Below, piece by piece: positions 1 through 64,000 of a stretch of DNA of 64,000 bases. The notes under the pieces were generated by a model. That model saw only the letters and a list, made by a program, of their open reading frames with translations. It did no database searches and had not been told where the DNA came from. The translations under genes and the position numbers were made by a program. Within the stretch, counting starts at the first letter, position 1. Every line of letters starts with the position of its first letter. Source of the DNA: Jatrophihabitans telluris (GTDB lineage Bacteria > Actinomycetota > Actinomycetes > Mycobacteriales > Jatrophihabitantaceae); contig NZ_CP097332.1 in assembly GCF_023516435.1 (NCBI RefSeq), forward strand, positions 372,001 to 436,000. Direction: 5' to 3'.

Positions 1-69
1 GGCACGGTCGACGGTACGGGTCGAGGTGCCGGCGTTGATGGTGGTGCTGTTGGTCGTCAGAGCGATCAC
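1..69 (-). CDS. IclR-family transcriptional regulator, N-terminus only (runs off the window)
   Basis: On the minus strand a GTG start at 69-67 opens 23 uninterrupted codons to the window edge. The peptide ends GTSTRTVDRA, which matches the short segment that precedes the winged helix in IclR-family regulators (typically TRTVDRALxLL). A GGGAAGG-like ribosome site lies just upstream. The gene is divergent from the lyase homologue at 286, the usual arrangement for a local IclR regulator. Only the N-terminus is visible, so the family call rests on one short motif; the pairing with the lyase is inference. Confidence 0.5.
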   Translation of the reverse strand, partial: MIALTTNSTTINAGTSTRTVDRA

Positions 70-285
70 CGCCTTCCCGGGATTGTGCCTTCCACTGCGT
101 AGAAGTGACTTTCCGTTAGGCGGTAGGATTGCACTCCGCGCCGAACTTCGGAAGCGTTTGGCCAGAAGTTTTCGAGAATGAAACATCGGACAGGCGACGT
201 TTGCTTCCACCGTTTTTGTAACGATGCGGTATTCGTCCGGCGTCCTCTACCGGTTTTCCGAGCCTCACCAACCGGGGGTTTGCCA

Positions 286-1713
286 ATGATCGAGCTCGAT
301 GGCCGCGCGCTCACCGTCGCCCAGATCGCGGCGATCGCGGTGCGCGGCGACGGGGTGCAGGTCAGCGCCCAGGCGCGCCACCGCGTCCAACGCTCTCAGT
401 CCTACGCCGACCGGGCGGCAGCCGAGCGCCCGATCTACGGACGGTCCACCGGGGTCGGCGCGAATCGCACGCAGTCAGTCACCGACGCCGAGTCCCAGGC
501 CCAGGCACTCATCCGCAGTCACGCCACGGCAGCCGGACCATTGCGTTCGGCGCCGCGCGTCCGCGCGATGCTGGCGATCCGGCTCAACCAGTTGGCCGCC
601 GACGGCAACGGGGCCTCGCCGGTCCTGCTGGATGCGCTCGCCGACCTGATCGACCGTGACGCGCTTCCGCCGGTGCGTGAGTACGGCGGGATCGGCACCG
701 CGGACCTGCCTGCCCTGGCGGCCACGGCGCTGGTGCTCTCCGGTGAGCTGCCCGCCAGCCAACCGATCGGCGAAGCGATCGTGCTGGGCAGTGGGGACGC
801 GCTGCCGTTTCTGTCGAGCAACGCCGCGACGCTCGCCGACGCCGCCCTGGCCGTCGACGAGCTGTCCAGCCTCGCGAGGGCGTGCCTGGACGTGGCAGCG
901 CTGAGTTTCACCGCTGTGGACGGCAACCCCGAGGCCTTCGCGGCGGCCGTCGAGCTGGCTACGCCGTTCCCCGGTGCCAGCCAGGTGTGCGAGCGCCTGC
1001 GCACGCTCCTGTCCGGCGCGTCGACGCCGGCCAGGATCCAGGACCCGTTCGGCCTGCGGACGCTTCCGCAGGTGCACGGCGCCTTCCTCGACGCCCTGGC
1101 GCGGTTGGAGTCGGTGGTGACCGGGCTCGTCAACGCGGCCTCGGAGAATCCGGCCGTCTCGGCAACGGCCGGGGTCGCGCACCACGGTGGGTTCCAGATG
1201 GCCTACCTGGCGCAGGCCCTCGACGCCGCGCTGCTGGCCGCTGCCCAGTCGGCGCAACTGTCCCTGGCGCGGCTGACCATGCTCGCCGAGCCGGCCATCA
1301 CGGGACTGGCGCCCTTCCTCGGCGACGGGACCCCGGCGGCGTCCGGCACCATGATCGTGGAATACACGGCCGCGTCGGCCCTGTCGGCGTTGCGTGCCCT
1401 GGCGATGCCGGCCAGCCTGCAGACCGTCACGCTGTCGCGCGGGGTCGAGGAGGACGCCAGCTTCGCGTCCCAGTCGGCCGCCCAGGCCCTGTCGGCCATC
1501 GGTCCCTACCGGGTGGTGCTCGCGGGGGAGTTGGTCGCCGCGGTGCGGGCCGTCCGGCTCAGGGCGATCGATGGTGCCTCGTTCGGCGTCGCGCTGTCGG
1601 CCGTCTGGGCCGCGGTCTCCTCGCTACCGCGCGATCTCGCCGACCGCAATCTCACCGACGACCTGACCCAAGCCGAAACCCTGCTCACCACGCAGCTGCC
1701 CACGACGGCATAG
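286..1713 (+). CDS. Aromatic amino-acid lyase (HAL/PAL) family protein lacking the MIO triad
   Basis: 475-aa homologue of histidine/phenylalanine ammonia-lyases. Family landmarks are in order: YGRSTGVG (catalytic-Tyr loop), PPVREYGG, LPFLSSN, QDPFGLRTLPQVHGAF and ENPAV. Active members form the MIO cofactor from Ala-Ser-Gly in GSVGASGDL; here the same place reads GGIGTADL, so the Ser is gone and one residue is missing. MIO should not form, which suggests a non-lyase role or a cofactor-independent reaction. The ATG at 286 is preferred: GGGGG lies about 9 nt upstream and the homology begins there. An in-frame ATG at 178 would add 36 residues without lyase similarity. The TAG stop is the first base of a long palindrome. 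Confidence 0.85.
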   Translation: MIELDGRALTVAQIAAIAVRGDGVQVSAQARHRVQRSQSYADRAAAERPIYGRSTGVGANRTQSVTDAESQAQALIRSHATAAGPLRSAPRVRAMLAIRLNQLAADGNGASPVLLDALADLIDRDALPPVREYGGIGTADLPALAATALVLSGELPASQPIGEAIVLGSGDALPFLSSNAATLADAALAVDELSSLARACLDVAALSFTAVDGNPEAFAAAVELATPFPGASQVCERLRTLLSGASTPARIQDPFGLRTLPQVHGAFLDALARLESVVTGLVNAASENPAVSATAGVAHHGGFQMAYLAQALDAALLAAAQSAQLSLARLTMLAEPAITGLAPFLGDGTPAASGTMIVEYTAASALSALRALAMPASLQTVTLSRGVEEDASFASQSAAQALSAIGPYRVVLAGELVAAVRAVRLRAIDGASFGVALSAVWAAVSSLPRDLADRNLTDDLTQAETLLTTQLPTTA

Positions 1714-1766
1714 TGCGGCCCGAACTTTGGCGACACGCCGGTGTTTCACCAAAGTTCGGGCCGCAC
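1713..1766. terminator. Perfect 18-bp-arm palindrome behind the lyase homologue (GCGGCCCGAA family, copy 1)
   Basis: Arms 1713-1730 (GTGCGGCCCGAACTTTGG) and 1749-1766 are exact reverse complements, with an 18-nt loop. It lies between convergent genes, beginning in the lyase stop codon and ending 6 bp before the stop of the minus-strand cupin gene, so it probably ends transcription from both sides. The outer arm sequence recurs at 10368-10423 and 35122-35179. Confidence 0.7.
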
Positions 1767-1772
1767 AATGCC

Positions 1773-2399
1773 TCAGATCATGTCGTCCAGTGGGCGTAGC
1801 TCGTCGGCGTAGGACACCGAGGTGCGGCGCAGGACGCCTGTCGCCCCGACGGCGTACTGGCCCATCCGCCACAGCGGCGGCGAGTAGGCGTGGATCGACA
1901 CCGATCCGGCGTCACGTCCGGTCAGACGATGGATGTGGTCCGGCCCGAAGCAGTAGACCTGCCCCGCGGGCACTTCCGTCGCCAAACTCGGCCGGTCGAC
2001 CGCCAGGTTGTGCTCGGTGAGGGTGCCTTGGGTGACCGCCACGGCCCCGGAGGAGATGTCGTGGTCGTGCCAGCCGGTGTCGTTGACCGGTGTCCAGCAG
2101 AGCACCCACACATCCACGTGGGCGTCGCGGTAGAGCGAGACGTAGTGCCGCTTGTCGTCGTCGAACGCGACGTGTTGCTGCCACAGGTCCGGCCTCGCGG
2201 CGACGGACGAGGCCAGGGTGAGCAGTTCCCGCTTGTCCAGGTCACGTCCGGGCAGGCCCGCGAAGCTGGTGAAGTGCGGATCAGCCGTCACCGACCAGTC
2301 ATGTGCGGCCGCCACGGGCAGTCCGTCCGTGCCGCCCCTGGCCACCGCGGTCGCCACCGGATCCTCGGCGAGTAGTGCGGGCAGGGTGGTGTCGGTCAT
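1773..2399 (-). CDS. Cysteine dioxygenase-like cupin
   Basis: 208-aa protein of the cysteine dioxygenase type I cupin family, which oxidises thiols such as cysteine to sulfinates at a mononuclear iron. Metal ligands are visible as WHDHD (two His) and GPDHIHRL (third His), with the cupin segment SSGAVAVTQG between them. The ATG at 2399 overlaps the TGA of the upstream amidohydrolase (ATGA), so the two are translationally coupled. The operon lies under the two LacI operators at 3357-3394. Cysteine itself is a plausible substrate, but actinobacterial members also act on other thiols, so the exact substrate is open. Confidence 0.8.
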   Translation of the reverse strand: MTDTTLPALLAEDPVATAVARGGTDGLPVAAAHDWSVTADPHFTSFAGLPGRDLDKRELLTLASSVAARPDLWQQHVAFDDDKRHYVSLYRDAHVDVWVLCWTPVNDTGWHDHDISSGAVAVTQGTLTEHNLAVDRPSLATEVPAGQVYCFGPDHIHRLTGRDAGSVSIHAYSPPLWRMGQYAVGATGVLRRTSVSYADELRPLDDMI

Positions 2400-3307
2400 G
2401 ATCTGGCCCCTTCGAGTAGTCGTTGCGGATTGGTCACCGTGATCGCTCGCCAGGCGGCCTCGCCCAGCTGTGGATCGACGGGTTCGGCGTAGGGACGGTC
2501 GCTGCCGAGCACGATCGGATCGATGCCCAGGGTGCGGGTGAGGTGATCGATGCCCTGGCGTCCGTAGGAGGAGGTGTCCACGAAAACCCCACGATCGGGG
2601 ACGAACGCCCCGCCGCCCCGCGCGGTGAATCGTTCGTGGTGCAGGGCGGAGAGTCCGCCGCCGGCAGCGAAGCAGACGCGCAGGTCCGGCAGCAGGCTCC
2701 GGCCAGCCGCGTGCCAGGCCCACCAGGCGGCCTGTAGCTGCGCGGGGTACTGCACCACCGCTGCCCACCAGGGTGGGCAGCCCGCGCTGTAGGCAACAGG
2801 GCCGGGATGGACCAGAACCGGACGATCGAGCTCTTCGCACCGTCGCAGGACGCCGGCGAGCGACTCGAGCGCTGACGGTGTGGCCAGCTGGGTGGCCGAA
2901 ACCTGCAGCCCGGCGAAGCCGTTCTTGAGGTGGTCGGTGAGGCCGTCCAGGTCCGGTTCGACGTCGGAGACCGCGGCCCAGCCGCCGAAGGGTTGGCCCA
3001 GGGCGAGGACTCCGTCGTGCCAGGCGGCCAACAGCGGAGCCGCTTCCCGCGCCGGCAGCGCCTCGATTCCCAGCGGGCTGGACAGCGACAGCAGGATCTG
3101 CGCAACGCCGGGGTCCAGGATCGCTCGGTCCTCGGCGCGATGGGCGCCGGCGTCGACCTCGTACGGCGGCTCGCCCGCGGTGTAGAGGGTCCAGCCACGC
3201 AGGTACGGGACGTGGGTTCGGGCGCGCAGCGCCTCGACGAAGGGCAGCGGCCACAGGTGCTGGTGCACGTCGATCCGGGCCGGTGACCGATCCGCCGTTT
3301 CGGGCAT
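2396..3307 (-). CDS. Amidohydrolase-2 family metal-dependent hydrolase
   Basis: 303 aa, PF04909-type TIM-barrel amidohydrolase. The N-terminal metal motif is DVHQHLW; LVHPGPV in the middle gives a later His, and LGSDRPY near the C-terminus supplies the conserved Asp. Family members hydrolyse or decarboxylate small ring or carboxylate substrates. It is the first gene of a two-gene operon with the cysteine-dioxygenase-like cupin (4-bp overlap) and is divergent from a LacI regulator. The pairing suggests breakdown of a thiol or amino-acid-derived compound, which is inference. The substrate cannot be read from sequence. Confidence 0.8.
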   Translation of the reverse strand: MPETADRSPARIDVHQHLWPLPFVEALRARTHVPYLRGWTLYTAGEPPYEVDAGAHRAEDRAILDPGVAQILLSLSSPLGIEALPAREAAPLLAAWHDGVLALGQPFGGWAAVSDVEPDLDGLTDHLKNGFAGLQVSATQLATPSALESLAGVLRRCEELDRPVLVHPGPVAYSAGCPPWWAAVVQYPAQLQAAWWAWHAAGRSLLPDLRVCFAAGGGLSALHHERFTARGGGAFVPDRGVFVDTSSYGRQGIDHLTRTLGIDPIVLGSDRPYAEPVDPQLGEAAWRAITVTNPQRLLEGARS

Positions 3308-3356
3308 GCTGCGCTGGCCTCCGAAACCCCGTGGACATGGACTGGAAACGCTCTCG

Positions 3357-3394
3357 TGAAGCGGTTCACTGATACGGTTAAGTGAACCGCTTCA
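3357..3394. promoter_or_regulatory. Two LacI-type operators in the divergent promoter region
   Basis: TGAAGCGGTTCA (3357-3368) and TGAACCGCTTCA (3383-3394) are each imperfect dyads with the CG centre typical of LacI-family sites. Together they form a 15-bp inverted pair, GTGAAGCGGTTCACT and AGTGAACCGCTTCAC, about 26 bp centre to centre. They lie between the amidohydrolase start and the LacI gene, so autoregulation and control of the operon are likely. Confidence 0.75.
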
Positions 3395-3430
3395 CCACGT
3401 CGGTGTCAACCCCCCGGTAGGGTTTTGCGC

Positions 3431-4450
3431 GTGCCGCAGAAACCGCGACGGGTAACCCTGCGCGACATCGCTACCGAGACCGGACTGTCTACGGCCGCCG
3501 TCTCCTACGCGTTGCGCGGACTGCAGGTTCCCGAGGAGACGCAGCTGCGCGTTCGCGAGGCGGCCGACCGGCTCGGCTATCAGGTCGATCCGATCGCGCG
3601 CGCCCTGGCCTCCGGTCGTACGGGCTACGTCGGCGTGCTGTGCGGCTCGCTGGGCGACATCTGGCAGCAGGGGATCGCCGCCGCTCTGGGTCGGGAGCTG
3701 CTGCATGTCAACCGGCACGCGCTGATCGTCGATGCCTCCAACGACCCCGTCGTCGAAGGCTCGCTGGCCTCCCAACTCGTGGACCAGCGGGTGGACGCGT
3801 TGATCGTGCTGCCCGTCGACCCCGGCGCCACGCACTGGAAGGCCATCGCCGAACGCACGGTGCTGGTCTCCATCGGCGACGGCATCCCCAATGCCGCCAC
3901 GGCGGCGGAGGTGGTCTTCGACAACGAGGCTGCCGTGTACGGCGCGCTGAACCAGCTGCTACGCGCCGGTCATCGCAACATCGCGGTCCTCACCCCCGGC
4001 GGTATGGCCACGCCGGATCGTCCGGCCGAGGTCGTGGTTCAGCGCTTCGCCGAGGAGTTCGGTGTGACCGCGACGCTGCACACCTCACCGCACGATCTCG
4101 AACGGGCCAGTGGAGTCGCGCGCGACATCCTCACCGCGGGCGACCGTCCGACCGCGTTCTTCTGCCTGGCCGACTCCATGGCCTACGGGGTGTACGCGGC
4201 TGCCCGGGAGCTCGGCCTGTCGGTCCCTGGTGACATCTCCGTCCTGGGCTATGACGACAATCCCGTCTCGGCGCTGCTCACCCCGCCGCTGTCCAGCTAC
4301 CGCTGGCCCATCGAGGAGCTGGTGAGTTCGGTCGTCGATCGCACTGTGCGGGCGATCGAGGAGGACCGCCGCAGCCGCCGCAAGGTGCTGACCCCGGTGG
4401 CCCAGCTGAGGGAGTCCGTAGCGCCCCCGTTCGGGCTCAACGGCCGGTGA
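3431..4450 (+). CDS. LacI-family transcriptional regulator
   Basis: 339 aa. The N-terminal helix-turn-helix (about residues 8-28, TLRDIATETGLSTAAVSYAL) carries the LacI signature and is followed by the hinge helix region (DPIARALASGRTG). The rest is a periplasmic-binding-protein-like effector domain ending in SVLGYDDNPVSALLTPPLS. GTG 3431 is preferred because GGTAGGG lies about 8 nt upstream; an in-frame TTG at 3425 is too close to it. The gene is divergent from the amidohydrolase-cupin operon, with two matched operators between them, and its 3' end overlaps the convergent YeiH gene by 14 bp. The effector is unknown. Confidence 0.9.
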   Translation: MPQKPRRVTLRDIATETGLSTAAVSYALRGLQVPEETQLRVREAADRLGYQVDPIARALASGRTGYVGVLCGSLGDIWQQGIAAALGRELLHVNRHALIVDASNDPVVEGSLASQLVDQRVDALIVLPVDPGATHWKAIAERTVLVSIGDGIPNAATAAEVVFDNEAAVYGALNQLLRAGHRNIAVLTPGGMATPDRPAEVVVQRFAEEFGVTATLHTSPHDLERASGVARDILTAGDRPTAFFCLADSMAYGVYAAARELGLSVPGDISVLGYDDNPVSALLTPPLSSYRWPIEELVSSVVDRTVRAIEEDRRSRRKVLTPVAQLRESVAPPFGLNGR

Positions 4451-5588
4451 GCCGGACTCCGGCGTAGGCCACCGTCGCCACCAGGAGCCAGGACGCCAGA
4501 CCGAGCACCAACGGACGTCCACCGGCCCGGCGCAGCAGGCTCCAGGAGACTCCGGTGCCGAGTCCGAACAGGGCGGCCGCAAGCAGCACCTGCTGCGTGT
4601 CGCCGGCGGCCCGCAGACCGGTCGCCGGCACGACACCGGTGGACCTCAGGACCACCGCGGCGACGAAGCCCACCACGAACAGCGGTACCAGCGCCGGGCG
4701 GTGACTGGGCCTGCCCGGGCTCGTCGACGGCTGACGTGCCGTGGAGGAGGCCTGGCGCCGACGGCGCAGCGCGACCCCGGCCACCAGGGGCGCCAGCAGA
4801 ACGACGCGGGTCAGCTTGACCACGATCGCCGCCTGGAGCGCGCCGTGCCCGACCCGGTTGGCGGTCGCCACCGTTTGCCCGACGTCGTGAACGCTGGCCC
4901 CGGTCCACGCGCCGAAAGCGGCGTAGTCCAGGTGCAGCGGTCCCTGCAACAACGGCAGGACGACGATCGCGAGGGAGCCGCACAGGGTCACCAGCGCGAC
5001 CGCGATCACGGTGTCGTTCTCGTCTCCGTCGGCGACCGGTTCCATGCCGGCCACCGCCGAGGCTCCGCAGATCGAGAACCCGGTGGCCACCAGCAGCCGC
5101 AGCGGACGCCGGACCCCCAGCCACCGCCCGATGAGCTGGGTCCCGAAGAAGGTGACCGTCACCGTCACGGCCACCACGGCAAGGCCTGGTGCCCCGAGGG
5201 TGCGCACATCGGTGAGCGACAGCTGCAGGCCCAGCAACACGACCGCGGCCCGGAGCAAGGACTTGGTGACGAACCGGAGGCCGGGCTGCAATCTGGCGTG
5301 GACCAGGCCGAGGTTCACGGCGAGCGCGCCGAGGGCGACGGCCACGGTCGACGCGTTCAGTGACGGCACGAGCCGGTTGATGGCGAACGCGACGAGGACG
5401 GCCAAGGCGGTTGCCGCCAGTCCCGGAACAAGTGCCACCGCCGCATCGCTGCGTGGGGTGGGCAGCAGCGGCAGGTATTGACCGGGCACCACCGATCCGG
5501 GCCGTTGCGTGGCGCGTTCTCCGATGGTGGGCACCTCTTGATTCTCGGCCGGCATCACGGCGTGCAGTAGCCCATAACCGGTTGGCAT
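4437..5588 (-). CDS. YeiH/UPF0324-type putative sulfate or sulfite exporter
   Basis: 383-aa integral membrane protein with about 10 hydrophobic segments and the family motifs LGLQLSL, FSICGASAV and TGASVHDVGQTVA. YeiH relatives are annotated as putative sulfate exporters, and in enterobacteria yeiH is paired with the sulfite-responsive LysR regulator YeiE. Here too a LysR gene is divergent. The ATG at 5588 falls inside the ATAACC-N21-GGTTAT dyad, so an internal ATG at 5555 may be the true start. With a thiol-oxidising cupin nearby, export of sulfur oxyanions from cysteine breakdown is a reasonable inference. Confidence 0.8.
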   Translation of the reverse strand: MPTGYGLLHAVMPAENQEVPTIGERATQRPGSVVPGQYLPLLPTPRSDAAVALVPGLAATALAVLVAFAINRLVPSLNASTVAVALGALAVNLGLVHARLQPGLRFVTKSLLRAAVVLLGLQLSLTDVRTLGAPGLAVVAVTVTVTFFGTQLIGRWLGVRRPLRLLVATGFSICGASAVAGMEPVADGDENDTVIAVALVTLCGSLAIVVLPLLQGPLHLDYAAFGAWTGASVHDVGQTVATANRVGHGALQAAIVVKLTRVVLLAPLVAGVALRRRRQASSTARQPSTSPGRPSHRPALVPLFVVGFVAAVVLRSTGVVPATGLRAAGDTQQVLLAAALFGLGTGVSWSLLRRAGGRPLVLGLASWLLVATVAYAGVRLTGR

Positions 5589-5606
5589 GCCATAGCCTTT
5601 GGTTAT
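5574..5606. promoter_or_regulatory. Candidate LysR operator between yeiH-like and lysR genes
   Basis: ATAACC (5574-5579) and GGTTAT (5601-5606) are an inverted pair 21 nt apart, with a second dyad, GGCATGCC (5584-5591), between them. This is the only marked symmetry in the divergent intergenic region and fits a LysR-type long site. Confidence 0.5.
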
Positions 5607-5644
5607 GTCAGGCGCGTACCCACCTGATCACGCCGTCGGCGGCA

Positions 5645-6511
5645 TTGCCCGATCTGGAATCACTCCGGCTGCTCGTGCTCATCGCCGACGCCGGAAGTAT
5701 CGGCGCTGCGGCGACTGTTCTGGGTGTCAGCCAACCCGCGGCCAGTAAGAGAATCCGCTATCTGGAAAGGGAATTGGGTCTGGCGCTGCTCGAACGCCAG
5801 GCCCGCGGGTCGACGCTCACCGACCAGGGACGGACCGTTACGGACTGGGCGCGCAACGTCCTGGCCGCCACCCAGACCCTGTTGGTCGGCGCCCGCGCGA
5901 TGCAGCACAGCGGCGCGGCCCGCCTCACCACCGCAGCGAGCCAGACGGTGGCCGAATACCTCTTCCCGCACTGGCTCGCCGCCCTCAGCCGTACGGACGC
6001 GCATCCGTCCGTGGCGCTGCGGGTGGCCAATTCCGCGCGGGTGATCGAGCTGGTCCGCAACCACGACGTCGAGCTCGGCTTCATCGAATCCCCTTCGGTG
6101 CCGAGGGACCTAGCTGGCCGGACCGTGGCCACCGACCGGCTCGTCGTCGTGGTGGCGCCATCGCATCCCTGGTCGCGCCGCCGCACGCCGGTGGGGGCCA
6201 CCGACCTGCTCGACAACCGCCTCGTGCTGCGCGAGGCCGGCTCGGGGACCCGCGCGACGCTGGAGCGCGTGCTCCCGGGTGCCCCGCAGGACTACCTGGA
6301 ACTGGACTCCAACGCCGCGGTGAAGGTCGTGGTGGCCTCAGGGACGGGCGTGGCGGTGTTGAGTGCGCTGGCCGTGGCGGGGGAATTGGCCGACGGCCGG
6401 TTGGTCGAGGTCGCGACCTCTGGACTGGACCTTCGGCGGCCGTTGCGCGCGGTGTGGCCGCGGGGCAGGCGTCTGCTCGGGGCGGCGGCGGAGTTCCTGG
6501 CCATCATCTGA
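5645..6511 (+). CDS. LysR-family transcriptional regulator (YeiE-like position)
   Basis: 288 aa from the proposed TTG at 5645. Winged helix at about residues 2-62: [20 protein letters not shown], then [24 protein letters not shown]. The remainder is a LysR substrate-binding domain ([15 protein letters not shown], then [14 protein letters not shown]). The reading frame stays open far upstream, but homology begins at [10 protein letters not shown], so TTG 5645 or CTG 5624 are the realistic starts; no ATG is in frame nearby. Divergent from the YeiH-type exporter, which it probably controls. Confidence 0.85.
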
Positions 6512-6590
6512 GTCTGCGACGACCTGTGGACGGCAGACACCCGAGATCGACACGGCTGAAGCGGGCCGGGGCTGGGTGCATGATGGGGTC

Positions 6591-7970
6591 GTGGCCATCA
6601 GCGTGTTCGACCTGTTCTCGATCGGTATCGGCCCGTCCTCGTCCCACACGGTCGGCCCGATGCGCGCGGCCAGGACATTCGCCCTCGGCCTGCAGCGAGA
6701 CGGTCTGCTCGAACGCACCAGCCGGGTGCGGGCCGAACTGTTCGGGTCCCTGGGCGCGACCGGCCACGGCCACGGCTCGGACCGCGCCGTCATTCTGGGG
6801 CTGCAGGGTGAGACACCGGAGGACGTGGACGTCGCCGCCGTGGGCACCAAGGTCGCCGAAGTGCGGGACAGCGAGACGGTGCAGTTGCTCGGAAGCCACC
6901 CGGCCCGGCTGTCGGCTGACGACCTGGTGCTGCATCGCCGTGCGAGTTTGCCCTTCCATCCCAACGGGATGCGGTTCACCAGCTTCGACGACGGCCCGGA
7001 CGGCGGGGCGATCCTGCGGGAGCGGACGTACTATTCGGTCGGCGGGGGGTTCGTGGTCGACGAGACCGCCGCTGGTGCCGACCGGATCAAGCCGGACGAC
7101 ACCGTGCTTCCGTTCCCCTTCACCACCGGGGCTGAGCTGTGTGCGCGGTGCGAGGAGTCCGGGCTGCCGATCTCGCAGGTCATGCTGGAGAACGAGAAGG
7201 TGTGGCGCCCGGAAGCCGAGATCCGGACTCGGCTGCTGCACATCTGGCAGGTGATGCAGGACTGTGTCGCGAGCGGGATGGAACACGAAGGCACCCTGCC
7301 GGGCGGGCTGAAGGTGCGCCGCCGGGCGCCGGAGTTGCTGCGCACGTTGACGGCTGACCCCTACACCACGGATCCGCTGCGGGTCATGGATTGGGTGGAC
7401 CTGTTCGCGCTGGCCGTCAACGAGGAGAACGCGGCCGGAGGTCGCGTGGTCACCGCTCCGACGAACGGGGCGGCCGGGATCATCCCGTCCGTCCTGCACT
7501 ACTACCGACGCTTCGTCCCGGGCGCGAGCGACGATGGTGTCGTCCGCTTCTTGCTGACCGCGGGCGCGATCGGCGTGCTGTACAAGGAGAACGCCTCGAT
7601 CTCGGGCGCTGAGGTGGGCTGTCAGGGCGAGGTGGGCTCGGCCTGCTCGATGGCCTCGGGCGCGCTTTGCGAGGTGCTCGGCGGGTCACCGCTGCAGGTG
7701 GAGAACGCGGCTGAGATCGGCATGGAGCACAACCTCGGCCTGACCTGCGACCCGGTCGGCGGGCTGGTGCAGATTCCCTGCATCGAACGCAACGCGATGG
7801 CGGCGGTCAAGGCGATCAACGCCGCGCGGATCGCCCTGCGGGGCGACGGTACGCACATAGTCAGCCTCGACAAGGTCATCAAGACCATGCGGGAGACCGG
7901 CGCCGATATGAAGGTCAAGTACAAGGAGACGGCCCGGGGCGGCCTGGCCGTCAACGTCATCGAGTGCTGA
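6591..7970 (+). CDS. sdaA: L-serine ammonia-lyase (serine dehydratase), single-chain iron-sulfur type
   Basis: 459 aa. Converts L-serine to pyruvate and ammonia with a labile [4Fe-4S] cluster. The N-terminal domain opens [20 protein letters not shown]. Cluster cysteines lie in [17 protein letters not shown] and [13 protein letters not shown]. The chain ends [10 protein letters not shown], the C-terminal Cys tail known to insert into the active site as the fourth cluster ligand in the resting enzyme. GTG 6591 is chosen because homology starts at AISVFDLF. It follows lysR by 79 bp on the same strand and probably has its own promoter. Confidence 0.93.
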
Positions 7971-8121
7971 GCGCCTCAATCCGGCGGCCCCGTTAGCCCT
8001 GCCCGTGGCCGCAAGCGGAGCCCTTTCGACGCCCGCCTGAAATTGGGTCGCGCGAGGCCGCGAGCCGTGCGGCGTGTCAGTCCGGGATTCCGGCGGCGGT
8101 CGGGAAGCATCCGGATCGGTT

Positions 8122-10359
<2,238 letters not shown>

Positions 10360-10367
10360 CCTGCGGC

Positions 10368-10423
10368 TTGTGCGGCCCGAATACTCAAATTTTCCGCGAA
10401 AAGTGAGTATTCGGGCCGCACAA
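10368..10423. terminator. Perfect 20-bp-arm palindrome (GCGGCCCGAA family, copy 2)
   Basis: Arms 10368-10387 (TTGTGCGGCCCGAATACTCA) and 10404-10423 are exact reverse complements. The 16-nt centre holds a further TTTTC/GAAAA pairing, so almost the whole element is self-complementary. It lies 8 bp behind the acyltransferase stop, between convergent genes, and shares its outer arm with copies 1 and 3. Confidence 0.7.
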
Positions 10424-10430
10424 AGCGGAA

Positions 10431-10493
10431 GGTGCCGGGGGTGCCGGGGGTGCCGGAGGTGCCGGGGGTGCCGGAGGTGCCGGGGGTGCCGGG
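10431..10493. repeat. Seven tandem copies of a 9-bp repeat (GGTGCCGGG/A)
   Basis: GGTGCCGGG or GGTGCCGGA is repeated seven times without interruption, starting 7 bp after palindrome copy 2 and ending at the MFS stop codon (10495). Copies differ only in the ninth base. It looks like replication-slippage expansion in a non-coding gap. Confidence 0.85.
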
Positions 10494-10494
10494 G

Positions 10495-12105
10495 TTAGTG
10501 AACGGCCAGCGCGGCCGGGTCGACGTTCTCCACTTCGGATCTGCCGACTCGGATCATGGCCGCGGTCACCAGCACGCCGAACAGCGCCAGGATGGCCGCC
10601 GTGAGGAATCCGCGGGCCGAGCCGTGAGCAAGTACGGCCTGGAACGCCCGCCCGGCGAGGCTGTCATGCAATGCACCCAACGATGCCTTGGCCCCGCCGG
10701 TGGCTTGCTTGCTCAGTTCGCCGAAGTGCTGCAAAACGGACGGCTGTGCCTGCCCCGCGGCGACCTTCGCCTGCAGCAGACCCGCCTGATGCACGCCCTC
10801 ATGCTTGGACGCGGTGGCGAACACCGTGGTCAGCACTGAAAGCCCGATCGAGCCGCCGACTTGTTGCCCGACGTTGAGCAGCGCGGAGGCGAGCCCGGCC
10901 TCGTGGGGTTCCACACCGGCTACCGCGACGGTGGTCAGCGGTACGAAGATCGAGCCGATCCCGAAGGCCATCACGATCAACGACGGCAGCAGATGGCCGA
11001 GGTAGGTGGACTCCGGGGTGATCGTCGCGAGCCAGAACAAGCCACCCGTCATAAGTACCGAGCCGAACAGGATGAGGTTGCGAGGCCCGACCCTCGGCAT
11101 CAAGGCGGCCGAGATCTGGGCGGCGATGCCGATGGTGAACGCCACCGGGAGGAACGCCAGCCCCGACTTGAGCGCGGAGTAACCAAGCACGAGTTGCACG
11201 AAGTAGGTGACGAAGAAGAACATCCCGAACATCGCGGCGCCGATGATGAGCATGACGATGTAAGCGCCGGAGCGATCCCGATTCCGCAGCGCGCGCAACG
11301 GCATCATCGCGTAGGACAGCCTGCTCTGCAGCACGACGAAGCTGATCAGCAACACCAGCGCCAGGACGAACGCGCTGACCGTGATGCCGTTACGCCAACC
11401 GTTGGAAGCAGCGTGGATGAAGCCGTACACCAGCGACGCCATGCCGACGGTGGACAAAGCCCCGCCGAACCAGTCGAAGCGGCCGGACAGTCGATCGGAC
11501 TCGTGCAGGAAGACCCACGCACCGGCAACCAGAGCGACACCGATCGGCACGTTGACGAAGAGCACCCAGCGCCAGGTGAGGTACTCGGTGAGCACCCCGC
11601 CGAGCAGCAGGCCGAGCGCCGCGCCCGCGCCGGCGACCGCGGAGAAGACCGCGAAGGCGCGGGTACGTTCCTTGCCCTCCTCGAACTCGGTGGTGATCAG
11701 CGACAGGGCGGTCGGCGAGGCGATGGCGCCACCGATGCCCTGGATCACGCGGCCGAAGATCAGGAATTCAAAGCTGTGCGCGAGGCCGGCGAGGAAACTC
11801 CCGACCGTGAAGAGTCCGAGGCCCACCATGAACATTCGACGGCGGCCGAGGATGTCGCCGGCGCGGCCACCGAGCAACAGCAGGCCGCCGAAGGCCAAGG
11901 TGTAGGCGTTGATGGCCCAGGTCATGGACGTTTGGTCCTTGCCGAAGTACTCACCCATCTTCGGCAGGGCGATGTTCACGATCGTGCCGTCCAGCACGAT
12001 CATCAGTTGGGCACCCGCAATGATGAGCAAAACGAGTGCTGGATGGGCTGCTTTGTAGGATCGCTGACCCGCAGCGCCCCCGCTCGCCTCTTCTGTCGTG
12101 GTCAC
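10495..12105 (-). CDS. DHA2-family (EmrB/QacA) multidrug MFS transporter
   Basis: 536 aa with about 14 TM segments. Motif A-like GRAGDILGRRRMF follows TM2; the motif C region is AVAGAGAALGLLLGG; the N-terminal segment MIVLDGTIVNIALP is characteristic of DHA2 drug:proton antiporters. GTG 12105 is preferred over the upstream in-frame ATG 12153 because GGGAGA lies 5-6 nt before it and the longer N-terminus is unlike the family. Divergent from a TetR regulator, with two matching dyads between, so it is probably induced by a drug ligand of that repressor. Confidence 0.9.
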   Translation of the reverse strand: MTTTEEASGGAAGQRSYKAAHPALVLLIIAGAQLMIVLDGTIVNIALPKMGEYFGKDQTSMTWAINAYTLAFGGLLLLGGRAGDILGRRRMFMVGLGLFTVGSFLAGLAHSFEFLIFGRVIQGIGGAIASPTALSLITTEFEEGKERTRAFAVFSAVAGAGAALGLLLGGVLTEYLTWRWVLFVNVPIGVALVAGAWVFLHESDRLSGRFDWFGGALSTVGMASLVYGFIHAASNGWRNGITVSAFVLALVLLISFVVLQSRLSYAMMPLRALRNRDRSGAYIVMLIIGAAMFGMFFFVTYFVQLVLGYSALKSGLAFLPVAFTIGIAAQISAALMPRVGPRNLILFGSVLMTGGLFWLATITPESTYLGHLLPSLIVMAFGIGSIFVPLTTVAVAGVEPHEAGLASALLNVGQQVGGSIGLSVLTTVFATASKHEGVHQAGLLQAKVAAGQAQPSVLQHFGELSKQATGGAKASLGALHDSLAGRAFQAVLAHGSARGFLTAAILALFGVLVTAAMIRVGRSEVENVDPAALAVH

Positions 12106-12162
12106 GACTCTCCCTGTTCGGAGTCGCCAGACGACCCTTGCCGTCCGGCCCATTATCGGATG

Positions 12163-12228
12163 TTAGGGAACGCTAACGTTCCCAATTGCGGTAACCTAGC
12201 CGACGGTTGTTAAGGAACGCAAACGTCC
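12163..12228. promoter_or_regulatory. Two TetR operator copies between efflux pump and regulator
   Basis: Site 1 (12163-12183) contains GGGAACG-CTAA-CGTTCCC, a 7-bp-arm dyad. Site 2 (12210-12228), TTAAGGAACGCAAACGTCC, repeats the same pattern with one base deleted. Both fit TTA-R-GGAACGC-W-AACGT-YCC. Position and symmetry suit the TetR repressor encoded at 12345. Confidence 0.7.
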
Positions 12229-12344
12229 ACTAAGTCTTCGTCCTCAGCCGAGACACAGCCAGAACCAGCAGGCTGTCGCAGCGGCTGGGAACCGATGCGT
12301 TATCGGCGGGACCGCGCCTTCACCAGGAAAGGATGCTTGCCGCG

Positions 12345-13196
12345 ATGACCTCCGCACCAGCGAATATTGCAGAGACCTCCGACAACAGCGACGCCGTTGA
12401 GCCCAGGGCGAACAACAAGCCTGCGTCGGTGTCACGCACTGTTGCTGGACGGTCCGCGGAGCGTACGCAGAGTGATCCGCGGGCGCCGTCCCGGAGCGGC
12501 CCCACGGCCGGCCCACCAGTCGACAAACCAGCCGGCCTCCCAACCCCTCACCCGGCCGGGGAGAGGGGCATCGAGCCCGTCAGCGAGGCCGGGAACAAGG
12601 CGCAGCGGCGGCGCGGCGTCGAACTGGAAGACGCGATCCGCACCGCCTGCGTTGCGGAGTTGGCCGAGTTCGGTTACGGCAGCCTGACGATCGAGTCCGT
12701 CGCCAGCCGGGCGCAGACCGGCAAGGCCTCGATCTATCGCCGGTGGCCGAGCAAGCAGGAACTCGTCATGGATGCGCTTGGTTGCCTGATGACCGGTCCG
12801 CTGCTTCGGCTGCACCAGAGCGAGCTGAGCGACGACGTCACGACCCGGGAGGCGTTGGCCGAACTGATGGTGAACGTCGGCACGGTGATGGCCGGGCCCG
12901 ATGGCGACGCCATGCGGTCCGTGCTGGGCGAATCGCTACGCGACGAGGCGTTCTCGGCCAGCTTCGAGTGTGACTTCTTCGACCCGCGTAAGCGGGCCTT
13001 GGTCGACCTGCTCGAGCGAGGGGTCGAGCGCGGTGAGGTCCGAGCGGATGCGGTGGACGAGGTCGTGGCCGAGATGATCGCCGGAACCTTCATCCATCGC
13101 GTACTGATCCGGCGGAAATATCCGACCCGCGCCGAGATCGACAACATGCTCGACCGGTTCATCATGCCGGCGATCAGCCCGTCCTCAGGCGCCTGA
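12345..13196 (+). CDS. TetR/AcrR-family regulator with a long disordered N-terminus
   Basis: 283 aa from ATG 12345, about 80 residues longer than usual. The DNA-binding helix-turn-helix starts only near residue 85: RTACVAELAEFGYGSLTIES, then ASRAQTGKASIYRRWPSKQEL. The preceding stretch is Pro/Ser/Ala-rich and probably disordered. AGGAAAGG lies about 11 nt before ATG 12345 but only 1 nt before an upstream in-frame ATG at 12333, which favours the later start. It probably represses the divergent MFS pump and itself. A shorter product from a start near residue 78 cannot be excluded. Confidence 0.85.
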   Translation: MTSAPANIAETSDNSDAVEPRANNKPASVSRTVAGRSAERTQSDPRAPSRSGPTAGPPVDKPAGLPTPHPAGERGIEPVSEAGNKAQRRRGVELEDAIRTACVAELAEFGYGSLTIESVASRAQTGKASIYRRWPSKQELVMDALGCLMTGPLLRLHQSELSDDVTTREALAELMVNVGTVMAGPDGDAMRSVLGESLRDEAFSASFECDFFDPRKRALVDLLERGVERGEVRADAVDEVVAEMIAGTFIHRVLIRRKYPTRAEIDNMLDRFIMPAISPSSGA

Positions 13197-13338
13197 ACCG
13201 CGTCGATCCGACCCTTCCCACCCTGCCGCCGGACGCCGCTCAAGCCGCACCTTGCATACGCACAGCTCACATGGAGCATCCGGCGCTATTCATGCGGCAC
13301 CATAGGGAGCGACACAGTCGTCGTTCAGGAGCGGATGC

Positions 13339-15111
13339 ATGCAACCGGAAGTGCGGCCTAGCGCGCCCGTCTCGAAGCCCGAGGAGCGACCCAGTCGCTT
13401 CGCCGGCTCGAAGTTCGGGCGCGATTACTACGACCGCGTGCCAGGCATCGTCGCCACCGTCACGTCCATCACCGGCTTTTTGAACCTCGTGCTGGCTCTC
13501 ATGCCCCGCGAACGCGACCACCTCCACCAGATCCACGACTACCTGCCGGCCTCGATCTCGGCCGGCGCTGCATCGGTGCTGGCCGTGTCCGGGCTGCTCC
13601 TGTGGCGCCTCGGGACGATGCTGCGGCGGCGGAAGCGCCGGGCCTGGGTCGGAGCGCTCACGATCTACGCCGTCCTGGTCGTGGCGCACATCGGCAACGG
13701 AACGTTCATCGCGGCCGGGGTCAGCTTCGTGCTGTTCCTGCTACTGGCGACGACGGGAAGCCGCTTCCGGGCCAAGGCCGATCCGGTGTCGCGATGGGTG
13801 GCCCTCAAGATCGCCGTCCAGTTCGAGCTGGTGGCCGTCGTCTGGGGCATGCTGCTGCTAACCCTGGCGTCGAATCGCCGTTTCGCGTTCCCACCGTCGG
13901 TCTGGCAGAAGGTCCAAGAGGTGCTCTGGGGCCTCATCGGGGTGGACGGACCGGTTCGCTATTCGGCCCGGTCAGAACGATTCCAAGACGTCCTGCACGC
14001 CACCCTCGGCGCGTTCTCGTTGATCACCGTCGTCATCGTCGTGCTGCTGATCCTGCGTCCGGCAGAGCCGATCGGGGGCCTCAGTGCGCAGGACGAGTCG
14101 AAGCTTCGCGAACTGCTGGCCAAGCAGGGAGCGCGTGACTCACTGGGCTACTTCGCACTGCGGCGGGAGAAGCGGGTGGTCTGGTCGCCGACCGGCAAAG
14201 CCGCCATCACGGGCCGGGTCGTCAACGGCGTGTTTCTCGTGTCCGGCGATCCGATCGGCGACCCCGAGGCGTGGCCGGGCGCGATCGCCGAGTACATGAA
14301 GCAGATCAGGGAGTACGGCTGGGTTCCAGCGGTCATCGGCTGCAGCGAACAGGGCGCGACGGTCTTTCGTCGTGAGGCGGATCTGTCCGCGATCGAACTC
14401 GGCGATGAGGCCATCGTCCGGCCGTGTGAATTCTCCTTGGACGGTCGGCCGATGCGCGGGGTCCGCCAGGCCTGCACCCGGGTCCAGCGCGCCGGCTACG
14501 AGGTGCAGGTACGCCGCGCCTCGTCGGTGTCGCGCGAGGAATTCCACCAGCTCGACCGCGCTGCCGCCTCATGGCGAGGGGACGAGGTCGAGCGCGGATT
14601 CTCCATGGCGCTGTCCCGGCTCGGCGATCCCGCGGACGACCAGTGCGTCGTGGCGACCGCGACGCAGGGCGGACAGCTCAAGGGTCTGCTCAACTTCGTG
14701 CCCTGGGGTCCGGACGGGCTCTCCCTGGACTTGATGCGACGTGATCGTGGCGCCGACAACGGACTGAACGAGTTCATGATCGTGCAGGTGATCGAGCAGG
14801 CCTCGGACAAGCTGGGCGTTGACCGGATCTCGTTGAACTTCGCCGTCTTCCGGGACGCGATCGAGCGCGGAGAACGGATCGGAGCCGGGCCGATCCTCCG
14901 CGCCTGGCGCTGGATCCTGGTTTTCGCCAGCCGTTGGTGGCAGATCGAGTCGCTGTACCGATTCAACGTGAAGTTCCGGCCCGAGTGGGAGCCCCGGTTC
15001 CTGTCCTACCCGTCGACGCGCGACCTGCCACGGATCGCGGTCGCGGCGCTGGAGGCCGAAGCATTCATCACCCGGCCGCACCGGCTGAAGCGTTTGGTCG
15101 GCCGCGCCTGA
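13339..15111 (+). CDS. MprF/LysX-like phosphatidylglycerol lysyltransferase, membrane + DUF2156 domain
   Basis: 590 aa. Six to seven hydrophobic segments in residues about 35-240 are followed by a DUF2156 (GNAT-fold) domain from about 255 to 560, with DSLGYFALRREKRVVWS, VSGDPIGDPEAWPGAI, and the FRPEWEPRFLSYPS end typical of the family. Such enzymes transfer lysine (or alanine) from tRNA to phosphatidylglycerol and lower the membrane's negative charge. Mycobacterial LysX carries a lysyl-tRNA synthetase fused to the C-terminus; here the protein stops before that, so it must use tRNA charged by a separate synthetase. The amino acid used is not readable. Confidence 0.85.
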   Translation: MQPEVRPSAPVSKPEERPSRFAGSKFGRDYYDRVPGIVATVTSITGFLNLVLALMPRERDHLHQIHDYLPASISAGAASVLAVSGLLLWRLGTMLRRRKRRAWVGALTIYAVLVVAHIGNGTFIAAGVSFVLFLLLATTGSRFRAKADPVSRWVALKIAVQFELVAVVWGMLLLTLASNRRFAFPPSVWQKVQEVLWGLIGVDGPVRYSARSERFQDVLHATLGAFSLITVVIVVLLILRPAEPIGGLSAQDESKLRELLAKQGARDSLGYFALRREKRVVWSPTGKAAITGRVVNGVFLVSGDPIGDPEAWPGAIAEYMKQIREYGWVPAVIGCSEQGATVFRREADLSAIELGDEAIVRPCEFSLDGRPMRGVRQACTRVQRAGYEVQVRRASSVSREEFHQLDRAAASWRGDEVERGFSMALSRLGDPADDQCVVATATQGGQLKGLLNFVPWGPDGLSLDLMRRDRGADNGLNEFMIVQVIEQASDKLGVDRISLNFAVFRDAIERGERIGAGPILRAWRWILVFASRWWQIESLYRFNVKFRPEWEPRFLSYPSTRDLPRIAVAALEAEAFITRPHRLKRLVGRA

Positions 15112-15279
15112 TCGAGGCACGGGCTCCGCTCGTCCCAGCACCATGCCGCGGCAGCGGCGCGTGCAGCGTCGGCCACCGTCTGTGATCCGTTGGGTGCCTG
15201 CCCCGTTTTGATTCGACCGGACCGGGGTGGGTAGGCTGTCGCCGCTGACAACGTGCCGATTCGTCGGGACGAAGTCGAG

Positions 15280-15368
15280 GAGGCTTCGCCTAGTCCGGTC
15301 TATGGCGCCGCACTGCTAATGCGGTTTGGGTCTCAAGCCCATCCCGGGTTCGAATCCCGGAGCCTCCG
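15280..15368 (+). tRNA. tRNA-Ser (anticodon GCT)
   Basis: 89 nt. Acceptor GGAGGCT (15280-15286) pairs with AGCCTCC (15361-15367), then discriminator G. The anticodon arm is CCGCA-CTGCTAA-TGCGG, giving GCT. A long variable arm (class II) and a T arm with GGTTCGAATCC are present. It reads AGC/AGU serine codons. CCA is not encoded. Confidence 0.97.
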
Positions 15369-15453
15369 CGGTGCCCCTGGTCCCCATTTTTGGGGAGTTA
15401 GAGGGCGTTTTGGAACCGGGTGAGTCGAGCCGGTAGAGTACGACTTCGGTTCT

Positions 15454-15529
15454 GCGCTCGTAGCTCAACGGATAGAGCACTTGACTACGGATCAAGAGGT
15501 TGCAGGTTCGAATCCTGCCGAGCGCACCA
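15454..15529 (+). tRNA. tRNA-Arg (anticodon ACG), CCA encoded
   Basis: 73 nt plus genomic CCA (15527-15529). Acceptor GCGCTCG pairs with CGAGCGC; the anticodon loop CTACGGA gives ACG (A34 would be deaminated to inosine to read CGN). T arm GCAGGTTCGAATCCTGC. It lies 85 bp after tRNA-Ser on the same strand. Confidence 0.97.
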
Positions 15530-15611
15530 CGGGAAGCCCCGGATTTGCTGCCTTCACAGCGATCCGGGGCTTCTTTCGTCCGCAGCTGCTCAACCGTGAC
15601 AGGATCTGGCG

Positions 15612-15725
15612 ATGCCAACCGCCGTTGCGACCACGGGCCACAGCAGCCCTTTCCTCGTCGGACTGGTGACCGTCATCATCGTCGCCGTCGGCGTCGGCGT
15701 GTGGCTCAGGAAGCGACGACGGTAA
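15612..15725 (+). CDS. Small single-pass membrane protein (37 aa)
   Basis: ATG 15612 to TAA 15725. A short polar N-terminus is followed by one hydrophobic helix (PFLVGLVTVIIVAVGVGVW) and a strongly basic tail LRKRRR. This in-out topology by the positive-inside rule makes a real gene plausible. There is no homology call. It lies behind tRNA-Arg and its stop is 5 bp before the 32-bp repeat array. Confidence 0.5.
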   Translation: MPTAVATTGHSSPFLVGLVTVIIVAVGVGVWLRKRRR

Positions 15726-15730
15726 GAAGG

Positions 15731-15855
15731 GCGGGCGCGCAACGAGGGCAACCTCAACGGGGCGGGCGCGCAACGAGGGCAACCTCAACGGGGCGGGCAC
15801 GCAACGAGGGCAACCTCAACGGGGGCGGGCGCGCAACGAGGGCAACCTCAACGGT
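15731..15855. repeat. GTTG-core repeat array A (4 units), abutting the murB stop
   Basis: Four copies of the core GCAACGAGGGCAACCTCAAC, with cores starting at about 15739, 15770, 15801 and 15833 (period 31-32). The filler GGGCGGGCGC/A is specific to this locus. The last unit ends one base before the murB stop codon (15856-15858), so murB mRNA enters the array directly and reads the core as CGTTGAGGTTGCCCTCGTTG. Same core family as the arrays at 36.3, 39.2 and 42.3 kb. Confidence 0.9.
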
Positions 15856-16881
15856 TTAGAACGTGCAGTTGGCCAGATGGGCTTCCGGGCCCAGGCGAAT
15901 CCCGAAGCGTTGCTGTACGCCGTCCCGGATCACGGTGGCGAGATCCAGCAACTCCGCGGTCGTCGCGTTGCCACGGTTGGTCAACGCGAGGGTGTGCTTC
16001 GTCGAAACCGACACGCGACCGAGGCCGCGATCCAACCCGTATCCCCTCGTAAAGCCGGCTTGCTCGATCAACCACGCCGCCGACAGCTTCGTCTTGCCGT
16101 CGGCTGCCCACTGCGGGCAGTCCGCGGCCGCCGCGGGGACGTCGTCCAGCAGCGGATTCACGAAGAACGACCCGACGCTCCAGGAATCGTGGTCGGCGGC
16201 GTCCAGCACCATTCCCTTGGACCGGCGCAAGGCCAGCACGGTGTCGCGAACGTCGGCGAGGGGGGCCGTCTGCCCCGGCTCCAGGTCGAGGCGACGGGCG
16301 AGCTCGAGGTAGCGGATCGGACCGGATCGCTGCGAGCGCGGCAGGGCGAGGGTCACGTCGAGCACGACGTAGCGGTCGGTGTGCTTGAAGGCGGAGGTCC
16401 GAAAGCCGAAGCGGCAGCGCTGCGGTGTCCAGGACTCGACGCGACGGGTCTCACGGTCATAGATCGTCAGGGCCCGGAGCACGTCGGCGACCTCAGCCCC
16501 GTATGCCCCGACATTCTGGATCGGTGTCGCGCCGACCAGGCCGGGAATGCCCGACATCGTCTCCAGCCCGGCCAGGCCCTCGGAGATGCACCGCACGACG
16601 AGTTCATCCCACGGCACGCCCGCGGCCACGCGCAATAGCGTGTCCGAACCGTCCCGTCCCGTCAGCTCGATTCCGTCCGACGCGACCCGGACGACCAATC
16701 CCGGCCAGCCCTCGTCGCCGACCACGAGATTCGAGCCGCCGCCGACGATCAGCACCGATTCGCCGTTGCCGTCGGCCGTAGCCACCAGATCGGTCAGTTC
16801 CTCGTCGGACCCCGCGACGGCGACCCGAGCGGCCGGACCGCCCAGGCGCAGCGTGGTCATCTCGGCGAGGGTCCTAGGCAC
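15856..16881 (-). CDS. murB: UDP-N-acetylenolpyruvoylglucosamine reductase
   Basis: 341 aa. Reduces UDP-GlcNAc-enolpyruvate to UDP-MurNAc with NADPH and FAD in peptidoglycan synthesis. It starts with the FAD-binding PCMH fold (TTLRLGGPAARV, then VLIVGGGSNLVV), followed by MSGIPGLVGATPIQNVGAYG and GSFFVNP with the catalytic Ser region; the C-terminal segment is SAAWLIEQAGF. The spacing matches type I/III MurB. GTG 16881 has a TAGGCT -10 box 8 nt upstream, suggesting a leaderless mRNA. Its 3' end adjoins repeat array A. Confidence 0.95.
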   Translation of the reverse strand: MPRTLAEMTTLRLGGPAARVAVAGSDEELTDLVATADGNGESVLIVGGGSNLVVGDEGWPGLVVRVASDGIELTGRDGSDTLLRVAAGVPWDELVVRCISEGLAGLETMSGIPGLVGATPIQNVGAYGAEVADVLRALTIYDRETRRVESWTPQRCRFGFRTSAFKHTDRYVVLDVTLALPRSQRSGPIRYLELARRLDLEPGQTAPLADVRDTVLALRRSKGMVLDAADHDSWSVGSFFVNPLLDDVPAAAADCPQWAADGKTKLSAAWLIEQAGFTRGYGLDRGLGRVSVSTKHTLALTNRGNATTAELLDLATVIRDGVQQRFGIRLGPEAHLANCTF

Positions 16882-17195
16882 GGCTCGCCAGCCTACCGGC
16901 CGGGTCCTGGCCCGGACCCCGGCCGCCGACCTTCAGCGCCCTGCAGGCGGATGAGGGCCCGATACCGACCTGTGATCTTTACGTGAGATCTCATCACATT
17001 TGATGATGTCCGACCGATGTCGCGCACCGCAGACTCATCACGCGCCGAGCCTCACTCGGCGCGAGCGAGGCCCTGATCCGCTTGGTGTACTGGTCGCCCT
17101 CTGAGGCCAGGCGGGGAGTCAAAGGCGAAACCGGCGCTCTCCCGCAGTGCTGTCGCGGCATTCCGGTCGCGACTTCTTTTTTTCAGGGGGAACGA
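16882..17195. other. 314-bp gene-free region with a 9-bp hairpin
   Basis: It holds the murB leaderless -10 box (AGCCTA, 16890-16895, read on the minus strand) and a perfect hairpin, CGCGCCGAG (17041-17049), loop CCTCA, CTCGGCGCG (17055-17063). The hairpin lies 133 nt upstream of the TasA-like gene and could be a 5'-UTR element or terminator. A ribosome site, AGGGGG (17185-17190), serves the next gene. No open frame with coding features is seen. Confidence 0.5.
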
Positions 17196-17894
17196 ATGAG
17201 CAAGAAGAAGCTTGGCCGGATCGTGGGCTTCGCGGTCGCCGCCGGCGCAACCGCCACGATGGTTGGTTTCGCCGCCAGCAGCACCGGTGCGTACTTCACC
17301 GACGTGCACAACGGCAGCGTCAAGGCCTCGCTGGGCAACGTCAAGGTGAACACCTCGGACCTGAGCCTGAACTTCACCAGCTTGCTGCCCGGTGAGTTCC
17401 AGACCAAGACCATCAACTACACCGGAGCGGGCACGGGCGCCGAGGACATCTGGCTGGTGCTGCCCAGTGACGGCAGCGCGGCGGCCTTCAACGGCACTGG
17501 TGGCAGCGACGCCGCCCTCGGCCGCTACGGTCACTTCGCGGTGAGCTCGCCGGCCGGCAGCTTCACCTCCTACAACCTGGCCAGCCCGGGCAGCGGAATC
17601 CACTCAGGCGACAGCTGTGGCGTCGACGCCAACGGCCACGGCGGCAGCAACGACCAGGCCGCGGACAAGACCACTCTGGTGAACTTCTGCCCGGTCCCGA
17701 ACGCGATCCTGCTGTCGAGCAACCTCAGTTACGGCGAGTCCGCCTCGGCCGACGTCACCTACGGATGGACGAAGCTGCTCAAGGGCCCGAACCTGGACGG
17801 CGGCACCCCGTTGGCCCCGATCGCGTCCTTCCGCATCGTCGCGACCCAGCACGGAGTAACCCCGACGGACGTGAACAACAACCCGATCGGTTAG
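17196..17894 (+). CDS. TasA/camelysin-like secreted protein (SipW-dependent signal peptide)
   Basis: 232 aa. The signal region KKKLGRIVGFAVAAGATATM is followed by STGAYFTDVHNGS, resembling the A-Y-F-T-D segment of SipW-processed proteins (TasA, camelysin). The mature part is Gly/Ser/Asn-rich and beta-rich, with two Cys (DSCGV and NFCPV) that could pair. The next gene is a SipW-like signal peptidase, which supports the assignment. TasA relatives form extracellular fibres in Bacillus biofilms; whether this one polymerises is unknown. ATG 17196 has an AGGGGG site 5-6 nt upstream. Confidence 0.75.
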   Translation: MSKKKLGRIVGFAVAAGATATMVGFAASSTGAYFTDVHNGSVKASLGNVKVNTSDLSLNFTSLLPGEFQTKTINYTGAGTGAEDIWLVLPSDGSAAAFNGTGGSDAALGRYGHFAVSSPAGSFTSYNLASPGSGIHSGDSCGVDANGHGGSNDQAADKTTLVNFCPVPNAILLSSNLSYGESASADVTYGWTKLLKGPNLDGGTPLAPIASFRIVATQHGVTPTDVNNNPIG

Positions 17895-18077
17895 TTCCGA
17901 GCGCAGGACGACCGAAGCCCGGGGTCAGCCACCTGATCCCGATGAACTCCGGTGGGCCGTACCGGGTGCGGCCCACCGGAGCGGTCGTCGTGCCGCCGCC
18001 TTCACCCCCACCCGCAGCCCGCCCGCAGCACCGTCTGCAGTGCTATCCGGACCGGCCGACCCGACAGGAGACCACGC

Positions 18078-18644
18078 GTGATCATTCGACGTCGCCGGTC
18101 CCTGTTCGTCGCCGTGCTGACCGGCCTGGCGCTGCTCGCGCTGCTGGGAACCGGGATGCACCTGCGAGGGCAGGGATACCGGCTCTACGTCGTGCACACC
18201 GGATCCATGATGCCCACGTTGATGCCCGGTGATGTCGTGCTCGACCGCCCTGCGGACCGGGTGCCGGTCCGCGGCGAGATCATCACCTTCCGCCACTCGG
18301 ATGTGGTCACCGATGTCGTCACGCACCGGGTGGTCAGCACCAACCGGGGCCTCATCCAGACCAAGGGTGACGCCAACACGTCGGCCGACGTCTGGGATAT
18401 TCGCCCGAACCAGGTCCAGGGTGTCGTCCACACCAAGATCGCCAAACTCGGTTACCTGCTGGTGTTTCTCCAGCAACCGGCCGGTGTGAGCTCGGTGGTC
18501 AGCGGGCTGTTGGCGATGATCTTCCTGTGGGGTCTGTTCGAGGGACCGACCGACGCCCCGGCCACGGCACGCCAGCGCGGTGCTCACCGTCCGTCCGGCG
18601 GGCCGCGGCACCGCAGCTCGCTGCACGTCGCCCACACCGGCTGA
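18078..18644 (+). CDS. sipW: SipW-like (ER-type) signal peptidase I
   Basis: 188 aa. N-terminal TM (LFVAVLTGLALLALLGTGM), the catalytic-Ser motif VHTGSMMPTLMPGDVVL, then DVVTHRVVSTN, where His replaces the Lys of ordinary bacterial type I peptidases, as in SipW and eukaryotic signal peptidase. A second hydrophobic segment (VVSGLLAMIFLWGLF) precedes a basic tail. GTG 18078 has AGGAG 7 nt upstream. It lies 183 bp behind the TasA-like gene, its probable substrate. Confidence 0.88.
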   Translation: MIIRRRRSLFVAVLTGLALLALLGTGMHLRGQGYRLYVVHTGSMMPTLMPGDVVLDRPADRVPVRGEIITFRHSDVVTDVVTHRVVSTNRGLIQTKGDANTSADVWDIRPNQVQGVVHTKIAKLGYLLVFLQQPAGVSSVVSGLLAMIFLWGLFEGPTDAPATARQRGAHRPSGGPRHRSSLHVAHTG

Positions 18645-18726
18645 GGTCCGGGCCTGGCGATGTTCCGTCCGAAAATTCTGCCCTTCGCGGGACAAGCGGG
18701 GCGGTTTCGGGCTAGCGTCCGGACTC

Positions 18727-19221
18727 ATGGCTTCTGACATGTCACTCCCGGGCGCGTCCGTCGCGGCCGAGGACCAGCCCGCCGCGATGGACGAGACCGA
18801 CCGGCGGATCGTCGACGCGCTACGGGCGGACGGTCGGCTGTCCATGCGGGCCCTGGCCGAGCGGCTGCACATCTCCCGGGCCAACGCCTACGCCCGGGCT
18901 GAGCGGCTCCACCAGGCGGGGGTGATCACGGGGTACTCCGCGACGATCAACCCCCGCCGCTATGGCTACGGCCTGTCGGCCTACGTCTACCTCCGGATCA
19001 GCCAGCATTCGTGGCAGGAGATGCGCCGCCGGGTGATGGAGATTCCCGAGGTCGAGCACGGCTCGCTCGTGTCCGGTGAGTTCGACATCGTGCTGCTCGT
19101 GCGCACGCGGGACACAGCGACGCTGCGGGACCTGGTGCTCAGCCGGCTGCAGGCGATGCCGGACGTGCTGGGCACTCAAACGGTGTTGATCTTCGACGAG
19201 TTGGCCCCGGTCCGGGAGTGA
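18727..19221 (+). CDS. Lrp/AsnC-family regulator
   Basis: 164 aa. DETDRRIVDALRADGRLSMR with LAERLHISRANAYARAERL is the N-terminal AsnC helix-turn-helix (about 20-80). A RAM effector-binding domain follows (SAYVYLRISQHSW, VEHGSLVSGEFDIVLLVRTRD). It probably senses an amino acid. A TAGCGT -10 box ends 8 nt before ATG 18727, so the mRNA may be leaderless. No obvious target is adjacent. Confidence 0.9.
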   Translation: MASDMSLPGASVAAEDQPAAMDETDRRIVDALRADGRLSMRALAERLHISRANAYARAERLHQAGVITGYSATINPRRYGYGLSAYVYLRISQHSWQEMRRRVMEIPEVEHGSLVSGEFDIVLLVRTRDTATLRDLVLSRLQAMPDVLGTQTVLIFDELAPVRE

Positions 19222-19240
19222 GCCGCATCGCCGCAGTCAG

Positions 19241-19675
19241 CTAGCTGCTCTGCTTGCCCGTGGACAGCTCCCGGCGGGCCGCCTCGGCGATCTCGGCGTT
19301 GGTGTACGCATGCCCCGCGATGCCCCAGCCGCCGTCCGGTGCCTCGCTGATCAGCACCCAGGTGCGTTCGGTCAGGCTCGGGTCGCCGGCTGCGTCGGAC
19401 ACGATCTGGGTCATCTCGGCCACGACACCGAGCTTCTTGTCCCGGTCGAGGACACCAGCCGGGGTGAGCACGTCGACCCGGACGTAGTCGGCGGCCCCAT
19501 TGGCATTGGACAGCGCATCGGGCGGCAGCTCACGGACGAACGCCGCGGTGTTGTCGGAGAACAGGGAGATCGGTGGTACCCCCTCCCACCGCATCATGCA
19601 TTCGGCCAGGGCCCGGGTCAGGGCGGCCTTGTCGGCGAACGTCCCGACAGCTGCGGTTACATCGATCATCGGCAT
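19241..19675 (-). CDS. Tautomerase-superfamily protein
   Basis: 144 aa starting MPMIDV, with the Pro2 that is catalytic in 4-oxalocrotonate tautomerase/MIF-fold enzymes once Met is removed. A repeated beta-alpha-beta pattern is apparent (ADKAALTRALAECMMRWEGV in the first half, LDRDKKLGVVAEMTQIVSDA in the second). TWVLISEAPDGGWGIAGHAY is typical of the C-terminal strands. GAGGAG lies upstream of ATG 19675. It is divergent from a TetR regulator with two dyads between them, so is probably its target. The substrate is unknown. Confidence 0.75.
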   Translation of the reverse strand: MPMIDVTAAVGTFADKAALTRALAECMMRWEGVPPISLFSDNTAAFVRELPPDALSNANGAADYVRVDVLTPAGVLDRDKKLGVVAEMTQIVSDAAGDPSLTERTWVLISEAPDGGWGIAGHAYTNAEIAEAARRELSTGKQSS

Positions 19676-19707
19676 GGCGTGACACTCCTCGGACGGTTCC
19701 AGCAATT

Positions 19708-19762
19708 ATGATGTTCGTCATAGCGACCAGGCAGATGCTGGACTATGCCGGTCGTCATAGTC
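19708..19762. promoter_or_regulatory. Two candidate TetR operators
   Basis: GACTATG (19741-19747) and CATAGTC (19756-19762) are perfect inverted arms around CCGGTCGT. A weaker related dyad, TATGATGTTCGTCATA, lies at 19707-19722. Both are between the tautomerase and TetR genes and share TATG/CATA ends. They overlap in-frame ATGs upstream of the tetR gene, which argues that translation starts later, at GTG 19822. Confidence 0.6.
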
Positions 19763-19821
19763 AAGTGTCGGCCGGGTCCACCACACCGGCGGCGGCACTG
19801 CGTCAGTCGGGGGAGCAGCCA

Positions 19822-20445
19822 GTGGCCAGCGACAGCCGGGCCCGGATGGTTCGCAGTGCCGCGTCCTTGATCGCCTCTCGCGGGGTGAACGCGACGTCCT
19901 TCTCCGACGTCCTCGCCGACAGCGGCGCTCCGCGCGGATCGATCTACCACCACTTTCCCGAGGGCAAGGACCAACTCGCGGCCGAGGCGGTCCGGTGGAC
20001 CGGCGAACAGGTGCTCGCCTTCCAGCGCGCTGGTGAATTCGGCGGCGCCGTGGACGTACTCGATCGCTTCGTGGGCATGTGGCGACGCGTCGTGCTGTCC
20101 TCGGACGGACGCTCCGGCTGCGTGGTCGCCGGCGTCGCGGTTGACACGGGCACCGTCGGTGCCGCGGCCATCCGGGGCGGGGAGTACCCAGCGCCGGATG
20201 CGGACGACGGCCTGATCACCGTCGTTCGGCAGACCTTCCGGGCGTGGGTGTCGCTGCTGGCCGCACAGTTTGCCGGGGTGGGCATGCCGCCCGGGCGGGC
20301 GGACGCGCTCGCGGTCACCACGGTCGCCGCGTTGGAAGGAGCGCTCATCCTGTGCCGTGCCGAGGGCGGCGTCGGCCCGCTCGACGCGGTCGCCGCCGAA
20401 CTTGCTCGGTTGTTGCCGGACGCCGCTGTCGGGCCTGATGGGTAG
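19822..20445 (+). CDS. TetR-family regulator (LmrA/YxaF type)
   Basis: 207 aa. Helix-turn-helix in residues 5-50: RMVRSAASLIASRGVNATSF, then DSGAPRGSIYHHFPEGKDQL. The C-terminal ligand domain ends in the TVAALEGALILCRA segment common to the LmrA/YxaF subgroup. GTG 19822 has GGGGGAG about 7 nt upstream and gives the usual length; the frame stays open much further upstream, across the operators. It probably represses itself and the divergent tautomerase gene, and perhaps the PEP-mutase-like gene 9 bp downstream. Confidence 0.88.
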   Translation: MASDSRARMVRSAASLIASRGVNATSFSDVLADSGAPRGSIYHHFPEGKDQLAAEAVRWTGEQVLAFQRAGEFGGAVDVLDRFVGMWRRVVLSSDGRSGCVVAGVAVDTGTVGAAAIRGGEYPAPDADDGLITVVRQTFRAWVSLLAAQFAGVGMPPGRADALAVTTVAALEGALILCRAEGGVGPLDAVAAELARLLPDAAVGPDG

Positions 20446-20454
20446 CCTCCCCGC

Positions 20455-21246
20455 ATGATCAGTTTCCGCGAGCTGCACGTCCCGGGAACCCCGCTCATCC
20501 TGGGCAACGCCTGGGACCTCGGCTCGGCTCGATTGCTGGCCTCGCTCGGCTACCGCGCTGTGGCCACGACCAGCAGTGGTTTCGCGGCCACGCTCGGTCG
20601 CCATGACGGCCAGGTCAGCAAGGACGAGGCCCTCGCCCACGCCGGTCAGCTCGCGCGCGGCGTGCGGGTGCCCGTTTCCGCCGATCTGGAGAACGGCTTC
20701 GCCGACGACCCGGCGGGCGTGGCCGCCACGGTCGCCGAGGCCGCCGCGGTGGGTCTGGCCGGGTGTTCGATCGAGGATTACTCGGCCGCGCTCGGCATCT
20801 ATCCGACCGCGGCCGCGGTGGACCGGGTTGCGGCGGCCGCGGAAGCTGCCCGCGCGTGCGGTAGGGATTTCGTCCTCACCGCCCGGGCCGAAAACCTGAT
20901 CCGCGACAACCCCGACCTGGCCGACACGATCGCCCGGTTACAGGCCTACCAGGACGCAGGCGCGGATGTGCTGTTCGCCCCCGGTCTGCGCACCCTGGCT
21001 GATGTCCGGGTCGTGGTGGCCGCGGTCGACCGTCCGGTCAACGTGCTGCTGGTTCCGGGAGCTCCTACGGTCAGCGAGCTTGCCGATGCCGGCGTGGCCC
21101 GCGTCTCGGTTGGCGGCGGATTCAGCAAGGTCGGATTGGCCGCTGTGGCGAGCGCGGCGAGCGAGCTGCTCGAGCACGGCACGGCAGACTGGCAGCAACT
21201 GGCCGAACGGGCGAACCCGCTGATCGACACGGTTTTCCGCGGGTAG
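20455..21246 (+). CDS. Isocitrate lyase/PEP mutase superfamily enzyme
   Basis: 263-aa TIM barrel. Conserved features are NAWDLGSARLLASLGY, TTSSGFAATLG, VSADLENGF (Mg-binding Asp and Glu), CSIEDY, and LTARAEN. Members cleave or form C-C or P-C bonds next to a carboxylate (methylisocitrate lyase, oxaloacetate hydrolase, PEP mutase); none of the specific loop signatures of those enzymes can be distinguished here. TAGCCT ends 6 nt before the ATG, so a leaderless transcript inside the tetR stop region is possible in addition to read-through. Confidence 0.85.
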   Translation: MISFRELHVPGTPLILGNAWDLGSARLLASLGYRAVATTSSGFAATLGRHDGQVSKDEALAHAGQLARGVRVPVSADLENGFADDPAGVAATVAEAAAVGLAGCSIEDYSAALGIYPTAAAVDRVAAAAEAARACGRDFVLTARAENLIRDNPDLADTIARLQAYQDAGADVLFAPGLRTLADVRVVVAAVDRPVNVLLVPGAPTVSELADAGVARVSVGGGFSKVGLAAVASAASELLEHGTADWQQLAERANPLIDTVFRG

Positions 21247-21560
21247 TTCGCGACCACTGCCGATTCGAGTTCAATCAATCGAAACCTACTCTAAGCGCCA
21301 TTATCGTCCCGTGTCCGGACGAATCGTGGTTGCATGAAACCATGCCCATCCGCCGGACGTACGCCGCGGATTCGCACTTCTCACGCGTTGGCCCGCGACT
21401 CAGACTCACAGGCCTGACCAAGCCCGACCGGGCACTCTTTCCCGCAGCAACATCGTTGGCTCTTCCGCGTCTTCAGGGCTACTTGAGCGCTCGAGCAACT
21501 CTGCGCAACGTGACGGTCAGACGCCCGTTTCCGCTGCCGATAGGAGTGGACGAACGAGGC
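21247..21560. other. 314-bp region without a convincing gene
   Basis: An open frame continues upstream from the membrane protein at 21561 to ATG 21330, but the extra residues lack a hydrophobic or conserved pattern. The stretch 21270-21310 is AT-richer than its surroundings and may hold the promoter. No strong hairpin or repeat is seen. Confidence 0.4.
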
Positions 21561-22268
21561 ATGGCACCGCTGCTGGGAAAGGGACTGCGAATGGCCGCTC
21601 GGCCGGATACGTCGGCTCGTCACGTCGTGGACATGCCTGGACCGGCAGCCATCGCCCGCCGAGCCTTCTCGACGCTGCTCATCGCGTCGGTTCTGCCGAT
21701 GGGCGTCTTCTACCTGACCTACGCGATGTCCGGGCTGCGCGCCGCCGTCGGCGTCACGGTTGCCTGGTACTACGCGGGCCTGCTGCTGCGGGTTCTCCAG
21801 CGCCGTCCGCTGCTCGGGGCCGCCCTGCTCGGCGCCGGCCTTCTCACGATCCGCGCGGTCGTCATGTTCTGGACCGGCAGCGCCTTCCTGTACTTCCTGC
21901 AGCCGGTCGCCGGAACCGTCGCCACGGCCACAGCCATCGCGATCACCGCGATGACCGGGCGCCCGCTGATCGACCGGCTCGCCCATGACTTCTGCCCGTT
22001 CAGCCCGGACCTGTCCGAGCGGCTGCGGGAGAACCGGTTCTTCCACTACGCCTCGGCGTTGTGGACACTGACCTACTTCATCAACGCCGCTGGCACCGTC
22101 TGGCTGCTGTCCCGATCCAGTATCGGCGGGTTCCTGGTCATGAAGTCGGTGCTGTCCCCGCTGTTGTCCGCCACGGCCGTCCTGCTGTCATACCTGACGT
22201 TCCGGCTGCTCATGCGCAAGGAGAACGTGGTCATTCGCTGGGGTCATGTTCAGCCCGTGGCGGTCTGA
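21561..22268 (+). CDS. Integral membrane protein (VC0807/DUF3159-like), function unknown
   Basis: 235 aa from ATG 21561 (weak GAGG upstream). It has about six hydrophobic segments (FSTLLIASVLPMGVFYLTYA, LLGAALLGAGLLT, FLYFLQPVAGTVATATAIAI, LLSATAVLLSYLTF). The pattern TGRPLIDRLAHDFCPF followed by ENRFFHYASALWTLTYFINA resembles the VC0807-type family of unknown function. A longer form from ATG 21330 is possible. There is no operon partner; the next gene is convergent, 6 bp away. Confidence 0.65.
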   Translation: MAPLLGKGLRMAARPDTSARHVVDMPGPAAIARRAFSTLLIASVLPMGVFYLTYAMSGLRAAVGVTVAWYYAGLLLRVLQRRPLLGAALLGAGLLTIRAVVMFWTGSAFLYFLQPVAGTVATATAIAITAMTGRPLIDRLAHDFCPFSPDLSERLRENRFFHYASALWTLTYFINAAGTVWLLSRSSIGGFLVMKSVLSPLLSATAVLLSYLTFRLLMRKENVVIRWGHVQPVAV

Positions 22269-22274
22269 GCACGC

Positions 22275-22712
22275 TCAGTCGGTCGGCTCCAGCACGAACA
22301 CCGGGATCTCACGCTCGGTGCGCTTCTGATAGTCGGCGTACGGCGGGTAGGCCGCGACCGCCCGTTCCCACCACGCTGACTTCTCCTCGCCCGTCACCTC
22401 GCGAGCCCGGTAGTCCCGCTTCGCCGGACCGTCCTGCAATTCGACGTCCGGTGTCTGCAGCAGGTTGAAGTACCAGACGGGATGCTTGGGGGCGCCCCCG
22501 AGCGAGGCGACGACGGCGTAGTCGCCCTCGTGCTCGACGCGCATCAGTGGAGTCTTGCGGAGCTTGCCGGACTTGGCGCCCTTGGTGGTCAGGACGATCA
22601 CCGGCATTCCGTTCAGGGTGGTGCCGTCCGTCCCGCCGGAGGACTCGTAGAGCTCCACCTGCTCGCGGGCGCGGTTGTCGGGACTGGGCTGGTATTCACC
22701 GGTCAATGGCAT
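22275..22712 (-). CDS. Deazaflavin (F420)-dependent nitroreductase family protein
   Basis: 145 aa. It shows the Ddn-family split beta-barrel pattern: [20 protein letters not shown] (cofactor phosphate loop), [40 protein letters not shown], then [20 protein letters not shown]. Members use F420 to reduce quinones or nitro compounds. ATG 22712 begins the conserved region, although the frame extends upstream. This implies that the host makes F420, which many actinobacteria do. Confidence 0.88.
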
Positions 22713-22903
22713 GGTTGCATCCAACCACCCGAGGGCGGTCTGCCGCTGGCCAACGTGATGCTCGCCCGCAGATCGCAGTCCCTGATCGAACCCGAACACT
22801 CCCTGCACGATGCGTCCACAGCTCATCCCTAGAACTGAGTCAGCCGCCGAACGGTGGCGCTCCCGGGTGATCGGCCCGCGGAGCCGAGGGAGGGACGTAG
22901 GAC

Positions 22904-23461
22904 ATGAACAGACGTATTGCTGCCGGCACGATCGGAGTGGCCCTGGGTGGGGCGCTGGTGCTCGGCGCCGCGCCGGCTGGCGCGGCGACGGTGGGCTCGG
23001 CAGCCCCAGCTCCGAGCGCCAAGGCCGCGGCATGTGACAAGGCTGCCTGGCAGGGGGTGGTCCAGGGACGGCCGACTCAGTTCAAGGCGGGCGCACGCGG
23101 GGGCGATTACATCTGGCACGACAGCTCCGGATTCCACCTGCGGGTCACCCACGCCGGTGACCGCAAGGCCGTCTACAGCGGGGCAATCACCGCCAACGCC
23201 CCGATGCGCCTGGAGCGGATCAAGCTCGAGGGCAAGGACAGTGTCGCCCTTTCGGCCGACCACAAGCTGATCAGGTTCTCCTTCGCTGACTACGGCCACA
23301 TCGACGGCATCAACTTCCACACCGACTGTGCCTCGGCCGTCACCTTCAGCAAGCTTGCGGTGGGCAAGAGCAAGCTACCCGCCAGCCGCGTGTATCTGGG
23401 CGCCAAGCGGGTGCACCCGCACGCGACGCCGTTCACCGTCCATCGCCGCACGGCCAGCTGA
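22904..23461 (+). CDS. Secreted protein of unknown function
   Basis: 185 aa. Clear signal peptide: MNRR, hydrophobic [17 protein letters not shown], cleavage near PAGAAT. The mature part (about 155 aa) has two Cys (AAACDKAAW and HTDCASAV) that could form a disulfide, and a beta-rich middle ([20 protein letters not shown]). No family is recognised. A GGAGGGACG-like site precedes the ATG. The stop lies in the first copy of a duplicated palindrome. Confidence 0.75.
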
Positions 23462-23502
23462 TCCGATCAGCTCGCCGCATGGCCAGCTGATCCGATCAGC
23501 TG
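23453..23502. repeat. Duplicated palindrome at two convergent stop codons
   Basis: GGCCAGCTGATCCGATCAGCT occurs twice (centres about 23463 and 23494), each copy containing the dyad AGCTGATC-C-GATCAGCT. The TGA of the secreted protein lies in the first copy and the TGA of the minus-strand MscS gene in the second. A duplication created or carried the ends of both genes; it may act as a bidirectional terminator. Confidence 0.75.
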
Positions 23503-24236
23503 ACTCCCGTTTGCGGATCGATCGTCAGCGGGGCATCGGGGGAGGGGTCCGGCTCGTGACTGCGGTCGGGGGCCGGACCCACCGCGGCGGCCAACAGCCC
23601 TCCGTTGGGAAGGTTGATCGGTCCGTCGTCCGTCTCGATGGTGCTGTACAGCAGGCCGGCGTCCGTGATGACCCCCTCGAAGGGGCCGCCCAGGGCTCCG
23701 GACCGCACGATCACGCGCTGCCCCGGAACGTAGGGCCGGGCGAACATCAGGACCAGGCCGGCGAAGAAGTTGCCCAGCGATTGCTGCGCGGCGATCCCCA
23801 CGACGACGCCGGTGACGGCGCCACCGACCAGCAGGCTGCCGAGATTGACGTTGAGCAGTTGCAGGATGCCCAGCAGGATCACTCCGTAGCCGAGCACCGA
23901 GACAAGCAGACGCAGAGCCGACGCGGTCGCCGGACCGCCTCGGACCTCGCTCACCCGGAAGGTCTCCCGCCCGGCCGATCGCACCGCGGATGCTCCCAGG
24001 ACGGCGAAACCGACGGTCAGCCCGATGACCAGGAACTTCCAGTGGTCGTTGCGCCGGATGCCGCCGAGATTGTCACCGACCCCGAGGCAGATGACCGCCA
24101 GCACTCCGAGGCCGACCGCGCGCTTGAAGTCGGGCTTGATGCGGGCTTCCAACGACAGCAGGGCCTCCGTACCGAGCGGGCGCCCGGTTTCGGCCGAACG
24201 CGGGATCCAGAGGTTTCCTCTTTTCATGACCGGCAT
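23496..24236 (-). CDS. Small mechanosensitive channel (MscS family)
   Basis: 246 aa from ATG 24236 (an alternative ATG at 24227). Two to three N-terminal hydrophobic segments lead to the pore helix: LLVGGAVTGVVVGIAAQQSL, GNFFAGLVLMFARPY. The beta domain is short (GQRVIVRSGALGGPFEGVIT, ETDDGPINLPNGGLLAAAVG) and the protein ends soon after, without the full C-terminal vestibule of MscS. It should release solutes on hypo-osmotic shock. The final residues come from the duplicated palindrome. Confidence 0.85.
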   Translation of the reverse strand: MPVMKRGNLWIPRSAETGRPLGTEALLSLEARIKPDFKRAVGLGVLAVICLGVGDNLGGIRRNDHWKFLVIGLTVGFAVLGASAVRSAGRETFRVSEVRGGPATASALRLLVSVLGYGVILLGILQLLNVNLGSLLVGGAVTGVVVGIAAQQSLGNFFAGLVLMFARPYVPGQRVIVRSGALGGPFEGVITDAGLLYSTIETDDGPINLPNGGLLAAAVGPAPDRSHEPDPSPDAPLTIDPQTGVS

Positions 24237-24666
24237 GGTTTCAGTTCTACAGGCGCGCCCGCGAGCCGGACGCAGCGGCTGGGGGCAACGGGGCACCCGA
24301 CCTGAGTCGGCTGCCCGCACGATGCGGCCTGCTCGGCCAACCGGTTCAGCTGTCAGGGGCGCGGTTCATCGAGACGGCCTGTCGGAGCTGCTCAGCGGCG
24401 AGCGGCCGCTTTCCACCGTTACGGGTGGATCGTCATTGGTCAACTCGACCCGCCAACGTGCCGGGTCGGCGAGTCGACCACGCCACATCCCTCCGCCGTC
24501 CTATAACTTGAGGTGAGCGAAAGACCCTGCATGTGAGATGCCCACAAAGCGCGCGGCTTGTCGCGGTGCCGTGTCGGACGCCTGACACCCAAGGTGCAGG
24601 GTCGCGCTGCGTAGTCGCAGTTACACTCATTACAAGGTTGATCACGATGCGCGCAAAGGGGTAGCC
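24237..24666. other. 430-bp gene-free region upstream of the MarR regulator
   Basis: No open frame here has coding character. The right part (24590-24650) includes an AT-richer tract, TTACACTCATTACAAGG, which may hold the marR promoter or operator. CTGCG-TAGT-CGCAG (24607-24620) is a short hairpin. AAAGGGG before 24667 is the ribosome site of the next gene. Confidence 0.4.
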
Positions 24667-25149
24667 GTGTCAGATACCAACGGAGGGGTTCGGCCGATCG
24701 TGCTGGCCCTGCGCCAGCTCTCGCTCGGCGGGGAGAATCATCGTCGACGCATGGCCAAGGCCTTGCACATCGGCACCACCGAGCTAGCCGTCATGAATCA
24801 CCTGCAGGCCTCCGAGCGGCTCACGCCGCGGGAGGTCGGACAACGTCTGGGCATCACCACCGGCAGCACGACCGCCGTACTGGACCGGATCGAGCGCGCC
24901 GGCTACGTCGTGCGAACGCCTAACCCTGAGGACCGCCGCAGCCTGTATCTCTCCCTCACCCCGCTGGGGCAACGGGCCATGACGTGGGTCCTGGAGCAGC
25001 ACGACGCACAGGTGGCCGAGGCCGTGGCCGGTCACGCCAAGGCGGATCTGGCCGAGTTCGCCGAGCTCATCAACGACGTCGGGATCGCCCTGAGCGCACC
25101 GTTGCGTGACACCGGCAAGAACAAGCCGCCGAAGCCCGCCAAGACCTGA
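24667..25149 (+). CDS. MarR-family regulator
   Basis: 160 aa. The winged helix spans about residues 35-105: TELAVMNHLQASERLTPREV, GQRLGITTGSTTAVLDRIER, and the wing NPEDRRSLYLSLTPLG. GTG 24667 has AAAGGGG about 7 nt upstream. It is convergent with pstB and ends 10 bp from its stop. No adjacent target gene on the same strand; the 430-bp upstream region may hold its operator. Confidence 0.9.
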   Translation: MSDTNGGVRPIVLALRQLSLGGENHRRRMAKALHIGTTELAVMNHLQASERLTPREVGQRLGITTGSTTAVLDRIERAGYVVRTPNPEDRRSLYLSLTPLGQRAMTWVLEQHDAQVAEAVAGHAKADLAEFAELINDVGIALSAPLRDTGKNKPPKPAKT

Positions 25150-25159
25150 CCGCGAACGG

Positions 25160-25939
25160 TCAGCCGAAGCGGCCGGAGATGTAGTCCTCGGTGCGCTGAT
25201 CGGTCGGGTTGGAGAAGATCTTCGTCGTCTCGTCGATCTCCACGAGCTGACCCGGCTTGCCCACGCCGGCAAGGTTGAAGAAGGCCGTGCGCTCCGAGAC
25301 CCGGGCCGCCTGCTGCATGTTGTGCGTGACGATGACGATCGTGTACTTCTCCTTCAGGCTCTGGATCAGGTCCTCGATCGCCAGTGTCGAAATCGGGTCC
25401 AATGCCGAGCACGGCTCGTCCATCAGCAAGACCTGGGGCTCCACGGCGATCGCGCGGGCGATACAGAGGCGCTGCTGCTGGCCACCGGACAGGCCCGAGC
25501 CGGGCTTGTTCAGGCGGTCCTTGACCTCTTCCCACAGGTTCGCCCCGCGCAGGGACTTCTCCACGGTCGCGTCCAGATCACTCTTGCTGATCCGGCCGGA
25601 CTGCAGCTTGAGCCCGGCGACGACGTTGTCGTAGATCGACATGGTCGGGAACGGGTTGGGGCGCTGGAAGACCATACCGATGGTGCGGCGGACATCCACC
25701 GGGTCGATGTCCGATCCGTAGATGTTCTCGCCATCGAGCAGGACATCACCCTCGACCCGGGCTCCGGCGATGACCTCGTGCATCCGGTTGATCGTGCGCA
25801 GCACGGTCGACTTGCCGCAGCCGGACGGCCCGATGAACGCGGTCACCGAGCGTGGCGCGATGGTGAAGTTCACCTCGGACACCGCCAGGAACTTGCTGTA
25901 GTAGATGTTGAGGTTCTTGGCGTCGATGCGCTTGGCCAT
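25160..25939 (-). CDS. pstB: Phosphate ABC transporter, ATP-binding protein
   Basis: 259 aa. Walker [11 protein letters not shown]-loop [11 protein letters not shown], signature [14 protein letters not shown], Walker [13 protein letters not shown], switch His in [12 protein letters not shown]. It energises high-affinity phosphate uptake at the inner face of the membrane. It is the last gene of pstSCAB, 63 bp behind pstA. No phoU follows; a convergent marR gene does. Confidence 0.97.
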
Positions 25940-26002
25940 GATGGCGATTTCCCTTTGGCTATCGAGTAAATCAGGTGGTCGAGATGGATCGAGGACGGTC
26001 GG

Positions 26003-26938
26003 TCAGTTCGAGACCTTGGACCGGCGGGCGATGAGGCGGGCCAGCAGGTTGAGCGCCATCACCAGGACGATCAGGGTGAGCGCTGCGCCCCACATCCGGT
26101 CGGCCGCGTAGTGGACGGTGACCTTGTGCCCGTTCTGCAGGATCGTCGTGTTGCCGATGTTGGAGAACTGGTCCTTGATCATGCCCGGCAGCGATCCCTG
26201 CGTCCCCTGGAAGAGGTCGCTGTTCCGGTTGGGCGAGTAGCCCACCAGGATCAGCAGCGGGGCGGTTTCGCCGGCCACCCGGGCGATACCGAGCACGACG
26301 CCGGTGATGATGCCGCTCATCGCGGTGGGCAGCACGATCTTGACGATCGTCTTCCACTTCGGAACACCGAGGGCGTAGGAGGCTTCCCGCAGCTCGTTGG
26401 GGACGAGCTTGAGCATTTCCTCGGTCGTCCGCACGATGACCGGGATCATCAGCATGACCAGCGCGAGGGAGACCAACCAACCCGCCCGCTGCAGCCCGAA
26501 GGTCGTGATGAACGCCGCGTAGATGAACAGCGCCGCCACGATCGAGGGAATGCCGGTCAGGATATCGACCATGAAGGTGGTGGCCCGGGCGATGGGACCG
26601 CGCCCGTACTCGACGAGGTAGATCGCGACCAGGATGGCGATCGGGACCGAGATCGCCGTGCACAGCAACACCTGTTCGAGCGTGCCGATGATGGCGTGCA
26701 ACGCGCCGCCGCCCGGATCGCGGTAGGTCAGCCCACGCTGGGAATGGGTGAACCAGCCATTGCGCGTGATGGCGTGCAGACCCTTGCTCAGCACCGTCCA
26801 CAGCAACCAGATCAGCGGGATCAACGCCACGCCGAAGCAGGCGTATACCAGCGTCGTGGCGGTCCGGTCCTTGACCTTCCGGCTGCCCTGGCCCCCGCTG
26901 GCGGCCAGCGAGGTGGAGACGGGCGCGACCGCGGTCAT
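26003..26938 (-). CDS. pstA: Phosphate ABC transporter, permease
   Basis: 311 aa with six TM segments and the binding-protein-dependent permease loop EASYALGVPKWKTIVKIVLP (EAA motif). The ATG at 26938 overlaps the pstC TGA by 4 bp (ATGA), so translation is coupled. Forms the membrane channel together with PstC. Confidence 0.96.
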   Translation of the reverse strand: MTAVAPVSTSLAASGGQGSRKVKDRTATTLVYACFGVALIPLIWLLWTVLSKGLHAITRNGWFTHSQRGLTYRDPGGGALHAIIGTLEQVLLCTAISVPIAILVAIYLVEYGRGPIARATTFMVDILTGIPSIVAALFIYAAFITTFGLQRAGWLVSLALVMLMIPVIVRTTEEMLKLVPNELREASYALGVPKWKTIVKIVLPTAMSGIITGVVLGIARVAGETAPLLILVGYSPNRNSDLFQGTQGSLPGMIKDQFSNIGNTTILQNGHKVTVHYAADRMWGAALTLIVLVMALNLLARLIARRSKVSN

Positions 26939-28140
26939 GAGAATTCCCTCCGACGGTTCACCACGGCGCGAGCCGCGGCGTTCACGGCGAAGGTCAGGAC
27001 GAACAGGACCAGGCCGGCCGCGATGAATGCGCCGGTCTGCCGGCCGCCGTTGAACTCCGAGGCGTTGTTGGCGATCTTGGAGGCGAACGTCTCGCCACCG
27101 TTGAACAGAGACCACGAGAAGTCCCCGCTGTTGGACACCTTCGACAGGATCAGCGAGATGGCGATGGTTTCCCCGAGGGCCCGTCCCAGGCCGAGCATCG
27201 CGCCACTGACCAGACCGGGTCGGCCGTAGGGCAGCACGGCCAGCCGGATCATCTCCCAGCGGGTGGCACCGAGGGCCCACGCGGCCTCGACGTTCTGCCG
27301 GGGCGTGCGCTCGAAGACGTCACGGGCCACGGCGGTCACGATGGGCAGGATCATGATCGCCAGCACCACGCCGCCGGAGAAGATGCTGCCGCCCTTGACG
27401 TTGTAGTCCTTGAACAACGCGAAGCCGCCGAGCTTGCTGGTGAAGAAGTCGGCCACCGGCTGGATCCTGGGCGCCAGCACCTCGATACCCCACACGCCGT
27501 AGATGATCGACGGGATCGCGGCCAGCAGATCGATCACGTAGGCAACGGGTCGAGCCAGGCGGGCGGGGGCGTAGTTCGTGATGAACAGTGCGATGCCGAT
27601 GGCCACCGGCACGGCGATCGCCATCGCTAGCACGGAGATGGCCACCGTGACGTACAGCAGCGGAAGCACTCCGAAGTGCAACGTCGCGCCGTCGACGTCC
27701 CACTGGCGGGAGGTGAGGAAGTTCGACTTGTCGTGGGCGATCGCCGGAATCGCCTTGACCAACAGGAACACCGCGACGAGAGCGATGAGCAGGACGACGA
27801 ACAGGCCGGCGCCCTCGGTCAGGCCACGGAACACGCGGTCGCCCATCCGAACGGTGCCTTTGGAGGCCCCGAGCGCGGTGGAGCCGGCGCCGAACACGGG
27901 CTGGTCGTCGTTGAGAGCGATGGCGGCGGGCTCGCTCGAGCCGATCACCGGCTCACTGGCGCCGACCGTCGAGGCACGGGCACCACTCACGTCGATGGTC
28001 ACCGGGGCATCGCCGGCAGCCGACTGCCGGCCGGCGCGCTGCTCGATCTCGGTCAACGGATCGGAGAACTGCGGTGGCTCGCTCGATTCGGCGTCACCGT
28101 GCCGCGGAGTGCGTTCGGTCATGCTCTCTCGTTCTGGCAT
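26935..28140 (-). CDS. pstC: Phosphate ABC transporter, permease
   Basis: 401 aa if started at 28140; an internal ATG at 28122 is equally possible. The first 100 residues are acidic and low-complexity and are unlike compact PstC proteins. The conserved membrane part begins near GAGLFVVLLIALVAVFLLVK and contains the EAA loop (EAAWALGATRWEMIRLAVLP) and GALGETIAISLIL. The permease domain itself is intact. Coupled to pstA by a 4-bp overlap. Confidence 0.94.
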   Translation of the reverse strand: MPERESMTERTPRHGDAESSEPPQFSDPLTEIEQRAGRQSAAGDAPVTIDVSGARASTVGASEPVIGSSEPAAIALNDDQPVFGAGSTALGASKGTVRMGDRVFRGLTEGAGLFVVLLIALVAVFLLVKAIPAIAHDKSNFLTSRQWDVDGATLHFGVLPLLYVTVAISVLAMAIAVPVAIGIALFITNYAPARLARPVAYVIDLLAAIPSIIYGVWGIEVLAPRIQPVADFFTSKLGGFALFKDYNVKGGSIFSGGVVLAIMILPIVTAVARDVFERTPRQNVEAAWALGATRWEMIRLAVLPYGRPGLVSGAMLGLGRALGETIAISLILSKVSNSGDFSWSLFNGGETFASKIANNASEFNGGRQTGAFIAAGLVLFVLTFAVNAAARAVVNRRREFS

Positions 28141-28168
28141 CGTCGTCTGGGATCCCTCTCACGATCGG

Positions 28169-28213
28169 ACCCCGCCGGAGCGGCCACCGGCATTGGTGGC
28201 CGTCCGACGGGGT
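28169..28213 (-). terminator. Long hairpin between pstS and pstC
   Basis: ACCCCGCCGGAG-CGGCCACC, loop GGCATT, GGTGGCCG-TCCGACGGGGT: about 19 paired bases with one mismatch and one bulged base. It lies 55 bp behind the pstS stop. A partial terminator or 3' stabiliser here would allow much more of the binding protein than of the channel, as is common in pst operons. Confidence 0.65.
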
Positions 28214-28267
28214 TGATCGGCTACTCCGAATCTAGGTTTTCGGAAGCGGCTGCGTCTAGCGAATCGA

Positions 28268-29386
28268 CTAGCTGATCGACGCGACCGTGGCCTGGACCTT
28301 GGTCAGGATCTCGCTGGGCAGCGGTGCATAGCCGAGATCCTTGAGTGAAGCCTGACCGTCACTGGAGGTGTAGGTCAAGAATCCCTTCACCGACGCACCC
28401 TTGGCGGAGTCCGCGTACTTCGAGCAGGCGATCTCGTAGGTGACCAGGATGATCGGGTACGCGCCCTTGGCCTTGGTGGCGTAGTCGAGCTTGAGGGTCA
28501 GGTCCTGGCCGCCGTTGCTGGCGACCTTGGCCGCGGCAACCGCGGCACCGGCGCTGTCGGCGTTGAGGTCCACCGCGCCGCTGCCGTTGTCGATCTTGGC
28601 CGTGTTGAGGTTGCCGCTCACCGCGAAGGACCACTCGACGTAGCCGATGGCGCCATCGGTCGAGCCGATGGCCTGCTGCACGCCCTGGGAGCCGGTCTTG
28701 CCCTGGCCGGCGAAGCCCGCCTTGGACGAGTCCTTGTCCGGCTTGGTGGTGAAGTCGGTCGAGTCGTTGGCCGCGAGGTACTTCTCGAAGTTCTGGGTCG
28801 TGCCCGAGGAGTCGCTGCGGTAGAAGACGGTGATCTTGGTGGTCGGCAGGGTGGCCGAGGAGTTGATCGCCTTGATCGCCGGGTCGTTCCACGCCGTGAT
28901 CTTGCCGAGGAAGATCTTGGCGAGGACCTGCGGGGTGAGGGTCAGATCGGTGACGCCGTTCACCTTGTAGGCCACCGCGATCGGGCCCACCACCATCGGG
29001 ATGTCCACCGCGGGCGAGCCGCAGGCGGTCTGCGCCTTGGCGATCTCGTCCTTGGTCGGGTCGAGGGCCGAGTCGGAGCCGGCGAAGTCATCCTGCTTGG
29101 CGATGAAGTTCGAGACGCCGGCGCCAGAACCCGTGCCGTTGTAGGTCACGGTGACCCCGCACTTGGTCTGGTAGTCCTTGATCCACTGGGCCATCGCGTT
29201 CTGCTGCGCGGTGGATCCCTCAGCGGTCAGGTTGCCCTTGCCGCATCCGGCTGCGCCCGAGGATGAGCTCGAACCGGTGGTGCTGGAGCCCCCCGTCGAG
29301 GACGTGCTCTTGTCGGAGCCGCATGCGGTCAGCGCGATGGCAGCCGCGAGAAGTCCGGCGGCAATGCCAATACGGTTGATCTGCAC
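28268..29386 (-). CDS. pstS: Phosphate-binding lipoprotein
   Basis: 372 aa. Lipoprotein signal with lipobox LTAC (Cys about 22), then a Ser/Thr/Gly-rich tether (SSTGGSSTTGSSSSSG). The phosphate-binding core includes LTAEGSTAQQNAM, GTGSGAGVSNF, FAGSDSALD and YRSDSSGTTQNFEKYL. It captures phosphate outside the membrane for PstCAB. GTG 29386 is the start, preceded by AAGGGA. The promoter region carries a PHO box. Confidence 0.96.
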   Translation of the reverse strand: MQINRIGIAAGLLAAAIALTACGSDKSTSSTGGSSTTGSSSSSGAAGCGKGNLTAEGSTAQQNAMAQWIKDYQTKCGVTVTYNGTGSGAGVSNFIAKQDDFAGSDSALDPTKDEIAKAQTACGSPAVDIPMVVGPIAVAYKVNGVTDLTLTPQVLAKIFLGKITAWNDPAIKAINSSATLPTTKITVFYRSDSSGTTQNFEKYLAANDSTDFTTKPDKDSSKAGFAGQGKTGSQGVQQAIGSTDGAIGYVEWSFAVSGNLNTAKIDNGSGAVDLNADSAGAAVAAAKVASNGGQDLTLKLDYATKAKGAYPIILVTYEIACSKYADSAKGASVKGFLTYTSSDGQASLKDLGYAPLPSEILTKVQATVASIS

Positions 29387-29463
29387 CTGGAGTCCCTTTC
29401 TGGACAGATGATTCCTTCGTGTCGTGAGGGACGCTAAGCAGCCGAGGTGGCCGGTCGGGGAGC

Positions 29464-29485
29464 GCTTGGTGAACGCGAGGTGAAC
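29464..29485 (-). promoter_or_regulatory. PHO box upstream of pstS
   Basis: Read on the minus strand, GTTCACCTCGC-GTTCACCAAGC is two 11-nt direct repeats, each starting GTTCACC, the consensus bound by the PhoP-type phosphate regulators of actinobacteria. It lies about 80-100 nt before the pstS start, a usual position for phosphate-starvation induction. Confidence 0.8.
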
Positions 29486-29623
29486 GGCCCGACGACATTC
29501 GCTGACGGTGTGGTGCCGACCACGTGGCCAGAGGATGAACTCCGCCCGTTGGGGCTGGAAAATCGCGACTATCTGCGCTACAAGGCGGCTATGTCCCGAT
29601 TCGGCGAACCGACGTGGCCGTGA

Positions 29624-30661
29624 TCACGAGCTCCGGGACCCGGACCGGTACAGCGTGTCGACGGCGAAGGTGTCGAAACCGTCGGAGCGGTACAGGCTCA
29701 ACCCCTTCGGGTTGCCGGAGTCGACGTAGAGCAGGACGGTGCGCAGCCCGCGGCCCTTCAGATGGGCGAGTCCCGCGGTCAGCAGGCGCCGCCCGAGCTT
29801 GAGCCCCTGCGCACCGGGATCGACGCCGAGCACGTACACCTCGCCCAGCGGCGTACCCGTGCCGTCGAGCGCGTCGGTGTGGACCTTCGTCCAGTGGTAG
29901 CCGAGCAGGGCTCCGTCCCGTTCGGCGACGAGGAAGCCGGCGGGCTCGAACCAGTCTGCGTCCAGTCGGCTGTTCAGGTCCGTGGCCGTCCAGCTGCCCT
30001 GGTCGGGGAAGTCGGCGAAGGCCCGGCTGTTGACCGCGAGCCACGGCTCGTCGTCGGTTCCGCGCCGGAACGGCCGGATGACCACGGCATCATGGGCGGG
30101 CGTGTTCGCGGGTTCGCCGGGGCTCACGCCGTCCAAGGGCACGTCGGGGGAGGGGACGGCGTCGAGCCTGAGGTCGTCGAGCCCGCGCCGCAGTTGGTAC
30201 AGCGTCCGGACTGACTCCCATCCGGCCGCCTGGGCCGCGGCGTGCAACGGCGAGGCCTGTCCGTGGGCCCAGAGCTCGATCGGAACGTCCGCCCCGTCCG
30301 GCCCGTCCGGCCCGCCCGCCTCGCCCGCCTCGCCCGCCAAGTCCTTCACCGCTGCCAGCAGCGCGGGAACCAGGGAGCTCGCCTGGTCAGGTGCGGCGAC
30401 GATCTCGGTCGTGACGCCGTCGGACTCCGGGCGTAACTGGGCGTACCCGCGAACTGCGCCGTCCTCGCCGGGAAGGCCGCCGATGAGCAGGTGGCGTACC
30501 GGCGCCGGCGACTGCAGATTCAGCAGGGTCTGGTCGGACAGCGGCGGGGAGTCCGCAGCGCCAGGAGCCGCCGCCGCGAGAGCACGGACGGCGGCGGCCT
30601 GATCGTCGGTGAGGGTCGGGACTGAACGCGGTGCGAGGGAGTTCGGCTGCTCGGGCGTCAC
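29624..30661 (-). CDS. mshD: Mycothiol synthase (acetyl-CoA:Cys-GlcN-Ins acetyltransferase)
   Basis: 345 aa with two GNAT domains. The C-terminal active domain has [20 protein letters not shown] (acetyl-CoA loop), [20 protein letters not shown] and [13 protein letters not shown]. It adds the acetyl group in the last step of mycothiol synthesis. The GTG at 30661 overlaps the glnR TGA (GTGA), so the two are coupled, as in many actinobacteria. The linker of the N-terminal half contains a short Gly/Glu/Asp-rich slippage tract (about 30290-30345). Confidence 0.95.
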
Positions 30662-31440
30662 GCCTGAACGGTAGCCGTCACCCCGTTCGACATGGCCTCG
30701 TCCAGTTCGGCGTCGTCGCCGGCCGCGTCCATCAGGTTCCCGGAGCTGTCGGCCCCGCGACTGCGTAAACCCGGCTCGGCCGGCTTGACGAACTTGTAGC
30801 CGACGTTGCGGACGGTGCCGATCATCGCCTCGTACTCCACCCCGAGTTTGGCGCGCAGCCGCCGGACGTGCACGTCGACCGTGCGGGTGCCCCCGAAGTA
30901 GTCGTAGCCCCAGACCTCCTGCAACAGGTGGGACCGGGAGAACACCCGACCCGGGTGCTGGGCGAGGAACTTCAGCAGCTCGAACTCCTTGTAGGTCAGG
31001 TCGAGCGTGTTGGTCTTGAGTCGGGCGGTGTAGGTGGATTCCTCGATCGTCAGGTCGCCCACCTTGACCAGTCCGGGCTCGCCGTCGACAACCGCACTGC
31101 GGCGGGCCAGGGCGAGTCGCAAGCGGGCGTCGACCTCGGCCGGCCCGGCCGTGTCGAGAAGGACGTCGTCGACCGACCAGTCCGCCGACAACGCGACCAA
31201 CCCACCTTCCTTGAGGACGGCGATCATCGGGAGGGAAAGCTCAGCGGTGGCAAGCACCTTGGCGAACGCGCGGGCACCGGCCAGGTTGAAGCGGGCGTCG
31301 ATCAGCACCGCGTCGGCGGTGGTGGACAGCAAGGGGCTGACGTCGAATTCGGAGACGGTGACCTGGTGGCCGAGCAAGCCGAGCGCGGGAAGCACCTCGG
31401 TGGTCGGCTGGGCGGCGGTGGTGAGCAGGACGAGGTCCAT
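30658..31440 (-). CDS. glnR: GlnR, orphan OmpR-type nitrogen regulator
   Basis: 260 aa. An atypical receiver ([53 protein letters not shown]) lacks a full phosphorylation pocket, as known for GlnR. The winged helix is highly conserved: [51 protein letters not shown]. It controls ammonium and nitrogen genes in actinobacteria. ATG 31440 has GGGAGGA 4-5 nt upstream, which rules out the longer frame. First gene of glnR-mshD. Confidence 0.95.
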
Positions 31441-31506
31441 GATTCCTCCCGGCGGGGTGGAGCGATGGGGCTGGTCGAACGCCATTGTCCGCTGACACCT
31501 GCGAAG

Positions 31507-32481
31507 ATGAGGCTTGTGGGGCACAAACCGGTCAACCTCGTCTCCTCAGACGCTGTAAGCCTTACCGCTCACTATTACGAAGGTGTTTCCGGCGGTATTT
31601 CCTATCTGCTAGGTCACGGTTTCACCGGCTCCGCTTTACAGGACCGCGTGAGAGCGCTATCAGAGCGGCTTCACGAGGCGGGTGCCACGGTCCTGGCCCT
31701 GGATTTCCGGGGGCATGGAGGCTCGTCCGGCCGGTCGACGGTTGGTGTGGACGAAGTTCGGGACGTGTCCGCGGGCGTGGCCTGGCTCCGCACGCACCGT
31801 CCCGATGCGGCCGTGGTCACACTCGGCTTTTCGATGGGTGCCTCGGTCGTCCTGCGACACGCGGCGGCCGCCACGGCGGGTCCGGCGGGTCCAGCGGGTC
31901 CGGCGGGTCCAGCGGATGCGGCGGGAGCGGCAGTCGCGGCGGGTCCGGCCGGTGCGGCGGGTGCGGCGGGTGCGGCGGGTGCGGCGGGTGCGGCGGGTGA
32001 TCGTCCGGACGCGGTCATTGCCGTCAGCGGTCCCGGGCGCTGGTACGAACGCGGCACTGTGCCGATGCGGCGGGTGCACCTCGGCGTCGAGACGCGGCTC
32101 GGACGGCTCGCGCTGCGATACGCCTTCAGGACGCGGGTGGGCGGCGGCTGGGATCTGTTGCCCGTATCGCCGGTGGAAGTGGTGGGCGCCGTCGACGTCC
32201 CCTTGCTGATCGTGCACGGCGACGCCGACCCGTACTTCGGCCTTGAGCATCCACGCATGCTGGCCGCGTCGGCCCCCGCGGCCGAGCTGTGGATCGAGCC
32301 CGGCATGGGCCACGCCGAAACGGCCACGAACGCCGACCTGCTGGCGCGCATTCATCGCTGGGCGGTGTCGGCGGTGTCGGCGGCGGGATCAGCGGCGGGA
32401 GCTGCGGCGGGATCTGCGTCCGGATCTGCGGCGGGAGCTGCGGCGGGGTGCTCGCCCGAGTCTGGGACGATGGCCCGATGA
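31507..32481 (+). CDS. Alpha/beta hydrolase with collagen-like insertions
   Basis: 324 aa. Oxyanion region [22 protein letters not shown], nucleophile elbow GFSMGAS (Ser about 115), acid VHGDADPYF, and the catalytic His in GMGHAET. Right behind the nucleophile helix a run of about 40 residues of GPA/GAA triplets (nt 31870-32000) is inserted, and the C-terminus ends in a second Ala/Gly/Ser run (nt 32360-32450). Both are trinucleotide or nonanucleotide expansions of GCGGGT/GCGGGA type. The triad looks intact, so the enzyme may work with flexible loops. The substrate is unknown; it is divergent from glnR. Confidence 0.85.
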
Positions 32482-32497
32482 CGACAGGGATGCGGAC

Positions 32498-33544
32498 ATG
32501 ACGGACCCGGTCTCCGACGCTGGTGTGCTCGACCCGGTTCCGCTGGCGAGCACTTCCACCGGACGCCTGGCCCAGATTCCGCTGGCTGTGGTGACCCTGC
32601 TGGCCGGTGGCCTCCTGATGGGCGGGTCGTACCTGGGCACCGTCGGATTGCTCGTCGCGGTCGCCGTGGTCCAGGCCGCTCTCGTGGCCAGCTGGGTCCT
32701 CGGCGCCGGGTTGCCGGGGCGCATCGGCGCGGTGCTGCTCGGCGTTGCGGCCTCCGCAGCCACCGACGCCGCCGTCGTGCACTGGAACAGCAGCGGCTAC
32801 GAGCCGGTCCTCGGTGTGCTGGGAGTGGCCCTGCCGGCCATGTTCGTCCACCAACTGGCCCGCGGGGTCGTCCGCACGCGGGTGGTGGAGTCGCTGTCCG
32901 ACATCACGGTGCTGCTGCTGGCGGTGTGCGCGATCGGCGGCCTGCTCCTGCTGCGCTATCAGGCCAACGGGGACAAGACGGTGCTCGCGGTCGTCGGTGC
33001 CACGACCGCCGCCCTCGTGGTCTGCCATCTCGGGGACGCGGTCCTGCCGGCGCCGCGATTCGATCCGCAGGTCGACCGGGGCCTGCCCGCGGTCGTGCTC
33101 GGCGTGATCGCCGGTGGTGCTGTCGGGGCGCTGGTGCTCGGCGACATCATCGACTTCCAGGGCGGCCGGGCATTGTTCGCCGGCGCCGCCATCGGCGCGG
33201 TGGCCTGCCTGCTTTCGGTCGGGGCGAGTTTCGCGTGGGTCCACTCCACGCTGGTGCCGGCGCCGGCGGCGATTCCGGCCACCGAGGCCAACGCGGTGGC
33301 GACCCCGACACCGCCGGCCGCGGGTAGCGCGTCGGCGCAGGGCCCTGCGGCCGGCGCTGCCACCGGTCCGGTCGAAGCCGACGCGGACTCCGACGACGAC
33401 GACGGCCCCGACGACGAGCTCGGCCGCCTTGACGTCCGGGCCTGGACGGGCGTGCCTCGCCTGCGTCCGGTCGCCGCCGCCCTGATCACGGTCGCCCTCA
33501 CCGCACCTGCGGGGTATGTGCTGATGAATGCATTGGTGTCCTGA
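32498..33544 (+). CDS. Multi-pass membrane protein, function unknown
   Basis: 348 aa, about nine hydrophobic segments. The loop before the last TM is long and acidic (VEADADSDDDDGPDDELG) and preceded by Ala/Pro-rich sequence. AGGGA lies about 8 nt before ATG 32498, and it follows the hydrolase by 16 bp, so the two may be co-transcribed. The position between glnR and the sulfurtransferase block is reminiscent of the unnamed membrane protein near Rv0817c, but homology cannot be checked here. Confidence 0.7.
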   Translation: MTDPVSDAGVLDPVPLASTSTGRLAQIPLAVVTLLAGGLLMGGSYLGTVGLLVAVAVVQAALVASWVLGAGLPGRIGAVLLGVAASAATDAAVVHWNSSGYEPVLGVLGVALPAMFVHQLARGVVRTRVVESLSDITVLLLAVCAIGGLLLLRYQANGDKTVLAVVGATTAALVVCHLGDAVLPAPRFDPQVDRGLPAVVLGVIAGGAVGALVLGDIIDFQGGRALFAGAAIGAVACLLSVGASFAWVHSTLVPAPAAIPATEANAVATPTPPAAGSASAQGPAAGAATGPVEADADSDDDDGPDDELGRLDVRAWTGVPRLRPVAAALITVALTAPAGYVLMNALVS

Positions 33545-33604
33545 TTCTGCGGATCTGAACGGGGCGGGAACGGCCCTCGTCGGTGCGCTACCCTTGGCCA
33601 CATC

Positions 33605-33718
33605 ATGCGCACGCAGCCCGTTTCGTCACGCCCGACGCCGTTGATGGCGCCGCTGCTGACGTCGCGCCGCGCGGTCGACCTCTGCCGGGTCGACAGCTGC
33701 CTGTGTCGAATGCGCTGA
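33605..33718 (+). CDS. Cysteine-rich leader peptide before the sulfurtransferase
   Basis: 37-aa ORF, ATG 33605 to TGA 33718, ending RRAVDLCRVDSCLCRMR with three Cys in the last eleven residues. This R-R-x-V-D-L-C-R pattern is that of the small leader peptides found before sulfur-assimilation genes in actinobacteria. Ribosome stalling at Cys codons when cysteine is scarce is the known mode for Cys-rich leaders in mycobacteria. The rhodanese gene starts 162 bp downstream. No strong terminator hairpin is evident in between, so control may act through translation or Rho rather than an intrinsic attenuator. Confidence 0.75.
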   Translation: MRTQPVSSRPTPLMAPLLTSRRAVDLCRVDSCLCRMR

Positions 33719-33880
33719 CCGGGTAGTTTCAGCCGCCGCTCACGCAGGGCTCCGAACTGTCCCGCCGCATCCCGTCCTCGTGATCCGATGCGCAAATTCG
33801 CCGTGCCCGACCTGGTGGCAGGCACCCCTGTACGCCGTCCCCGTCAATCCCTGCTTTCCCACGTGAACTAGGAGAAAATC

Positions 33881-34717
33881 ATGAGCCGCGCAGATGTGCT
33901 CGTCCCGGCCGACTGGGCCGAGGAAAACCTCAACTCCCCCGGTGTCGTGTTCGTCGAGGTCGACGAAGACACCTCCGCCTACGACGGCGGCCACATCGCC
34001 GGCGCCGTCAAGCTCGACTGGAAGACCGAGCTGCAGGACTCGGTGATCCGTGACTTCGTCTCCAAGGACAAGTTCGAGGCGCTGCTGTCGGCCAAGGGCA
34101 TCTCCAATGACGACACCGTCGTGCTCTACGGCGGTAACAACAACTGGTTCGCCGCCTACGCCTACTGGTACTTCAAGCTCTACGGCCACGACTCGGTCAA
34201 GCTGCTCGACGGTGGCCGCAAGAAGTGGGAACTGGACGGCCGTGAACTGTCCAAGGACGAGGTCTCCCGTCCGGCCACCGACTACAAGGCCAAGGACCAG
34301 GATCTGTCGATCCGGGCCTTCCGTGACGAGACCATTGCGGCCATCGGCAACAAGAACCTGATCGACGTCCGCTCACCCGACGAGTTCTCGGGCAAGCTGC
34401 TGGCGCCGGCCCACCTTCCGCAGGAGCAGTCCCAGCGCGGCGGTCACATCCCCACCGCGTTGAACGTGCCGTGGTCCAAGGCCGCCAACGAGGACGGCAC
34501 CTTCAAGTCCGACGACGACCTGCGCAAGCTCTACGTCGACGAGGCCGGGCTGGACACCGCCAAGGACACGATTGCGTACTGCCGGATCGGCGAGCGTTCC
34601 TCGCACACCTGGTTCGCCCTGCACGAGTTGCTCGGCGAGCAGAACGTCAAGAACTACGACGGCTCGTGGACCGAATACGGCTCGCTCGTCGGCGTCCCCA
34701 TCGAGAAGGGCGTCTGA
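33881..34717 (+). CDS. Thiosulfate sulfurtransferase (two-domain rhodanese)
   Basis: 278 aa. An inactive N-terminal rhodanese domain (VPADWAEENLNSPGVVFVEV, YDGGHIAGAVKLDW) and an active C-terminal domain with the Cys loop YCRIGERSS (Cys234). It moves sulfane sulfur from thiosulfate to an acceptor such as cyanide or a thiol. Corresponds in length and context to CysA2 (Rv0815c) of M. tuberculosis. AGGAG lies 8 nt before the ATG. It is followed by sseC and preceded by a Cys-rich leader peptide. Confidence 0.95.
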   Translation: MSRADVLVPADWAEENLNSPGVVFVEVDEDTSAYDGGHIAGAVKLDWKTELQDSVIRDFVSKDKFEALLSAKGISNDDTVVLYGGNNNWFAAYAYWYFKLYGHDSVKLLDGGRKKWELDGRELSKDEVSRPATDYKAKDQDLSIRAFRDETIAAIGNKNLIDVRSPDEFSGKLLAPAHLPQEQSQRGGHIPTALNVPWSKAANEDGTFKSDDDLRKLYVDEAGLDTAKDTIAYCRIGERSSHTWFALHELLGEQNVKNYDGSWTEYGSLVGVPIEKGV

Positions 34718-34768
34718 GCACCCGCCCCGCGGAGTGCCTCAGCGCGCGTCAGGACCTAGGAGAACGAT

Positions 34769-35068
34769 ATGTGCGGAGCCCCCGCCCAGACCCCCACGCT
34801 GCCCCCGCACGTGGACATCACCAAGGAAACCGTGATCTATGGAACGGTTTCCCTCGGCGACGCTCCGGTGCCGGCGGCCTACGTCCGGCTGCTGGACGGG
34901 ACCGGCGAGTTCACGGCGGAGGTCGTCACCTCGGCCACCGGGGACTACCGGTTCTTCGCCGCTCCAGGCGAGTGGACGTTGTCGGTGCTGCACAAGGATG
35001 GGTCGGTCCGTAAGGCGGTCGTGGCCCTGGAGCCCGGCCTGATCGAGGTCCCGCTCACCATCAGCTGA
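34769..35068 (+). CDS. sseC: SseC-like protein (DUF1416)
   Basis: 99 aa, nearly full family length. It starts MCGAPAQTPTLPPHVDITKE, with the conserved Cys2, then a transthyretin-like beta fold (TVSLGDAPVPAAYVRLLDGT, SATGDYRFFAAPGEWTLSVL). The partner of thiosulfate sulfurtransferase in actinobacteria; thought to take part in sulfur transfer, perhaps through Cys2. AGGAG precedes the ATG; it lies 51 bp behind the rhodanese gene and is probably in the same operon. Confidence 0.92.
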   Translation: MCGAPAQTPTLPPHVDITKETVIYGTVSLGDAPVPAAYVRLLDGTGEFTAEVVTSATGDYRFFAAPGEWTLSVLHKDGSVRKAVVALEPGLIEVPLTIS

Positions 35069-35121
35069 GCCGCCCCCTCCCTCGGCTTCCCCCTCCCCCT
35101 CGGCTTTCGCGGCCCCCTCGG

Positions 35122-35179
35122 CTTTCGCGGCCCGAATACTCGATTTTTGCGGAATTTCTGAGTATCCGGGCCGCGAAAG
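35122..35179. terminator. Palindrome with 20-bp arms (GCGGCCCGAA family, copy 3)
   Basis: CTTTCGCGGCCCGAATACTC (35122-35141) pairs with 35160-35179 with one mismatch; loop of 18 nt rich in T and A. It lies between convergent sseC and the DsrE gene. The 15 bases GCGGCCCGAATACTC are identical to copy 2. Just upstream, CTCGGCTTTCGCGGCCCC is a partial second copy of the left arm. Confidence 0.7.
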
Positions 35180-35182
35180 GCG

Positions 35183-35557
35183 TCAGTAGACGAGGGCTTG
35201 GACGTCCGGGCGCATGATCTCCTCGACAAAGGTCGCGGCGCCGGCGATGCGGATCTTGTCGAGCACACCGGCCGGCTCGATCCCCCGACGCTGCGCGCAT
35301 TGGGTGCATACCGTCAGCGTGCCGAGAGCGAGGATGGTGTCCCGCAGATCGGCCAGGGGCGCTGAGTGCGGCAGCTCGAACGACTCGGCACGCCCTGACA
35401 CTCCGAACCAGGCGGCGTCTCCGGTAAGCCAGAGCGAAACCACCACGCCGGACGCCGCCGCGGTCGCAGCCACGGTGAACGCCTGCGCGCACCGCTCCGG
35501 TTCGTCGGCGCCGGCCGTGCATTTCACCACGAGGCTTCGTCCCGGATTCTCGGCCAT
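35183..35557 (-). CDS. DsrE-family protein
   Basis: 124 aa. Rossmann-like DsrE/TusD fold: VVKCTAGADEPERCAQAFTV, AASGVVVSLWLTGDAAW, and a Cys pair in TVCTQCAQRRGI at the place where sulfur-relay members carry the sulfur-accepting Cys. It probably carries sulfane sulfur supplied by the rhodanese across the palindrome. The ATG (35557) is only 21 bp from the divergent small ORF, so promoters must overlap. Confidence 0.85.
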   Translation of the reverse strand: MAENPGRSLVVKCTAGADEPERCAQAFTVAATAAASGVVVSLWLTGDAAWFGVSGRAESFELPHSAPLADLRDTILALGTLTVCTQCAQRRGIEPAGVLDKIRIAGAATFVEEIMRPDVQALVY

Positions 35558-35578
35558 CGGCCACTATCCTCTCTGCAC

Positions 35579-35680
35579 ATGGAACAGTTCTTCGTCATTG
35601 TGCTGATCCTGGGCGTGCTCGCGCTCGGCGGCCTGGCCGCGCTTGCGGTCACCAGGCTCGTCGGGGGTCAGCCTCGGTGA
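35579..35680 (+). CDS. Small membrane protein (33 aa) coupled to nitrobindin
   Basis: ATG 35579 to TGA 35680; one hydrophobic helix (FFVIVLILGVLALGGLAALA) and a short polar tail. Two things support it as a gene: its TGA overlaps the GTG of the nitrobindin gene (GTGA), and a TATCCT -10 box ends 8 nt before the ATG, placing the likely start of transcription at or near the ATG (leaderless). If so, it is the first gene of the nitrobindin transcript. The function is unknown; perhaps a membrane partner. Confidence 0.65.
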   Translation: MEQFFVIVLILGVLALGGLAALAVTRLVGGQPR

Positions 35681-36315
35681 CGCCTGATCCCATTGGACTG
35701 ACCGACGGGGACGGTCCGAACAGGCCCGGCGGGCCCTCCGGCACTGGCGTTCCCTCCGGCACTGGCGTTCCCTCCGCGACCGGCGTTCCCTCGATCGCCG
35801 ACACCACCGATCTGCGCTCCGGGCCGGAGATCAACGAAGCCCTGCTGGCGGTGTTGCCGCTGGTCGGGGAGTGGGCTGGCCACGGAACCGGGATCAAGCC
35901 CGCCAACGACGAACCGTTCGCCTATGCGCAGCGGATCAGTTTCGCCCATGATGGACGGCCCTTTCTGAGCTATTCATCGCACACCTGGCTGTTGTCCGAA
36001 ACTGGCTCGGTGCTTCGCCCTGCCTTCCGGGAGCACGGATTCCTGCGCATGGGCCCGGGCGGTCCTGGTACGGACGAGCTGGAGTGGGTGATGTGCAGTG
36101 CCGCCGGCATCGTGTCGGTTTTCTCCGGACTGGCCGGTGACCGGCGCTGGGAGTTTGTGACCGGCGCCGTCGGCTTCACCCCGACGGCCAAGGCTGTGGC
36201 CGGCGAGCGCCGGTTGTACGCGTTGGTCGCGAGCACCTTGGCCTACGTTCAGGAGCTGGCGATCGAGCCGGAGCAGTTCCGGCCGCATCTGCAGGCCGAA
36301 CTCGTCCGGGCCTGA
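35677..36315 (+). CDS. Nitrobindin-like heme protein (FABP family, DUF1794)
   Basis: 212 aa. After an N-terminal tail with three near-copies of PSGTGV (an 18-bp DNA repeat), the beta-barrel begins with LVGEWAGHGTG, the GxWxGxG motif. The C-terminal FRPHLQAELVRA has the conserved His that binds heme iron in nitrobindins. Relatives isomerise peroxynitrite to nitrate; Rv0813c is the M. tuberculosis counterpart in the same neighbourhood. The GTG start overlaps the small membrane ORF's stop. Confidence 0.88.
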   Translation: MTPDPIGLTDGDGPNRPGGPSGTGVPSGTGVPSATGVPSIADTTDLRSGPEINEALLAVLPLVGEWAGHGTGIKPANDEPFAYAQRISFAHDGRPFLSYSSHTWLLSETGSVLRPAFREHGFLRMGPGGPGTDELEWVMCSAAGIVSVFSGLAGDRRWEFVTGAVGFTPTAKAVAGERRLYALVASTLAYVQELAIEPEQFRPHLQAELVRA

Positions 36316-36325
36316 TTGGTTTTGC

Positions 36326-36477
36326 GTTGGCGTTGCCCTCGTTGCCCGCAACAAGGGCAACCTCAACGGGTGTGGGGACGCAACGAGGGCAACCTCAACG
36401 GGTGTGGGGCCGCAACAAGGGCAACCTCAACGGGTGTGGGGACGCAACGAGGGCAACCTCAACGGGTGTGGGAATGG
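36326..36477. repeat. GTTG-core repeat array B (1 inverted + 4 direct units)
   Basis: The first unit is inverted: GTTGCCCTCGTTGC (36332-36345), a 2-nt gap, then GCAACAAGGGCAAC (36348-36361), giving a hairpin with one G.T pair. Direct cores start at about 36348, 36380, 36412 and 36444 (exact 32-bp period) with the local filler GGGTGTGGGGAC. Units 1 and 3 have CAACAAGG, units 2 and 4 CAACGAGG. The nitrobindin transcript enters at the inverted unit, 11-16 nt behind its stop. Confidence 0.9.
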
Positions 36478-36481
36478 GAAA

Positions 36482-36629
36482 CCCCCGAGCCGGTCCACCG
36501 TGGACCTGTCGCCGATCGGACAAGCTCGGCGGCTCGGGGGCTGGAGGTTCTGCAGCTAGCGAACTAGCGGGCAGAATCCTCCTCGTGTGTCCGAGAGCTC
36601 ATCAAGTTCTGGACCACCTCCTTTCCCAT
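36482..36629 (-). ncRNA. Structured element with two hairpins and a 16S-tail-complementary tract
   Basis: Part 1 (36482-36540): CCCCCGAGCC pairs perfectly with GGCTCGGGGG, enclosing two hairpins (GGTCCA-CCG-TGGACC and GCCGA-N10-TCGGC), a three-way junction. Part 2 (36543-36582): GGAGG-TTCTGC pairs with GCAGAA-TCCTCC (one bulge) around GCTAG-CGAA-CTAGC. On the minus strand part 2 is preceded by GGGAAAGGAGGTGGTCC (36627-36611), which matches the complement of the 16S rRNA 3' tail at nearly every base. A 21-codon minus-strand frame (36629-36564), starting MGKEVVQ and ending HEEDSAR, covers this tract and stops in hairpin 2. Which is functional, RNA or peptide, is open. Confidence 0.45.
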
Positions 36630-36743
36630 ACGCAGAACACGGTACGACGGGACGGCCCGTAGTTCCAGCAGATTTCGCCCGAAGCGTGTCGAACCGCGTG
36701 CCGAGCCCCCCGGGCTGGCTGGATGCCGCCCTGGCGTGCCAGG

Positions 36744-37607
36744 TCAGAAGCCGGTGAAGGCCCTGATGCGGTCGGACAGGCCGGGGGTGTGCGGTAGCTG
36801 GATGCCGTCCAGGGTATGGATCCGGGCCGGACCGCGGCCGCTGGAGACGAGCCAGACTCCGTCGGTGGTGAGCAGCTCGTCTCTGCTTGCCAACGCATAG
36901 CGCGTGGGGAATCCGGAGGCTTCGGCCGCGGCGAACAAGGCCTTCTGTGTGATCGAGTCGAGAATGCCGGTGGCGCCCGTGGGAGTCGTGTGCAGCCTTG
37001 CGTCGGACAGCCAGACCACCGCGGCCGTCGGCGCCTCCAGTACGTACCCGTCGGTGGTGGTGAACAGCACGTCATCGGCACCGTGCGCTTCGGCAAAGCG
37101 TCCCGCGGCGACGTTGATCGCGTAGGACAGGGTCTTGACCCCGCCCAGCAGCCAGGGGGCCGCCGCGTAGGCGTCGCTGGACGTTCCGCGCGCGAGCGTG
37201 ATCACCGAGACTCCGTCACGCCGCTGGCGCAGCGACCGCTCCGCCAGAGGTGTCACGGTCGCGATGCCGGTGATCGGGCCGGACGGGGCCGATTCGCGGC
37301 CCCGGGTGATCATCAGCTTCAGCGTCGCCTCGCCGGGAACGTCCCAGGCACCCAGCACCGTCCGGACCAACTCTTGCCACGCGGTGACGTCGACGTCGGG
37401 TAGTCCGAGGGCATGCGAGGAGTGCTGAAATCGAGCCAGGTGCTCGGGCAGGTGGTCGATCCGGTGCGAGCCGTCGGCACCGGTGACGACGCGGGTCGCC
37501 TCGAAGCAGCCGTCCCCACGCGTCAGGCCGAGGTCATCGGAGCTCAGCACCTCCGCATCCGATTCGACAACTCCCCGGCCCAGCACAGCCACCGCCCGTT
37601 TCGTCAC
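36744..37607 (-). CDS. pabC: Aminodeoxychorismate lyase / class IV aminotransferase
   Basis: 287 aa, PLP-dependent fold type IV. RGDGCFEATRV opens the domain; the PLP Lys is in GGVKTLSYAINVAA; TTDGYVLEAPTAAVVW and TTPTGATGILDSITQKAL form the cofactor phosphate site (cf. the class IV LLxGITR pattern). Makes p-aminobenzoate for folate. GTG 37607 is preferred: TAAGCT ends 7 nt upstream (leaderless), and the open frame beyond lacks homology. A branched-chain or D-amino-acid aminotransferase is the alternative, but the position matches Rv0812. Confidence 0.82.
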   Translation of the reverse strand: MTKRAVAVLGRGVVESDAEVLSSDDLGLTRGDGCFEATRVVTGADGSHRIDHLPEHLARFQHSSHALGLPDVDVTAWQELVRTVLGAWDVPGEATLKLMITRGRESAPSGPITGIATVTPLAERSLRQRRDGVSVITLARGTSSDAYAAAPWLLGGVKTLSYAINVAAGRFAEAHGADDVLFTTTDGYVLEAPTAAVVWLSDARLHTTPTGATGILDSITQKALFAAAEASGFPTRYALASRDELLTTDGVWLVSSGRGPARIHTLDGIQLPHTPGLSDRIRAFTGF

Positions 37608-37658
37608 GCCGGGCAGCTTATCCCGGACCGCCGGCGACCGACCTACGATGAACAGACC

Positions 37659-38105
37659 ATGGACCACACGCACGCAATCGACGATGCCGCGCTGGCCGAG
37701 CGGCTGCGCGAACGAGGCCTGCGGATGACATCGCAGCGCGCGAGCGTTATGGCCGCTGTGACCAAGCTCGTGCACGCCACCCCCGATCAGGTGGCCGATG
37801 CCGTCCCAGAGATCGACCTCACCACCGTCTACCGCACGTTGGAAACGCTGGAAGAACTGGGCATCCTCGCCCACACCCACCTCGGCCACGGCGCACCGTC
37901 GTACCGGTTGGCCGACGACGACCACATCCACGTGGTCTGCCACCGCTGCTCATCGGTGACCGACGCGCCCCCCGAGCTTGCCGACAGCCTCGCTCGCCAG
38001 CTGGAATCCGAGCGCGGCTTCCTGCTCGATCGCTCACACTTCACCGTCTTCGGCACCTGCGCCGACTGCGCGGCCGACACCGCCTCGGCGGGAAGGACCC
38101 ACTGA
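37659..38105 (+). CDS. Fur-family metalloregulator
   Basis: 148 aa. Winged helix RGLRMTSQRASVMAAVTKLV with DLTTVYRTLETLEELGILAH. The metal site is DDDHIHVVCHRC; structural zinc Cys in CHRC and TCADC. A TACGAT -10 box ends 9 nt before the ATG. The TGA overlaps the ygfZ ATG by one base (TGATG). Which metal it senses (Fe, Zn or Mn) cannot be settled from these motifs. It is coupled to an Fe-S protein, which slightly favours iron or peroxide. Confidence 0.9.
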   Translation: MDHTHAIDDAALAERLRERGLRMTSQRASVMAAVTKLVHATPDQVADAVPEIDLTTVYRTLETLEELGILAHTHLGHGAPSYRLADDDHIHVVCHRCSSVTDAPPELADSLARQLESERGFLLDRSHFTVFGTCADCAADTASAGRTH

Positions 38106-39160
38106 TGGCTGACTACCGCTCACCGTTGCTCGACCGGCCCGGCGCGGTCGCCGCGGACGGCATCGACGCGGGCATCGCCTGGCACTACGGCAACCCGTTG
38201 GGCGAGCAGCGCGCCGCCGACACCACCGCCGTCCTGATCGATCGGTCGAATCGTGATGTCCTGCTCGTACCGGGACCGGACCGGCTGGGCTGGTTGCACG
38301 CCATCACCTCGCAGCACTTCGAGTCCCTGACCGAGGGAGCGTCCACCGAGTCACTCGTGCTCAGCCCGAACGGTCACGTCGAGCAGCACTGGAACGTCAC
38401 CGAACTCGGCGGCCAGATCTGGATCGACACCGAGCCGGGTGCCGCGGATGAGGTCCTGGGTTACCTGCTCAAGATGCGCTTTCTCAAGCAGGTCGAGCCC
38501 GCGATCGTGACGGCGGCCTTCGCGGTCCTGAGCGTGGTCGGCCCGTCGGCGCCGCTGGTGCTTGCCGCGTCCGGCCTGCCCGTGCCTGCCGACGCCGCTG
38601 TTCCGCTGGCCGATGGTGGTCTGGTCCGGGCGGTGCCGCGGGGATTCGACGTGATCGTCCCGCGGGCGGATCTGCAAAGGATTGCCGACGCGGTCATCGC
38701 TGCCGGTGCGGTCCCGGCCGGCTCCTGGGCCGATGATGCCCTTCGGATCGTTCGTCGTCAGCCCCGCCTGGGCGTCGACACCGACCATCGCACCATCCCA
38801 CATGAGCTGGCGTGGATCGGCACCGCGGTCCACCTGGACAAGGGTTGTTACCGGGGCCAGGAAACCGTCGCGCGGGTGCAGAACCTCGGTAAGCCACCGC
38901 GGCGACTGGTGCTGCTGCACCTGGCCGGCGAGAGCGAGCAATTGCCGCCGCCGGGCAGCCCGGTCGAACGGGACGGCCGGGTAGTCGGATTCTCCGGCAC
39001 GGCGGCCCACCACTACGAGTACGGACCGATTGCGCTGGCTGTGGTCAAGCGCGGGATCGGCGCGCAGGATGTGTTGTCGGTCGGCGGCCAGACCGCGGCT
39101 CTGGATCCGGATGACGCCGAGTTCGTGCCGGTCGAGGGATTCGCAGGTCACCGCGCCTGA
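38105..39160 (+). CDS. ygfZ: Folate-binding Fe-S assembly/repair protein YgfZ
   Basis: 351 aa, related to the T protein of glycine cleavage. The diagnostic motif KGCYRGQETVARV (Cys essential in E. coli) is present. The N-terminal folate domain contains LLVPGPDRLGWLHAITSQ. Supports maturation of Fe-S enzymes such as MiaB in a tetrahydrofolate-dependent way. Translationally coupled to the Fur-family gene. The stop lies 14 bp before repeat array C. Confidence 0.92.
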   Translation: MADYRSPLLDRPGAVAADGIDAGIAWHYGNPLGEQRAADTTAVLIDRSNRDVLLVPGPDRLGWLHAITSQHFESLTEGASTESLVLSPNGHVEQHWNVTELGGQIWIDTEPGAADEVLGYLLKMRFLKQVEPAIVTAAFAVLSVVGPSAPLVLAASGLPVPADAAVPLADGGLVRAVPRGFDVIVPRADLQRIADAVIAAGAVPAGSWADDALRIVRRQPRLGVDTDHRTIPHELAWIGTAVHLDKGCYRGQETVARVQNLGKPPRRLVLLHLAGESEQLPPPGSPVERDGRVVGFSGTAAHHYEYGPIALAVVKRGIGAQDVLSVGGQTAALDPDDAEFVPVEGFAGHRA

Positions 39161-39174
39161 TCACCGCCACCCTG

Positions 39175-39285
39175 CGTTCAGGTTGCCCTCGTTGCGAGCA
39201 ACGAGGGCAACCTCAACGGGGTTTGGCTCGCAACGAGGGCAACCTCAACGGGGTTTGGCTCGCAACGAGGGCAACGTCAACGGGT
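39175..39285. repeat. GTTG-core repeat array C (1 inverted + 3 direct units), running into crcB
   Basis: GGTTGCCCTCGTTGC (39181-39195), gap GA, GCAACGAGGGCAACC (39198-39212): a perfect 15-bp hairpin between the inverted unit and the first direct one. Direct cores start at about 39198, 39230 and 39262 (period 32) with the local filler GGGGTTTGGCTC. The third core reads GGGCAACGTCAACG, and its TCA is the crcB stop codon (39277-39279). Both flanking genes, ygfZ and crcB, therefore read into the array in the same sense. Confidence 0.9.
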
Positions 39286-39639
39286 GAAGGTGTAGCCGGC
39301 GGCGGCTGCGGCGATGCCGAGGACGACGCTCATGGCGAGGTATCCCACGGCGAGCAGGGATTTGCGACCCTGCCACAGTTCGACGGTCTCCACCGAGAAC
39401 GCAGAGAAGGTGGTCAGGCCGCCGCAGAATCCCGTTCCCAGCAAGGCCTTTCCGGTGCCGCCGAGCGAACCGCCCGTCACCGCGCCGAGGACGAGCCCGA
39501 GCATCAGGCAACCGACGAGGTTCACGGCAAGGGTGCCTACCGGGAAGGCCCAACCGAGCCGGTGTTTGAGGTAGCTGTCGCCCAGGTAGCGGACGGGAGC
39601 CCCGATCGCTCCGCCGAGCAACACGCACAACGCCGTCAC
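39277..39639 (-). CDS. crcB: Fluoride channel CrcB/Fluc, subunit 1
   Basis: 120 aa, four TM. Family motifs GGAIGAPVRYLGD, FPVGTLAVNLVGCLMLGL (pore Asn) and GFCGGLTTFSAFSVE (Phe-box and the Na-site region). Exports fluoride passively. The GTG start overlaps the upstream crcB's TGA (GTGA). The final codons and stop (FTR-stop) come from the last unit of repeat array C, so the repeat has shaped the C-terminus. Confidence 0.95.
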   Translation of the reverse strand: MTALCVLLGGAIGAPVRYLGDSYLKHRLGWAFPVGTLAVNLVGCLMLGLVLGAVTGGSLGGTGKALLGTGFCGGLTTFSAFSVETVELWQGRKSLLAVGYLAMSVVLGIAAAAAGYTFTR

Positions 39640-40112
39640 GGCAGCTCCGGGTCGAACGGATCGACGCCCTCATGGGTCCTGGCGACCCGCAGCCGAGGTT
39701 CGAGCCTCCGTAGGAGCGTCATCGCTCCGGCCGCCGCCGCGACACCTCCGAGCACGCTGAGCGCCGCGTAGGCGACCGCCGTGCCCAGGTGGGAATCGGC
39801 GAGCAGCGCGCGGTTCTCCGCCGCGAAGGTCGAGAAGGTGGTCCAACCACCCAGCAGCCCGGTGCCGAGACCGGGTCGGACGAGCCGGTGCGGGCGCCAG
39901 ATCTCGGTGACCGCGACCACCAGCAGCCCGAGCAGCATCGACCCGGACACGTTGATGACCAGGGTGCTCCACGCGATCGTGCCCGCCTCGACCGGCCACG
40001 CGGTGGCCACGCCGTAGCGGGCAAGACTCCCGAGCCCTCCTCCGGCGGCGATGACGGCCACCGATGCCCAGTCCGGACGGAACGGGGTGCGTCGCTCGAG
40101 CGTTGCGCTCAC
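39636..40112 (-). CDS. crcB: Fluoride channel CrcB/Fluc, subunit 2
   Basis: 158 aa. GGGLGSLARYGVA, AWSTLVINVSGSMLLGL and GLLGGWTTFSTFAAEN are the Fluc motifs. The extra 35 residues at the C-terminus are hydrophilic (RRLEPRLRVARTHEGVDPFD). Paired crcB genes are common in Gram-positive bacteria. Starts GTG 40112, overlapping the stop of the oxidoreductase (GTGA): three genes are in one coupled operon. Confidence 0.94.
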   Translation of the reverse strand: MSATLERRTPFRPDWASVAVIAAGGGLGSLARYGVATAWPVEAGTIAWSTLVINVSGSMLLGLLVVAVTEIWRPHRLVRPGLGTGLLGGWTTFSTFAAENRALLADSHLGTAVAYAALSVLGGVAAAAGAMTLLRRLEPRLRVARTHEGVDPFDPELP

Positions 40113-41101
40113 CCGAGCGCGTCCGGGTCCTCGGCGAAGGACACCCCCAGCTGGTCGAGGCACTGCTGCAGGATGGCCTGCACGGCCACGCTGTCGGCCA
40201 GCGGCATGATGGCGCTCTCGGTGCGTCCGGCGGCGAGGCATCCGGTCACCTCGGCGATCTCGTGGGCGTAGCCGTTGCCCGTCGGGGGCAGCACCAGCGA
40301 CTGTGGTTCCTCCGAGCCGAGGTGCAGGACGATCTCGGTGGGATGGTGGAATCGGGGGCGGACGTCGATCCAGCCGGTGGTCCCGAAGATCCGCGCGTGC
40401 CCGGGCATCGGGCTGTGCAGCGACGTCATGAGGGTCGCGTTGCGGCCGTCGTCGTAGCCGAGCAGGATGCTCACCCCGGCGTCCACCCCGGAGGGTTCGA
40501 GGGAACCGCAGGCGGTGACCGAATCGGGATTTCCCAGGAACCATTGGGCGAACGACGCCGGATAGACGGCGAGATCCAGCGTTGCGCCCCCACCCAGCTC
40601 GTGGGCGAAGATCCGGTCGGACGGGTCGAAGTCGCGGGTCACTCCGAGATCGGCCTGCACGGAGCGGACCTCGCCGATGGCGCCCTGTGCAACCAGTTCC
40701 CTGGCCCGGGCGACGGCGGGCTGGAAGCGCGTCCACATCGCCTCCATCGCGAATACCCCGGTCTCGCGCGCGACGGCAACGATGTCCTGCGCGCCGGCCA
40801 GGGTGGCGGTGAACGCCTTCTCCACCAGGACGGCCTTGCCGGCGCGCAGGGCCGCAACGGCGATCGCGTGGTGCTGCGGGTGCGGAGTGGCAATGTAGAC
40901 GACGTCGACGTCCGGCGCGTCGATCAGCTCCCGGTAGGACCCGTAGGCCGTGGGAATGTCGTGCCCGGCGGCGAAGGATCGGGCTCGATCGGGCGAGCGG
41001 GAGGCCACGGCCGTCAGTTGGGCGTCAGGCACTTGGGCGAAGTCGCCGGCCACGTTCGCGGCGATCCGGCCCGGCCCGATGATGCCCCACGAGATTGTCA
41101 T
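40109..41101 (-). CDS. Gfo/Idh/MocA-family oxidoreductase
   Basis: 330 aa. N-terminal Rossmann fold, WGIIGPGRIAANVAGDF, then VYIATPHPQHHAIAVAAL and VLVEKAFT, with the Glu-Lys (EKP-like) motif. The C-terminal part is an alpha/beta substrate domain (GGGATLDLAVYPASFAQWFL). NAD(P)-dependent sugar, inositol or dihydrodiol dehydrogenases are the likely range. First gene of the operon with two crcB genes, an unexpected pairing. TAGGCT ends 7 nt before the ATG (leaderless). Confidence 0.9.
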   Translation of the reverse strand: MTISWGIIGPGRIAANVAGDFAQVPDAQLTAVASRSPDRARSFAAGHDIPTAYGSYRELIDAPDVDVVYIATPHPQHHAIAVAALRAGKAVLVEKAFTATLAGAQDIVAVARETGVFAMEAMWTRFQPAVARARELVAQGAIGEVRSVQADLGVTRDFDPSDRIFAHELGGGATLDLAVYPASFAQWFLGNPDSVTACGSLEPSGVDAGVSILLGYDDGRNATLMTSLHSPMPGHARIFGTTGWIDVRPRFHHPTEIVLHLGSEEPQSLVLPPTGNGYAHEIAEVTGCLAAGRTESAIMPLADSVAVQAILQQCLDQLGVSFAEDPDALG

Positions 41102-41108
41102 GATGAGC

Positions 41109-41198
41109 AGCCTAGGGCGGACCGTGCGCGGTCGACCCGGGGAGTCGACACGGGAGTGTCCGCGAGTGGCTCGGAGCAGGACGCGCCCTCACTAGACT
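41109..41198. promoter_or_regulatory. Divergent leaderless promoters of the mocA-like and tsaD genes
   Basis: TAGGCT (minus strand, 41114-41109) ends 7 nt before the oxidoreductase ATG, and TAGACT (41193-41198) ends 6 nt before the tsaD GTG. Neither gene has a Shine-Dalgarno sequence. Transcription would start at or next to the start codon in both directions. Confidence 0.6.
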
Positions 41199-41204
41199 GG
41201 CCCG

Positions 41205-42233
41205 GTGACCATCGTCATGGGCATCGAGACCTCGTGCGACGAAACCGGTGTCGGCTTCGTCGAGAACGGCAAGCTGCTCGGTGACGCGTTGTCCTCGTCG
41301 ATGGCCGAGCACGTCCGGTTCGGCGGCGTCGTACCGGAGATCGCTGCTCGGGCGCATGTTTCCGCGCTCGTTCCGACGGTCCGCCAGGCGCTGAACAACG
41401 CAGACCTTTCTCTGGCCGACGTCGGCGCGGTGGCGGTGACGGCCGGGCCTGGCCTGGCTACCGCCCTGCACGTGGGCGTTGCCGCGGCGAAGGCCTATGC
41501 GCTCGCTCTCGACGTCCCGTTGTACGCGGTGCATCATCTGGCTGGGCACGCCGCCGCCGACACCCTCGAACACGGGCCGTTGCCGCCGCGGTGTGTCGTG
41601 CTGATCGTGTCGGGTGGCCACACCTCACTGCTGCTCGTCGAAGATCTGGTCCGCATCCCGATCGTGCACCTGTCCGACACCCTCGACGACGCGGCCGGCG
41701 AGGCGTTCGACAAGGTGGCGAGGGTGCTCGGTCTGCCCTACCCGGGCGGCCCGTCGATCGACCGTGCAGCCCGGTCGGGCGACCCGGCGGCGGTGGCGTT
41801 CCCGCGTCCGCTCACCGGGCCGGGCGATGACGCCCTGGGCTTCTCGTTCTCGGGCTTGAAGACCGCGGTGGCCCGCTACGTGGAGCGCGGACCGGCCGCC
41901 GGCGTCAGTGTTGAGGACATCGCCGCGTCGTTCCAGGAGTCGGTCGCCGACGTGCTCACGCTCAAGGCGCTGCGGGCCTGTCGGGCGATGGAGGTGGACA
42001 CCCTCGTCATCGTCGGGGGCGTCGCGGCCAACTCGCGAATCCGAGCGCTGGCCCAGCAACGCTGCGACGAGGCGGGCGTCGAACTCCGGGTCCCCCCGAT
42101 GCGGTTGTGCACCGACAACGGGGCCATGATCGCGGCCATCGGAGATCTCCTGGTGCAGGCGGGGGCAGCCCCGTCACCGGAGCGGTTCCCGGCCACCCCG
42201 ACGATCCCGCTCACGGACGCCCAGCTGTACTGA
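41205..42233 (+). CDS. tsaD: tRNA threonylcarbamoyladenosine synthase subunit TsaD
   Basis: 342 aa, ASKHA fold. [15 protein letters not shown] at the N-terminus, metal-binding [34 protein letters not shown] and [12 protein letters not shown]-like [13 protein letters not shown] near the end. Transfers the threonylcarbamoyl group to A37 of ANN-reading tRNAs. The GTG start has TAGACT 6 nt before it. tsaB/E are not adjacent. Repeat array D begins 4 bp behind the stop. Confidence 0.97.
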
Positions 42234-42237
42234 CCCC

Positions 42238-42391
42238 GCGTTGACGTTGCCCTTGTTGCTCGCCCACCTGCGTTGACGTTGCCCTTGTTGCTCGCCCGCC
42301 AGCGTTGACGTTGCCCTTGTTGCTCGCCCGCCAGCGTTGACGTTGCCCTTGTTGCTCGCCCGCCCGCGTTGACGTTGCCCTTGTTGCTCTC
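42238..42391. repeat. GTTG-core repeat array D (5 units) behind tsaD
   Basis: Five direct copies of GTTGACGTTGCCCTTGTTGC, at 42240, 42272, 42304, 42336 and 42368 (exact 32-bp period), with filler TCGCCCGCCAGC or close variants. The core differs from the other arrays at two places (GAC for GAG, CTTG for CTCG). It reads in the tsaD sense and starts 4 bp after its stop codon. There is no inverted unit here. Confidence 0.9.
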
Positions 42392-42403
42392 CCGTACTCG
42401 GTT

Positions 42404-42475
42404 GTGAGCGCTCACTTCACATGAGGGCGCTCACATTTCACCTCGTCTGCTAGCAACCCGCTTGCAATTGCTAGC
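42404..42475. promoter_or_regulatory. Three dyads upstream of the XRE-hbhA operon
   Basis: GTGAGCGCTCAC (42404-42415) is a perfect palindrome; TGAGGGCGCTCA (42422-42433) is a near copy. Further in, GCTAGCAA (42449-42456) and TTGCTAGC (42468-42475) are perfect 8-bp inverted arms. The last pair is nearest to the gene and suits autoregulation by the XRE protein; the first two suggest a second regulator. Confidence 0.6.
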
Positions 42476-42496
42476 GCAGGACGTCATCGTGGAGGG

Positions 42497-42940
42497 GTGA
42501 ACGTGGACGAGCTCAAGGACGCGGCCAAGTTGCCCACCCTGACGGTTGGCACGATCGGCGACTTCATCCGTGAGCAACGCGAGCAGGCTCAGGTATCGCT
42601 GCGCCAGCTGTCGAAGTTGGCCGGGGTATCGAACCCGTACCTGTCCCAGATCGAGCGGGGCCTGCGCAAGCCGAGTGCGGAGATCCTCCAGCAGATTGCG
42701 AAGGGGCTGCGGATTTCGGCCGAGCAGCTCTACATCCGCGCCGGCATCCTCGAGAACCGCATCGGTGACTCCGAGGTCGTGGCCACGATCTTGGCCGAGC
42801 CAATGCTCACCGAACGCCAGAAATCCGTTCTCATCGAAATCTACGAGTCGTTCCGCCGCGAGAACGCCCACGGGACGGAGCCGACGTCAGAAGCCGAACC
42901 AGCAGGCGGTTTTGCGCCGCCCGTTCGCCCTGCGCCCTGA
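42497..42940 (+). CDS. XRE-family regulator of the hbhA locus
   Basis: 147 aa. The helix-turn-helix (about 22-76) is IREQREQAQVSLRQLSKLAG, VSNPYLSQIERGLRKPSAEI, with a C-terminal helical segment TERQKSVLIEIYESFRRENA. GTG 42497 has GGAGGGG 4-6 nt upstream. This gene type (Rv0474) precedes hbhA in mycobacteria. It probably controls itself and the next gene. Confidence 0.9.
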   Translation: MNVDELKDAAKLPTLTVGTIGDFIREQREQAQVSLRQLSKLAGVSNPYLSQIERGLRKPSAEILQQIAKGLRISAEQLYIRAGILENRIGDSEVVATILAEPMLTERQKSVLIEIYESFRRENAHGTEPTSEAEPAGGFAPPVRPAP

Positions 42941-42986
42941 GGGCGTACCGACACCCGAATCAACACCCGACAGACAAGGAATGATC

Positions 42987-43862
42987 ATGTCGATCCTCAC
43001 CGACGCCCGTAACCACGCCGGTTCAGCCGTTGCCGGCAGCAAGACGGCCTTCGCCGCTCTCGGCGCCGTCGACCTCATCCTCGAGACCGTGGCAGGCAGT
43101 CTGAGCAAGCGGGCCGAGACCCTGCCGGCCGAGACACTGTCCACCCTGTTCAAGGCGCAGGAGACCGGAAAGGTGCGCCTGACCAAGGCCCAGTCCGAGG
43201 CCCGGGCCACGGTGGGCGAGCTCCGCGGCAAGGTCGAAGCCGGCGTTGCCGCGGCCGCGCAGCTGCGATCACTCGACCTACCCGAGCTGGCCAAGGACAC
43301 CGGCGAGGGTTACCTCGCGCTCGCGAAGAACGTCTACGCCAGCCTGAGCGCGCGCGGCGAGACCACCTTCGCCGACCTGAAGAACGACCCGCGGCTGGGC
43401 AAGCTCGTCGGGGTCGCCGAGACCGCGATCGCTCCACTGCTCGAACAGGTTGCCGACACGTACGCCTCGACAGTGTCGCCGGTCGTGAACCAGGCCCTGG
43501 GTGCGGTGAGGTCAGTCAGCCCGATCGGCACGTCTACGGCACGTACCCCGGTCGTGACCGTCACCAGTCCGAGCGTCGCAAAGCAAGCGTCGGTCGAGGC
43601 GCCGGCTCGCAAGGCGCCCGCCAAGACCGCAGCCAGGAAGGCGGCCGCCAAGACCGCAGCCACGAAGGCGCCCGCCAAGACCGCAGCCAGGAAGGCGGCC
43701 GCCAAGACCGCAGCCACGAAGGCGGCCGCCAAGACCGCAGCCACGAAGGCGCCCGCCAAGACCGCAGCCACGAAGGCGCCCGCCAAGACCGCAGCCAGGA
43801 AGGCGGCCGCCAAGACCGCAGCCACGAAGGCGCCGACGAAGGCCGGCGACGCTCCGGCCTGA
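42987..43862 (+). CDS. hbhA: Heparin-binding haemagglutinin-like protein with Lys/Ala-rich tail
   Basis: 291 aa. The N-terminal 190 residues are helical and coiled-coil-like (GAVDLILETVAGSLSKRAET, LRSLDLPELAKDTGEGYLAL), as in HbhA. The C-terminal third is a Lys-Ala-Pro-Thr-rich tail made of 9-residue units (K-A-P/A-A-K-T-A-A-R/T), comparable to the heparin-binding tail of HbhA and also histone H1-like, so nucleoid binding is an alternative. AAGGA fits ATG 42987 (6 nt) better than ATG 42981 (directly adjoining). The neighbours XRE and DUF2516 match Rv0474-Rv0476. Confidence 0.82.
   Translation: MSILTDARNHAGSAVAGSKTAFAALGAVDLILETVAGSLSKRAETLPAETLSTLFKAQETGKVRLTKAQSEARATVGELRGKVEAGVAAAAQLRSLDLPELAKDTGEGYLALAKNVYASLSARGETTFADLKNDPRLGKLVGVAETAIAPLLEQVADTYASTVSPVVNQALGAVRSVSPIGTSTARTPVVTVTSPSVAKQASVEAPARKAPAKTAARKAAAKTAATKAPAKTAARKAAAKTAATKAAAKTAATKAPAKTAATKAPAKTAARKAAAKTAATKAPTKAGDAPA
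43611..43826 (+). repeat. Eight in-frame 27-bp repeats in the hbhA tail
   Basis: Eight exact-length 27-bp units, each encoding KA(P/A)AKTAA(R/T), with very few base differences. Pattern of unit types: P-R, A-T, P-R, A-T, A-T, P-T, P-R, A-T. The number of units is likely to vary between strains. Confidence 0.92.
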
Positions 43863-44006
43863 ATGCAGGACCGGTTGTTCTGAACGGCGATTCGGCCTGT
43901 TCAGCTCGGGCGTTCGACGCGCGGACCGGCTGAAGTCTTCGAACCTGTCCTCCCTCGGACGCCTCGCGGCGAGCGACGAGCGCGCGCGGTTGGTTACCCT
44001 GACGGC

Positions 44007-44318
44007 ATGCTGGCGATCAACCACCTCGAGTACTGGCTGCTCTTCGTCCTGAGCTGGGCTGTCGTGGTGCTGATGGTCTGGGCGTTCGCCGACTGTGCCT
44101 CTCGTAAGGCCCCCGCCTTTCCCGCCGCCGGAAAGTTGACCAAGCCTGCCTGGATGGTGATCACCGGGATCTCGGCCCTGGTCGGCATCCTGCTCGCCCT
44201 CAACGGGGTGGGTGCAGCGCTGAACATCCTGTTCTACGTGGGCACGACCGCCTGTGCGGTGTACCTCGCCGATGTCCGTCCCGCGGTCCGCGAGATCAGC
44301 GGTCCGTCGCGCTGGTAG
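44007..44318 (+). CDS. DUF2516 membrane protein
   Basis: 103 aa, three hydrophobic helices (YWLLFVLSWAVVVLMVWAFA, ITGISALVGILLALNG, ILFYVGTTACAVYLADV), with the family marker DCASRKAPAFPAAGKLTKPAW. Counterpart of Rv0476 next to hbhA. TACCCT ends 6 nt before the ATG, indicating its own leaderless promoter rather than co-transcription with hbhA. The function is unknown. Confidence 0.88.
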   Translation: MLAINHLEYWLLFVLSWAVVVLMVWAFADCASRKAPAFPAAGKLTKPAWMVITGISALVGILLALNGVGAALNILFYVGTTACAVYLADVRPAVREISGPSRW

Positions 44319-44404
44319 GGCCGGCACCCGGGTAGGTGCGGTCAGTCGGGTAGGTGCGATCAGTCGGGTTGCGCCGGCTGCTCAGCCGGGTTACCTCCCG
44401 CTGC

Positions 44405-44806
44405 TCAGGCGGCCAGTCGGAGGCCGCCTCCCGGCCAGTTCGCCCGCGTGCGCTGGTCCGGGTGCGCCCGCAAGTAGTCACGGGCGATGATCGTCAGTTC
44501 CCGGTCGCGACCGCGCAGCATGTATCCTACCATCTCGAGGTCCCCGCGCAGCGACCATGCCGGGTGACCGAACGAGGCGGGATTGTTCTTTTCGATGAGC
44601 CAGTGCGCGGGCCACGCGGTGCCGTAGCCGATCAGGGGAAACGCGGCCAGCAGTCTCGGACGTCCGGTCAGCAGGCCGATCATGGCGACCGACAGACCCG
44701 TCACCGTGCCTGCGAAGTGCAGCCGTCGGGTCGCGGCCCGCGAGTGCATCGCCACGTAGTACGGGAAGAATTCGCGGTAGTTGGAGAACTGCGGTCGCTC
44801 GGCCAT
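44405..44806 (-). CDS. Mpo1-like/DUF962 membrane protein
   Basis: 133 aa. FFPYYVAMHSRAATRRLHFAGT carries the two conserved His of the DUF962 family, and GYGTAWPAHWLIEKNNPASFGHPAWSLRGDL the later conserved His and Asn. The yeast member Mpo1 is an iron-dependent 2-hydroxy fatty acid dioxygenase, so a lipid-oxidation role is possible. Two TM segments. A tandem 18-bp repeat (GGGTAGGTGCGRTCAGTC, two copies near 44335-44370) lies behind its stop. Confidence 0.85.
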   Translation of the reverse strand: MAERPQFSNYREFFPYYVAMHSRAATRRLHFAGTVTGLSVAMIGLLTGRPRLLAAFPLIGYGTAWPAHWLIEKNNPASFGHPAWSLRGDLEMVGYMLRGRDRELTIIARDYLRAHPDQRTRANWPGGGLRLAA

Positions 44807-44945
44807 GGCTCCAGATTAGGCGCCGTCGCCGTGCCACGGCAGTCCCGAACCGCCGTCCGTCGACGAGTGCTGCTGCCGTCGGCGAGCGTGCGGCGCCGGC
44901 TCCGCCACCGCGGCGGACCCGACGCCGCACGCCCGGTGTGGTGGG

Positions 44946-45083
44946 TCAGTCCGGTGGATCGACCGGGTCGCGACGGCGCTTCTTACGCTCGTCGGCCCAG
45001 ATGACGATCACCGGATAGCAGAACAGGGCCAACAGCAGCGCGCACGCGAAGAACAATCGGTGCCATTCCAGGCCGCTGTCCAT
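44946..45083 (-). CDS. Small membrane protein (45 aa)
   Basis: ATG 45083 to TGA 44946. One TM helix (LFFACALLLALFCYPVIVIW) followed by a basic/acidic tail, DERKKRRRDPVDPPD. GAGGGGGTGAGG directly upstream is a strong ribosome site, which supports translation. It lies 47 bp behind another hypothetical gene on the same strand. Confidence 0.6.
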   Translation of the reverse strand: MDSGLEWHRLFFACALLLALFCYPVIVIWADERKKRRRDPVDPPD

Positions 45084-45130
45084 GGACCTCACCCCCTCTC
45101 CGTGAGCGGGGCAGGCAGGACGGGTAACGG

Positions 45131-45484
45131 CTAGGCCGGCGGAGCCCGGCTCCCGACGGCGCAGGGGGTCCGGCCCGGGAGCTGCGGACGCCGGTCACGC
45201 GCCGCGGCCAGGATGACCCCGGCCAGCCCCGCGAGGAGTACGCCCGCAAGCACGTCACCGGCCGAAGTGAAGTCGGTTGGTTCCGGTACGGACGAGGACA
45301 CCGCCCGCAGGACGGACGCAACGATCACATCGTGGCTGGTGATCGAGGAGACCAGTTGGCCGGGTGCGGCCGCGGGCGCGTAGCCCGGATCGGTGTCGGA
45401 CAGCAGGGCTAGGAACACCAGGGCTACGAACAGCACGGCGAGCCTTGCCGCGGACGTGAAAGGCCGCCGTCCCGCCACATGCAT
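45131..45484 (-). CDS. Hypothetical membrane protein
   Basis: 117 aa. Two hydrophobic stretches (ARLAVLFVALVFLALLS and VLAGVLLAGLAGVILAAARD) separated by about 45 polar residues (YAPAAAPGQLVSSITSHDVI), suggesting both ends inside and one outside loop. Not recognised. It probably forms an operon with the 45-aa protein and is divergent from the MFS gene at 45582. Confidence 0.5.
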   Translation of the reverse strand: MHVAGRRPFTSAARLAVLFVALVFLALLSDTDPGYAPAAAPGQLVSSITSHDVIVASVLRAVSSSVPEPTDFTSAGDVLAGVLLAGLAGVILAAARDRRPQLPGRTPCAVGSRAPPA

Positions 45485-45581
45485 GGTCGCTCAACGGGCG
45501 GTCCGCACGCCCGGTTCCCCGCTGACCTGATTCGTTGTATCAGTTGTACTATTAGGTAAGCGAAACAATCTGGGGAGCCTC

Positions 45582-47054
45582 GTGCCGGAACTGTCTACAC
45601 GCCGACGAATGCTGGTGCTGGCCATCTGCTGCATGAGCCTGGTCATCGTCGGTATGGACAACACGATCGTCAACGTCGCGTTGCCCTCGATCCGTACCGA
45701 TCTCCACGCGTCCCTGTCCGGCCTGCAGTGGACGATCGACGCCTACACGGTCGTGCTGGCGAGCCTGCTGATCCTGTCGGGTTCGACCGCCGATCGCCTC
45801 GGCCGCCGCCGCACCTTCCAGACCGGTCTGGTGCTCTTCACCGTCGGCTCGCTACTGTGCAGCGCGGCGCCGAGCCTGGGCTGGCTGGTCGCCTTCCGCA
45901 TGCTGCAGGCCGTGGGCGGGTCGATGCTCAATCCGGTTGCCATGTCGATCATCACCAACGTGTTCACCGATCCGAGACAGCGGGCGCGGGCGATCGGGGT
46001 GTGGGGAGGTGTCATCGGCATCAGCATCGGGATCGGCCCGGTCGCCGGCGGCCTGCTGACCGAGACCATCGGATGGCGATCGATCTTCTGGATCAACGTC
46101 CCGATCGGGTTCGCGGCGTTCGTGCTGGCGGCGATCTTCGTCCCGGAGTCGAAGGCGCCACGGGCACGCCGTCTCGATCCGGTTGGCCAGGTGCTGGTCA
46201 TCGTGGCGCTGTTGTCCGTGACGTACGCGATCATCGAAGCGCCTCGGCGCGGCTGGGGATCCCCGTTGATCTGGGCACTGTTCGCCCTTGCGGCCACCGC
46301 AACCGCAGTCTTGATCCGCTACGAGCCCCGGCGAGAGGACCCGCTGATCGAGCTTCGCTTCTTCCGCAGTGCCCCGTTCGCGGGTGCGACCATCATCGCG
46401 GTGTGCGCGTTCGGTGCGTTCAGTGGCCTGCTCTTTCTCAACACCCTGTATCTGCAGGAGGTTCGCGGTCTCAGCGCCCTCCAGGCGGGCCTGTTCACGC
46501 TGCCGCTGGCGCTCATGACCTTGATCTTCGCCCCGATTTCAGGGCGCATCGTGGGAAGCCGCGGTCCCCGGCTACCGCTGATCGTGGCGGGGACCGCGAT
46601 GGCGGTCGGTGCCTTCGGCCTGGTCAGGCTGAGCGTTCACACGTCGCTGCTGTGGTTGGAGGCGGCCTACGTGATCTTCGGGATCGGCTTCGGCATGGTC
46701 AACGCCCCGATCACGAACACCGCCGTCTCGGGGATGCCGCGGGCCCAGGCCGGAGTGGCGGCGGGCGTGGCCTCGACCAGCCGGCAGGTCGGGAGCTCGT
46801 TGGGCGTGGCGGTGGTCGGTTCCGTGGTCAGCGTCGGGATGTCCTCGGCCGCGATCTCCGCCTCGTCGGCCATGAAGAGCGAATTCACCGGGGCGACCCA
46901 CCTGGCCTGGTGGATCCTGGCTGGTCTTGGCCTCGGTGTGCTCGCGGCCGGGCTGTGCAGTACCGGTGCGTGGGCGCGACGGACAACGGCACGTACCGCC
47001 GGCCTGTTCGCCGATGAGGGGCCTGAGCCGCGGCTGGCCGAGGCTCGCGCATGA
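45582..47054 (+). CDS. DHA2-family (EmrB/QacA) drug MFS transporter
   Basis: 490 aa, 14 TM segments. MDNTIVNVALPSIRTDL (DHA2 N-terminal motif), STADRLGRRRTFQTGLVLF (motif A), GVIGISIGIGPVAGG (motif C). GTG 45582 is preceded by GGGGAG. The ATGA overlap with the marR gene behind it makes a two-gene operon. The AT-rich stretch at 45533-45570 (two TTGTA repeats, ATTAGGTAAGC) is the likely promoter and MarR operator. Confidence 0.92.
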   Translation: MPELSTRRRMLVLAICCMSLVIVGMDNTIVNVALPSIRTDLHASLSGLQWTIDAYTVVLASLLILSGSTADRLGRRRTFQTGLVLFTVGSLLCSAAPSLGWLVAFRMLQAVGGSMLNPVAMSIITNVFTDPRQRARAIGVWGGVIGISIGIGPVAGGLLTETIGWRSIFWINVPIGFAAFVLAAIFVPESKAPRARRLDPVGQVLVIVALLSVTYAIIEAPRRGWGSPLIWALFALAATATAVLIRYEPRREDPLIELRFFRSAPFAGATIIAVCAFGAFSGLLFLNTLYLQEVRGLSALQAGLFTLPLALMTLIFAPISGRIVGSRGPRLPLIVAGTAMAVGAFGLVRLSVHTSLLWLEAAYVIFGIGFGMVNAPITNTAVSGMPRAQAGVAAGVASTSRQVGSSLGVAVVGSVVSVGMSSAAISASSAMKSEFTGATHLAWWILAGLGLGVLAAGLCSTGAWARRTTARTAGLFADEGPEPRLAEARA

Positions 47055-47491
47055 CCACCCCTTCGCCTCCGGCGGCAGAATCGGAACTGGCGGCCGCAAC
47101 GTGGGCCGGTCTGCGATCGCTCGTGCTCGACAAGCATTCGCGCAGGACGGAAATCACCGAGGCGCTCGGCATGAGCTTCATCCGAGCAAAGGCCCTGCGG
47201 CGGCTGGCCCGGGGCGAGCTGAGCATGCGGGCCCTGGCTCAGGAGATGGCAACCGATGCCTCGTACACGACCCTGGTCGTGGACGATCTGTGCCGGCGAG
47301 GGTTCGTCACCCGCGAGCCGCATCCTTCTGATCGCCGCCGAAAGATCGTTCGGATCACTGACGACGGTCGGGCCGCAGCCGCGGTGGCCGATCAGATCCT
47401 CGCCGAGCCGCCGGCCTCGCTGCTCGATCTGTCACCGGCCGATCTCGCCGCCCTCAACCGGATCGTCGGATCCCTGGTCGAGGGTCGCTGA
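47051..47491 (+). CDS. MarR-family regulator of the MFS pump
   Basis: 146 aa. Winged helix LGMSFIRAKALRRLARGELS, MRALAQEMATDASYTTLVVD, DLCRRGFVTREPHPSDRRRK (wing). Overlaps the pump gene by 4 bp; likely a self-limiting repressor of the operon. It is convergent with the exonuclease gene, 13 bp away. Confidence 0.9.
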   Translation: MTTPSPPAAESELAAATWAGLRSLVLDKHSRRTEITEALGMSFIRAKALRRLARGELSMRALAQEMATDASYTTLVVDDLCRRGFVTREPHPSDRRRKIVRITDDGRAAAAVADQILAEPPASLLDLSPADLAALNRIVGSLVEGR

Positions 47492-47504
47492 GTGGTTGCG
47501 GGCC

Positions 47505-48581
47505 TCAGCCGAACAGGCTGAGTTGTTCGGCCTTCGGCGGCTCCGGCTTGGCCGGGAGGCGGCCGTAGCGCTGTCCCCGCCAGTAGGTCCTGCGGTCGTC
47601 CGGCCAGACGCGCTCGGACGCGACGACCGGCGCCGGGCCGGCCTGCTCGACGTGGGCCAGCGCTCTCAAGGCGTAGGGCAGGGTGGAAGGAAGCTGTTGC
47701 CGGGCGAACACGTCTCGCACGGTGTCGGCGGGGACGGGCAACACACCGGGCCCGGACTCCAACGTGAGCGGGACCGCAACGTCCGCGCTGAAACTCATCA
47801 CCTGGCAGTTGAGCTCCCAGGCTTGCCGGGACGCGGGCTCGCTCAACCGGGCCGTCAGCCCGGCGCCCACCGCGGATCGCACCCGGTCACCGCCGGCGGC
47901 AAGGTCTTCGAAGGCCTCGTGCGCGCTGCCGAGCGCGGCGAGCAGTTTTGCTGCCGTCTTCGGGCCGATGCCTCGCACCCCGGGCAGGTTGTCGGACGGA
48001 TCGCCGCGCAAGGCGGCGAAGTCGCGGTATTGGTCGGGACGAACGCCGGTCAGCGTCACGAGCCGCTCCGGGGTGAGCATCGGGGAGGCTTCCACACCGC
48101 CGTTGATGATGCGCAGCACGCTGGTGTTGTCGTCGATGAGGGCGAAGGAATCGCGGTCGGAGGTCATCACCACGGTTCGCGCACCGAGGCCGCGCGCGAG
48201 GGCGGCGGTCGAGGCGAGCACGTCGTCGGCCTCGAGTCCGTCAGGCACCACGACGCACAGGCCGAGTTCGCTCAGGACCTCGATCGCCAGCCGCAACTGT
48301 TCGACCAGGCTGTCGAGCTTGTCGACCCGGTGGGCCTTGTACTGAGGCCAGCGATCCCGGCGCCGGCTGGAGTCGGGATCATCGAAGCCCACCACGATGG
48401 CGGCCGGGCCCACGCGTTCGGCCGCGGTGACGAGCTGGCTGAGCAGCCCCCGGACCGCCCACATCGGCCGGCCATCGGGCGACCGCAGCCCGGTAGCGGC
48501 CAGCGCGTGAAAGCTACGGTGCACGATCGAGTTGCCGTCGACAGCCAGGATGATCGATGGCTCAGCACTCACGGATACCAC
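47505..48581 (-). CDS. 5'-3' exonuclease (PolA N-terminal type) with C-terminal clamp motif
   Basis: 358 aa. LAVDGNSIVHRSFHAL, DDPDSSRRRDRWPQYKAHR, DGLEADDVLAS, TSDRDSFALID and GDPSDNLPGVRGIGPKTAAK give the acidic metal sites and the helix-hairpin-helix of flap endonuclease-type 5' nucleases. There is no polymerase domain. The extreme C-terminus is EQLSLFG; QLSLF matches the consensus for binding the beta sliding clamp. The gene begins 6 bp behind recQ on the same strand. It probably works with RecQ at gaps or flaps (inference). Confidence 0.9.
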   Translation of the reverse strand: MVSVSAEPSIILAVDGNSIVHRSFHALAATGLRSPDGRPMWAVRGLLSQLVTAAERVGPAAIVVGFDDPDSSRRRDRWPQYKAHRVDKLDSLVEQLRLAIEVLSELGLCVVVPDGLEADDVLASTAALARGLGARTVVMTSDRDSFALIDDNTSVLRIINGGVEASPMLTPERLVTLTGVRPDQYRDFAALRGDPSDNLPGVRGIGPKTAAKLLAALGSAHEAFEDLAAGGDRVRSAVGAGLTARLSEPASRQAWELNCQVMSFSADVAVPLTLESGPGVLPVPADTVRDVFARQQLPSTLPYALRALAHVEQAGPAPVVASERVWPDDRRTYWRGQRYGRLPAKPEPPKAEQLSLFG

Positions 48582-48587
48582 TCTGCC

Positions 48588-50720
48588 TCATCCGGCCCCG
48601 GCCAGCGCGAGCACCAACGGATAGATCTGGCCCGCTCCGGCCTGGCGCAGCAGCCGCGCGACGATCGCGATGGTCCAGCCCGAGTCGCTGATGTCGTCGA
48701 CCAGGAGCAACGGCCGCCCGTTGAAATCCCCGGACAGCGCCGCCGCCAGCTCGGCGGGAAGCCGGTAACCGTCGTGAACCGCCAGCACCCGTTGGGCGCT
48801 GTTGCTGCGCGCGGGCGAAGAATTGCCGAGGTGCTCGACGGTGCCCAGCAGCGGCAGCCGGCCGATCCCGGCGATGCGGGCGGCGTAGTCGCCGACCAGT
48901 TGTGGGCGACGCCGGGAGCCGATCGCGACCACCGCCACCGGTCGTTGCGACCAATCCCAGTCGGCCAGCACGCGCACCGCCGCGGAGACGAGAGAATCCG
49001 GAACCGGCCCGTCCGCTGAATGCTCGGCCAGCAACGAGCGCAGCTGCTGCCCGTGGCCGAGATCGGTGAGACGGGCGATGGCCCGGCCGGTCTCGGGCTG
49101 CTCCGACGCAGCGATCTTGCCCTTGAGGTTCACACCCAGACTCGGCAGCGCGGTCGGCCACTGCCGCCGGGCTTCGATGACCACTCCCGGTCGGCTCACC
49201 ACGTCGGCCGCGGCGGTCACCGCGTCGGGGTCGGTGTCCGCGGCGACCGGGCGTCCGGTGCAGTTGTCGCAGCGGCCGCAGTCCTCGGCGAACGGGTCAT
49301 CGAGCTGTTCGCGCAGGAAGCGCATCCGGCACCGGGTGGTGGACAGGTAGTCCCGCATCGACTGCTGTTCAGCAGTGCGGACGGCGGCGACCTTGGCGTA
49401 GCGGTCCGCGTCGTAGTCCCACGGCTTGCCGGTGGCCCGCCAGCCGCCCCGGACCCGTTCGGCCGCCCCGTCCACGTCGAGGACCTTCAGCATCGACTCC
49501 AGGCGCGTGCGGGACAGGTCGACAAGCGGCTCCAGCGCGGCGGTGCTGACCGGAGCGTCGTGGTCGGCCAGGATGTCGAGGGTGCGGCGGACCAGCGATT
49601 CCGAGGGGAAGCCGACCGAGGCGAAGTAGTCCCACACCGCTTGGTCTTCCGGACCCGGCAGCAGGACCACCTCGGCGTCGTCCACCCCCCGGCCGGCACG
49701 GCCGATCTGCTGGTAGTACGCGATCGGTGACGACGGGGCCCCGAAGTGGATGACGAAGCCGAGGTCCGGCTTGTCGAACCCCATGCCCAGAGCGGAGGTG
49801 GCGATGAGGGCCTTGACGCGGTTGTTGACCAGGTCCTCTTCGGCGGCGAGCCGTTCGGTCTGTTCCGTCTGGCCCGAGTAGGCCGAGACCGCGTGCCCTT
49901 GCTGGCGCAGGTACTGCGCGACGTCGCCGGCGCCCGCAACGGTGAGGGTGTACACGATGCCCGAGCCCGGCAGGGCCCGCAGCCGCTCCGACAGCCAGGC
50001 CAGGCGGTGCGGTGTGTCGGGCAGTTGCAGGACGCCCAGACGCAGCGACTCGCGGGCCAGGCTGCCCCTGAGCACCAGGACGTCGGCGTGACCGAGCCCG
50101 AGGACGTCGGCCACATCGTCGACCACCCGGGAGTTGGCGGTCGCGGTCGTGGCCAGTACGGGCACGCCGAGCGGCAACTCGGGAAGCAGCGTGCGCAGTC
50201 GCCGGAAGTCGGGCCGGAAGTCGTGGCCCCAATCGCTGATGCAGTGGGCTTCGTCGACCACCAGCAACCCGCAGGAAGCCGCCAAAGACGGCAGAACCTC
50301 GTCCCGGAAGGCGGGGTTGTTGAGCCGCTCGGGGGACAGCAGCAGGACGTCGACCGTGCCGGCCCGCACCGCCTCGTAGGTGGCCTGCCAGTCTTCGAGG
50401 TTGGTCGAGTTGATGGTGGCCGCGCGGATACCGGCCCGTTCGGCGGCGGCGATCTGGTTGCGCATCAAGGCCAGCAGCGGCGAGACGATCACCGTCGGAC
50501 CCGCGCCCCGGGCCCGCAGCAGGGCGGAGGCGATGAAGTAGACGGCCGACTTGCCCCATCCGGTGCGCTGCACGACCAGGGCTCGGCGCCGGTCGGCGAC
50601 CAACGCCTCGATGGCCTGCCACTGATCGGCGCGCAGCGTTGCGTTCGGGCCCGCCAAAGCTTCCAGGTGTGCCTGGGCTTCGGCTCGCAAGGCGTCTCGG
50701 TCGGGATCGGTGGAACTCAC
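48588..50720 (-). CDS. recQ: RecQ helicase fused to a phosphoribosyltransferase-like domain
   Basis: 710 aa. Walker A in [17 protein letters not shown] box [16 protein letters not shown], motif [11 protein letters not shown]. The Zn site has four Cys ([10 protein letters not shown], then EDCGRCDNC). After the RQC-like part, from about residue 570, comes a phosphoribosyltransferase fold with [20 protein letters not shown], like the PRPP loop of ComF and other PRTases. No HRDC domain is seen. GTG 50720 has TAGACA 6 nt upstream (leaderless). Operon with the 5'-3' exonuclease. Confidence 0.9.
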
Positions 50721-50767
50721 CCGCTCTGTCTAGCAGGCCCGGGCGACACTTCCCGACGGTCGCCGGG

Positions 50768-51688
50768 TCAGTCGTCCTGGCTCGGTGTCGCGAAGGCCCG
50801 CAACGACTCCACGGACGGGACGACGTAGTAGGCGCCCGTCAGCGGGGTGGTGTACCGCGTCAGGGCATCGCGGACGCCGTCCTCGATGCCGGCCATCCGC
50901 TCGAGCATCCGGGTCATCCGCGGCGGGTCGAAGCTGAAGCCGACGAACATCGTGCCGTGATCGGTCACCGTGCCGTAGGGCACGTTGCGCCGGAAGATGT
51001 GCAGCTCCTGGCCGCTGTCGTCGGTGATCACGTTGCGGGCGACGTGGGAGTCCACCGGTTTGACGGCGTCGTCGAGCTCGACCGAATCCAGCTTCGTCCG
51101 GCCCATCACCCGTTCCTGCTCGGCCACCGGCAGGTTGTTCCAGAAGTTGGTGTGGTGAACCCATTGCTGCACCAGCACCACCGAGGCGCCGGCGCCGGGA
51201 AGTGTGTCCGGCACGACGGCCACGTCGCCGGCCTCAGCCAGGGGCGGGTTCTCGGTGCCGTCCTCGAAGCCGGTGAGGTCACGACTGTGCCGGTAGGACC
51301 ACCCGGTCACCTCGGTGGCCACCTCGGCCACCGGGTGCAGCTGGTCGATGATCGCCGCGGACATGTCGAACACGAGATCTCGAGCCGCCCCGGACACCCA
51401 GACCCAGGCGTCGCGTTGGGTCGCGGGCATCGTGAAGCGTCCCGGGCCGACCATCGGCGCGGCGAAGTCCTCGGTGTTGGCGGGCATGTCGTCCGGAGCC
51501 AGGCCCGACCAGAGCGAGGGACGCAGACCGGTGACCAGGTTCGCGCCGCCCACCGTGGTGTGCGGCTCCTCGATGTCGGCGATCGCCGTGGCCAGCGTCT
51601 GCGGATCCACCCCCGGTTTCAGGCTGAACTCGAGAAAGCAGTGTGCCGACGTCCCGACGGCGAAGATGCCGAATTGCGCGGTAGCCAC
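50768..51688 (-). CDS. Dye-decolourising (DyP-type) heme peroxidase
   Basis: 306 aa. GFEDGTENP carries the catalytic distal Asp; PVDSHVARN holds the proximal heme-ligand His; HIFRRNVPYG has the distal Arg. This is the short (class P/B) form. No Tat signal, so it acts inside the cell or in an encapsulin (none is adjacent). GTG 51688 has AGGGGG upstream, which is preferred to the longer frame. Confidence 0.93.
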   Translation of the reverse strand: MATAQFGIFAVGTSAHCFLEFSLKPGVDPQTLATAIADIEEPHTTVGGANLVTGLRPSLWSGLAPDDMPANTEDFAAPMVGPGRFTMPATQRDAWVWVSGAARDLVFDMSAAIIDQLHPVAEVATEVTGWSYRHSRDLTGFEDGTENPPLAEAGDVAVVPDTLPGAGASVVLVQQWVHHTNFWNNLPVAEQERVMGRTKLDSVELDDAVKPVDSHVARNVITDDSGQELHIFRRNVPYGTVTDHGTMFVGFSFDPPRMTRMLERMAGIEDGVRDALTRYTTPLTGAYYVVPSVESLRAFATPSQDD

Positions 51689-51852
51689 TGGCGGACCCCC
51701 TTCGGTCGGTACTGGGTGAGGGTAGCCGCAGCCGGTTGCCGGGCTGCCCTCAAGTTGCCGGCCGGCCGGCCGATTCGGATGACACCAGTGCCGAGCCATG
51801 CCCTGTCCACGGGCGGTCGGCGTAGACGAGCCGCTTGCGGTGGAGGAACTCG

Positions 51853-52041
51853 ATGACCGACGGGCCGTACCGGCGTAATGCCAACGAACCCAGCGAGGCC
51901 CGGTGTGCGCTGTGCGGGGAGACGTTCATCCTCGCCGACCCGAACGATCTGATGCACTTCCAGCGCCGTGACGGGGAATTGTGCGGCGGCGACGGCGTGC
52001 CCTTCCGCAAATACATCATCCGCCGCCCGAATCGCATCTGA
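51853..52041 (+). CDS. Small zinc-ribbon-like protein (62 aa)
   Basis: ATG 51853 with GGAGG 6 nt upstream. ARCALCGETFILADPNDLMH contains a CxxC knuckle and a His; a further Cys lies at GELCGGDG. This would suit a single zinc site. The C-terminus is basic (FRKYIIRRPNRI). No family is recognised; perhaps a nucleic-acid-binding or regulatory protein. It stands alone between two minus-strand genes. Confidence 0.65.
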   Translation: MTDGPYRRNANEPSEARCALCGETFILADPNDLMHFQRRDGELCGGDGVPFRKYIIRRPNRI

Positions 52042-52064
52042 CCCCGGGCGTGCCGAGTAGGTGC

Positions 52065-52829
52065 CTAACCCTCCTGCTCGGTCGGCCGGATCAGCACCTC
52101 GTTGACGGCAACCCGGCGCGGCCGGGTGACGACGAAGCTGATGGCCTCGGCGATGTCCACGGCCTCCAGCCGCTCCACGCCTGCCAGCCGCGCCTGCGTT
52201 GCGGCGAGGATCTCCGGACGGTTGTGGGAGGCGAGTTCGGTCGCCACCGCACCCGGCTCGATGAGCGAGACCCGGACGTGGCGCTTGGTGACCTCCTGGC
52301 GCAATGACTCCGCGAACGCGCCGACGCCGTGCTTGGTGAGGGTGTACACACCGTTGCCCAGTCGCGCGACCCGCCCGGCGACGCTGCTGATCAGGATCAG
52401 ATCGGTGACGTTGCGGGGCTCGGACTCCGCCGCCGCGAGCAGGTGCGGCAGCGCGGCGTGGGCGGTGTACAGCAGCCCCTTGAGGTTGAGATCGATCATC
52501 CGCTCCCACTCCTGGACGGGGGCGTTCTCGACGGGCCCCAGGAGCATGACGCCGGCGTTGGCCACCACGGTGTCGAGACGACCGAAGCGCGCCACCGTCT
52601 CGGAGACCATCGCGCGGACGGAAGCCTCGTCGGTGACGTCGGTCTCCAGCACCAGGGCGTCGACGCCGACATCCCGGATGCGCTCGGCGAGGTCGTCCAG
52701 CCGGTCGCGTCGCCGTGCGGCGATCGCCACGTTTGCTCCGTGCGCGGCCAGTTCCAGGGCGGTGGCCTCGCCGATTCCGCTACTGGCGCCGGTGACGAGA
52801 GCGACGGTCGAGTCAAGTCTGTCTGCCAT
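52065..52829 (-). CDS. Short-chain dehydrogenase/reductase
   Basis: 254 aa classical SDR. TGASSGIGEA (cofactor), NAGVM, and the catalytic SSVAGRVARLGNGVYTLTKHG (Ser, Tyr, Lys). The AARRRDRL segment after strand 2 suggests NADP. It is in the YdfG/serine-dehydrogenase-like branch by general appearance, but the substrate is not assignable. ATG 52829; divergent from kup with a 77-bp gap. Confidence 0.9.
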   Translation of the reverse strand: MADRLDSTVALVTGASSGIGEATALELAAHGANVAIAARRRDRLDDLAERIRDVGVDALVLETDVTDEASVRAMVSETVARFGRLDTVVANAGVMLLGPVENAPVQEWERMIDLNLKGLLYTAHAALPHLLAAAESEPRNVTDLILISSVAGRVARLGNGVYTLTKHGVGAFAESLRQEVTKRHVRVSLIEPGAVATELASHNRPEILAATQARLAGVERLEAVDIAEAISFVVTRPRRVAVNEVLIRPTEQEG

Positions 52830-52906
52830 GGCTACATCCTGCCGGATCGCCGACAACGGTGCCCCGCACGATCACCTGCCCAGTACGGACGGGCAGACTG
52901 GACGCC

Positions 52907-54862
52907 ATGACCGAGGTGGAGACCGAGCAGCCCCCGAACGGGGACGCAGTCCCCGAGATCACCCATCCCGCCTCGCACGGGACCGGTTGGCTGGGCCTGG
53001 CGCTCGGTGCGCTCGGCGTCGTGTACGGCGACATCGGCACCAGCCCGCTCTACGCCCTGCAAACGGTGTTCTCGATCGACCACGGTGCGGTCAAGCCAAC
53101 ACCTGGCGATGTATACGGCGTGATCTCGCTGGTCTTCTGGTCGGTGACGGTGGTCGTCTCCATCAAGTACGTGGTGTTCATCCTGCGGGCCGACAACGAC
53201 GGCGAGGGTGGCGTGATGGCCTTGGCCGCTCTGGTCCGTCGCGCGCTGGGAGCCAACGGTCGCTGGACGGCCGCACTGATGGCGCTGGGCGTGTTCGGCG
53301 CCTCGCTGTTCTACGGCGACAGCGTGATCACCCCGGCGATCTCGGTGCTGTCGGCGATCGAGGGGCTGCAGGTCGCCTCACCGGGACTGGCCAACGCCGT
53401 GTTGCCACTGGGGATTGCCATCCTGGCCATCCTGTTCGCCGTTCAGCGCTGGGGGACCCACCGGGTCGGACGATTGTTCGGACCGGTCATGGTGCTGTGG
53501 TTTCTGATCCTGGCGATCCTCGGTCTGCCCCAGATCGCGCGGCATCCCGGAATTCTCAAGGCCCTGTCGCCGACCTACGTCTTCACCTTCATCGCCGACC
53601 ATCCCTATACCGCCTTCATCGCGATGGGGGCGGTCGTGCTGGCCATCACCGGGGCCGAGGCGCTCTACGCCGACATGGGCCATTTCGGCCGGCCGCCGAT
53701 CCGGCGCGCGTGGTTCGCCGTGGTGTTCCCGTCGTTGATGCTGAACTACCTCGGCCAGGGCGCCCTGATCCTGAACCGCCCGTCCGCCACGACGAATCCG
53801 TTCTACCTGATGGTGCCGGGCTGGGCACGGATCCCGATGGTCGCGCTGGCCACGATGGCCACGGTCATCGCGTCCCAGGCGGTCATCTCCGGCGCGTTCT
53901 CGGTGTCGCGCCAGGCCGTCCGGCTGGGTTTCCTGCCGCACCTGAACGTGCGTCACACATCGACGGTGGAAAGCGGGCAGATCTACGTCCCCGCGGTCAA
54001 TTGGCTGCTCTTCGGCGGGGTTCTTGTCCTCATGGTCAGCTTCCGGTCCTCTGCCCGGCTGGCCACGGCGTACGGGGTTGCGGTCACGGGCACGCTGATC
54101 ATCACCACGTTGTTGTTCCTGGTCGTGGCCCGCACGCTCTGGAAGTGGGCGATCTGGAAGATCCTGCTCGCCGGGGTGGGCTTCGGTGGTCTGGAACTGA
54201 CCTACTTCTCCGCGAACCTCACCAAGGTGCTGCACGGCGGCTGGCTGCCGCTGCTCATCGCCGGATCGGTGTTCACGGTCATGATGACCTGGCAGCGGGG
54301 CCGGGAGATCGTCACGCTGCGCCGCGTGGCGCTGGAGGGCCCGCTCACCGATTTCGTGGAGAAGGTCAACGAGCACTCGATCATGCGGGTCCCGGGAACG
54401 GCAGTGTTCCCGCACCCCACGAAGGAGACGACTCCCCTGGCGCTACGGGCCAATGTGCAGCACAACGGCGTCCTGCACGAGCACGTCGTGATCGTCTCGG
54501 CCCAGTCGGAGAACGTGCCCCACGTCGCTCCCTCGGAGCAGTTGAGCATCGACAACCTGCACTACGCCGACGACGGAATCGTCCACGTGACCGTTCGATA
54601 CGGCTTCCAGGACGAGCAGAACCTGCCCGATGCACTCCGGCGCGTGCGGTCGATGGATGACGACAGCGAACTGGACATCGATCCCGACCAGGCCACGTAC
54701 TTCCTGTCGCGCATCATGATCCAGCGGGGCGACGGTCCCGGGATGAGCACCTGGCGGAAGCGGATCTTCATCGGCCTCGCCCACAACGCGGCGAACCCGG
54801 CCGACTATTTCGGACTACCGCTGGACCGCACGGTGATCATGGGGTCGCACGTCGACCTGTGA
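52907..54862 (+). CDS. kup: KUP/HAK/KT potassium uptake protein
   Basis: 651 aa, 12 TM segments. GALGVVYGDIGTSPLYALQT is the diagnostic N-terminal motif; then GGVMALAALVRRAL, TGAEALYADMGHFG, and a long cytoplasmic C-terminal domain (about 160 aa). Proton-coupled potassium uptake. ATG 52907 begins the family-like N-terminus. The 77-bp upstream gap is too short for a ydaO (c-di-AMP) riboswitch. Confidence 0.95.
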   Translation: MTEVETEQPPNGDAVPEITHPASHGTGWLGLALGALGVVYGDIGTSPLYALQTVFSIDHGAVKPTPGDVYGVISLVFWSVTVVVSIKYVVFILRADNDGEGGVMALAALVRRALGANGRWTAALMALGVFGASLFYGDSVITPAISVLSAIEGLQVASPGLANAVLPLGIAILAILFAVQRWGTHRVGRLFGPVMVLWFLILAILGLPQIARHPGILKALSPTYVFTFIADHPYTAFIAMGAVVLAITGAEALYADMGHFGRPPIRRAWFAVVFPSLMLNYLGQGALILNRPSATTNPFYLMVPGWARIPMVALATMATVIASQAVISGAFSVSRQAVRLGFLPHLNVRHTSTVESGQIYVPAVNWLLFGGVLVLMVSFRSSARLATAYGVAVTGTLIITTLLFLVVARTLWKWAIWKILLAGVGFGGLELTYFSANLTKVLHGGWLPLLIAGSVFTVMMTWQRGREIVTLRRVALEGPLTDFVEKVNEHSIMRVPGTAVFPHPTKETTPLALRANVQHNGVLHEHVVIVSAQSENVPHVAPSEQLSIDNLHYADDGIVHVTVRYGFQDEQNLPDALRRVRSMDDDSELDIDPDQATYFLSRIMIQRGDGPGMSTWRKRIFIGLAHNAANPADYFGLPLDRTVIMGSHVDL

Positions 54863-54952
54863 ACCCCGACGTCTCGGTACGGACGGTGAACAGCGGGTGA
54901 ACCCCTCGGGCCGGACCGTCACCCGACACCGGCTCGGTAGTTAAGTGGGGTT

Positions 54953-56269
54953 GTGAGCCTTTCGCGTAGACGATTCCTGACGGCATCCGCCACCGTCGCC
55001 GCCGCTGCCACGGCAGGCGTCGGCGCATTCGCCGCGAGCAGCGGTGCGCACGCCACGGTGGCCGGCACGACCGGCGCCGCAACCGCTGTCCCGGCCGGCC
55101 TGCCCGCTCCGGCCGCCTCCGGCATCGAGCACGTGGTCGTGGTGATGATGGAGAACCGATCCTTCGACCATTTCCTCGGCTGGCTTCCCGGAGCCAACGG
55201 ACGGCAGGCCGGTTTGACGTTCACCGACCGCTACGGCCTCGAGCACGCGACCCATCATCTGACCGATTTCGCCAGCTGCGCGTACAACGACCCCGACCAC
55301 TCCTACGAGGGCGGCCGCATCGAACTCAACAACGGGCGCTGCGACGGCTGGCTGAAAGCCGGCGAGAACGACGCTCTGGCCATCGGGTACTACGCCCAGC
55401 CGGACCTGGCGTTCCTCGGCCAGGCGGCGCCGGCCTGGACGGTATGCGACAGCTATTTCTCGGCGGTCATGGCCGAGACCTATCCGAACCGTTTCTACCA
55501 GCACGCCGCGCAGACCGACCGGCTGCACAACTCGACCGTCACGGCCAGCATCCCGACGATCTGGGACCGGCTTGCCGCCGCCGGAGTCAGTGGTCGGTAC
55601 TACTTCTCCGACATCCCGTTCACCGCCTTGTGGGGAACCAAGTACCTGCCGATCTCGCGGCCATTCGGAACTTTTCTCACCGATGCCGCCGCCGGCACAC
55701 TGCCCGCGGTCTCGTTCGTCGACCCGCGTTTCGAGGACGAGGCATCGGGCAGTTCAGGCGACGACCACCCCAAGGCGGACATCCGCGCCGGGGAACAGTT
55801 CCTCAACCAGGTCTACAACGCCATCACCAGCAGCCCGAACTGGGCCAACACGGTGCTCGTGATCAACTTCGACGAGTGGGGTGGCTTCTACGACCACGTT
55901 GCGCCCGGCACCGCGCCGGACGTCTCTTCCACCACCGCCCTGCGCGGCTTTCGGGTGCCGGCACTGGTCATCTCGCCCCGGGCGCGCAGGCGTTACGTCG
56001 CGCACAACACCTACGACCACACCTCGATCCTGCGGATGATCGAATGGCGATGGAACCTGGCGCCACTCACCCCGCGGGACCGGGCTGCTCGCAATCTCGC
56101 TGAAGTGCTCGACTTCACCACGCCGCCGCAGCTCACGGCGCCCCGGTTCACCGTTGCGCCCTTCGTGGCCACGGTGTGCCCGCCCGCTCCGCTCACCGGG
56201 GCGGAGGCGGCCGAGTGGCCCGCCTTGAAGAAGAAAGCTCTCGCCGCAGGATGGAGATTGCCGTCATGA
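54953..56269 (+). CDS. Secreted phosphoesterase (phospholipase C/acid phosphatase family)
   Basis: 438 aa. Tat-like signal peptide [21 protein letters not shown]04185 core: VVVVMMENRSFDHFLGWLPG, then SYFSAVMAETYPNRFYQHAA and NFDEWGGFYDHVAPG (metal and catalytic residues). Acts on phosphocholine lipids or phosphate monoesters outside the cell. GTG 54953 is the start. Its last codon overlaps an ATG of the next phosphoesterase gene (ATGA). Two in a row, plus pst, suggest phosphate scavenging. Confidence 0.88.
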   Translation: MSLSRRRFLTASATVAAAATAGVGAFAASSGAHATVAGTTGAATAVPAGLPAPAASGIEHVVVVMMENRSFDHFLGWLPGANGRQAGLTFTDRYGLEHATHHLTDFASCAYNDPDHSYEGGRIELNNGRCDGWLKAGENDALAIGYYAQPDLAFLGQAAPAWTVCDSYFSAVMAETYPNRFYQHAAQTDRLHNSTVTASIPTIWDRLAAAGVSGRYYFSDIPFTALWGTKYLPISRPFGTFLTDAAAGTLPAVSFVDPRFEDEASGSSGDDHPKADIRAGEQFLNQVYNAITSSPNWANTVLVINFDEWGGFYDHVAPGTAPDVSSTTALRGFRVPALVISPRARRRYVAHNTYDHTSILRMIEWRWNLAPLTPRDRAARNLAEVLDFTTPPQLTAPRFTVAPFVATVCPPAPLTGAEAAEWPALKKKALAAGWRLPS

Positions 56270-56347
56270 TCGCCGCCCGCCCCGTCCGCCGTCCGCCGTC
56301 CGCGGATCCGCGCCCGAGGCCGGAGGCTTCTCGCCGCGGCCGGCACC

Positions 56348-57448
56348 GTGATCGGGCTTGTGACCGCTCTCGTGCTGTCCGCCAGCGCCGACGGCGTGAC
56401 CACCCCGCCCGTTGCCGGCTACGTCCCGGCGATCAAGCACGTCTTCGTCATCAACATCGAGAACAAGGGCTACGACGCCACGTGGGGACCGACCTCGGCG
56501 GCCCCCTACCTGGCCAAAACCCTTCGCGGGCAGGGTGTGCTGCTCAATTCCTATTACGGGACGGCCCACAACTCGCAGCCGAACTACGTCGCGCAGCTGT
56601 CCGGTCAGGGCCCGAACCCGCAGATGCAGGCCGACTGCCAGGTGTACTCGAGTTTCGCCGGCTCCGGCTCCGGAACCGGTTCCGGTACCCCCGCGCCTGG
56701 GCAGGCCGTCGGCTCGGGATGCGTCTTTCCGGCCGGCGTCGCCTCGCTGCCCACCCAGCTCGATTCCAGAGGCCTGAGCTGGAAGGGATACATGGAGGAC
56801 ATGCGAACGCCGTGTCGCCATCCGGCTGCCAACAGCGTCGACTCCACCCAGAAGGCCAAGGTGGGTGACCAGTACGCCGCCCGGCACAACCCGTTCGTCT
56901 ACTTCGGCGCCATCACCGGTTCGTCCGAGTGCGCCGCCCGCGACGTGGACCTGAGCCAACTGCCCAAGGACCTGGCCAGTATCAGCACGACACCGAACCT
57001 GACCTACATCACGCCGAACCTGTGCAACGACGGGCATGACGCCCCCTGCGTGGACGGACGGCCCGGTGGCCTGGCCAGTGTGAACGCATGGATGCAGATC
57101 TGGGTGCCGCGAATTCTCAACTCGGCCGCGTTCAAAGCCGACGGCGAGCTGATCATCACCGCCGACGAATCCGACGGTCCGCAGAGCGATGCCTCGGCGT
57201 GCTGCGGCGAGGGTCCAGGTCCGAACAGCGCGCTGCCCGGGATCACCGGCCTGGGCGGCGGCCGGATCGGCGCATTGGTGCTCTCGCGCTGGACGGCACC
57301 CAACACCTGGAGCACGACCCCGTACAACCACTACTCGCTACTGGCCTCGATCGAGGACGTCTTCCGGTTGCCCTACCTGGGTTATGCCCAGACCGCCGGT
57401 CTGAACCGCTTCGGACTGGACGTCTACAACTCCGGCTGGAACGGCTGA
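56348..57448 (+). CDS. Second secreted phosphoesterase, start region possibly frameshifted
   Basis: 366 aa from GTG 56348. The core resembles the first (HVFVINIENKGYDATWG, LNSYYGTAHNSQPNYVAQLS, ELIITADESDGPQS, NHYSLLASIEDVF). The N-terminus, MIGLVTALVLSASADG, is a signal core without the usual basic start. In the same frame the codons upstream encode RRPRIRARGRRLLAAAGT, a good n-region, but contain no start codon. ATG 56266, overlapping the previous stop, is in another frame. A one-base slip in the CCGTCCG repeats (56280-56305) would join them. Ten Cys suggest a disulfide-rich exoprotein. Confidence 0.75.
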   Translation: MIGLVTALVLSASADGVTTPPVAGYVPAIKHVFVINIENKGYDATWGPTSAAPYLAKTLRGQGVLLNSYYGTAHNSQPNYVAQLSGQGPNPQMQADCQVYSSFAGSGSGTGSGTPAPGQAVGSGCVFPAGVASLPTQLDSRGLSWKGYMEDMRTPCRHPAANSVDSTQKAKVGDQYAARHNPFVYFGAITGSSECAARDVDLSQLPKDLASISTTPNLTYITPNLCNDGHDAPCVDGRPGGLASVNAWMQIWVPRILNSAAFKADGELIITADESDGPQSDASACCGEGPGPNSALPGITGLGGGRIGALVLSRWTAPNTWSTTPYNHYSLLASIEDVFRLPYLGYAQTAGLNRFGLDVYNSGWNG

Positions 57449-57463
57449 CCGCGCGCACCAGCA

Positions 57464-57502
57464 GCTTCGTGATGCTCGGGGCGGACCCGAGCATCACGAA
57501 GC
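57464..57502. terminator. Perfect 17-bp hairpin between convergent genes
   Basis: GCTTCGTGATGCTCGGG (57464-57480), loop GCGGA, exact reverse complement at 57486-57502. It follows the phosphoesterase stop by 15 bp, and the copper-protein stop codon (57494-57496) lies within the right arm. Bidirectional terminator by position. Confidence 0.85.
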
Positions 57503-59464
57503 ACGTTCGAGGACTGCGGCCTGGAACCGCCTCCGAACGAGGGCCAGCGCGAGCAGCAGCACGAGCAGGCTCAGCCCGGCGGCGGGATCGGCATACGTCG
57601 ACACGCGCGTCCAGCGCGATCCTGCCGCGCTCGGATTGTCGGCGCCGGCGCCCGGTGCGTAGTTCGTGCCCACGGCCGGAAGCGTCAACGGGATCGCTGT
57701 GCCCACATCCAGCTGGACGCTGACCGCGGTGGGCACCGCCGACAGAGCCGCGGTCCCGAAGGACGTCTGCTCCGACACGGGGCGCAGAGACACCACGACG
57801 TCAGCCCCGTTGCCGCCCTCGATGCGCAGCAGTACCGGTCGCGCCGTGGAGGGCGCTGGCCGGCGCGAACTGGTGAGCGTGACCGTGAATCCGTTGACGC
57901 CGACCCGATCGGGATTGACCGCGACGGAGACGATCCATGACCCGGACGTCGCGACCCCGCTGGTGCCCCCCGCCGCCGCGAGCGTCGGTTCCCGCGCCGG
58001 CGGTGACTGCCCGAGCCAGGACGCGACCAGCAACACCAGGGCGCCGAGCGCGGCCTCGACCGTAACCGCGCGCTGCGACAGGACTCTGGGGCTCGCGGCT
58101 GTACGAGCCACGCCGGACCTCGCCGGGTGCAGCCGGCGGAAATTCCGCCAGCCCAGCAGCAACAACACCGACAGCAGGCCGACCTTGGTCAGCAGCAGGC
58201 GGCCGTACTCGCTGCTGAACAGCTGGGACAGCTGGTCGACCTGGCGCGATGTCCCATACAGACCCGAGGCGATCAGGATCCCGACCGCGAGGAGCGCGCC
58301 GGTGCTGAAACGGACGGCGAGTTCGTCCAGCAATGCGGTTGACCGTCCCGAGCGGTGGCGGCCGATAAGCACGGCCACCAGTCCGAACAGCGAACCGATC
58401 CAGGTGCAGGCGGCGGCGATGTGGACGGCGTCGGCCGCGACGGTCAGCCAGGCCCCGCCGCCGACCGCCGCGGCGTGGCCCTGAGCTGCCGACACGGCCG
58501 CGAGCCCGAGCGCGAGCACGAGGACGACGCCGTCAGCTCCGGCGGATCGCCGCCAGTGAACCTGATCCCTACGGACGGCACGGCCGGCACGGCCGAGTAC
58601 GAGCAGCAGGACGGCCAGCAGGACGAGCCTGGCCAGCAGCAACAGTCCCCACCTGCTGTCAACCGTCAGCAGCCGCATGGTGGTGACGTCAACCCGGCCC
58701 AGCTCGTTGCTCCGGGCGAGGACCTCGGCCGCACTAACGGCCATGCCGGCGACGGCGGCTGCCGACACCGTTCGTAACAACAGGGCTCGGGGTTCGGCCC
58801 CGTGTCGGTGTCCTGCGTCCTCACCACCGATCGGCCTCGGCAGCACGACCGTGATCAGTCCCATCCCGCCGAGGATCACCGCCAGGGTGAGCAGCCACAA
58901 CCATTCCAACAGCGCGGTCACGGGATGCACGGCCGGTCCCTGTGCATCCAGCGCGGCGGGGTTGCGCGCCGTGCCCACGCTGAACAGCACCGTGCCACTC
59001 GTGGTGTGACCGTCATCGGCAGCCATCACCCGCCAGCGCAGGCCGTAATCGCCCACCGGCAGCGGCGCAATCCTGGCCACGAGCTCGGAGCTGTCGCCCG
59101 GTTGGCGAACCGGATCGGGCGGCCGCACGGACCCGCCCCCGATCAGGCTCACCGAGCTCAACCGGCTGACGATGTCCTCGCTGAAATACAGCTTCACCAC
59201 GGACGGGGCGGCGTCGAGTACCGCGCCGTCGGCCGGGTCGCTGCCGACCAGTACCGCGTGGGCCTGCGCCGGGGTGATCGTGACCAGCCACCAGAGCAAC
59301 GCGGCCAGCACGGCCACCGTCGAACGCCACAAGCGACCGCCCAGGGGCCGACCCCGCTGGGGGCGGGCGAGGTCGGCCGCGCAAGGGCGGATCGCGGCTG
59401 GGGAGGGCTCGATCGGGGCTGACGACCGGGATCGTTCAGCACTGGAGCCATGGCCGCTCCGCAT
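57494..59464 (-). CDS. CopC-CopD fusion copper-transport protein
   Basis: 656 aa from ATG 59464 (or 665 from 59491). The signal/TM is VAVLAALLWWLVTITPAQA; the mature part begins HAVLVGSDPADGAVLD, in which the first His is the Cu(II) ligand of CopC, and DDGHTTSGT supplies the second site. The CopD part follows with eight TM segments, the first being LLEWLWLLTLAVILGGMGLI. A large extracellular C-terminal domain (about 140 aa) and a last TM come after. Likely copper uptake or handling at the membrane. Confidence 0.9.
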   Translation of the reverse strand: MRSGHGSSAERSRSSAPIEPSPAAIRPCAADLARPQRGRPLGGRLWRSTVAVLAALLWWLVTITPAQAHAVLVGSDPADGAVLDAAPSVVKLYFSEDIVSRLSSVSLIGGGSVRPPDPVRQPGDSSELVARIAPLPVGDYGLRWRVMAADDGHTTSGTVLFSVGTARNPAALDAQGPAVHPVTALLEWLWLLTLAVILGGMGLITVVLPRPIGGEDAGHRHGAEPRALLLRTVSAAAVAGMAVSAAEVLARSNELGRVDVTTMRLLTVDSRWGLLLLARLVLLAVLLLVLGRAGRAVRRDQVHWRRSAGADGVVLVLALGLAAVSAAQGHAAAVGGGAWLTVAADAVHIAAACTWIGSLFGLVAVLIGRHRSGRSTALLDELAVRFSTGALLAVGILIASGLYGTSRQVDQLSQLFSSEYGRLLLTKVGLLSVLLLLGWRNFRRLHPARSGVARTAASPRVLSQRAVTVEAALGALVLLVASWLGQSPPAREPTLAAAGGTSGVATSGSWIVSVAVNPDRVGVNGFTVTLTSSRRPAPSTARPVLLRIEGGNGADVVVSLRPVSEQTSFGTAALSAVPTAVSVQLDVGTAIPLTLPAVGTNYAPGAGADNPSAAGSRWTRVSTYADPAAGLSLLVLLLALALVRRRFQAAVLERAS

Positions 59465-59742
59465 GACACCCCGCCCCCCGGAATGCGTCACAGGATTGCA
59501 CGTGCGCCCGACCGTAGCGCCGGGCTCCTGCTGCGATCCGTGGATGACCGATCCGTCATCTGGACGTCATGCAGTAATCATGCACATTGCGGATGGGCAA
59601 ATCCGATGACAAGCCCCATAACGTCAAAGTGCCTGTAAACACGGGGCTTGCGCAGCCCGTACCTGGCATGTACACACGCAACATAGAGCGCGGGCAAAGC
59701 TTCAGGCCGAGCCTGCCTCGTCGGGGGATGCTGGGGGCAGCG

Positions 59743-60408
59743 GTGTCACGCGTACTTGTGGTCGATGACGAGCAGCGGATCTGCCGATTCATCACGCGTA
59801 GCCTGACGACGATCGGTTTCCAGGCCGACAGCGCGGCCAACGGCGCCGAGGCGATCCGGATAGTTCGTGAAGCTCACTATGATCTGGTCATTCTCGACCT
59901 GCTCATGCCGGGGATCGACGGCTACGACGCCCTCGCCCAACTGCTCAGGCATGATCCGCTGCAGAAGGTGATGGTGCTCTCGGCCATCACCGAGGTCGAC
60001 TCGAAGGTGCGTTGCCTGCGGATGGGGGCGGTCGACTACCTGGCCAAGCCCTTCGCGATCGCCGAACTGCTGGAGCGGGTCAAGCGGCGCGCCGAGGAAC
60101 CGAGCATCACCACGATGACGCGCTGGCTGGACGTGGGCCGGGTGCGGCTGGATCTGCAGCGGCGCGAGATCATGATCGACGATCGGACGATGCCCCTGTC
60201 GGAACGGGAATTCATCCTGCTTGATCACCTGATGCGCCACGCCAACCAGGTCTGCACTCGCGGTGAGTTGCTGGCCGACGTGTGGGGCTATTCCTTCGAC
60301 CCCGGAAGCAATGTCGTCGACGTATGCATCCGGCGGCTACGGAACAAGCTGCAGCCGGACCTCATCGAGACGGTGCGCAATGTCGGATATTGCTTCATCG
60401 CCAGTTGA
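59743..60408 (+). CDS. OmpR-family response regulator
   Basis: 221 aa from GTG 59743 (in-frame ATG 59728 is the alternative; each has a G-run upstream). Receiver: VLVVDDEQRICRFITRSLTT, phospho-Asp52 in VILDLLMPG, Lys in YLAKPF. Winged helix: LSEREFILLDHLMRHANQVC, LLADVWGYSFDPGSNVVDVC. The kinase gene starts inside its 3' end. Targets unknown; the CopC-CopD gene behind it (divergent) or the large exoprotein downstream are candidates. Confidence 0.92.
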   Translation: MSRVLVVDDEQRICRFITRSLTTIGFQADSAANGAEAIRIVREAHYDLVILDLLMPGIDGYDALAQLLRHDPLQKVMVLSAITEVDSKVRCLRMGAVDYLAKPFAIAELLERVKRRAEEPSITTMTRWLDVGRVRLDLQRREIMIDDRTMPLSEREFILLDHLMRHANQVCTRGELLADVWGYSFDPGSNVVDVCIRRLRNKLQPDLIETVRNVGYCFIAS

Positions 60409-61519
60409 GCGAGGCTCGCCGTTGCGTCGCGGTGGACCGGGAGAACACGGTTCGCCCCTGGAACGCTGGCTGTTTCCCCTGTGGGCGGTCTTCGCGAGCA
60501 TCAACTCGGGTGTCATGTTCATCGTTCCGGGTGCAGAGACGGTGCCCTTTCATTTCGTCTGGATCAGCTTGGCTGTCGTATACGGCTTCCGGCCGTGGAG
60601 TCTGCCTCGCACCGCGATAGTGCTCGGGGCCGTTTGCCTGGTCACCGGCGCAGCCCTGGAACGCGACGTCCAGGCCGGCATCATCGGTTGGGAGGAGATG
60701 ACCGAGGTTCCTCTGATGAGCCTGGTCTTTCTCGCCTCGGTGTGGCACGTCCGCCGACGGGTCGCCGCCGAACAGGCCGCCCGCGTTGGGGCCGAGAGTG
60801 AGCGTCGGATGCGTGATGCGCTCAAGCGCTTCGTGCGATTCGCCTCCCACGAACTGCGCACTCCGGTCACCGTGGCCCGGGGCTATACCGAACTGCTGCG
60901 GGTCGAACATCCGGACGCGCAGCTCGGTGACGATGCCGCCGTGGTGCTCGACGAGCTCGACAAGCTCGAACGCATCTCTTCCCGGTTGCTCGACCTGGCC
61001 CAGGTCGAGGAGCAGGAAATCCGTTGTATGCCAACGGATATCGACGCACTGCTGCGTCGCACGGCCCGCCGGTGGCGACCGGCTGCCGAACGGCACTGGC
61101 TGCTGGAGACGGATGCCGGCAGTGTCATGGCCGATGCCGAACGGCTCGAGGCCTCGTTGGACTGCCTGCTCGACAACGCCGTCAAGTACACCTCCGCCGG
61201 CGCCACCATCGAGTTGCGCGGGCGCCGCGACGCCGACTGGGTCACCATCGAGGTGATCGACGAGGGCACCGGCATAGCGCCCGATGAATTGCCCTACATC
61301 TTCGAGGCATTCCACTCCGGGCCGCGGGGCGGCTCCGGTCTCGGCCTTGCTGTGGTCCACGCGACGGCACTGGCCCATCAGGGCACGGTCTCGGTGGCCG
61401 ACTCGCCCATGCTGGGATGCACCTTCACGCTGCGCCTGCCGGTGCCGACAGACAACGCCGGCACCGGCCTCCCGCAGCGGGCGGTAGTCGAACATGACCG
61501 GGCTATGACACGTCCATGA
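60380..61519 (+). CDS. Membrane sensor histidine kinase
   Basis: 379 aa from ATG 60380, overlapping the regulator by 29 bp; TTG 60422 is an alternative. Three to four hydrophobic segments in the first 130 residues with almost no outside loop (LFPLWAVFASINSGVMFIVP, FVWISLAVVYGF, IVLGAVCLVTGAAL). HisKA: RFASHELRTPVTVARGYTEL; HATPase: N-box LDNAVKY, DEGTGIAPDELPYIF, GGSGLGLAVVHA. Sensing is probably within the membrane. Confidence 0.92.
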   Translation: MSDIASSPVERGSPLRRGGPGEHGSPLERWLFPLWAVFASINSGVMFIVPGAETVPFHFVWISLAVVYGFRPWSLPRTAIVLGAVCLVTGAALERDVQAGIIGWEEMTEVPLMSLVFLASVWHVRRRVAAEQAARVGAESERRMRDALKRFVRFASHELRTPVTVARGYTELLRVEHPDAQLGDDAAVVLDELDKLERISSRLLDLAQVEEQEIRCMPTDIDALLRRTARRWRPAAERHWLLETDAGSVMADAERLEASLDCLLDNAVKYTSAGATIELRGRRDADWVTIEVIDEGTGIAPDELPYIFEAFHSGPRGGSGLGLAVVHATALAHQGTVSVADSPMLGCTFTLRLPVPTDNAGTGLPQRAVVEHDRAMTRP

Positions 61520-61621
61520 CAGGGCCGTCACGTAGCGGCTGCTGATTCTCCGTACCTCCCATGCTCTGCAGTGGCGTGCCGACACCAGCGGTGTGCCACG
61601 TGACGCGGAGGGTGGATTCTC

Positions 61622-64000
61622 ATGCGGCAGCAGCGGATTCCGGGCTTTGGTCAGCACAGCCGGCTACACCGGCGCACCCATAGGCGCTCGGCGTGGCGCA
61701 TCCTGGCGATCACCTTCGCTCTGGCCCTCACGCCGTTCGTGGCGGCGGTGAGTCCATCGATCGCTCCGAAGGCGCACGCGGCGACCTCGTGTCCGCCGAC
61801 CCTGTGCGCGGTGACCGTCAATGCCTTCGACTACGCCTCCGGGGCGGCATTGCCGCAGTACAACTTCATCGTCAACGTCGACAACACTCGTTACGTCGAC
61901 CCGGTGACGCGGCAACCGGTCGACCCGTTCCCGAAGTACGTCACGACGGAGAGCCACAGCCCGCTGGTCAGCCAGGGCAGCGACTCCCACCGCACGGTGC
62001 AGCTGGACGCCGGCCGGTACCTGATCTCGATCCGGGCGCCCGGCCACAAGATGTGGGGCCAGTACATCACCCTGCCACGCGATGCCGCCGCCGACGGCAC
62101 CCTGTCGGTGCGCGTCGAACTGACCGAGCAGAGCAGCGCGCACCCACTTCCCCTCGGCAAGATCAGGGTTTTCGTCTTCAACGACAATGCCTGGACCAAC
62201 GGTGCCCCCGACACTGAAGAGGCCGGCCTGGGCGGCTTCAAGGTCACCCTGGACGAGCAGACGGGCAGCCTGGTGACCGTCGACTATCACAACAAGCCCT
62301 TGTGCGGCGGCAACTGCCTGTCCGGCAGCGACGGCTTCGTGCAGATCAACGACCTCAGCCCAGCGACGTACTTCATCAACGTCACGCCGCCGAGCACACC
62401 CTGCAACAGCGATCCCAACAGCCACTGGTACCAGACCACGACGATCGACGGCGGGCTGAGCCTGCAGGCCGGCGTGGAAGAGGGCAGCGACGGCACCGGC
62501 TCGCCCGGTGAGCAGCTCTGGGAGCCCCCGAACAACCGCACTGCCTACTGGTTCGGATTCGTCTGCTCCCCGACGGCCTTCGCCGCCCCGGGTAGTGGCG
62601 AGATCACCGGCACCGCACGCAACTGGCAGGGCTGGCCCCCCTTCGACGTGCTGACCCTCGGCGACCCGGTTGATCAGCCGTTCGTCGCCCTGAGCGACAG
62701 CACGACCGACCGCACCGTCTTCGTCGGTCGCGGCGACTCGGCCGGCAACTTCGACATCCAGGGTGTTCCGCCGGGTACGTACAACCTCGCGATCTGGGAC
62801 GAACAACTGAGTTACATCTTCCGCTTCAAGCCGGTCACCGTCGGCGCGGGAGAGACGGTCGACGTCAACGAAACCGATCCGAACGGCGAGGTCGGCATCG
62901 GCGTCTCGCGCTGGTTCGGCTGGCTCGAGGGCGACGTCTACAAGGACCTCAACAAGAACGGCGTGCGGGACCCGGGTGAACCGGGCATCCCCAACACCGA
63001 CATGGACCAGCGCTGGCGTGACGGCTCCATCAAGGAGACCACGACCACCGATACGACCGGCCACTACTCCTACCCGACGGCCGAGGGTGGTGCGCTGGGC
63101 AAGTGGTTCATCAACGAGCAGGGCTACGCGCGGCAAGGGGTGACCGGCGCGTCCGTGCACGACGAGCACACCGGCGCCGTCACCGCGGTTCCGACCAATC
63201 AAGGTGGCGCACTGCTGAGCAACCAGCTCGTGACCGAAGGCCACCGCGCGATCGTCGACTGGGGCAAGTTCGACTACTCCGGCAGCGAGCCGGGGCAGAT
63301 CGTCGGCATCACATACTTCGCCACCACCCGCAACGAGTTCGACGCCAAGAAGCAGAAGCACGAGCCCTATGAGCCGGCTATTCCAGGCGTGACGGTCTAC
63401 CTTGAAGGGCCCGGCCCGGACGGCGTGCCGAACACGGCCGACGACGTGATTCTGAACAAGTACGTCACCGACCATTGGCAGCAACCCAGCGCGAGCCAGA
63501 CGCCGGCCCAGGGCTGCGCGGTGACGGACTCCTCCGGTGCGGACATCTCCGCCCAGCTCAACCCGTCCGTCGGCCCGACCTGCTTGGAAACCCCCATCGC
63601 GGGTCAGCAGACCAAGGACGGCGCGTTCGACGGCGGCTATGCCTTCAACAGCTACTGCCCGACTGGTTACGACATGGCGGCCGACAACGGAAGCTGCGTC
63701 GGTGGAAGCGCTCCGAGTCCGCTCGTCGCGGGAACCTACATCACCCACGCGATCATGCCCAAGGACGCCAACAACAGCACCGACTGCAACACCGCGGCGG
63801 GCGACCCGAACATCACGTCGACCGTGGGTGCGATCCCCGGTGGCGGTGCGGGCTGCCTGTACCGGCCGGTCAAGGAAGAGGACGTCAACGTCGATCTGGG
63901 CAGCAACTTCGTACCGGCGATCCCCCAGCCGCCATGCGTCGGTGACACTCACCTGATCGACAAGTCCACGTTGACGCCGCGCAGCTTCTACTACACCGCC
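61622..64000 (+). CDS. Large secreted SdrD/Cna-B-like protein (3' end outside the window)
   Basis: At least 793 codons and open at the window edge. GGAGGGTGGA lies 6 nt before ATG 61622. The signal peptide has a basic start (HRRTHRRSAWR) and cleavage near KAHA-AT. Several beta-sandwich, carboxypeptidase-regulatory-like segments follow, e.g. DLSPATYFINV, GVPPGTYNLAIWD. SdrD B-like unit at about 434: GWLEGDVYKDLNKNGVRDPG, with the D-x-N-x-N-G calcium loop. Cys-rich stretches (GGNC, PTC, YCPTG) suggest disulfides. Possibly a cell-surface or exported copper/redox partner; the C-terminal anchor is not visible. Confidence 0.85.
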   Translation, partial: MRQQRIPGFGQHSRLHRRTHRRSAWRILAITFALALTPFVAAVSPSIAPKAHAATSCPPTLCAVTVNAFDYASGAALPQYNFIVNVDNTRYVDPVTRQPVDPFPKYVTTESHSPLVSQGSDSHRTVQLDAGRYLISIRAPGHKMWGQYITLPRDAAADGTLSVRVELTEQSSAHPLPLGKIRVFVFNDNAWTNGAPDTEEAGLGGFKVTLDEQTGSLVTVDYHNKPLCGGNCLSGSDGFVQINDLSPATYFINVTPPSTPCNSDPNSHWYQTTTIDGGLSLQAGVEEGSDGTGSPGEQLWEPPNNRTAYWFGFVCSPTAFAAPGSGEITGTARNWQGWPPFDVLTLGDPVDQPFVALSDSTTDRTVFVGRGDSAGNFDIQGVPPGTYNLAIWDEQLSYIFRFKPVTVGAGETVDVNETDPNGEVGIGVSRWFGWLEGDVYKDLNKNGVRDPGEPGIPNTDMDQRWRDGSIKETTTTDTTGHYSYPTAEGGALGKWFINEQGYARQGVTGASVHDEHTGAVTAVPTNQGGALLSNQLVTEGHRAIVDWGKFDYSGSEPGQIVGITYFATTRNEFDAKKQKHEPYEPAIPGVTVYLEGPGPDGVPNTADDVILNKYVTDHWQQPSASQTPAQGCAVTDSSGADISAQLNPSVGPTCLETPIAGQQTKDGAFDGGYAFNSYCPTGYDMAADNGSCVGGSAPSPLVAGTYITHAIMPKDANNSTDCNTAAGDPNITSTVGAIPGGGAGCLYRPVKEEDVNVDLGSNFVPAIPQPPCVGDTHLIDKSTLTPRSFYYTA

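What the first reader, a model, noticed from the sequence alone, without database searches (positions are those of the whole stretch)
15731..42391. A dispersed 32-bp-period 3'-UTR repeat family with a fixed orientation relative to the upstream gene
Four arrays (15731-15855, 36326-36477, 39175-39285, 42238-42391) share a core that in sense reads GTTG-N2-GTTGCCCTY-GTTGC. Periods are 31-32 bp. The filler between cores is almost constant inside an array but different at each locus, so single units moved and then expanded locally. In all five gene-to-array junctions (murB, nitrobindin, ygfZ, crcB, tsaD) the mRNA enters within 0-16 nt of the stop codon and reads the same strand. The spaced GTTG triplets stay fixed while N2 and Y change (AG/C, AC/T, GC/C). 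This looks like a defined element acting behind genes (mRNA end formation, a protein-binding site, or a mobile terminator) rather than random satellites. I know no named family with this core.
Basis: partly seen in the sequence, partly recalled or inferred. Interest (0 to 1): 0.88.

Follow-up and report, generated by a model that had tools for sequence, protein, structure and literature searches.

The report
Species-specific repeat arrays behind genes
One bacterial species has sprinkled about five hundred copies of a 20-letter DNA word through its genome, mostly right behind the ends of genes, facing the same way as the gene and multiplied on the spot at a strikingly regular spacing; it looks like a gene-end marker, but what it does is unproven.

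Summary
The window holds 18 cores in four clusters (0.07 expected). The genome has about 525 copies (<=1 mismatch); 396 other genomes of the order have 0-3 each, so this is a burst in one lineage.

In a systematic half-genome sample, 37 of 56 primary arms start -5 to +24 nt from a co-oriented stop codon (random intergenic placement: 7%). In 12 the core itself supplies the TGA stop. Same-direction neighbours sit 31, 32 or 33 bp apart (17/160/1 of 178); opposed neighbours face 3' to 3' in 21 of 21.

The filler is mostly local flank: 25 of 44 arrays fit one 32-bp duplication around a single core, breakpoints anywhere (null 1.5%). So single cores arrived and were amplified in place with core-to-core distance held constant.

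Position resembles REP repeats. But the core is not palindromic, head-to-tail copies dominate, and the genus has no RAYT-type transposase (0 of 9).

Best guess: protein-read gene-end boundaries (transcription termination or insulation); inferred, not shown. Main rival: a selfish repeat tolerated behind genes. 16 of 56 primary arms lack a co-oriented upstream gene.

The parts
15739..15852 (-). Array A: 4 direct cores (AG/C), pitch 31-32 bp, reading away from murB
   Evidence: first core 3 nt after the murB stop
15856..16881 (-). murB, gene upstream of array A
   Evidence: PF02873 and PF01565
36326..36345 (+). Array B, single plus core (GC/C), 10 nt after the nitrobindin-like gene
36348..36463 (-). 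Array B, 4 minus cores, pitch 32 bp; one of them faces the plus core across 2 bp
36473..36631 (-). Ms_IGR-5 sRNA match lying directly upstream (minus sense) of the array B minus arm
   Evidence: RF02471, 46 bits against cutoff 45
35677..36315 (+). THAP4-like heme-binding (nitrobindin) gene upstream of array B plus core
   Evidence: PF08768
39176..39195 (+). Array C, single plus core (1 mismatch), 15 nt after ygfZ
39198..39281 (-). Array C, 3 minus cores, pitch 32 bp; the one next to crcB contains the crcB stop codon
   Evidence: TGA at 39277-39279 on the minus strand
38105..39160 (+).
   Evidence: PF01571
39277..39639 (-). crcB, gene whose stop is supplied by array C
   Evidence: PF02537
42240..42387 (+). 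Array D: 5 direct cores (AC/T), pitch 32 bp
   Evidence: first core 6 nt after the tsaD stop
41205..42233 (+). tsaD, gene upstream of array D
   Evidence: PF00814

Best explanation
A lineage-specific, REP-like gene-end element. SHOWN: most loci carry an asymmetric core, (C)GTTGASGTTGCCCTYGTTGC(NNG), at or just behind a gene end. It reads in the gene's direction and sometimes supplies the stop codon. In most arrays it was multiplied in place by tandem duplications whose breakpoints fall anywhere but whose step is held at 31-32 bp, and in 21 of 52 clusters it is faced by an opposed core. INFERRED: the constant core-to-core distance, irrespective of filler sequence, and the near absence of lone cores mean that neighbouring cores work together, most simply as sites for a sequence-specific protein bound on one face of the DNA at about three helical turns. 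INFERRED: the bound array marks the end of the transcription unit, stopping or slowing RNA polymerase leaving the gene and insulating convergent genes. Dispersal of the single core by an unidentified copying process is inferred from the species-specific burst.
For: Placement: 37 of 56 primary arms start -5 to +24 nt from a co-oriented stop; of the 40 arms with a co-oriented upstream gene, none starts between 25 and 200 nt. Convergent gaps hold 21 of 51 clusters against 194 of 1080 gaps (p 9e-5); divergent gaps 6 of 51. Pitch: 31/32/33 in 17/160/1 of 178 same-direction neighbours, with any offset up to 120 bp allowed; 21 of 21 opposed neighbours face 3' to 3', 10 at 22 bp and 6 at 33 bp, the latter with unrelated centres. 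Filler is local flank: 25 of 44 arrays reach 0.83 match under one breakpoint against 1.5% null, breakpoints spread 0-11. Of 52 real clusters one has a single core, and a decayed second core lies 32 bp on. Arrays fill the gap: 3 of 18 convergent gaps with arrays keep a hairpin of -20 kcal/mol or better outside the array against 66% of 168 without arrays. At the ygfZ/crcB junction relative G002 has an inverted repeat of unrelated sequence where this genome has the array.
Against: No transcript, binding or termination data. 16 of 56 primary arms have no co-oriented upstream gene (one at a stretch edge), six of 51 clusters lie between divergent genes, one (1308147) overlaps a gene call, and Rfam finds no RNA gene beside the 16. 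The hairpin depletion in array-bearing convergent gaps is largely a matter of the little space left (median 35 nt): length-matched it is 30% against 45%, n = 10; in co-directional gaps 40% of 20 against 56% of 594. 19 of 44 arrays do not reach the flank-match mark. Adjacent opposed arms pair no better than shuffled arms (1.19 against 1.28 unpaired positions; a quarter of shuffles do as well). No candidate binding protein was found. Pitch constancy could reflect a ruler in the duplication process rather than selection. Outside the sample there are steps of 33 and one of 42, and an opposed pair at 32.
Confidence: 0.42

Rival explanations
1. A selfish short repeat (REP/MITE-like) with no host function: a trans-acting enzyme copies the core, insertions survive only behind genes, and slippage expands them.
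For: Burst of about 525 copies here with 0-3 in 396 other genomes of the order, none at the 21 tsaD ends of relatives that could be read. In two stop-in-core genes with an aligned relative, the relative's protein runs further at the C-terminus, as if insertion had cut them short. This genome has many other local tandem repeats.
Against: Safe landing alone does not explain why no co-oriented arm starts between 25 and 200 nt, why pitch stays at 31-32 bp with free breakpoints, or why lone cores are missing. No Y1 transposase in 9 of 9 genus genomes. crcB, whose stop is also in the core, ends about where the G002 protein does (by eye).
Confidence: 0.27
2. RNA-level terminator: opposed cores form an intrinsic-type hairpin and the C-rich sense filler of direct arrays loads Rho once the ribosome has left at the stop codon.
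For: 18 opposed pairs fold at -27 to -49 kcal/mol (windows of 44-62 nt) against a median of -13.9 for random 44-mers. Sense filler is 48% C and 30% G; C exceeds G in 36 of 51 untied arrays without motif positions. Position right behind the stop.
Against: 31 of 52 clusters have cores in one direction only, and single units fold no better than random (median -12.2). The 12 nt behind all called stops are also C-rich (C over G in 853, G over C in 508). Adjacent arms pair no better than shuffled. Rho explains neither a 32-nt pitch nor a 20-bp fixed core.
Confidence: 0.14
3. Translational safety device: TGA in every core at a pitch not divisible by three gives stop codons in all frames behind the gene, in the sense direction only.
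For: 46 of 47 arms with three or more cores carry stops in all three sense frames; 35 of 47 carry none antisense. 12 of 56 primary arms supply the gene's own stop. TAACTGA repeats in Beggiatoaceae share the three-frame property (PMC4679880, abstract and passages).
Against: Needs three letters per core, not twenty; 28, 29, 34 or 35 bp would serve as well as 31-32 but are not seen in the sample. Opposed arms and arrays between divergent genes are unexplained.
Confidence: 0.07
4. DNA topology or nucleoid site (gyrase or architectural protein) as for E. coli BIMEs, placed behind genes and between convergent genes where positive supercoils gather.
For: Convergent enrichment, helical-scale spacing, precedent of BIME-2 binding gyrase (PMC2817692, passages).
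Against: No likeness to a known gyrase site was tested. Only about 109 loci (extrapolated from 52 clusters in 47.7% of the genome) and strict dependence on the stop codon.
Confidence: 0.1

Closest known systems
REP / BIME / GTAG- and CGTC-tagged repeats (PMC3733652 and PMC2817692, passages seen)
   Same: Short repeats in many copies; mostly behind coding regions, convergent ones mostly <20 bp from 3' ends, in convergent or co-directional gaps; GTAG termini often give the stop codon to flanking ORFs; copies reiterated in tandem with flanking DNA; families can differ between related strains.
   Different: REPs are palindromic stem-loops with a GTAG or CGTC tag, mostly head-head or tail-tail dimers with head-tail rare, GTAG ones tied to RAYT transposases, and the flanking DNA taken along is of variable length. 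Here the core is asymmetric and untagged, head-to-tail dominates (178 against 21 opposed), no tail-to-tail pair is in the sample, pitch is nearly fixed, and no RAYT-type gene was found in the genus.
TAACTGA direct repeats of Beggiatoaceae (PMC4679880, abstract and passages seen)
   Same: Dispersed intergenic direct repeats with a preferred orientation to genes; stop codons in all three frames in one direction.
   Different: Heptamers, mostly just before start codons; spread over several phyla.
MIRU of mycobacteria (recalled, no call)
   Same: Actinobacterial, oriented with the genes, overlap with stop codons, tandem copies.
   Different: Longer units inside operons, repeated as whole units without locus-specific filler (recalled).
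AAAGTCCTACNNNNGCGTCG half-site of relative G002
   Same: Dispersed half-site of one lineage; used as a head-to-head pair at the same ygfZ/crcB junction.
   Different: 27 sites, unrelated sequence, six opposed pairs 26 bp apart among them; no tandem arrays of it in the one contig read.

Membership tests
REP (GTAG/CGTC) | stem-loop palindrome in each unit | tested here: not met
   44-nt unit windows fold at median -12.2 against -13.9 for random genomic 44-mers; by eye only a 4-bp stem (GAGG/CCTC), lost in AC variants
REP (GTAG/CGTC) | terminal GTAG or CGTC tag | tested here: not met
   base counts at 20 positions of 251 units: GTTG...TTGC
REP (GTAG) | RAYT (Y1_Tnp) gene in the genome | tested here: not met
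   PF01797: 0 of 9 genus genomes; control rings in 5 of 14. Loss after spread is possible
REP (GTAG/CGTC) | close behind gene 3' ends, convergent or co-directional gaps | tested here: met
   37 of 56 primary arms within 24 nt; 45 of 51 clusters in convergent or co-directional gaps
REP/BIME | opposed or alternating dimers prevail | tested here: not met
   178 same-direction neighbours against 21 opposed
Intrinsic terminator | GC-rich hairpin followed by a T run | tested here: not met
   18 opposed pairs form a hairpin, but I saw no T run behind them by eye, and single units have no strong hairpin
CRISPR array | constant repeat with different spacers within an array | tested here: not met
   adjacent fillers within an array are 91% identical (113 pairs), between arrays 43%
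MIRU | long unit (recalled) shared whole between loci | tested here: not met
   only a 20-24 bp core is shared between loci; the MIRU feature itself is recalled

The most novel reading that the evidence does not exclude
A one-species gene-end code: a dedicated sequence-specific factor reads a 20-bp word that must occur at least twice at about three helical turns (or head-to-head at two or three turns), measured from the stop codon. The genome acquired the word at about a hundred gene ends in recent evolution, in at least one place where a relative has a hairpin instead: a recently rewired transcription-termination or insulation system.
Probability: 0.25. Interest if true: 0.85.

Novelty: new variant of a known kind. 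Interest (0 to 1): 0.64.

Why it matters
If true, it shows a bacterium spreading a short, non-palindromic word to about a hundred gene ends in one lineage and keeping it at a nearly fixed pitch. That would make the birth of a gene-end system visible while it is recent, with relatives as the before state. It also gives a clean test of whether REP-like repeats are parasites or parts: pitch, stop-codon distance and orientation are three separate constraints that can each be broken by mutation.

Tried and rejected
RAYT-driven REPs: no Y1_Tnp in 9 of 9 genus genomes. Sharing with other taxa: the tandem-pair scan of genome contigs gave one hit, L036, which on reading is a different, degenerate TTGCCG-rich repeat. 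Exact core in viral contigs: 4 loci, each with one copy and no second copy at <=4 mismatches in the piece held. RNA genes beside the exceptional arrays: Rfam on the 14 stretches that hold all 16 gave one match, 2 kb from its array. Hairpin pairing as the selected feature: arms no better matched than shuffled. Common ancestral filler: between-array identity 43% and the flank test speak against it. Arrays of the same pitch in relatives: none of period 31 or 32 in 40 stretches (800 kb) of 6 relatives; that count left out periods divisible by three, so 33 was not examined. Reverse transcriptase as mover: one PF00078 match at G000:C1:534608-535258, also in 2 of 8 genus relatives; not pursued. Naming the organism: the search for related loci gave nothing.
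Full report
OBSERVATION. GTTGNNGTTGCCCTYGTTGC has 18 matches with <=3 mismatches in the window against 0.07 expected, and TRF finds periods 31-32. First cores lie 3, 10, 15 and 6 nt behind murB, nitrobindin, ygfZ and tsaD. The crcB stop codon is the TGA inside the core. The minus arm at 36348-36463 follows an Ms_IGR-5 sRNA match.

GENOME. The window is 372001-436000 of a single 4,193,897-bp contig, GC 68% in the sample. The core occurs 261 + 265 times with <=1 mismatch; the reversed pattern 0 times. With the refined core GTTGASGTTGCCCTYGTTGC the count is 260 + 265, and 0-3 in each of the other 396 genomes searched in the order. Tandem pairs: 125 + 141 here, 0 in 23 other genomes of the family. 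One scan of 84,980 species genomes for tandem pairs gave only L036, a different low-complexity repeat; records of this genome or very near ones may be left out of that scan.

SAMPLE. Genes were called with a home-made codon-context model (1671 genes, 86% coding), so single gene calls can be wrong. 255 units with <=3 mismatches form 56 clusters. Four clusters are lone imperfect matches inside gene calls and were dropped as chance, leaving 52 clusters and 251 units. Window clusters B, C and D are not in the sample; A is.

ANATOMY. Per-position counts over 251 units: A at 5 in 249, G or C at 6 in all but 2, T or C at 15 in all but 5, and one base in at least 93% at each of the other 17 positions. 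Same-direction neighbours within 120 bp: 31 bp 17, 32 bp 160, 33 bp 1, nothing else. Opposed neighbours: '+ then -' 21 (22 bp 10, 33 bp 6, and 34, 38, 55, 55, 84), '- then +' 0. Outside the sample, the array near 24294 has steps of 33, 33 and 42, and near 360759 an opposed pair stands at 32. The rows that one search lists, allowed to be 28-36 bp, are all 31-33. The six 33-bp opposed pairs have unrelated centres, so that spacing recurs independently.

ORIGIN OF ARRAYS. Fillers are 91% identical within arrays (113 adjacent equal-length pairs) and 43% between arrays. For 44 of 55 arms with at least two cores (11 with an opposed core close behind were left out), filler was compared with the sequence before the first and after the last core: 25 of 44 reach 0.83 under a single breakpoint, against 1.5% with other arrays' fillers; breakpoints range from 0 to 11; 19 of 44 fall short, and the match beyond the breakpoint is slightly above its null (0.30 against 0.22). 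That is the mark of tandem duplication of a 32-bp segment of arbitrary phase around one core. The step is fixed though the unit boundary is not. One of 52 clusters shows a single core, and its sequence has a decayed second one 32 bp on.

PLACEMENT. Counting each cluster's longest arm (ties both; 56 arms), 40 have a co-oriented upstream gene; 37 of these start -5 to +24 nt from its stop and the other three at 201, 358 and 567. Random intergenic placement and orientation gives 42% and 7%. Of the three far ones, at 4066945 the gene call ends in the TGA of the second core. Twelve arms supply the gene's stop. The remaining 16 have an upstream gene on the other strand (15) or none, at a stretch edge (1); one of them (1308147) overlaps a gene call. 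Rfam on the 14 stretches holding all 16 found no RNA gene beside them. Convergent gaps carry 21 of 51 clusters against 194 of 1080 gaps (p 9e-5), divergent 6 of 51 (p 0.03); a few gaps hold two clusters, so these are not fully independent. 22 of 52 clusters lie in the last fifth of the contig (p 2e-4, a cut chosen after seeing the data).

RELATIVES. tsaD was found in all 23 other family genomes, one only as a fragment; 21 of the 23 ends could be read for up to 200 nt and by eye none carries an array. Contig C74 of relative G002 is syntenic with window 21.5-48.5 kb. There ygfZ and crcB are separated by a 21-bp inverted repeat with one mismatch and of unrelated sequence. It belongs to a dispersed half-site: AAAGTCCTACNNNNGCGTCG has 27 sites with <=1 mismatch in G002, control 0 (G002 only); a narrower pattern gave 13 in G002, 1 in G010 and 0 in the other 22 family genomes, the window's included. 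At tsaD and nitrobindin G002 has no array. Five array-bearing genes had a relative in the stretches fetched (identity over 45%, reaching the C-terminus): two with the stop in the core (353136, 4123248) end before their relatives' proteins; 144609 and 3611916, with the array behind the stop, end as the relatives do; 3687918 hit the same relative locus as 144609 and is not independent. Against a general shortening, crcB of the window, stop in the core, ends within a residue or so of the G002 protein (by eye). No arrays of period 31 or 32 in 40 stretches of six relatives.

FUNCTION TESTS. Opposed pairs fold at -27 to -49 kcal/mol (18 pairs, windows of 44-62 nt); 44-nt windows round single units have median -12.2 against -13.9 for random DNA. 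Convergent gaps with arrays keep another hairpin of -20 kcal/mol or better in 3 of 18 cases against 66% of 168 without arrays, but they have little room left; length-matched the figures are 30% against 45% for 10 gaps, and in co-directional gaps 40% of 20 against 56% of 594. Opposed arms pair no better than shuffled. 31 of 52 clusters have cores in one direction only, twelve of them between convergent genes. 46 of 47 arms with three or more cores give stops in all sense frames, 35 of 47 none antisense. Sense filler is C-rich, but so is the DNA behind all called stops.

INTERPRETATION. Arbitrary duplication phase with fixed step, recurrent opposed spacings with unrelated centres and missing lone cores all say that what matters is the distance between cores. 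That is most easily understood for a protein on DNA; 31-32 bp is about three turns, 22 and 33 about two and three (10.5 bp per turn is recalled). Why the first core must lie so near the stop is best explained by a role at the end of the transcription unit. Neither step is proven. A selfish repeat with a ruler in its amplification is the main rival.

LITERATURE. REP families share the 3'-end position, convergent gaps, stop-codon supply and tandem growth with flanking DNA (PMC3733652, passages; PMC2817692, passages; PMC12306157, passages on E. coli REPs <=15 nt from stops). They differ in palindromy, tag, dimer orientation and transposase. TAACTGA repeats share the three-frame stop property (PMC4679880, abstract and passages). 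Eight topic searches of the held library listed no paper on such an element by title or abstract start, and a search for the core letters in either strand found 0 papers. Most subscription papers are not held, so 'undescribed' is limited to that.

Noticed in passing
window 17057-17145 (+): c-di-GMP-II-GAG riboswitch match (RF03169, 45.1 bits) just ahead of a 233-codon gene call at 17196-17894; the longer ORF reading from 17082 has no Pfam hit.
   Followed up: no
G002:C74:22061-22107 and 93353-93399, and other G002 contigs: A different dispersed bipartite half-site AAAGTCCTACNNNNGCGTCG (27 sites), six opposed pairs 26 bp apart among them, in a relative of the window's genome.
   Followed up: partly
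G000 sample stretches, intergenic: Other repeated intergenic 14-mers, e.g. TTCGGGCCGCGAAA (8 one-kb bins) and CGAATGGGCAGTTC (5), and many short local tandem repeats, mostly of period 15-30.
   Followed up: no
G000:C1:534608-535258 (-): One reverse-transcriptase-domain gene (PF00078, E 9e-17), 2.4 kb from a core at 532180; matches also in two genus relatives, which lack the arrays.
   Followed up: no
window 39277-40736 (-): Two CrcB-domain reading frames in a row.
   Followed up: no
window 43611-43834: 27-bp tandem repeat, 8.3 copies, inside a gene call at 42981-43862; the longer ORF there (42546-43862) has no Pfam hit.
   Followed up: no
L154 (G019), behind tsaD: A long near-perfect palindrome directly behind the tsaD stop in a relative, another gene-end hairpin of unrelated sequence (by eye).
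   Followed up: no
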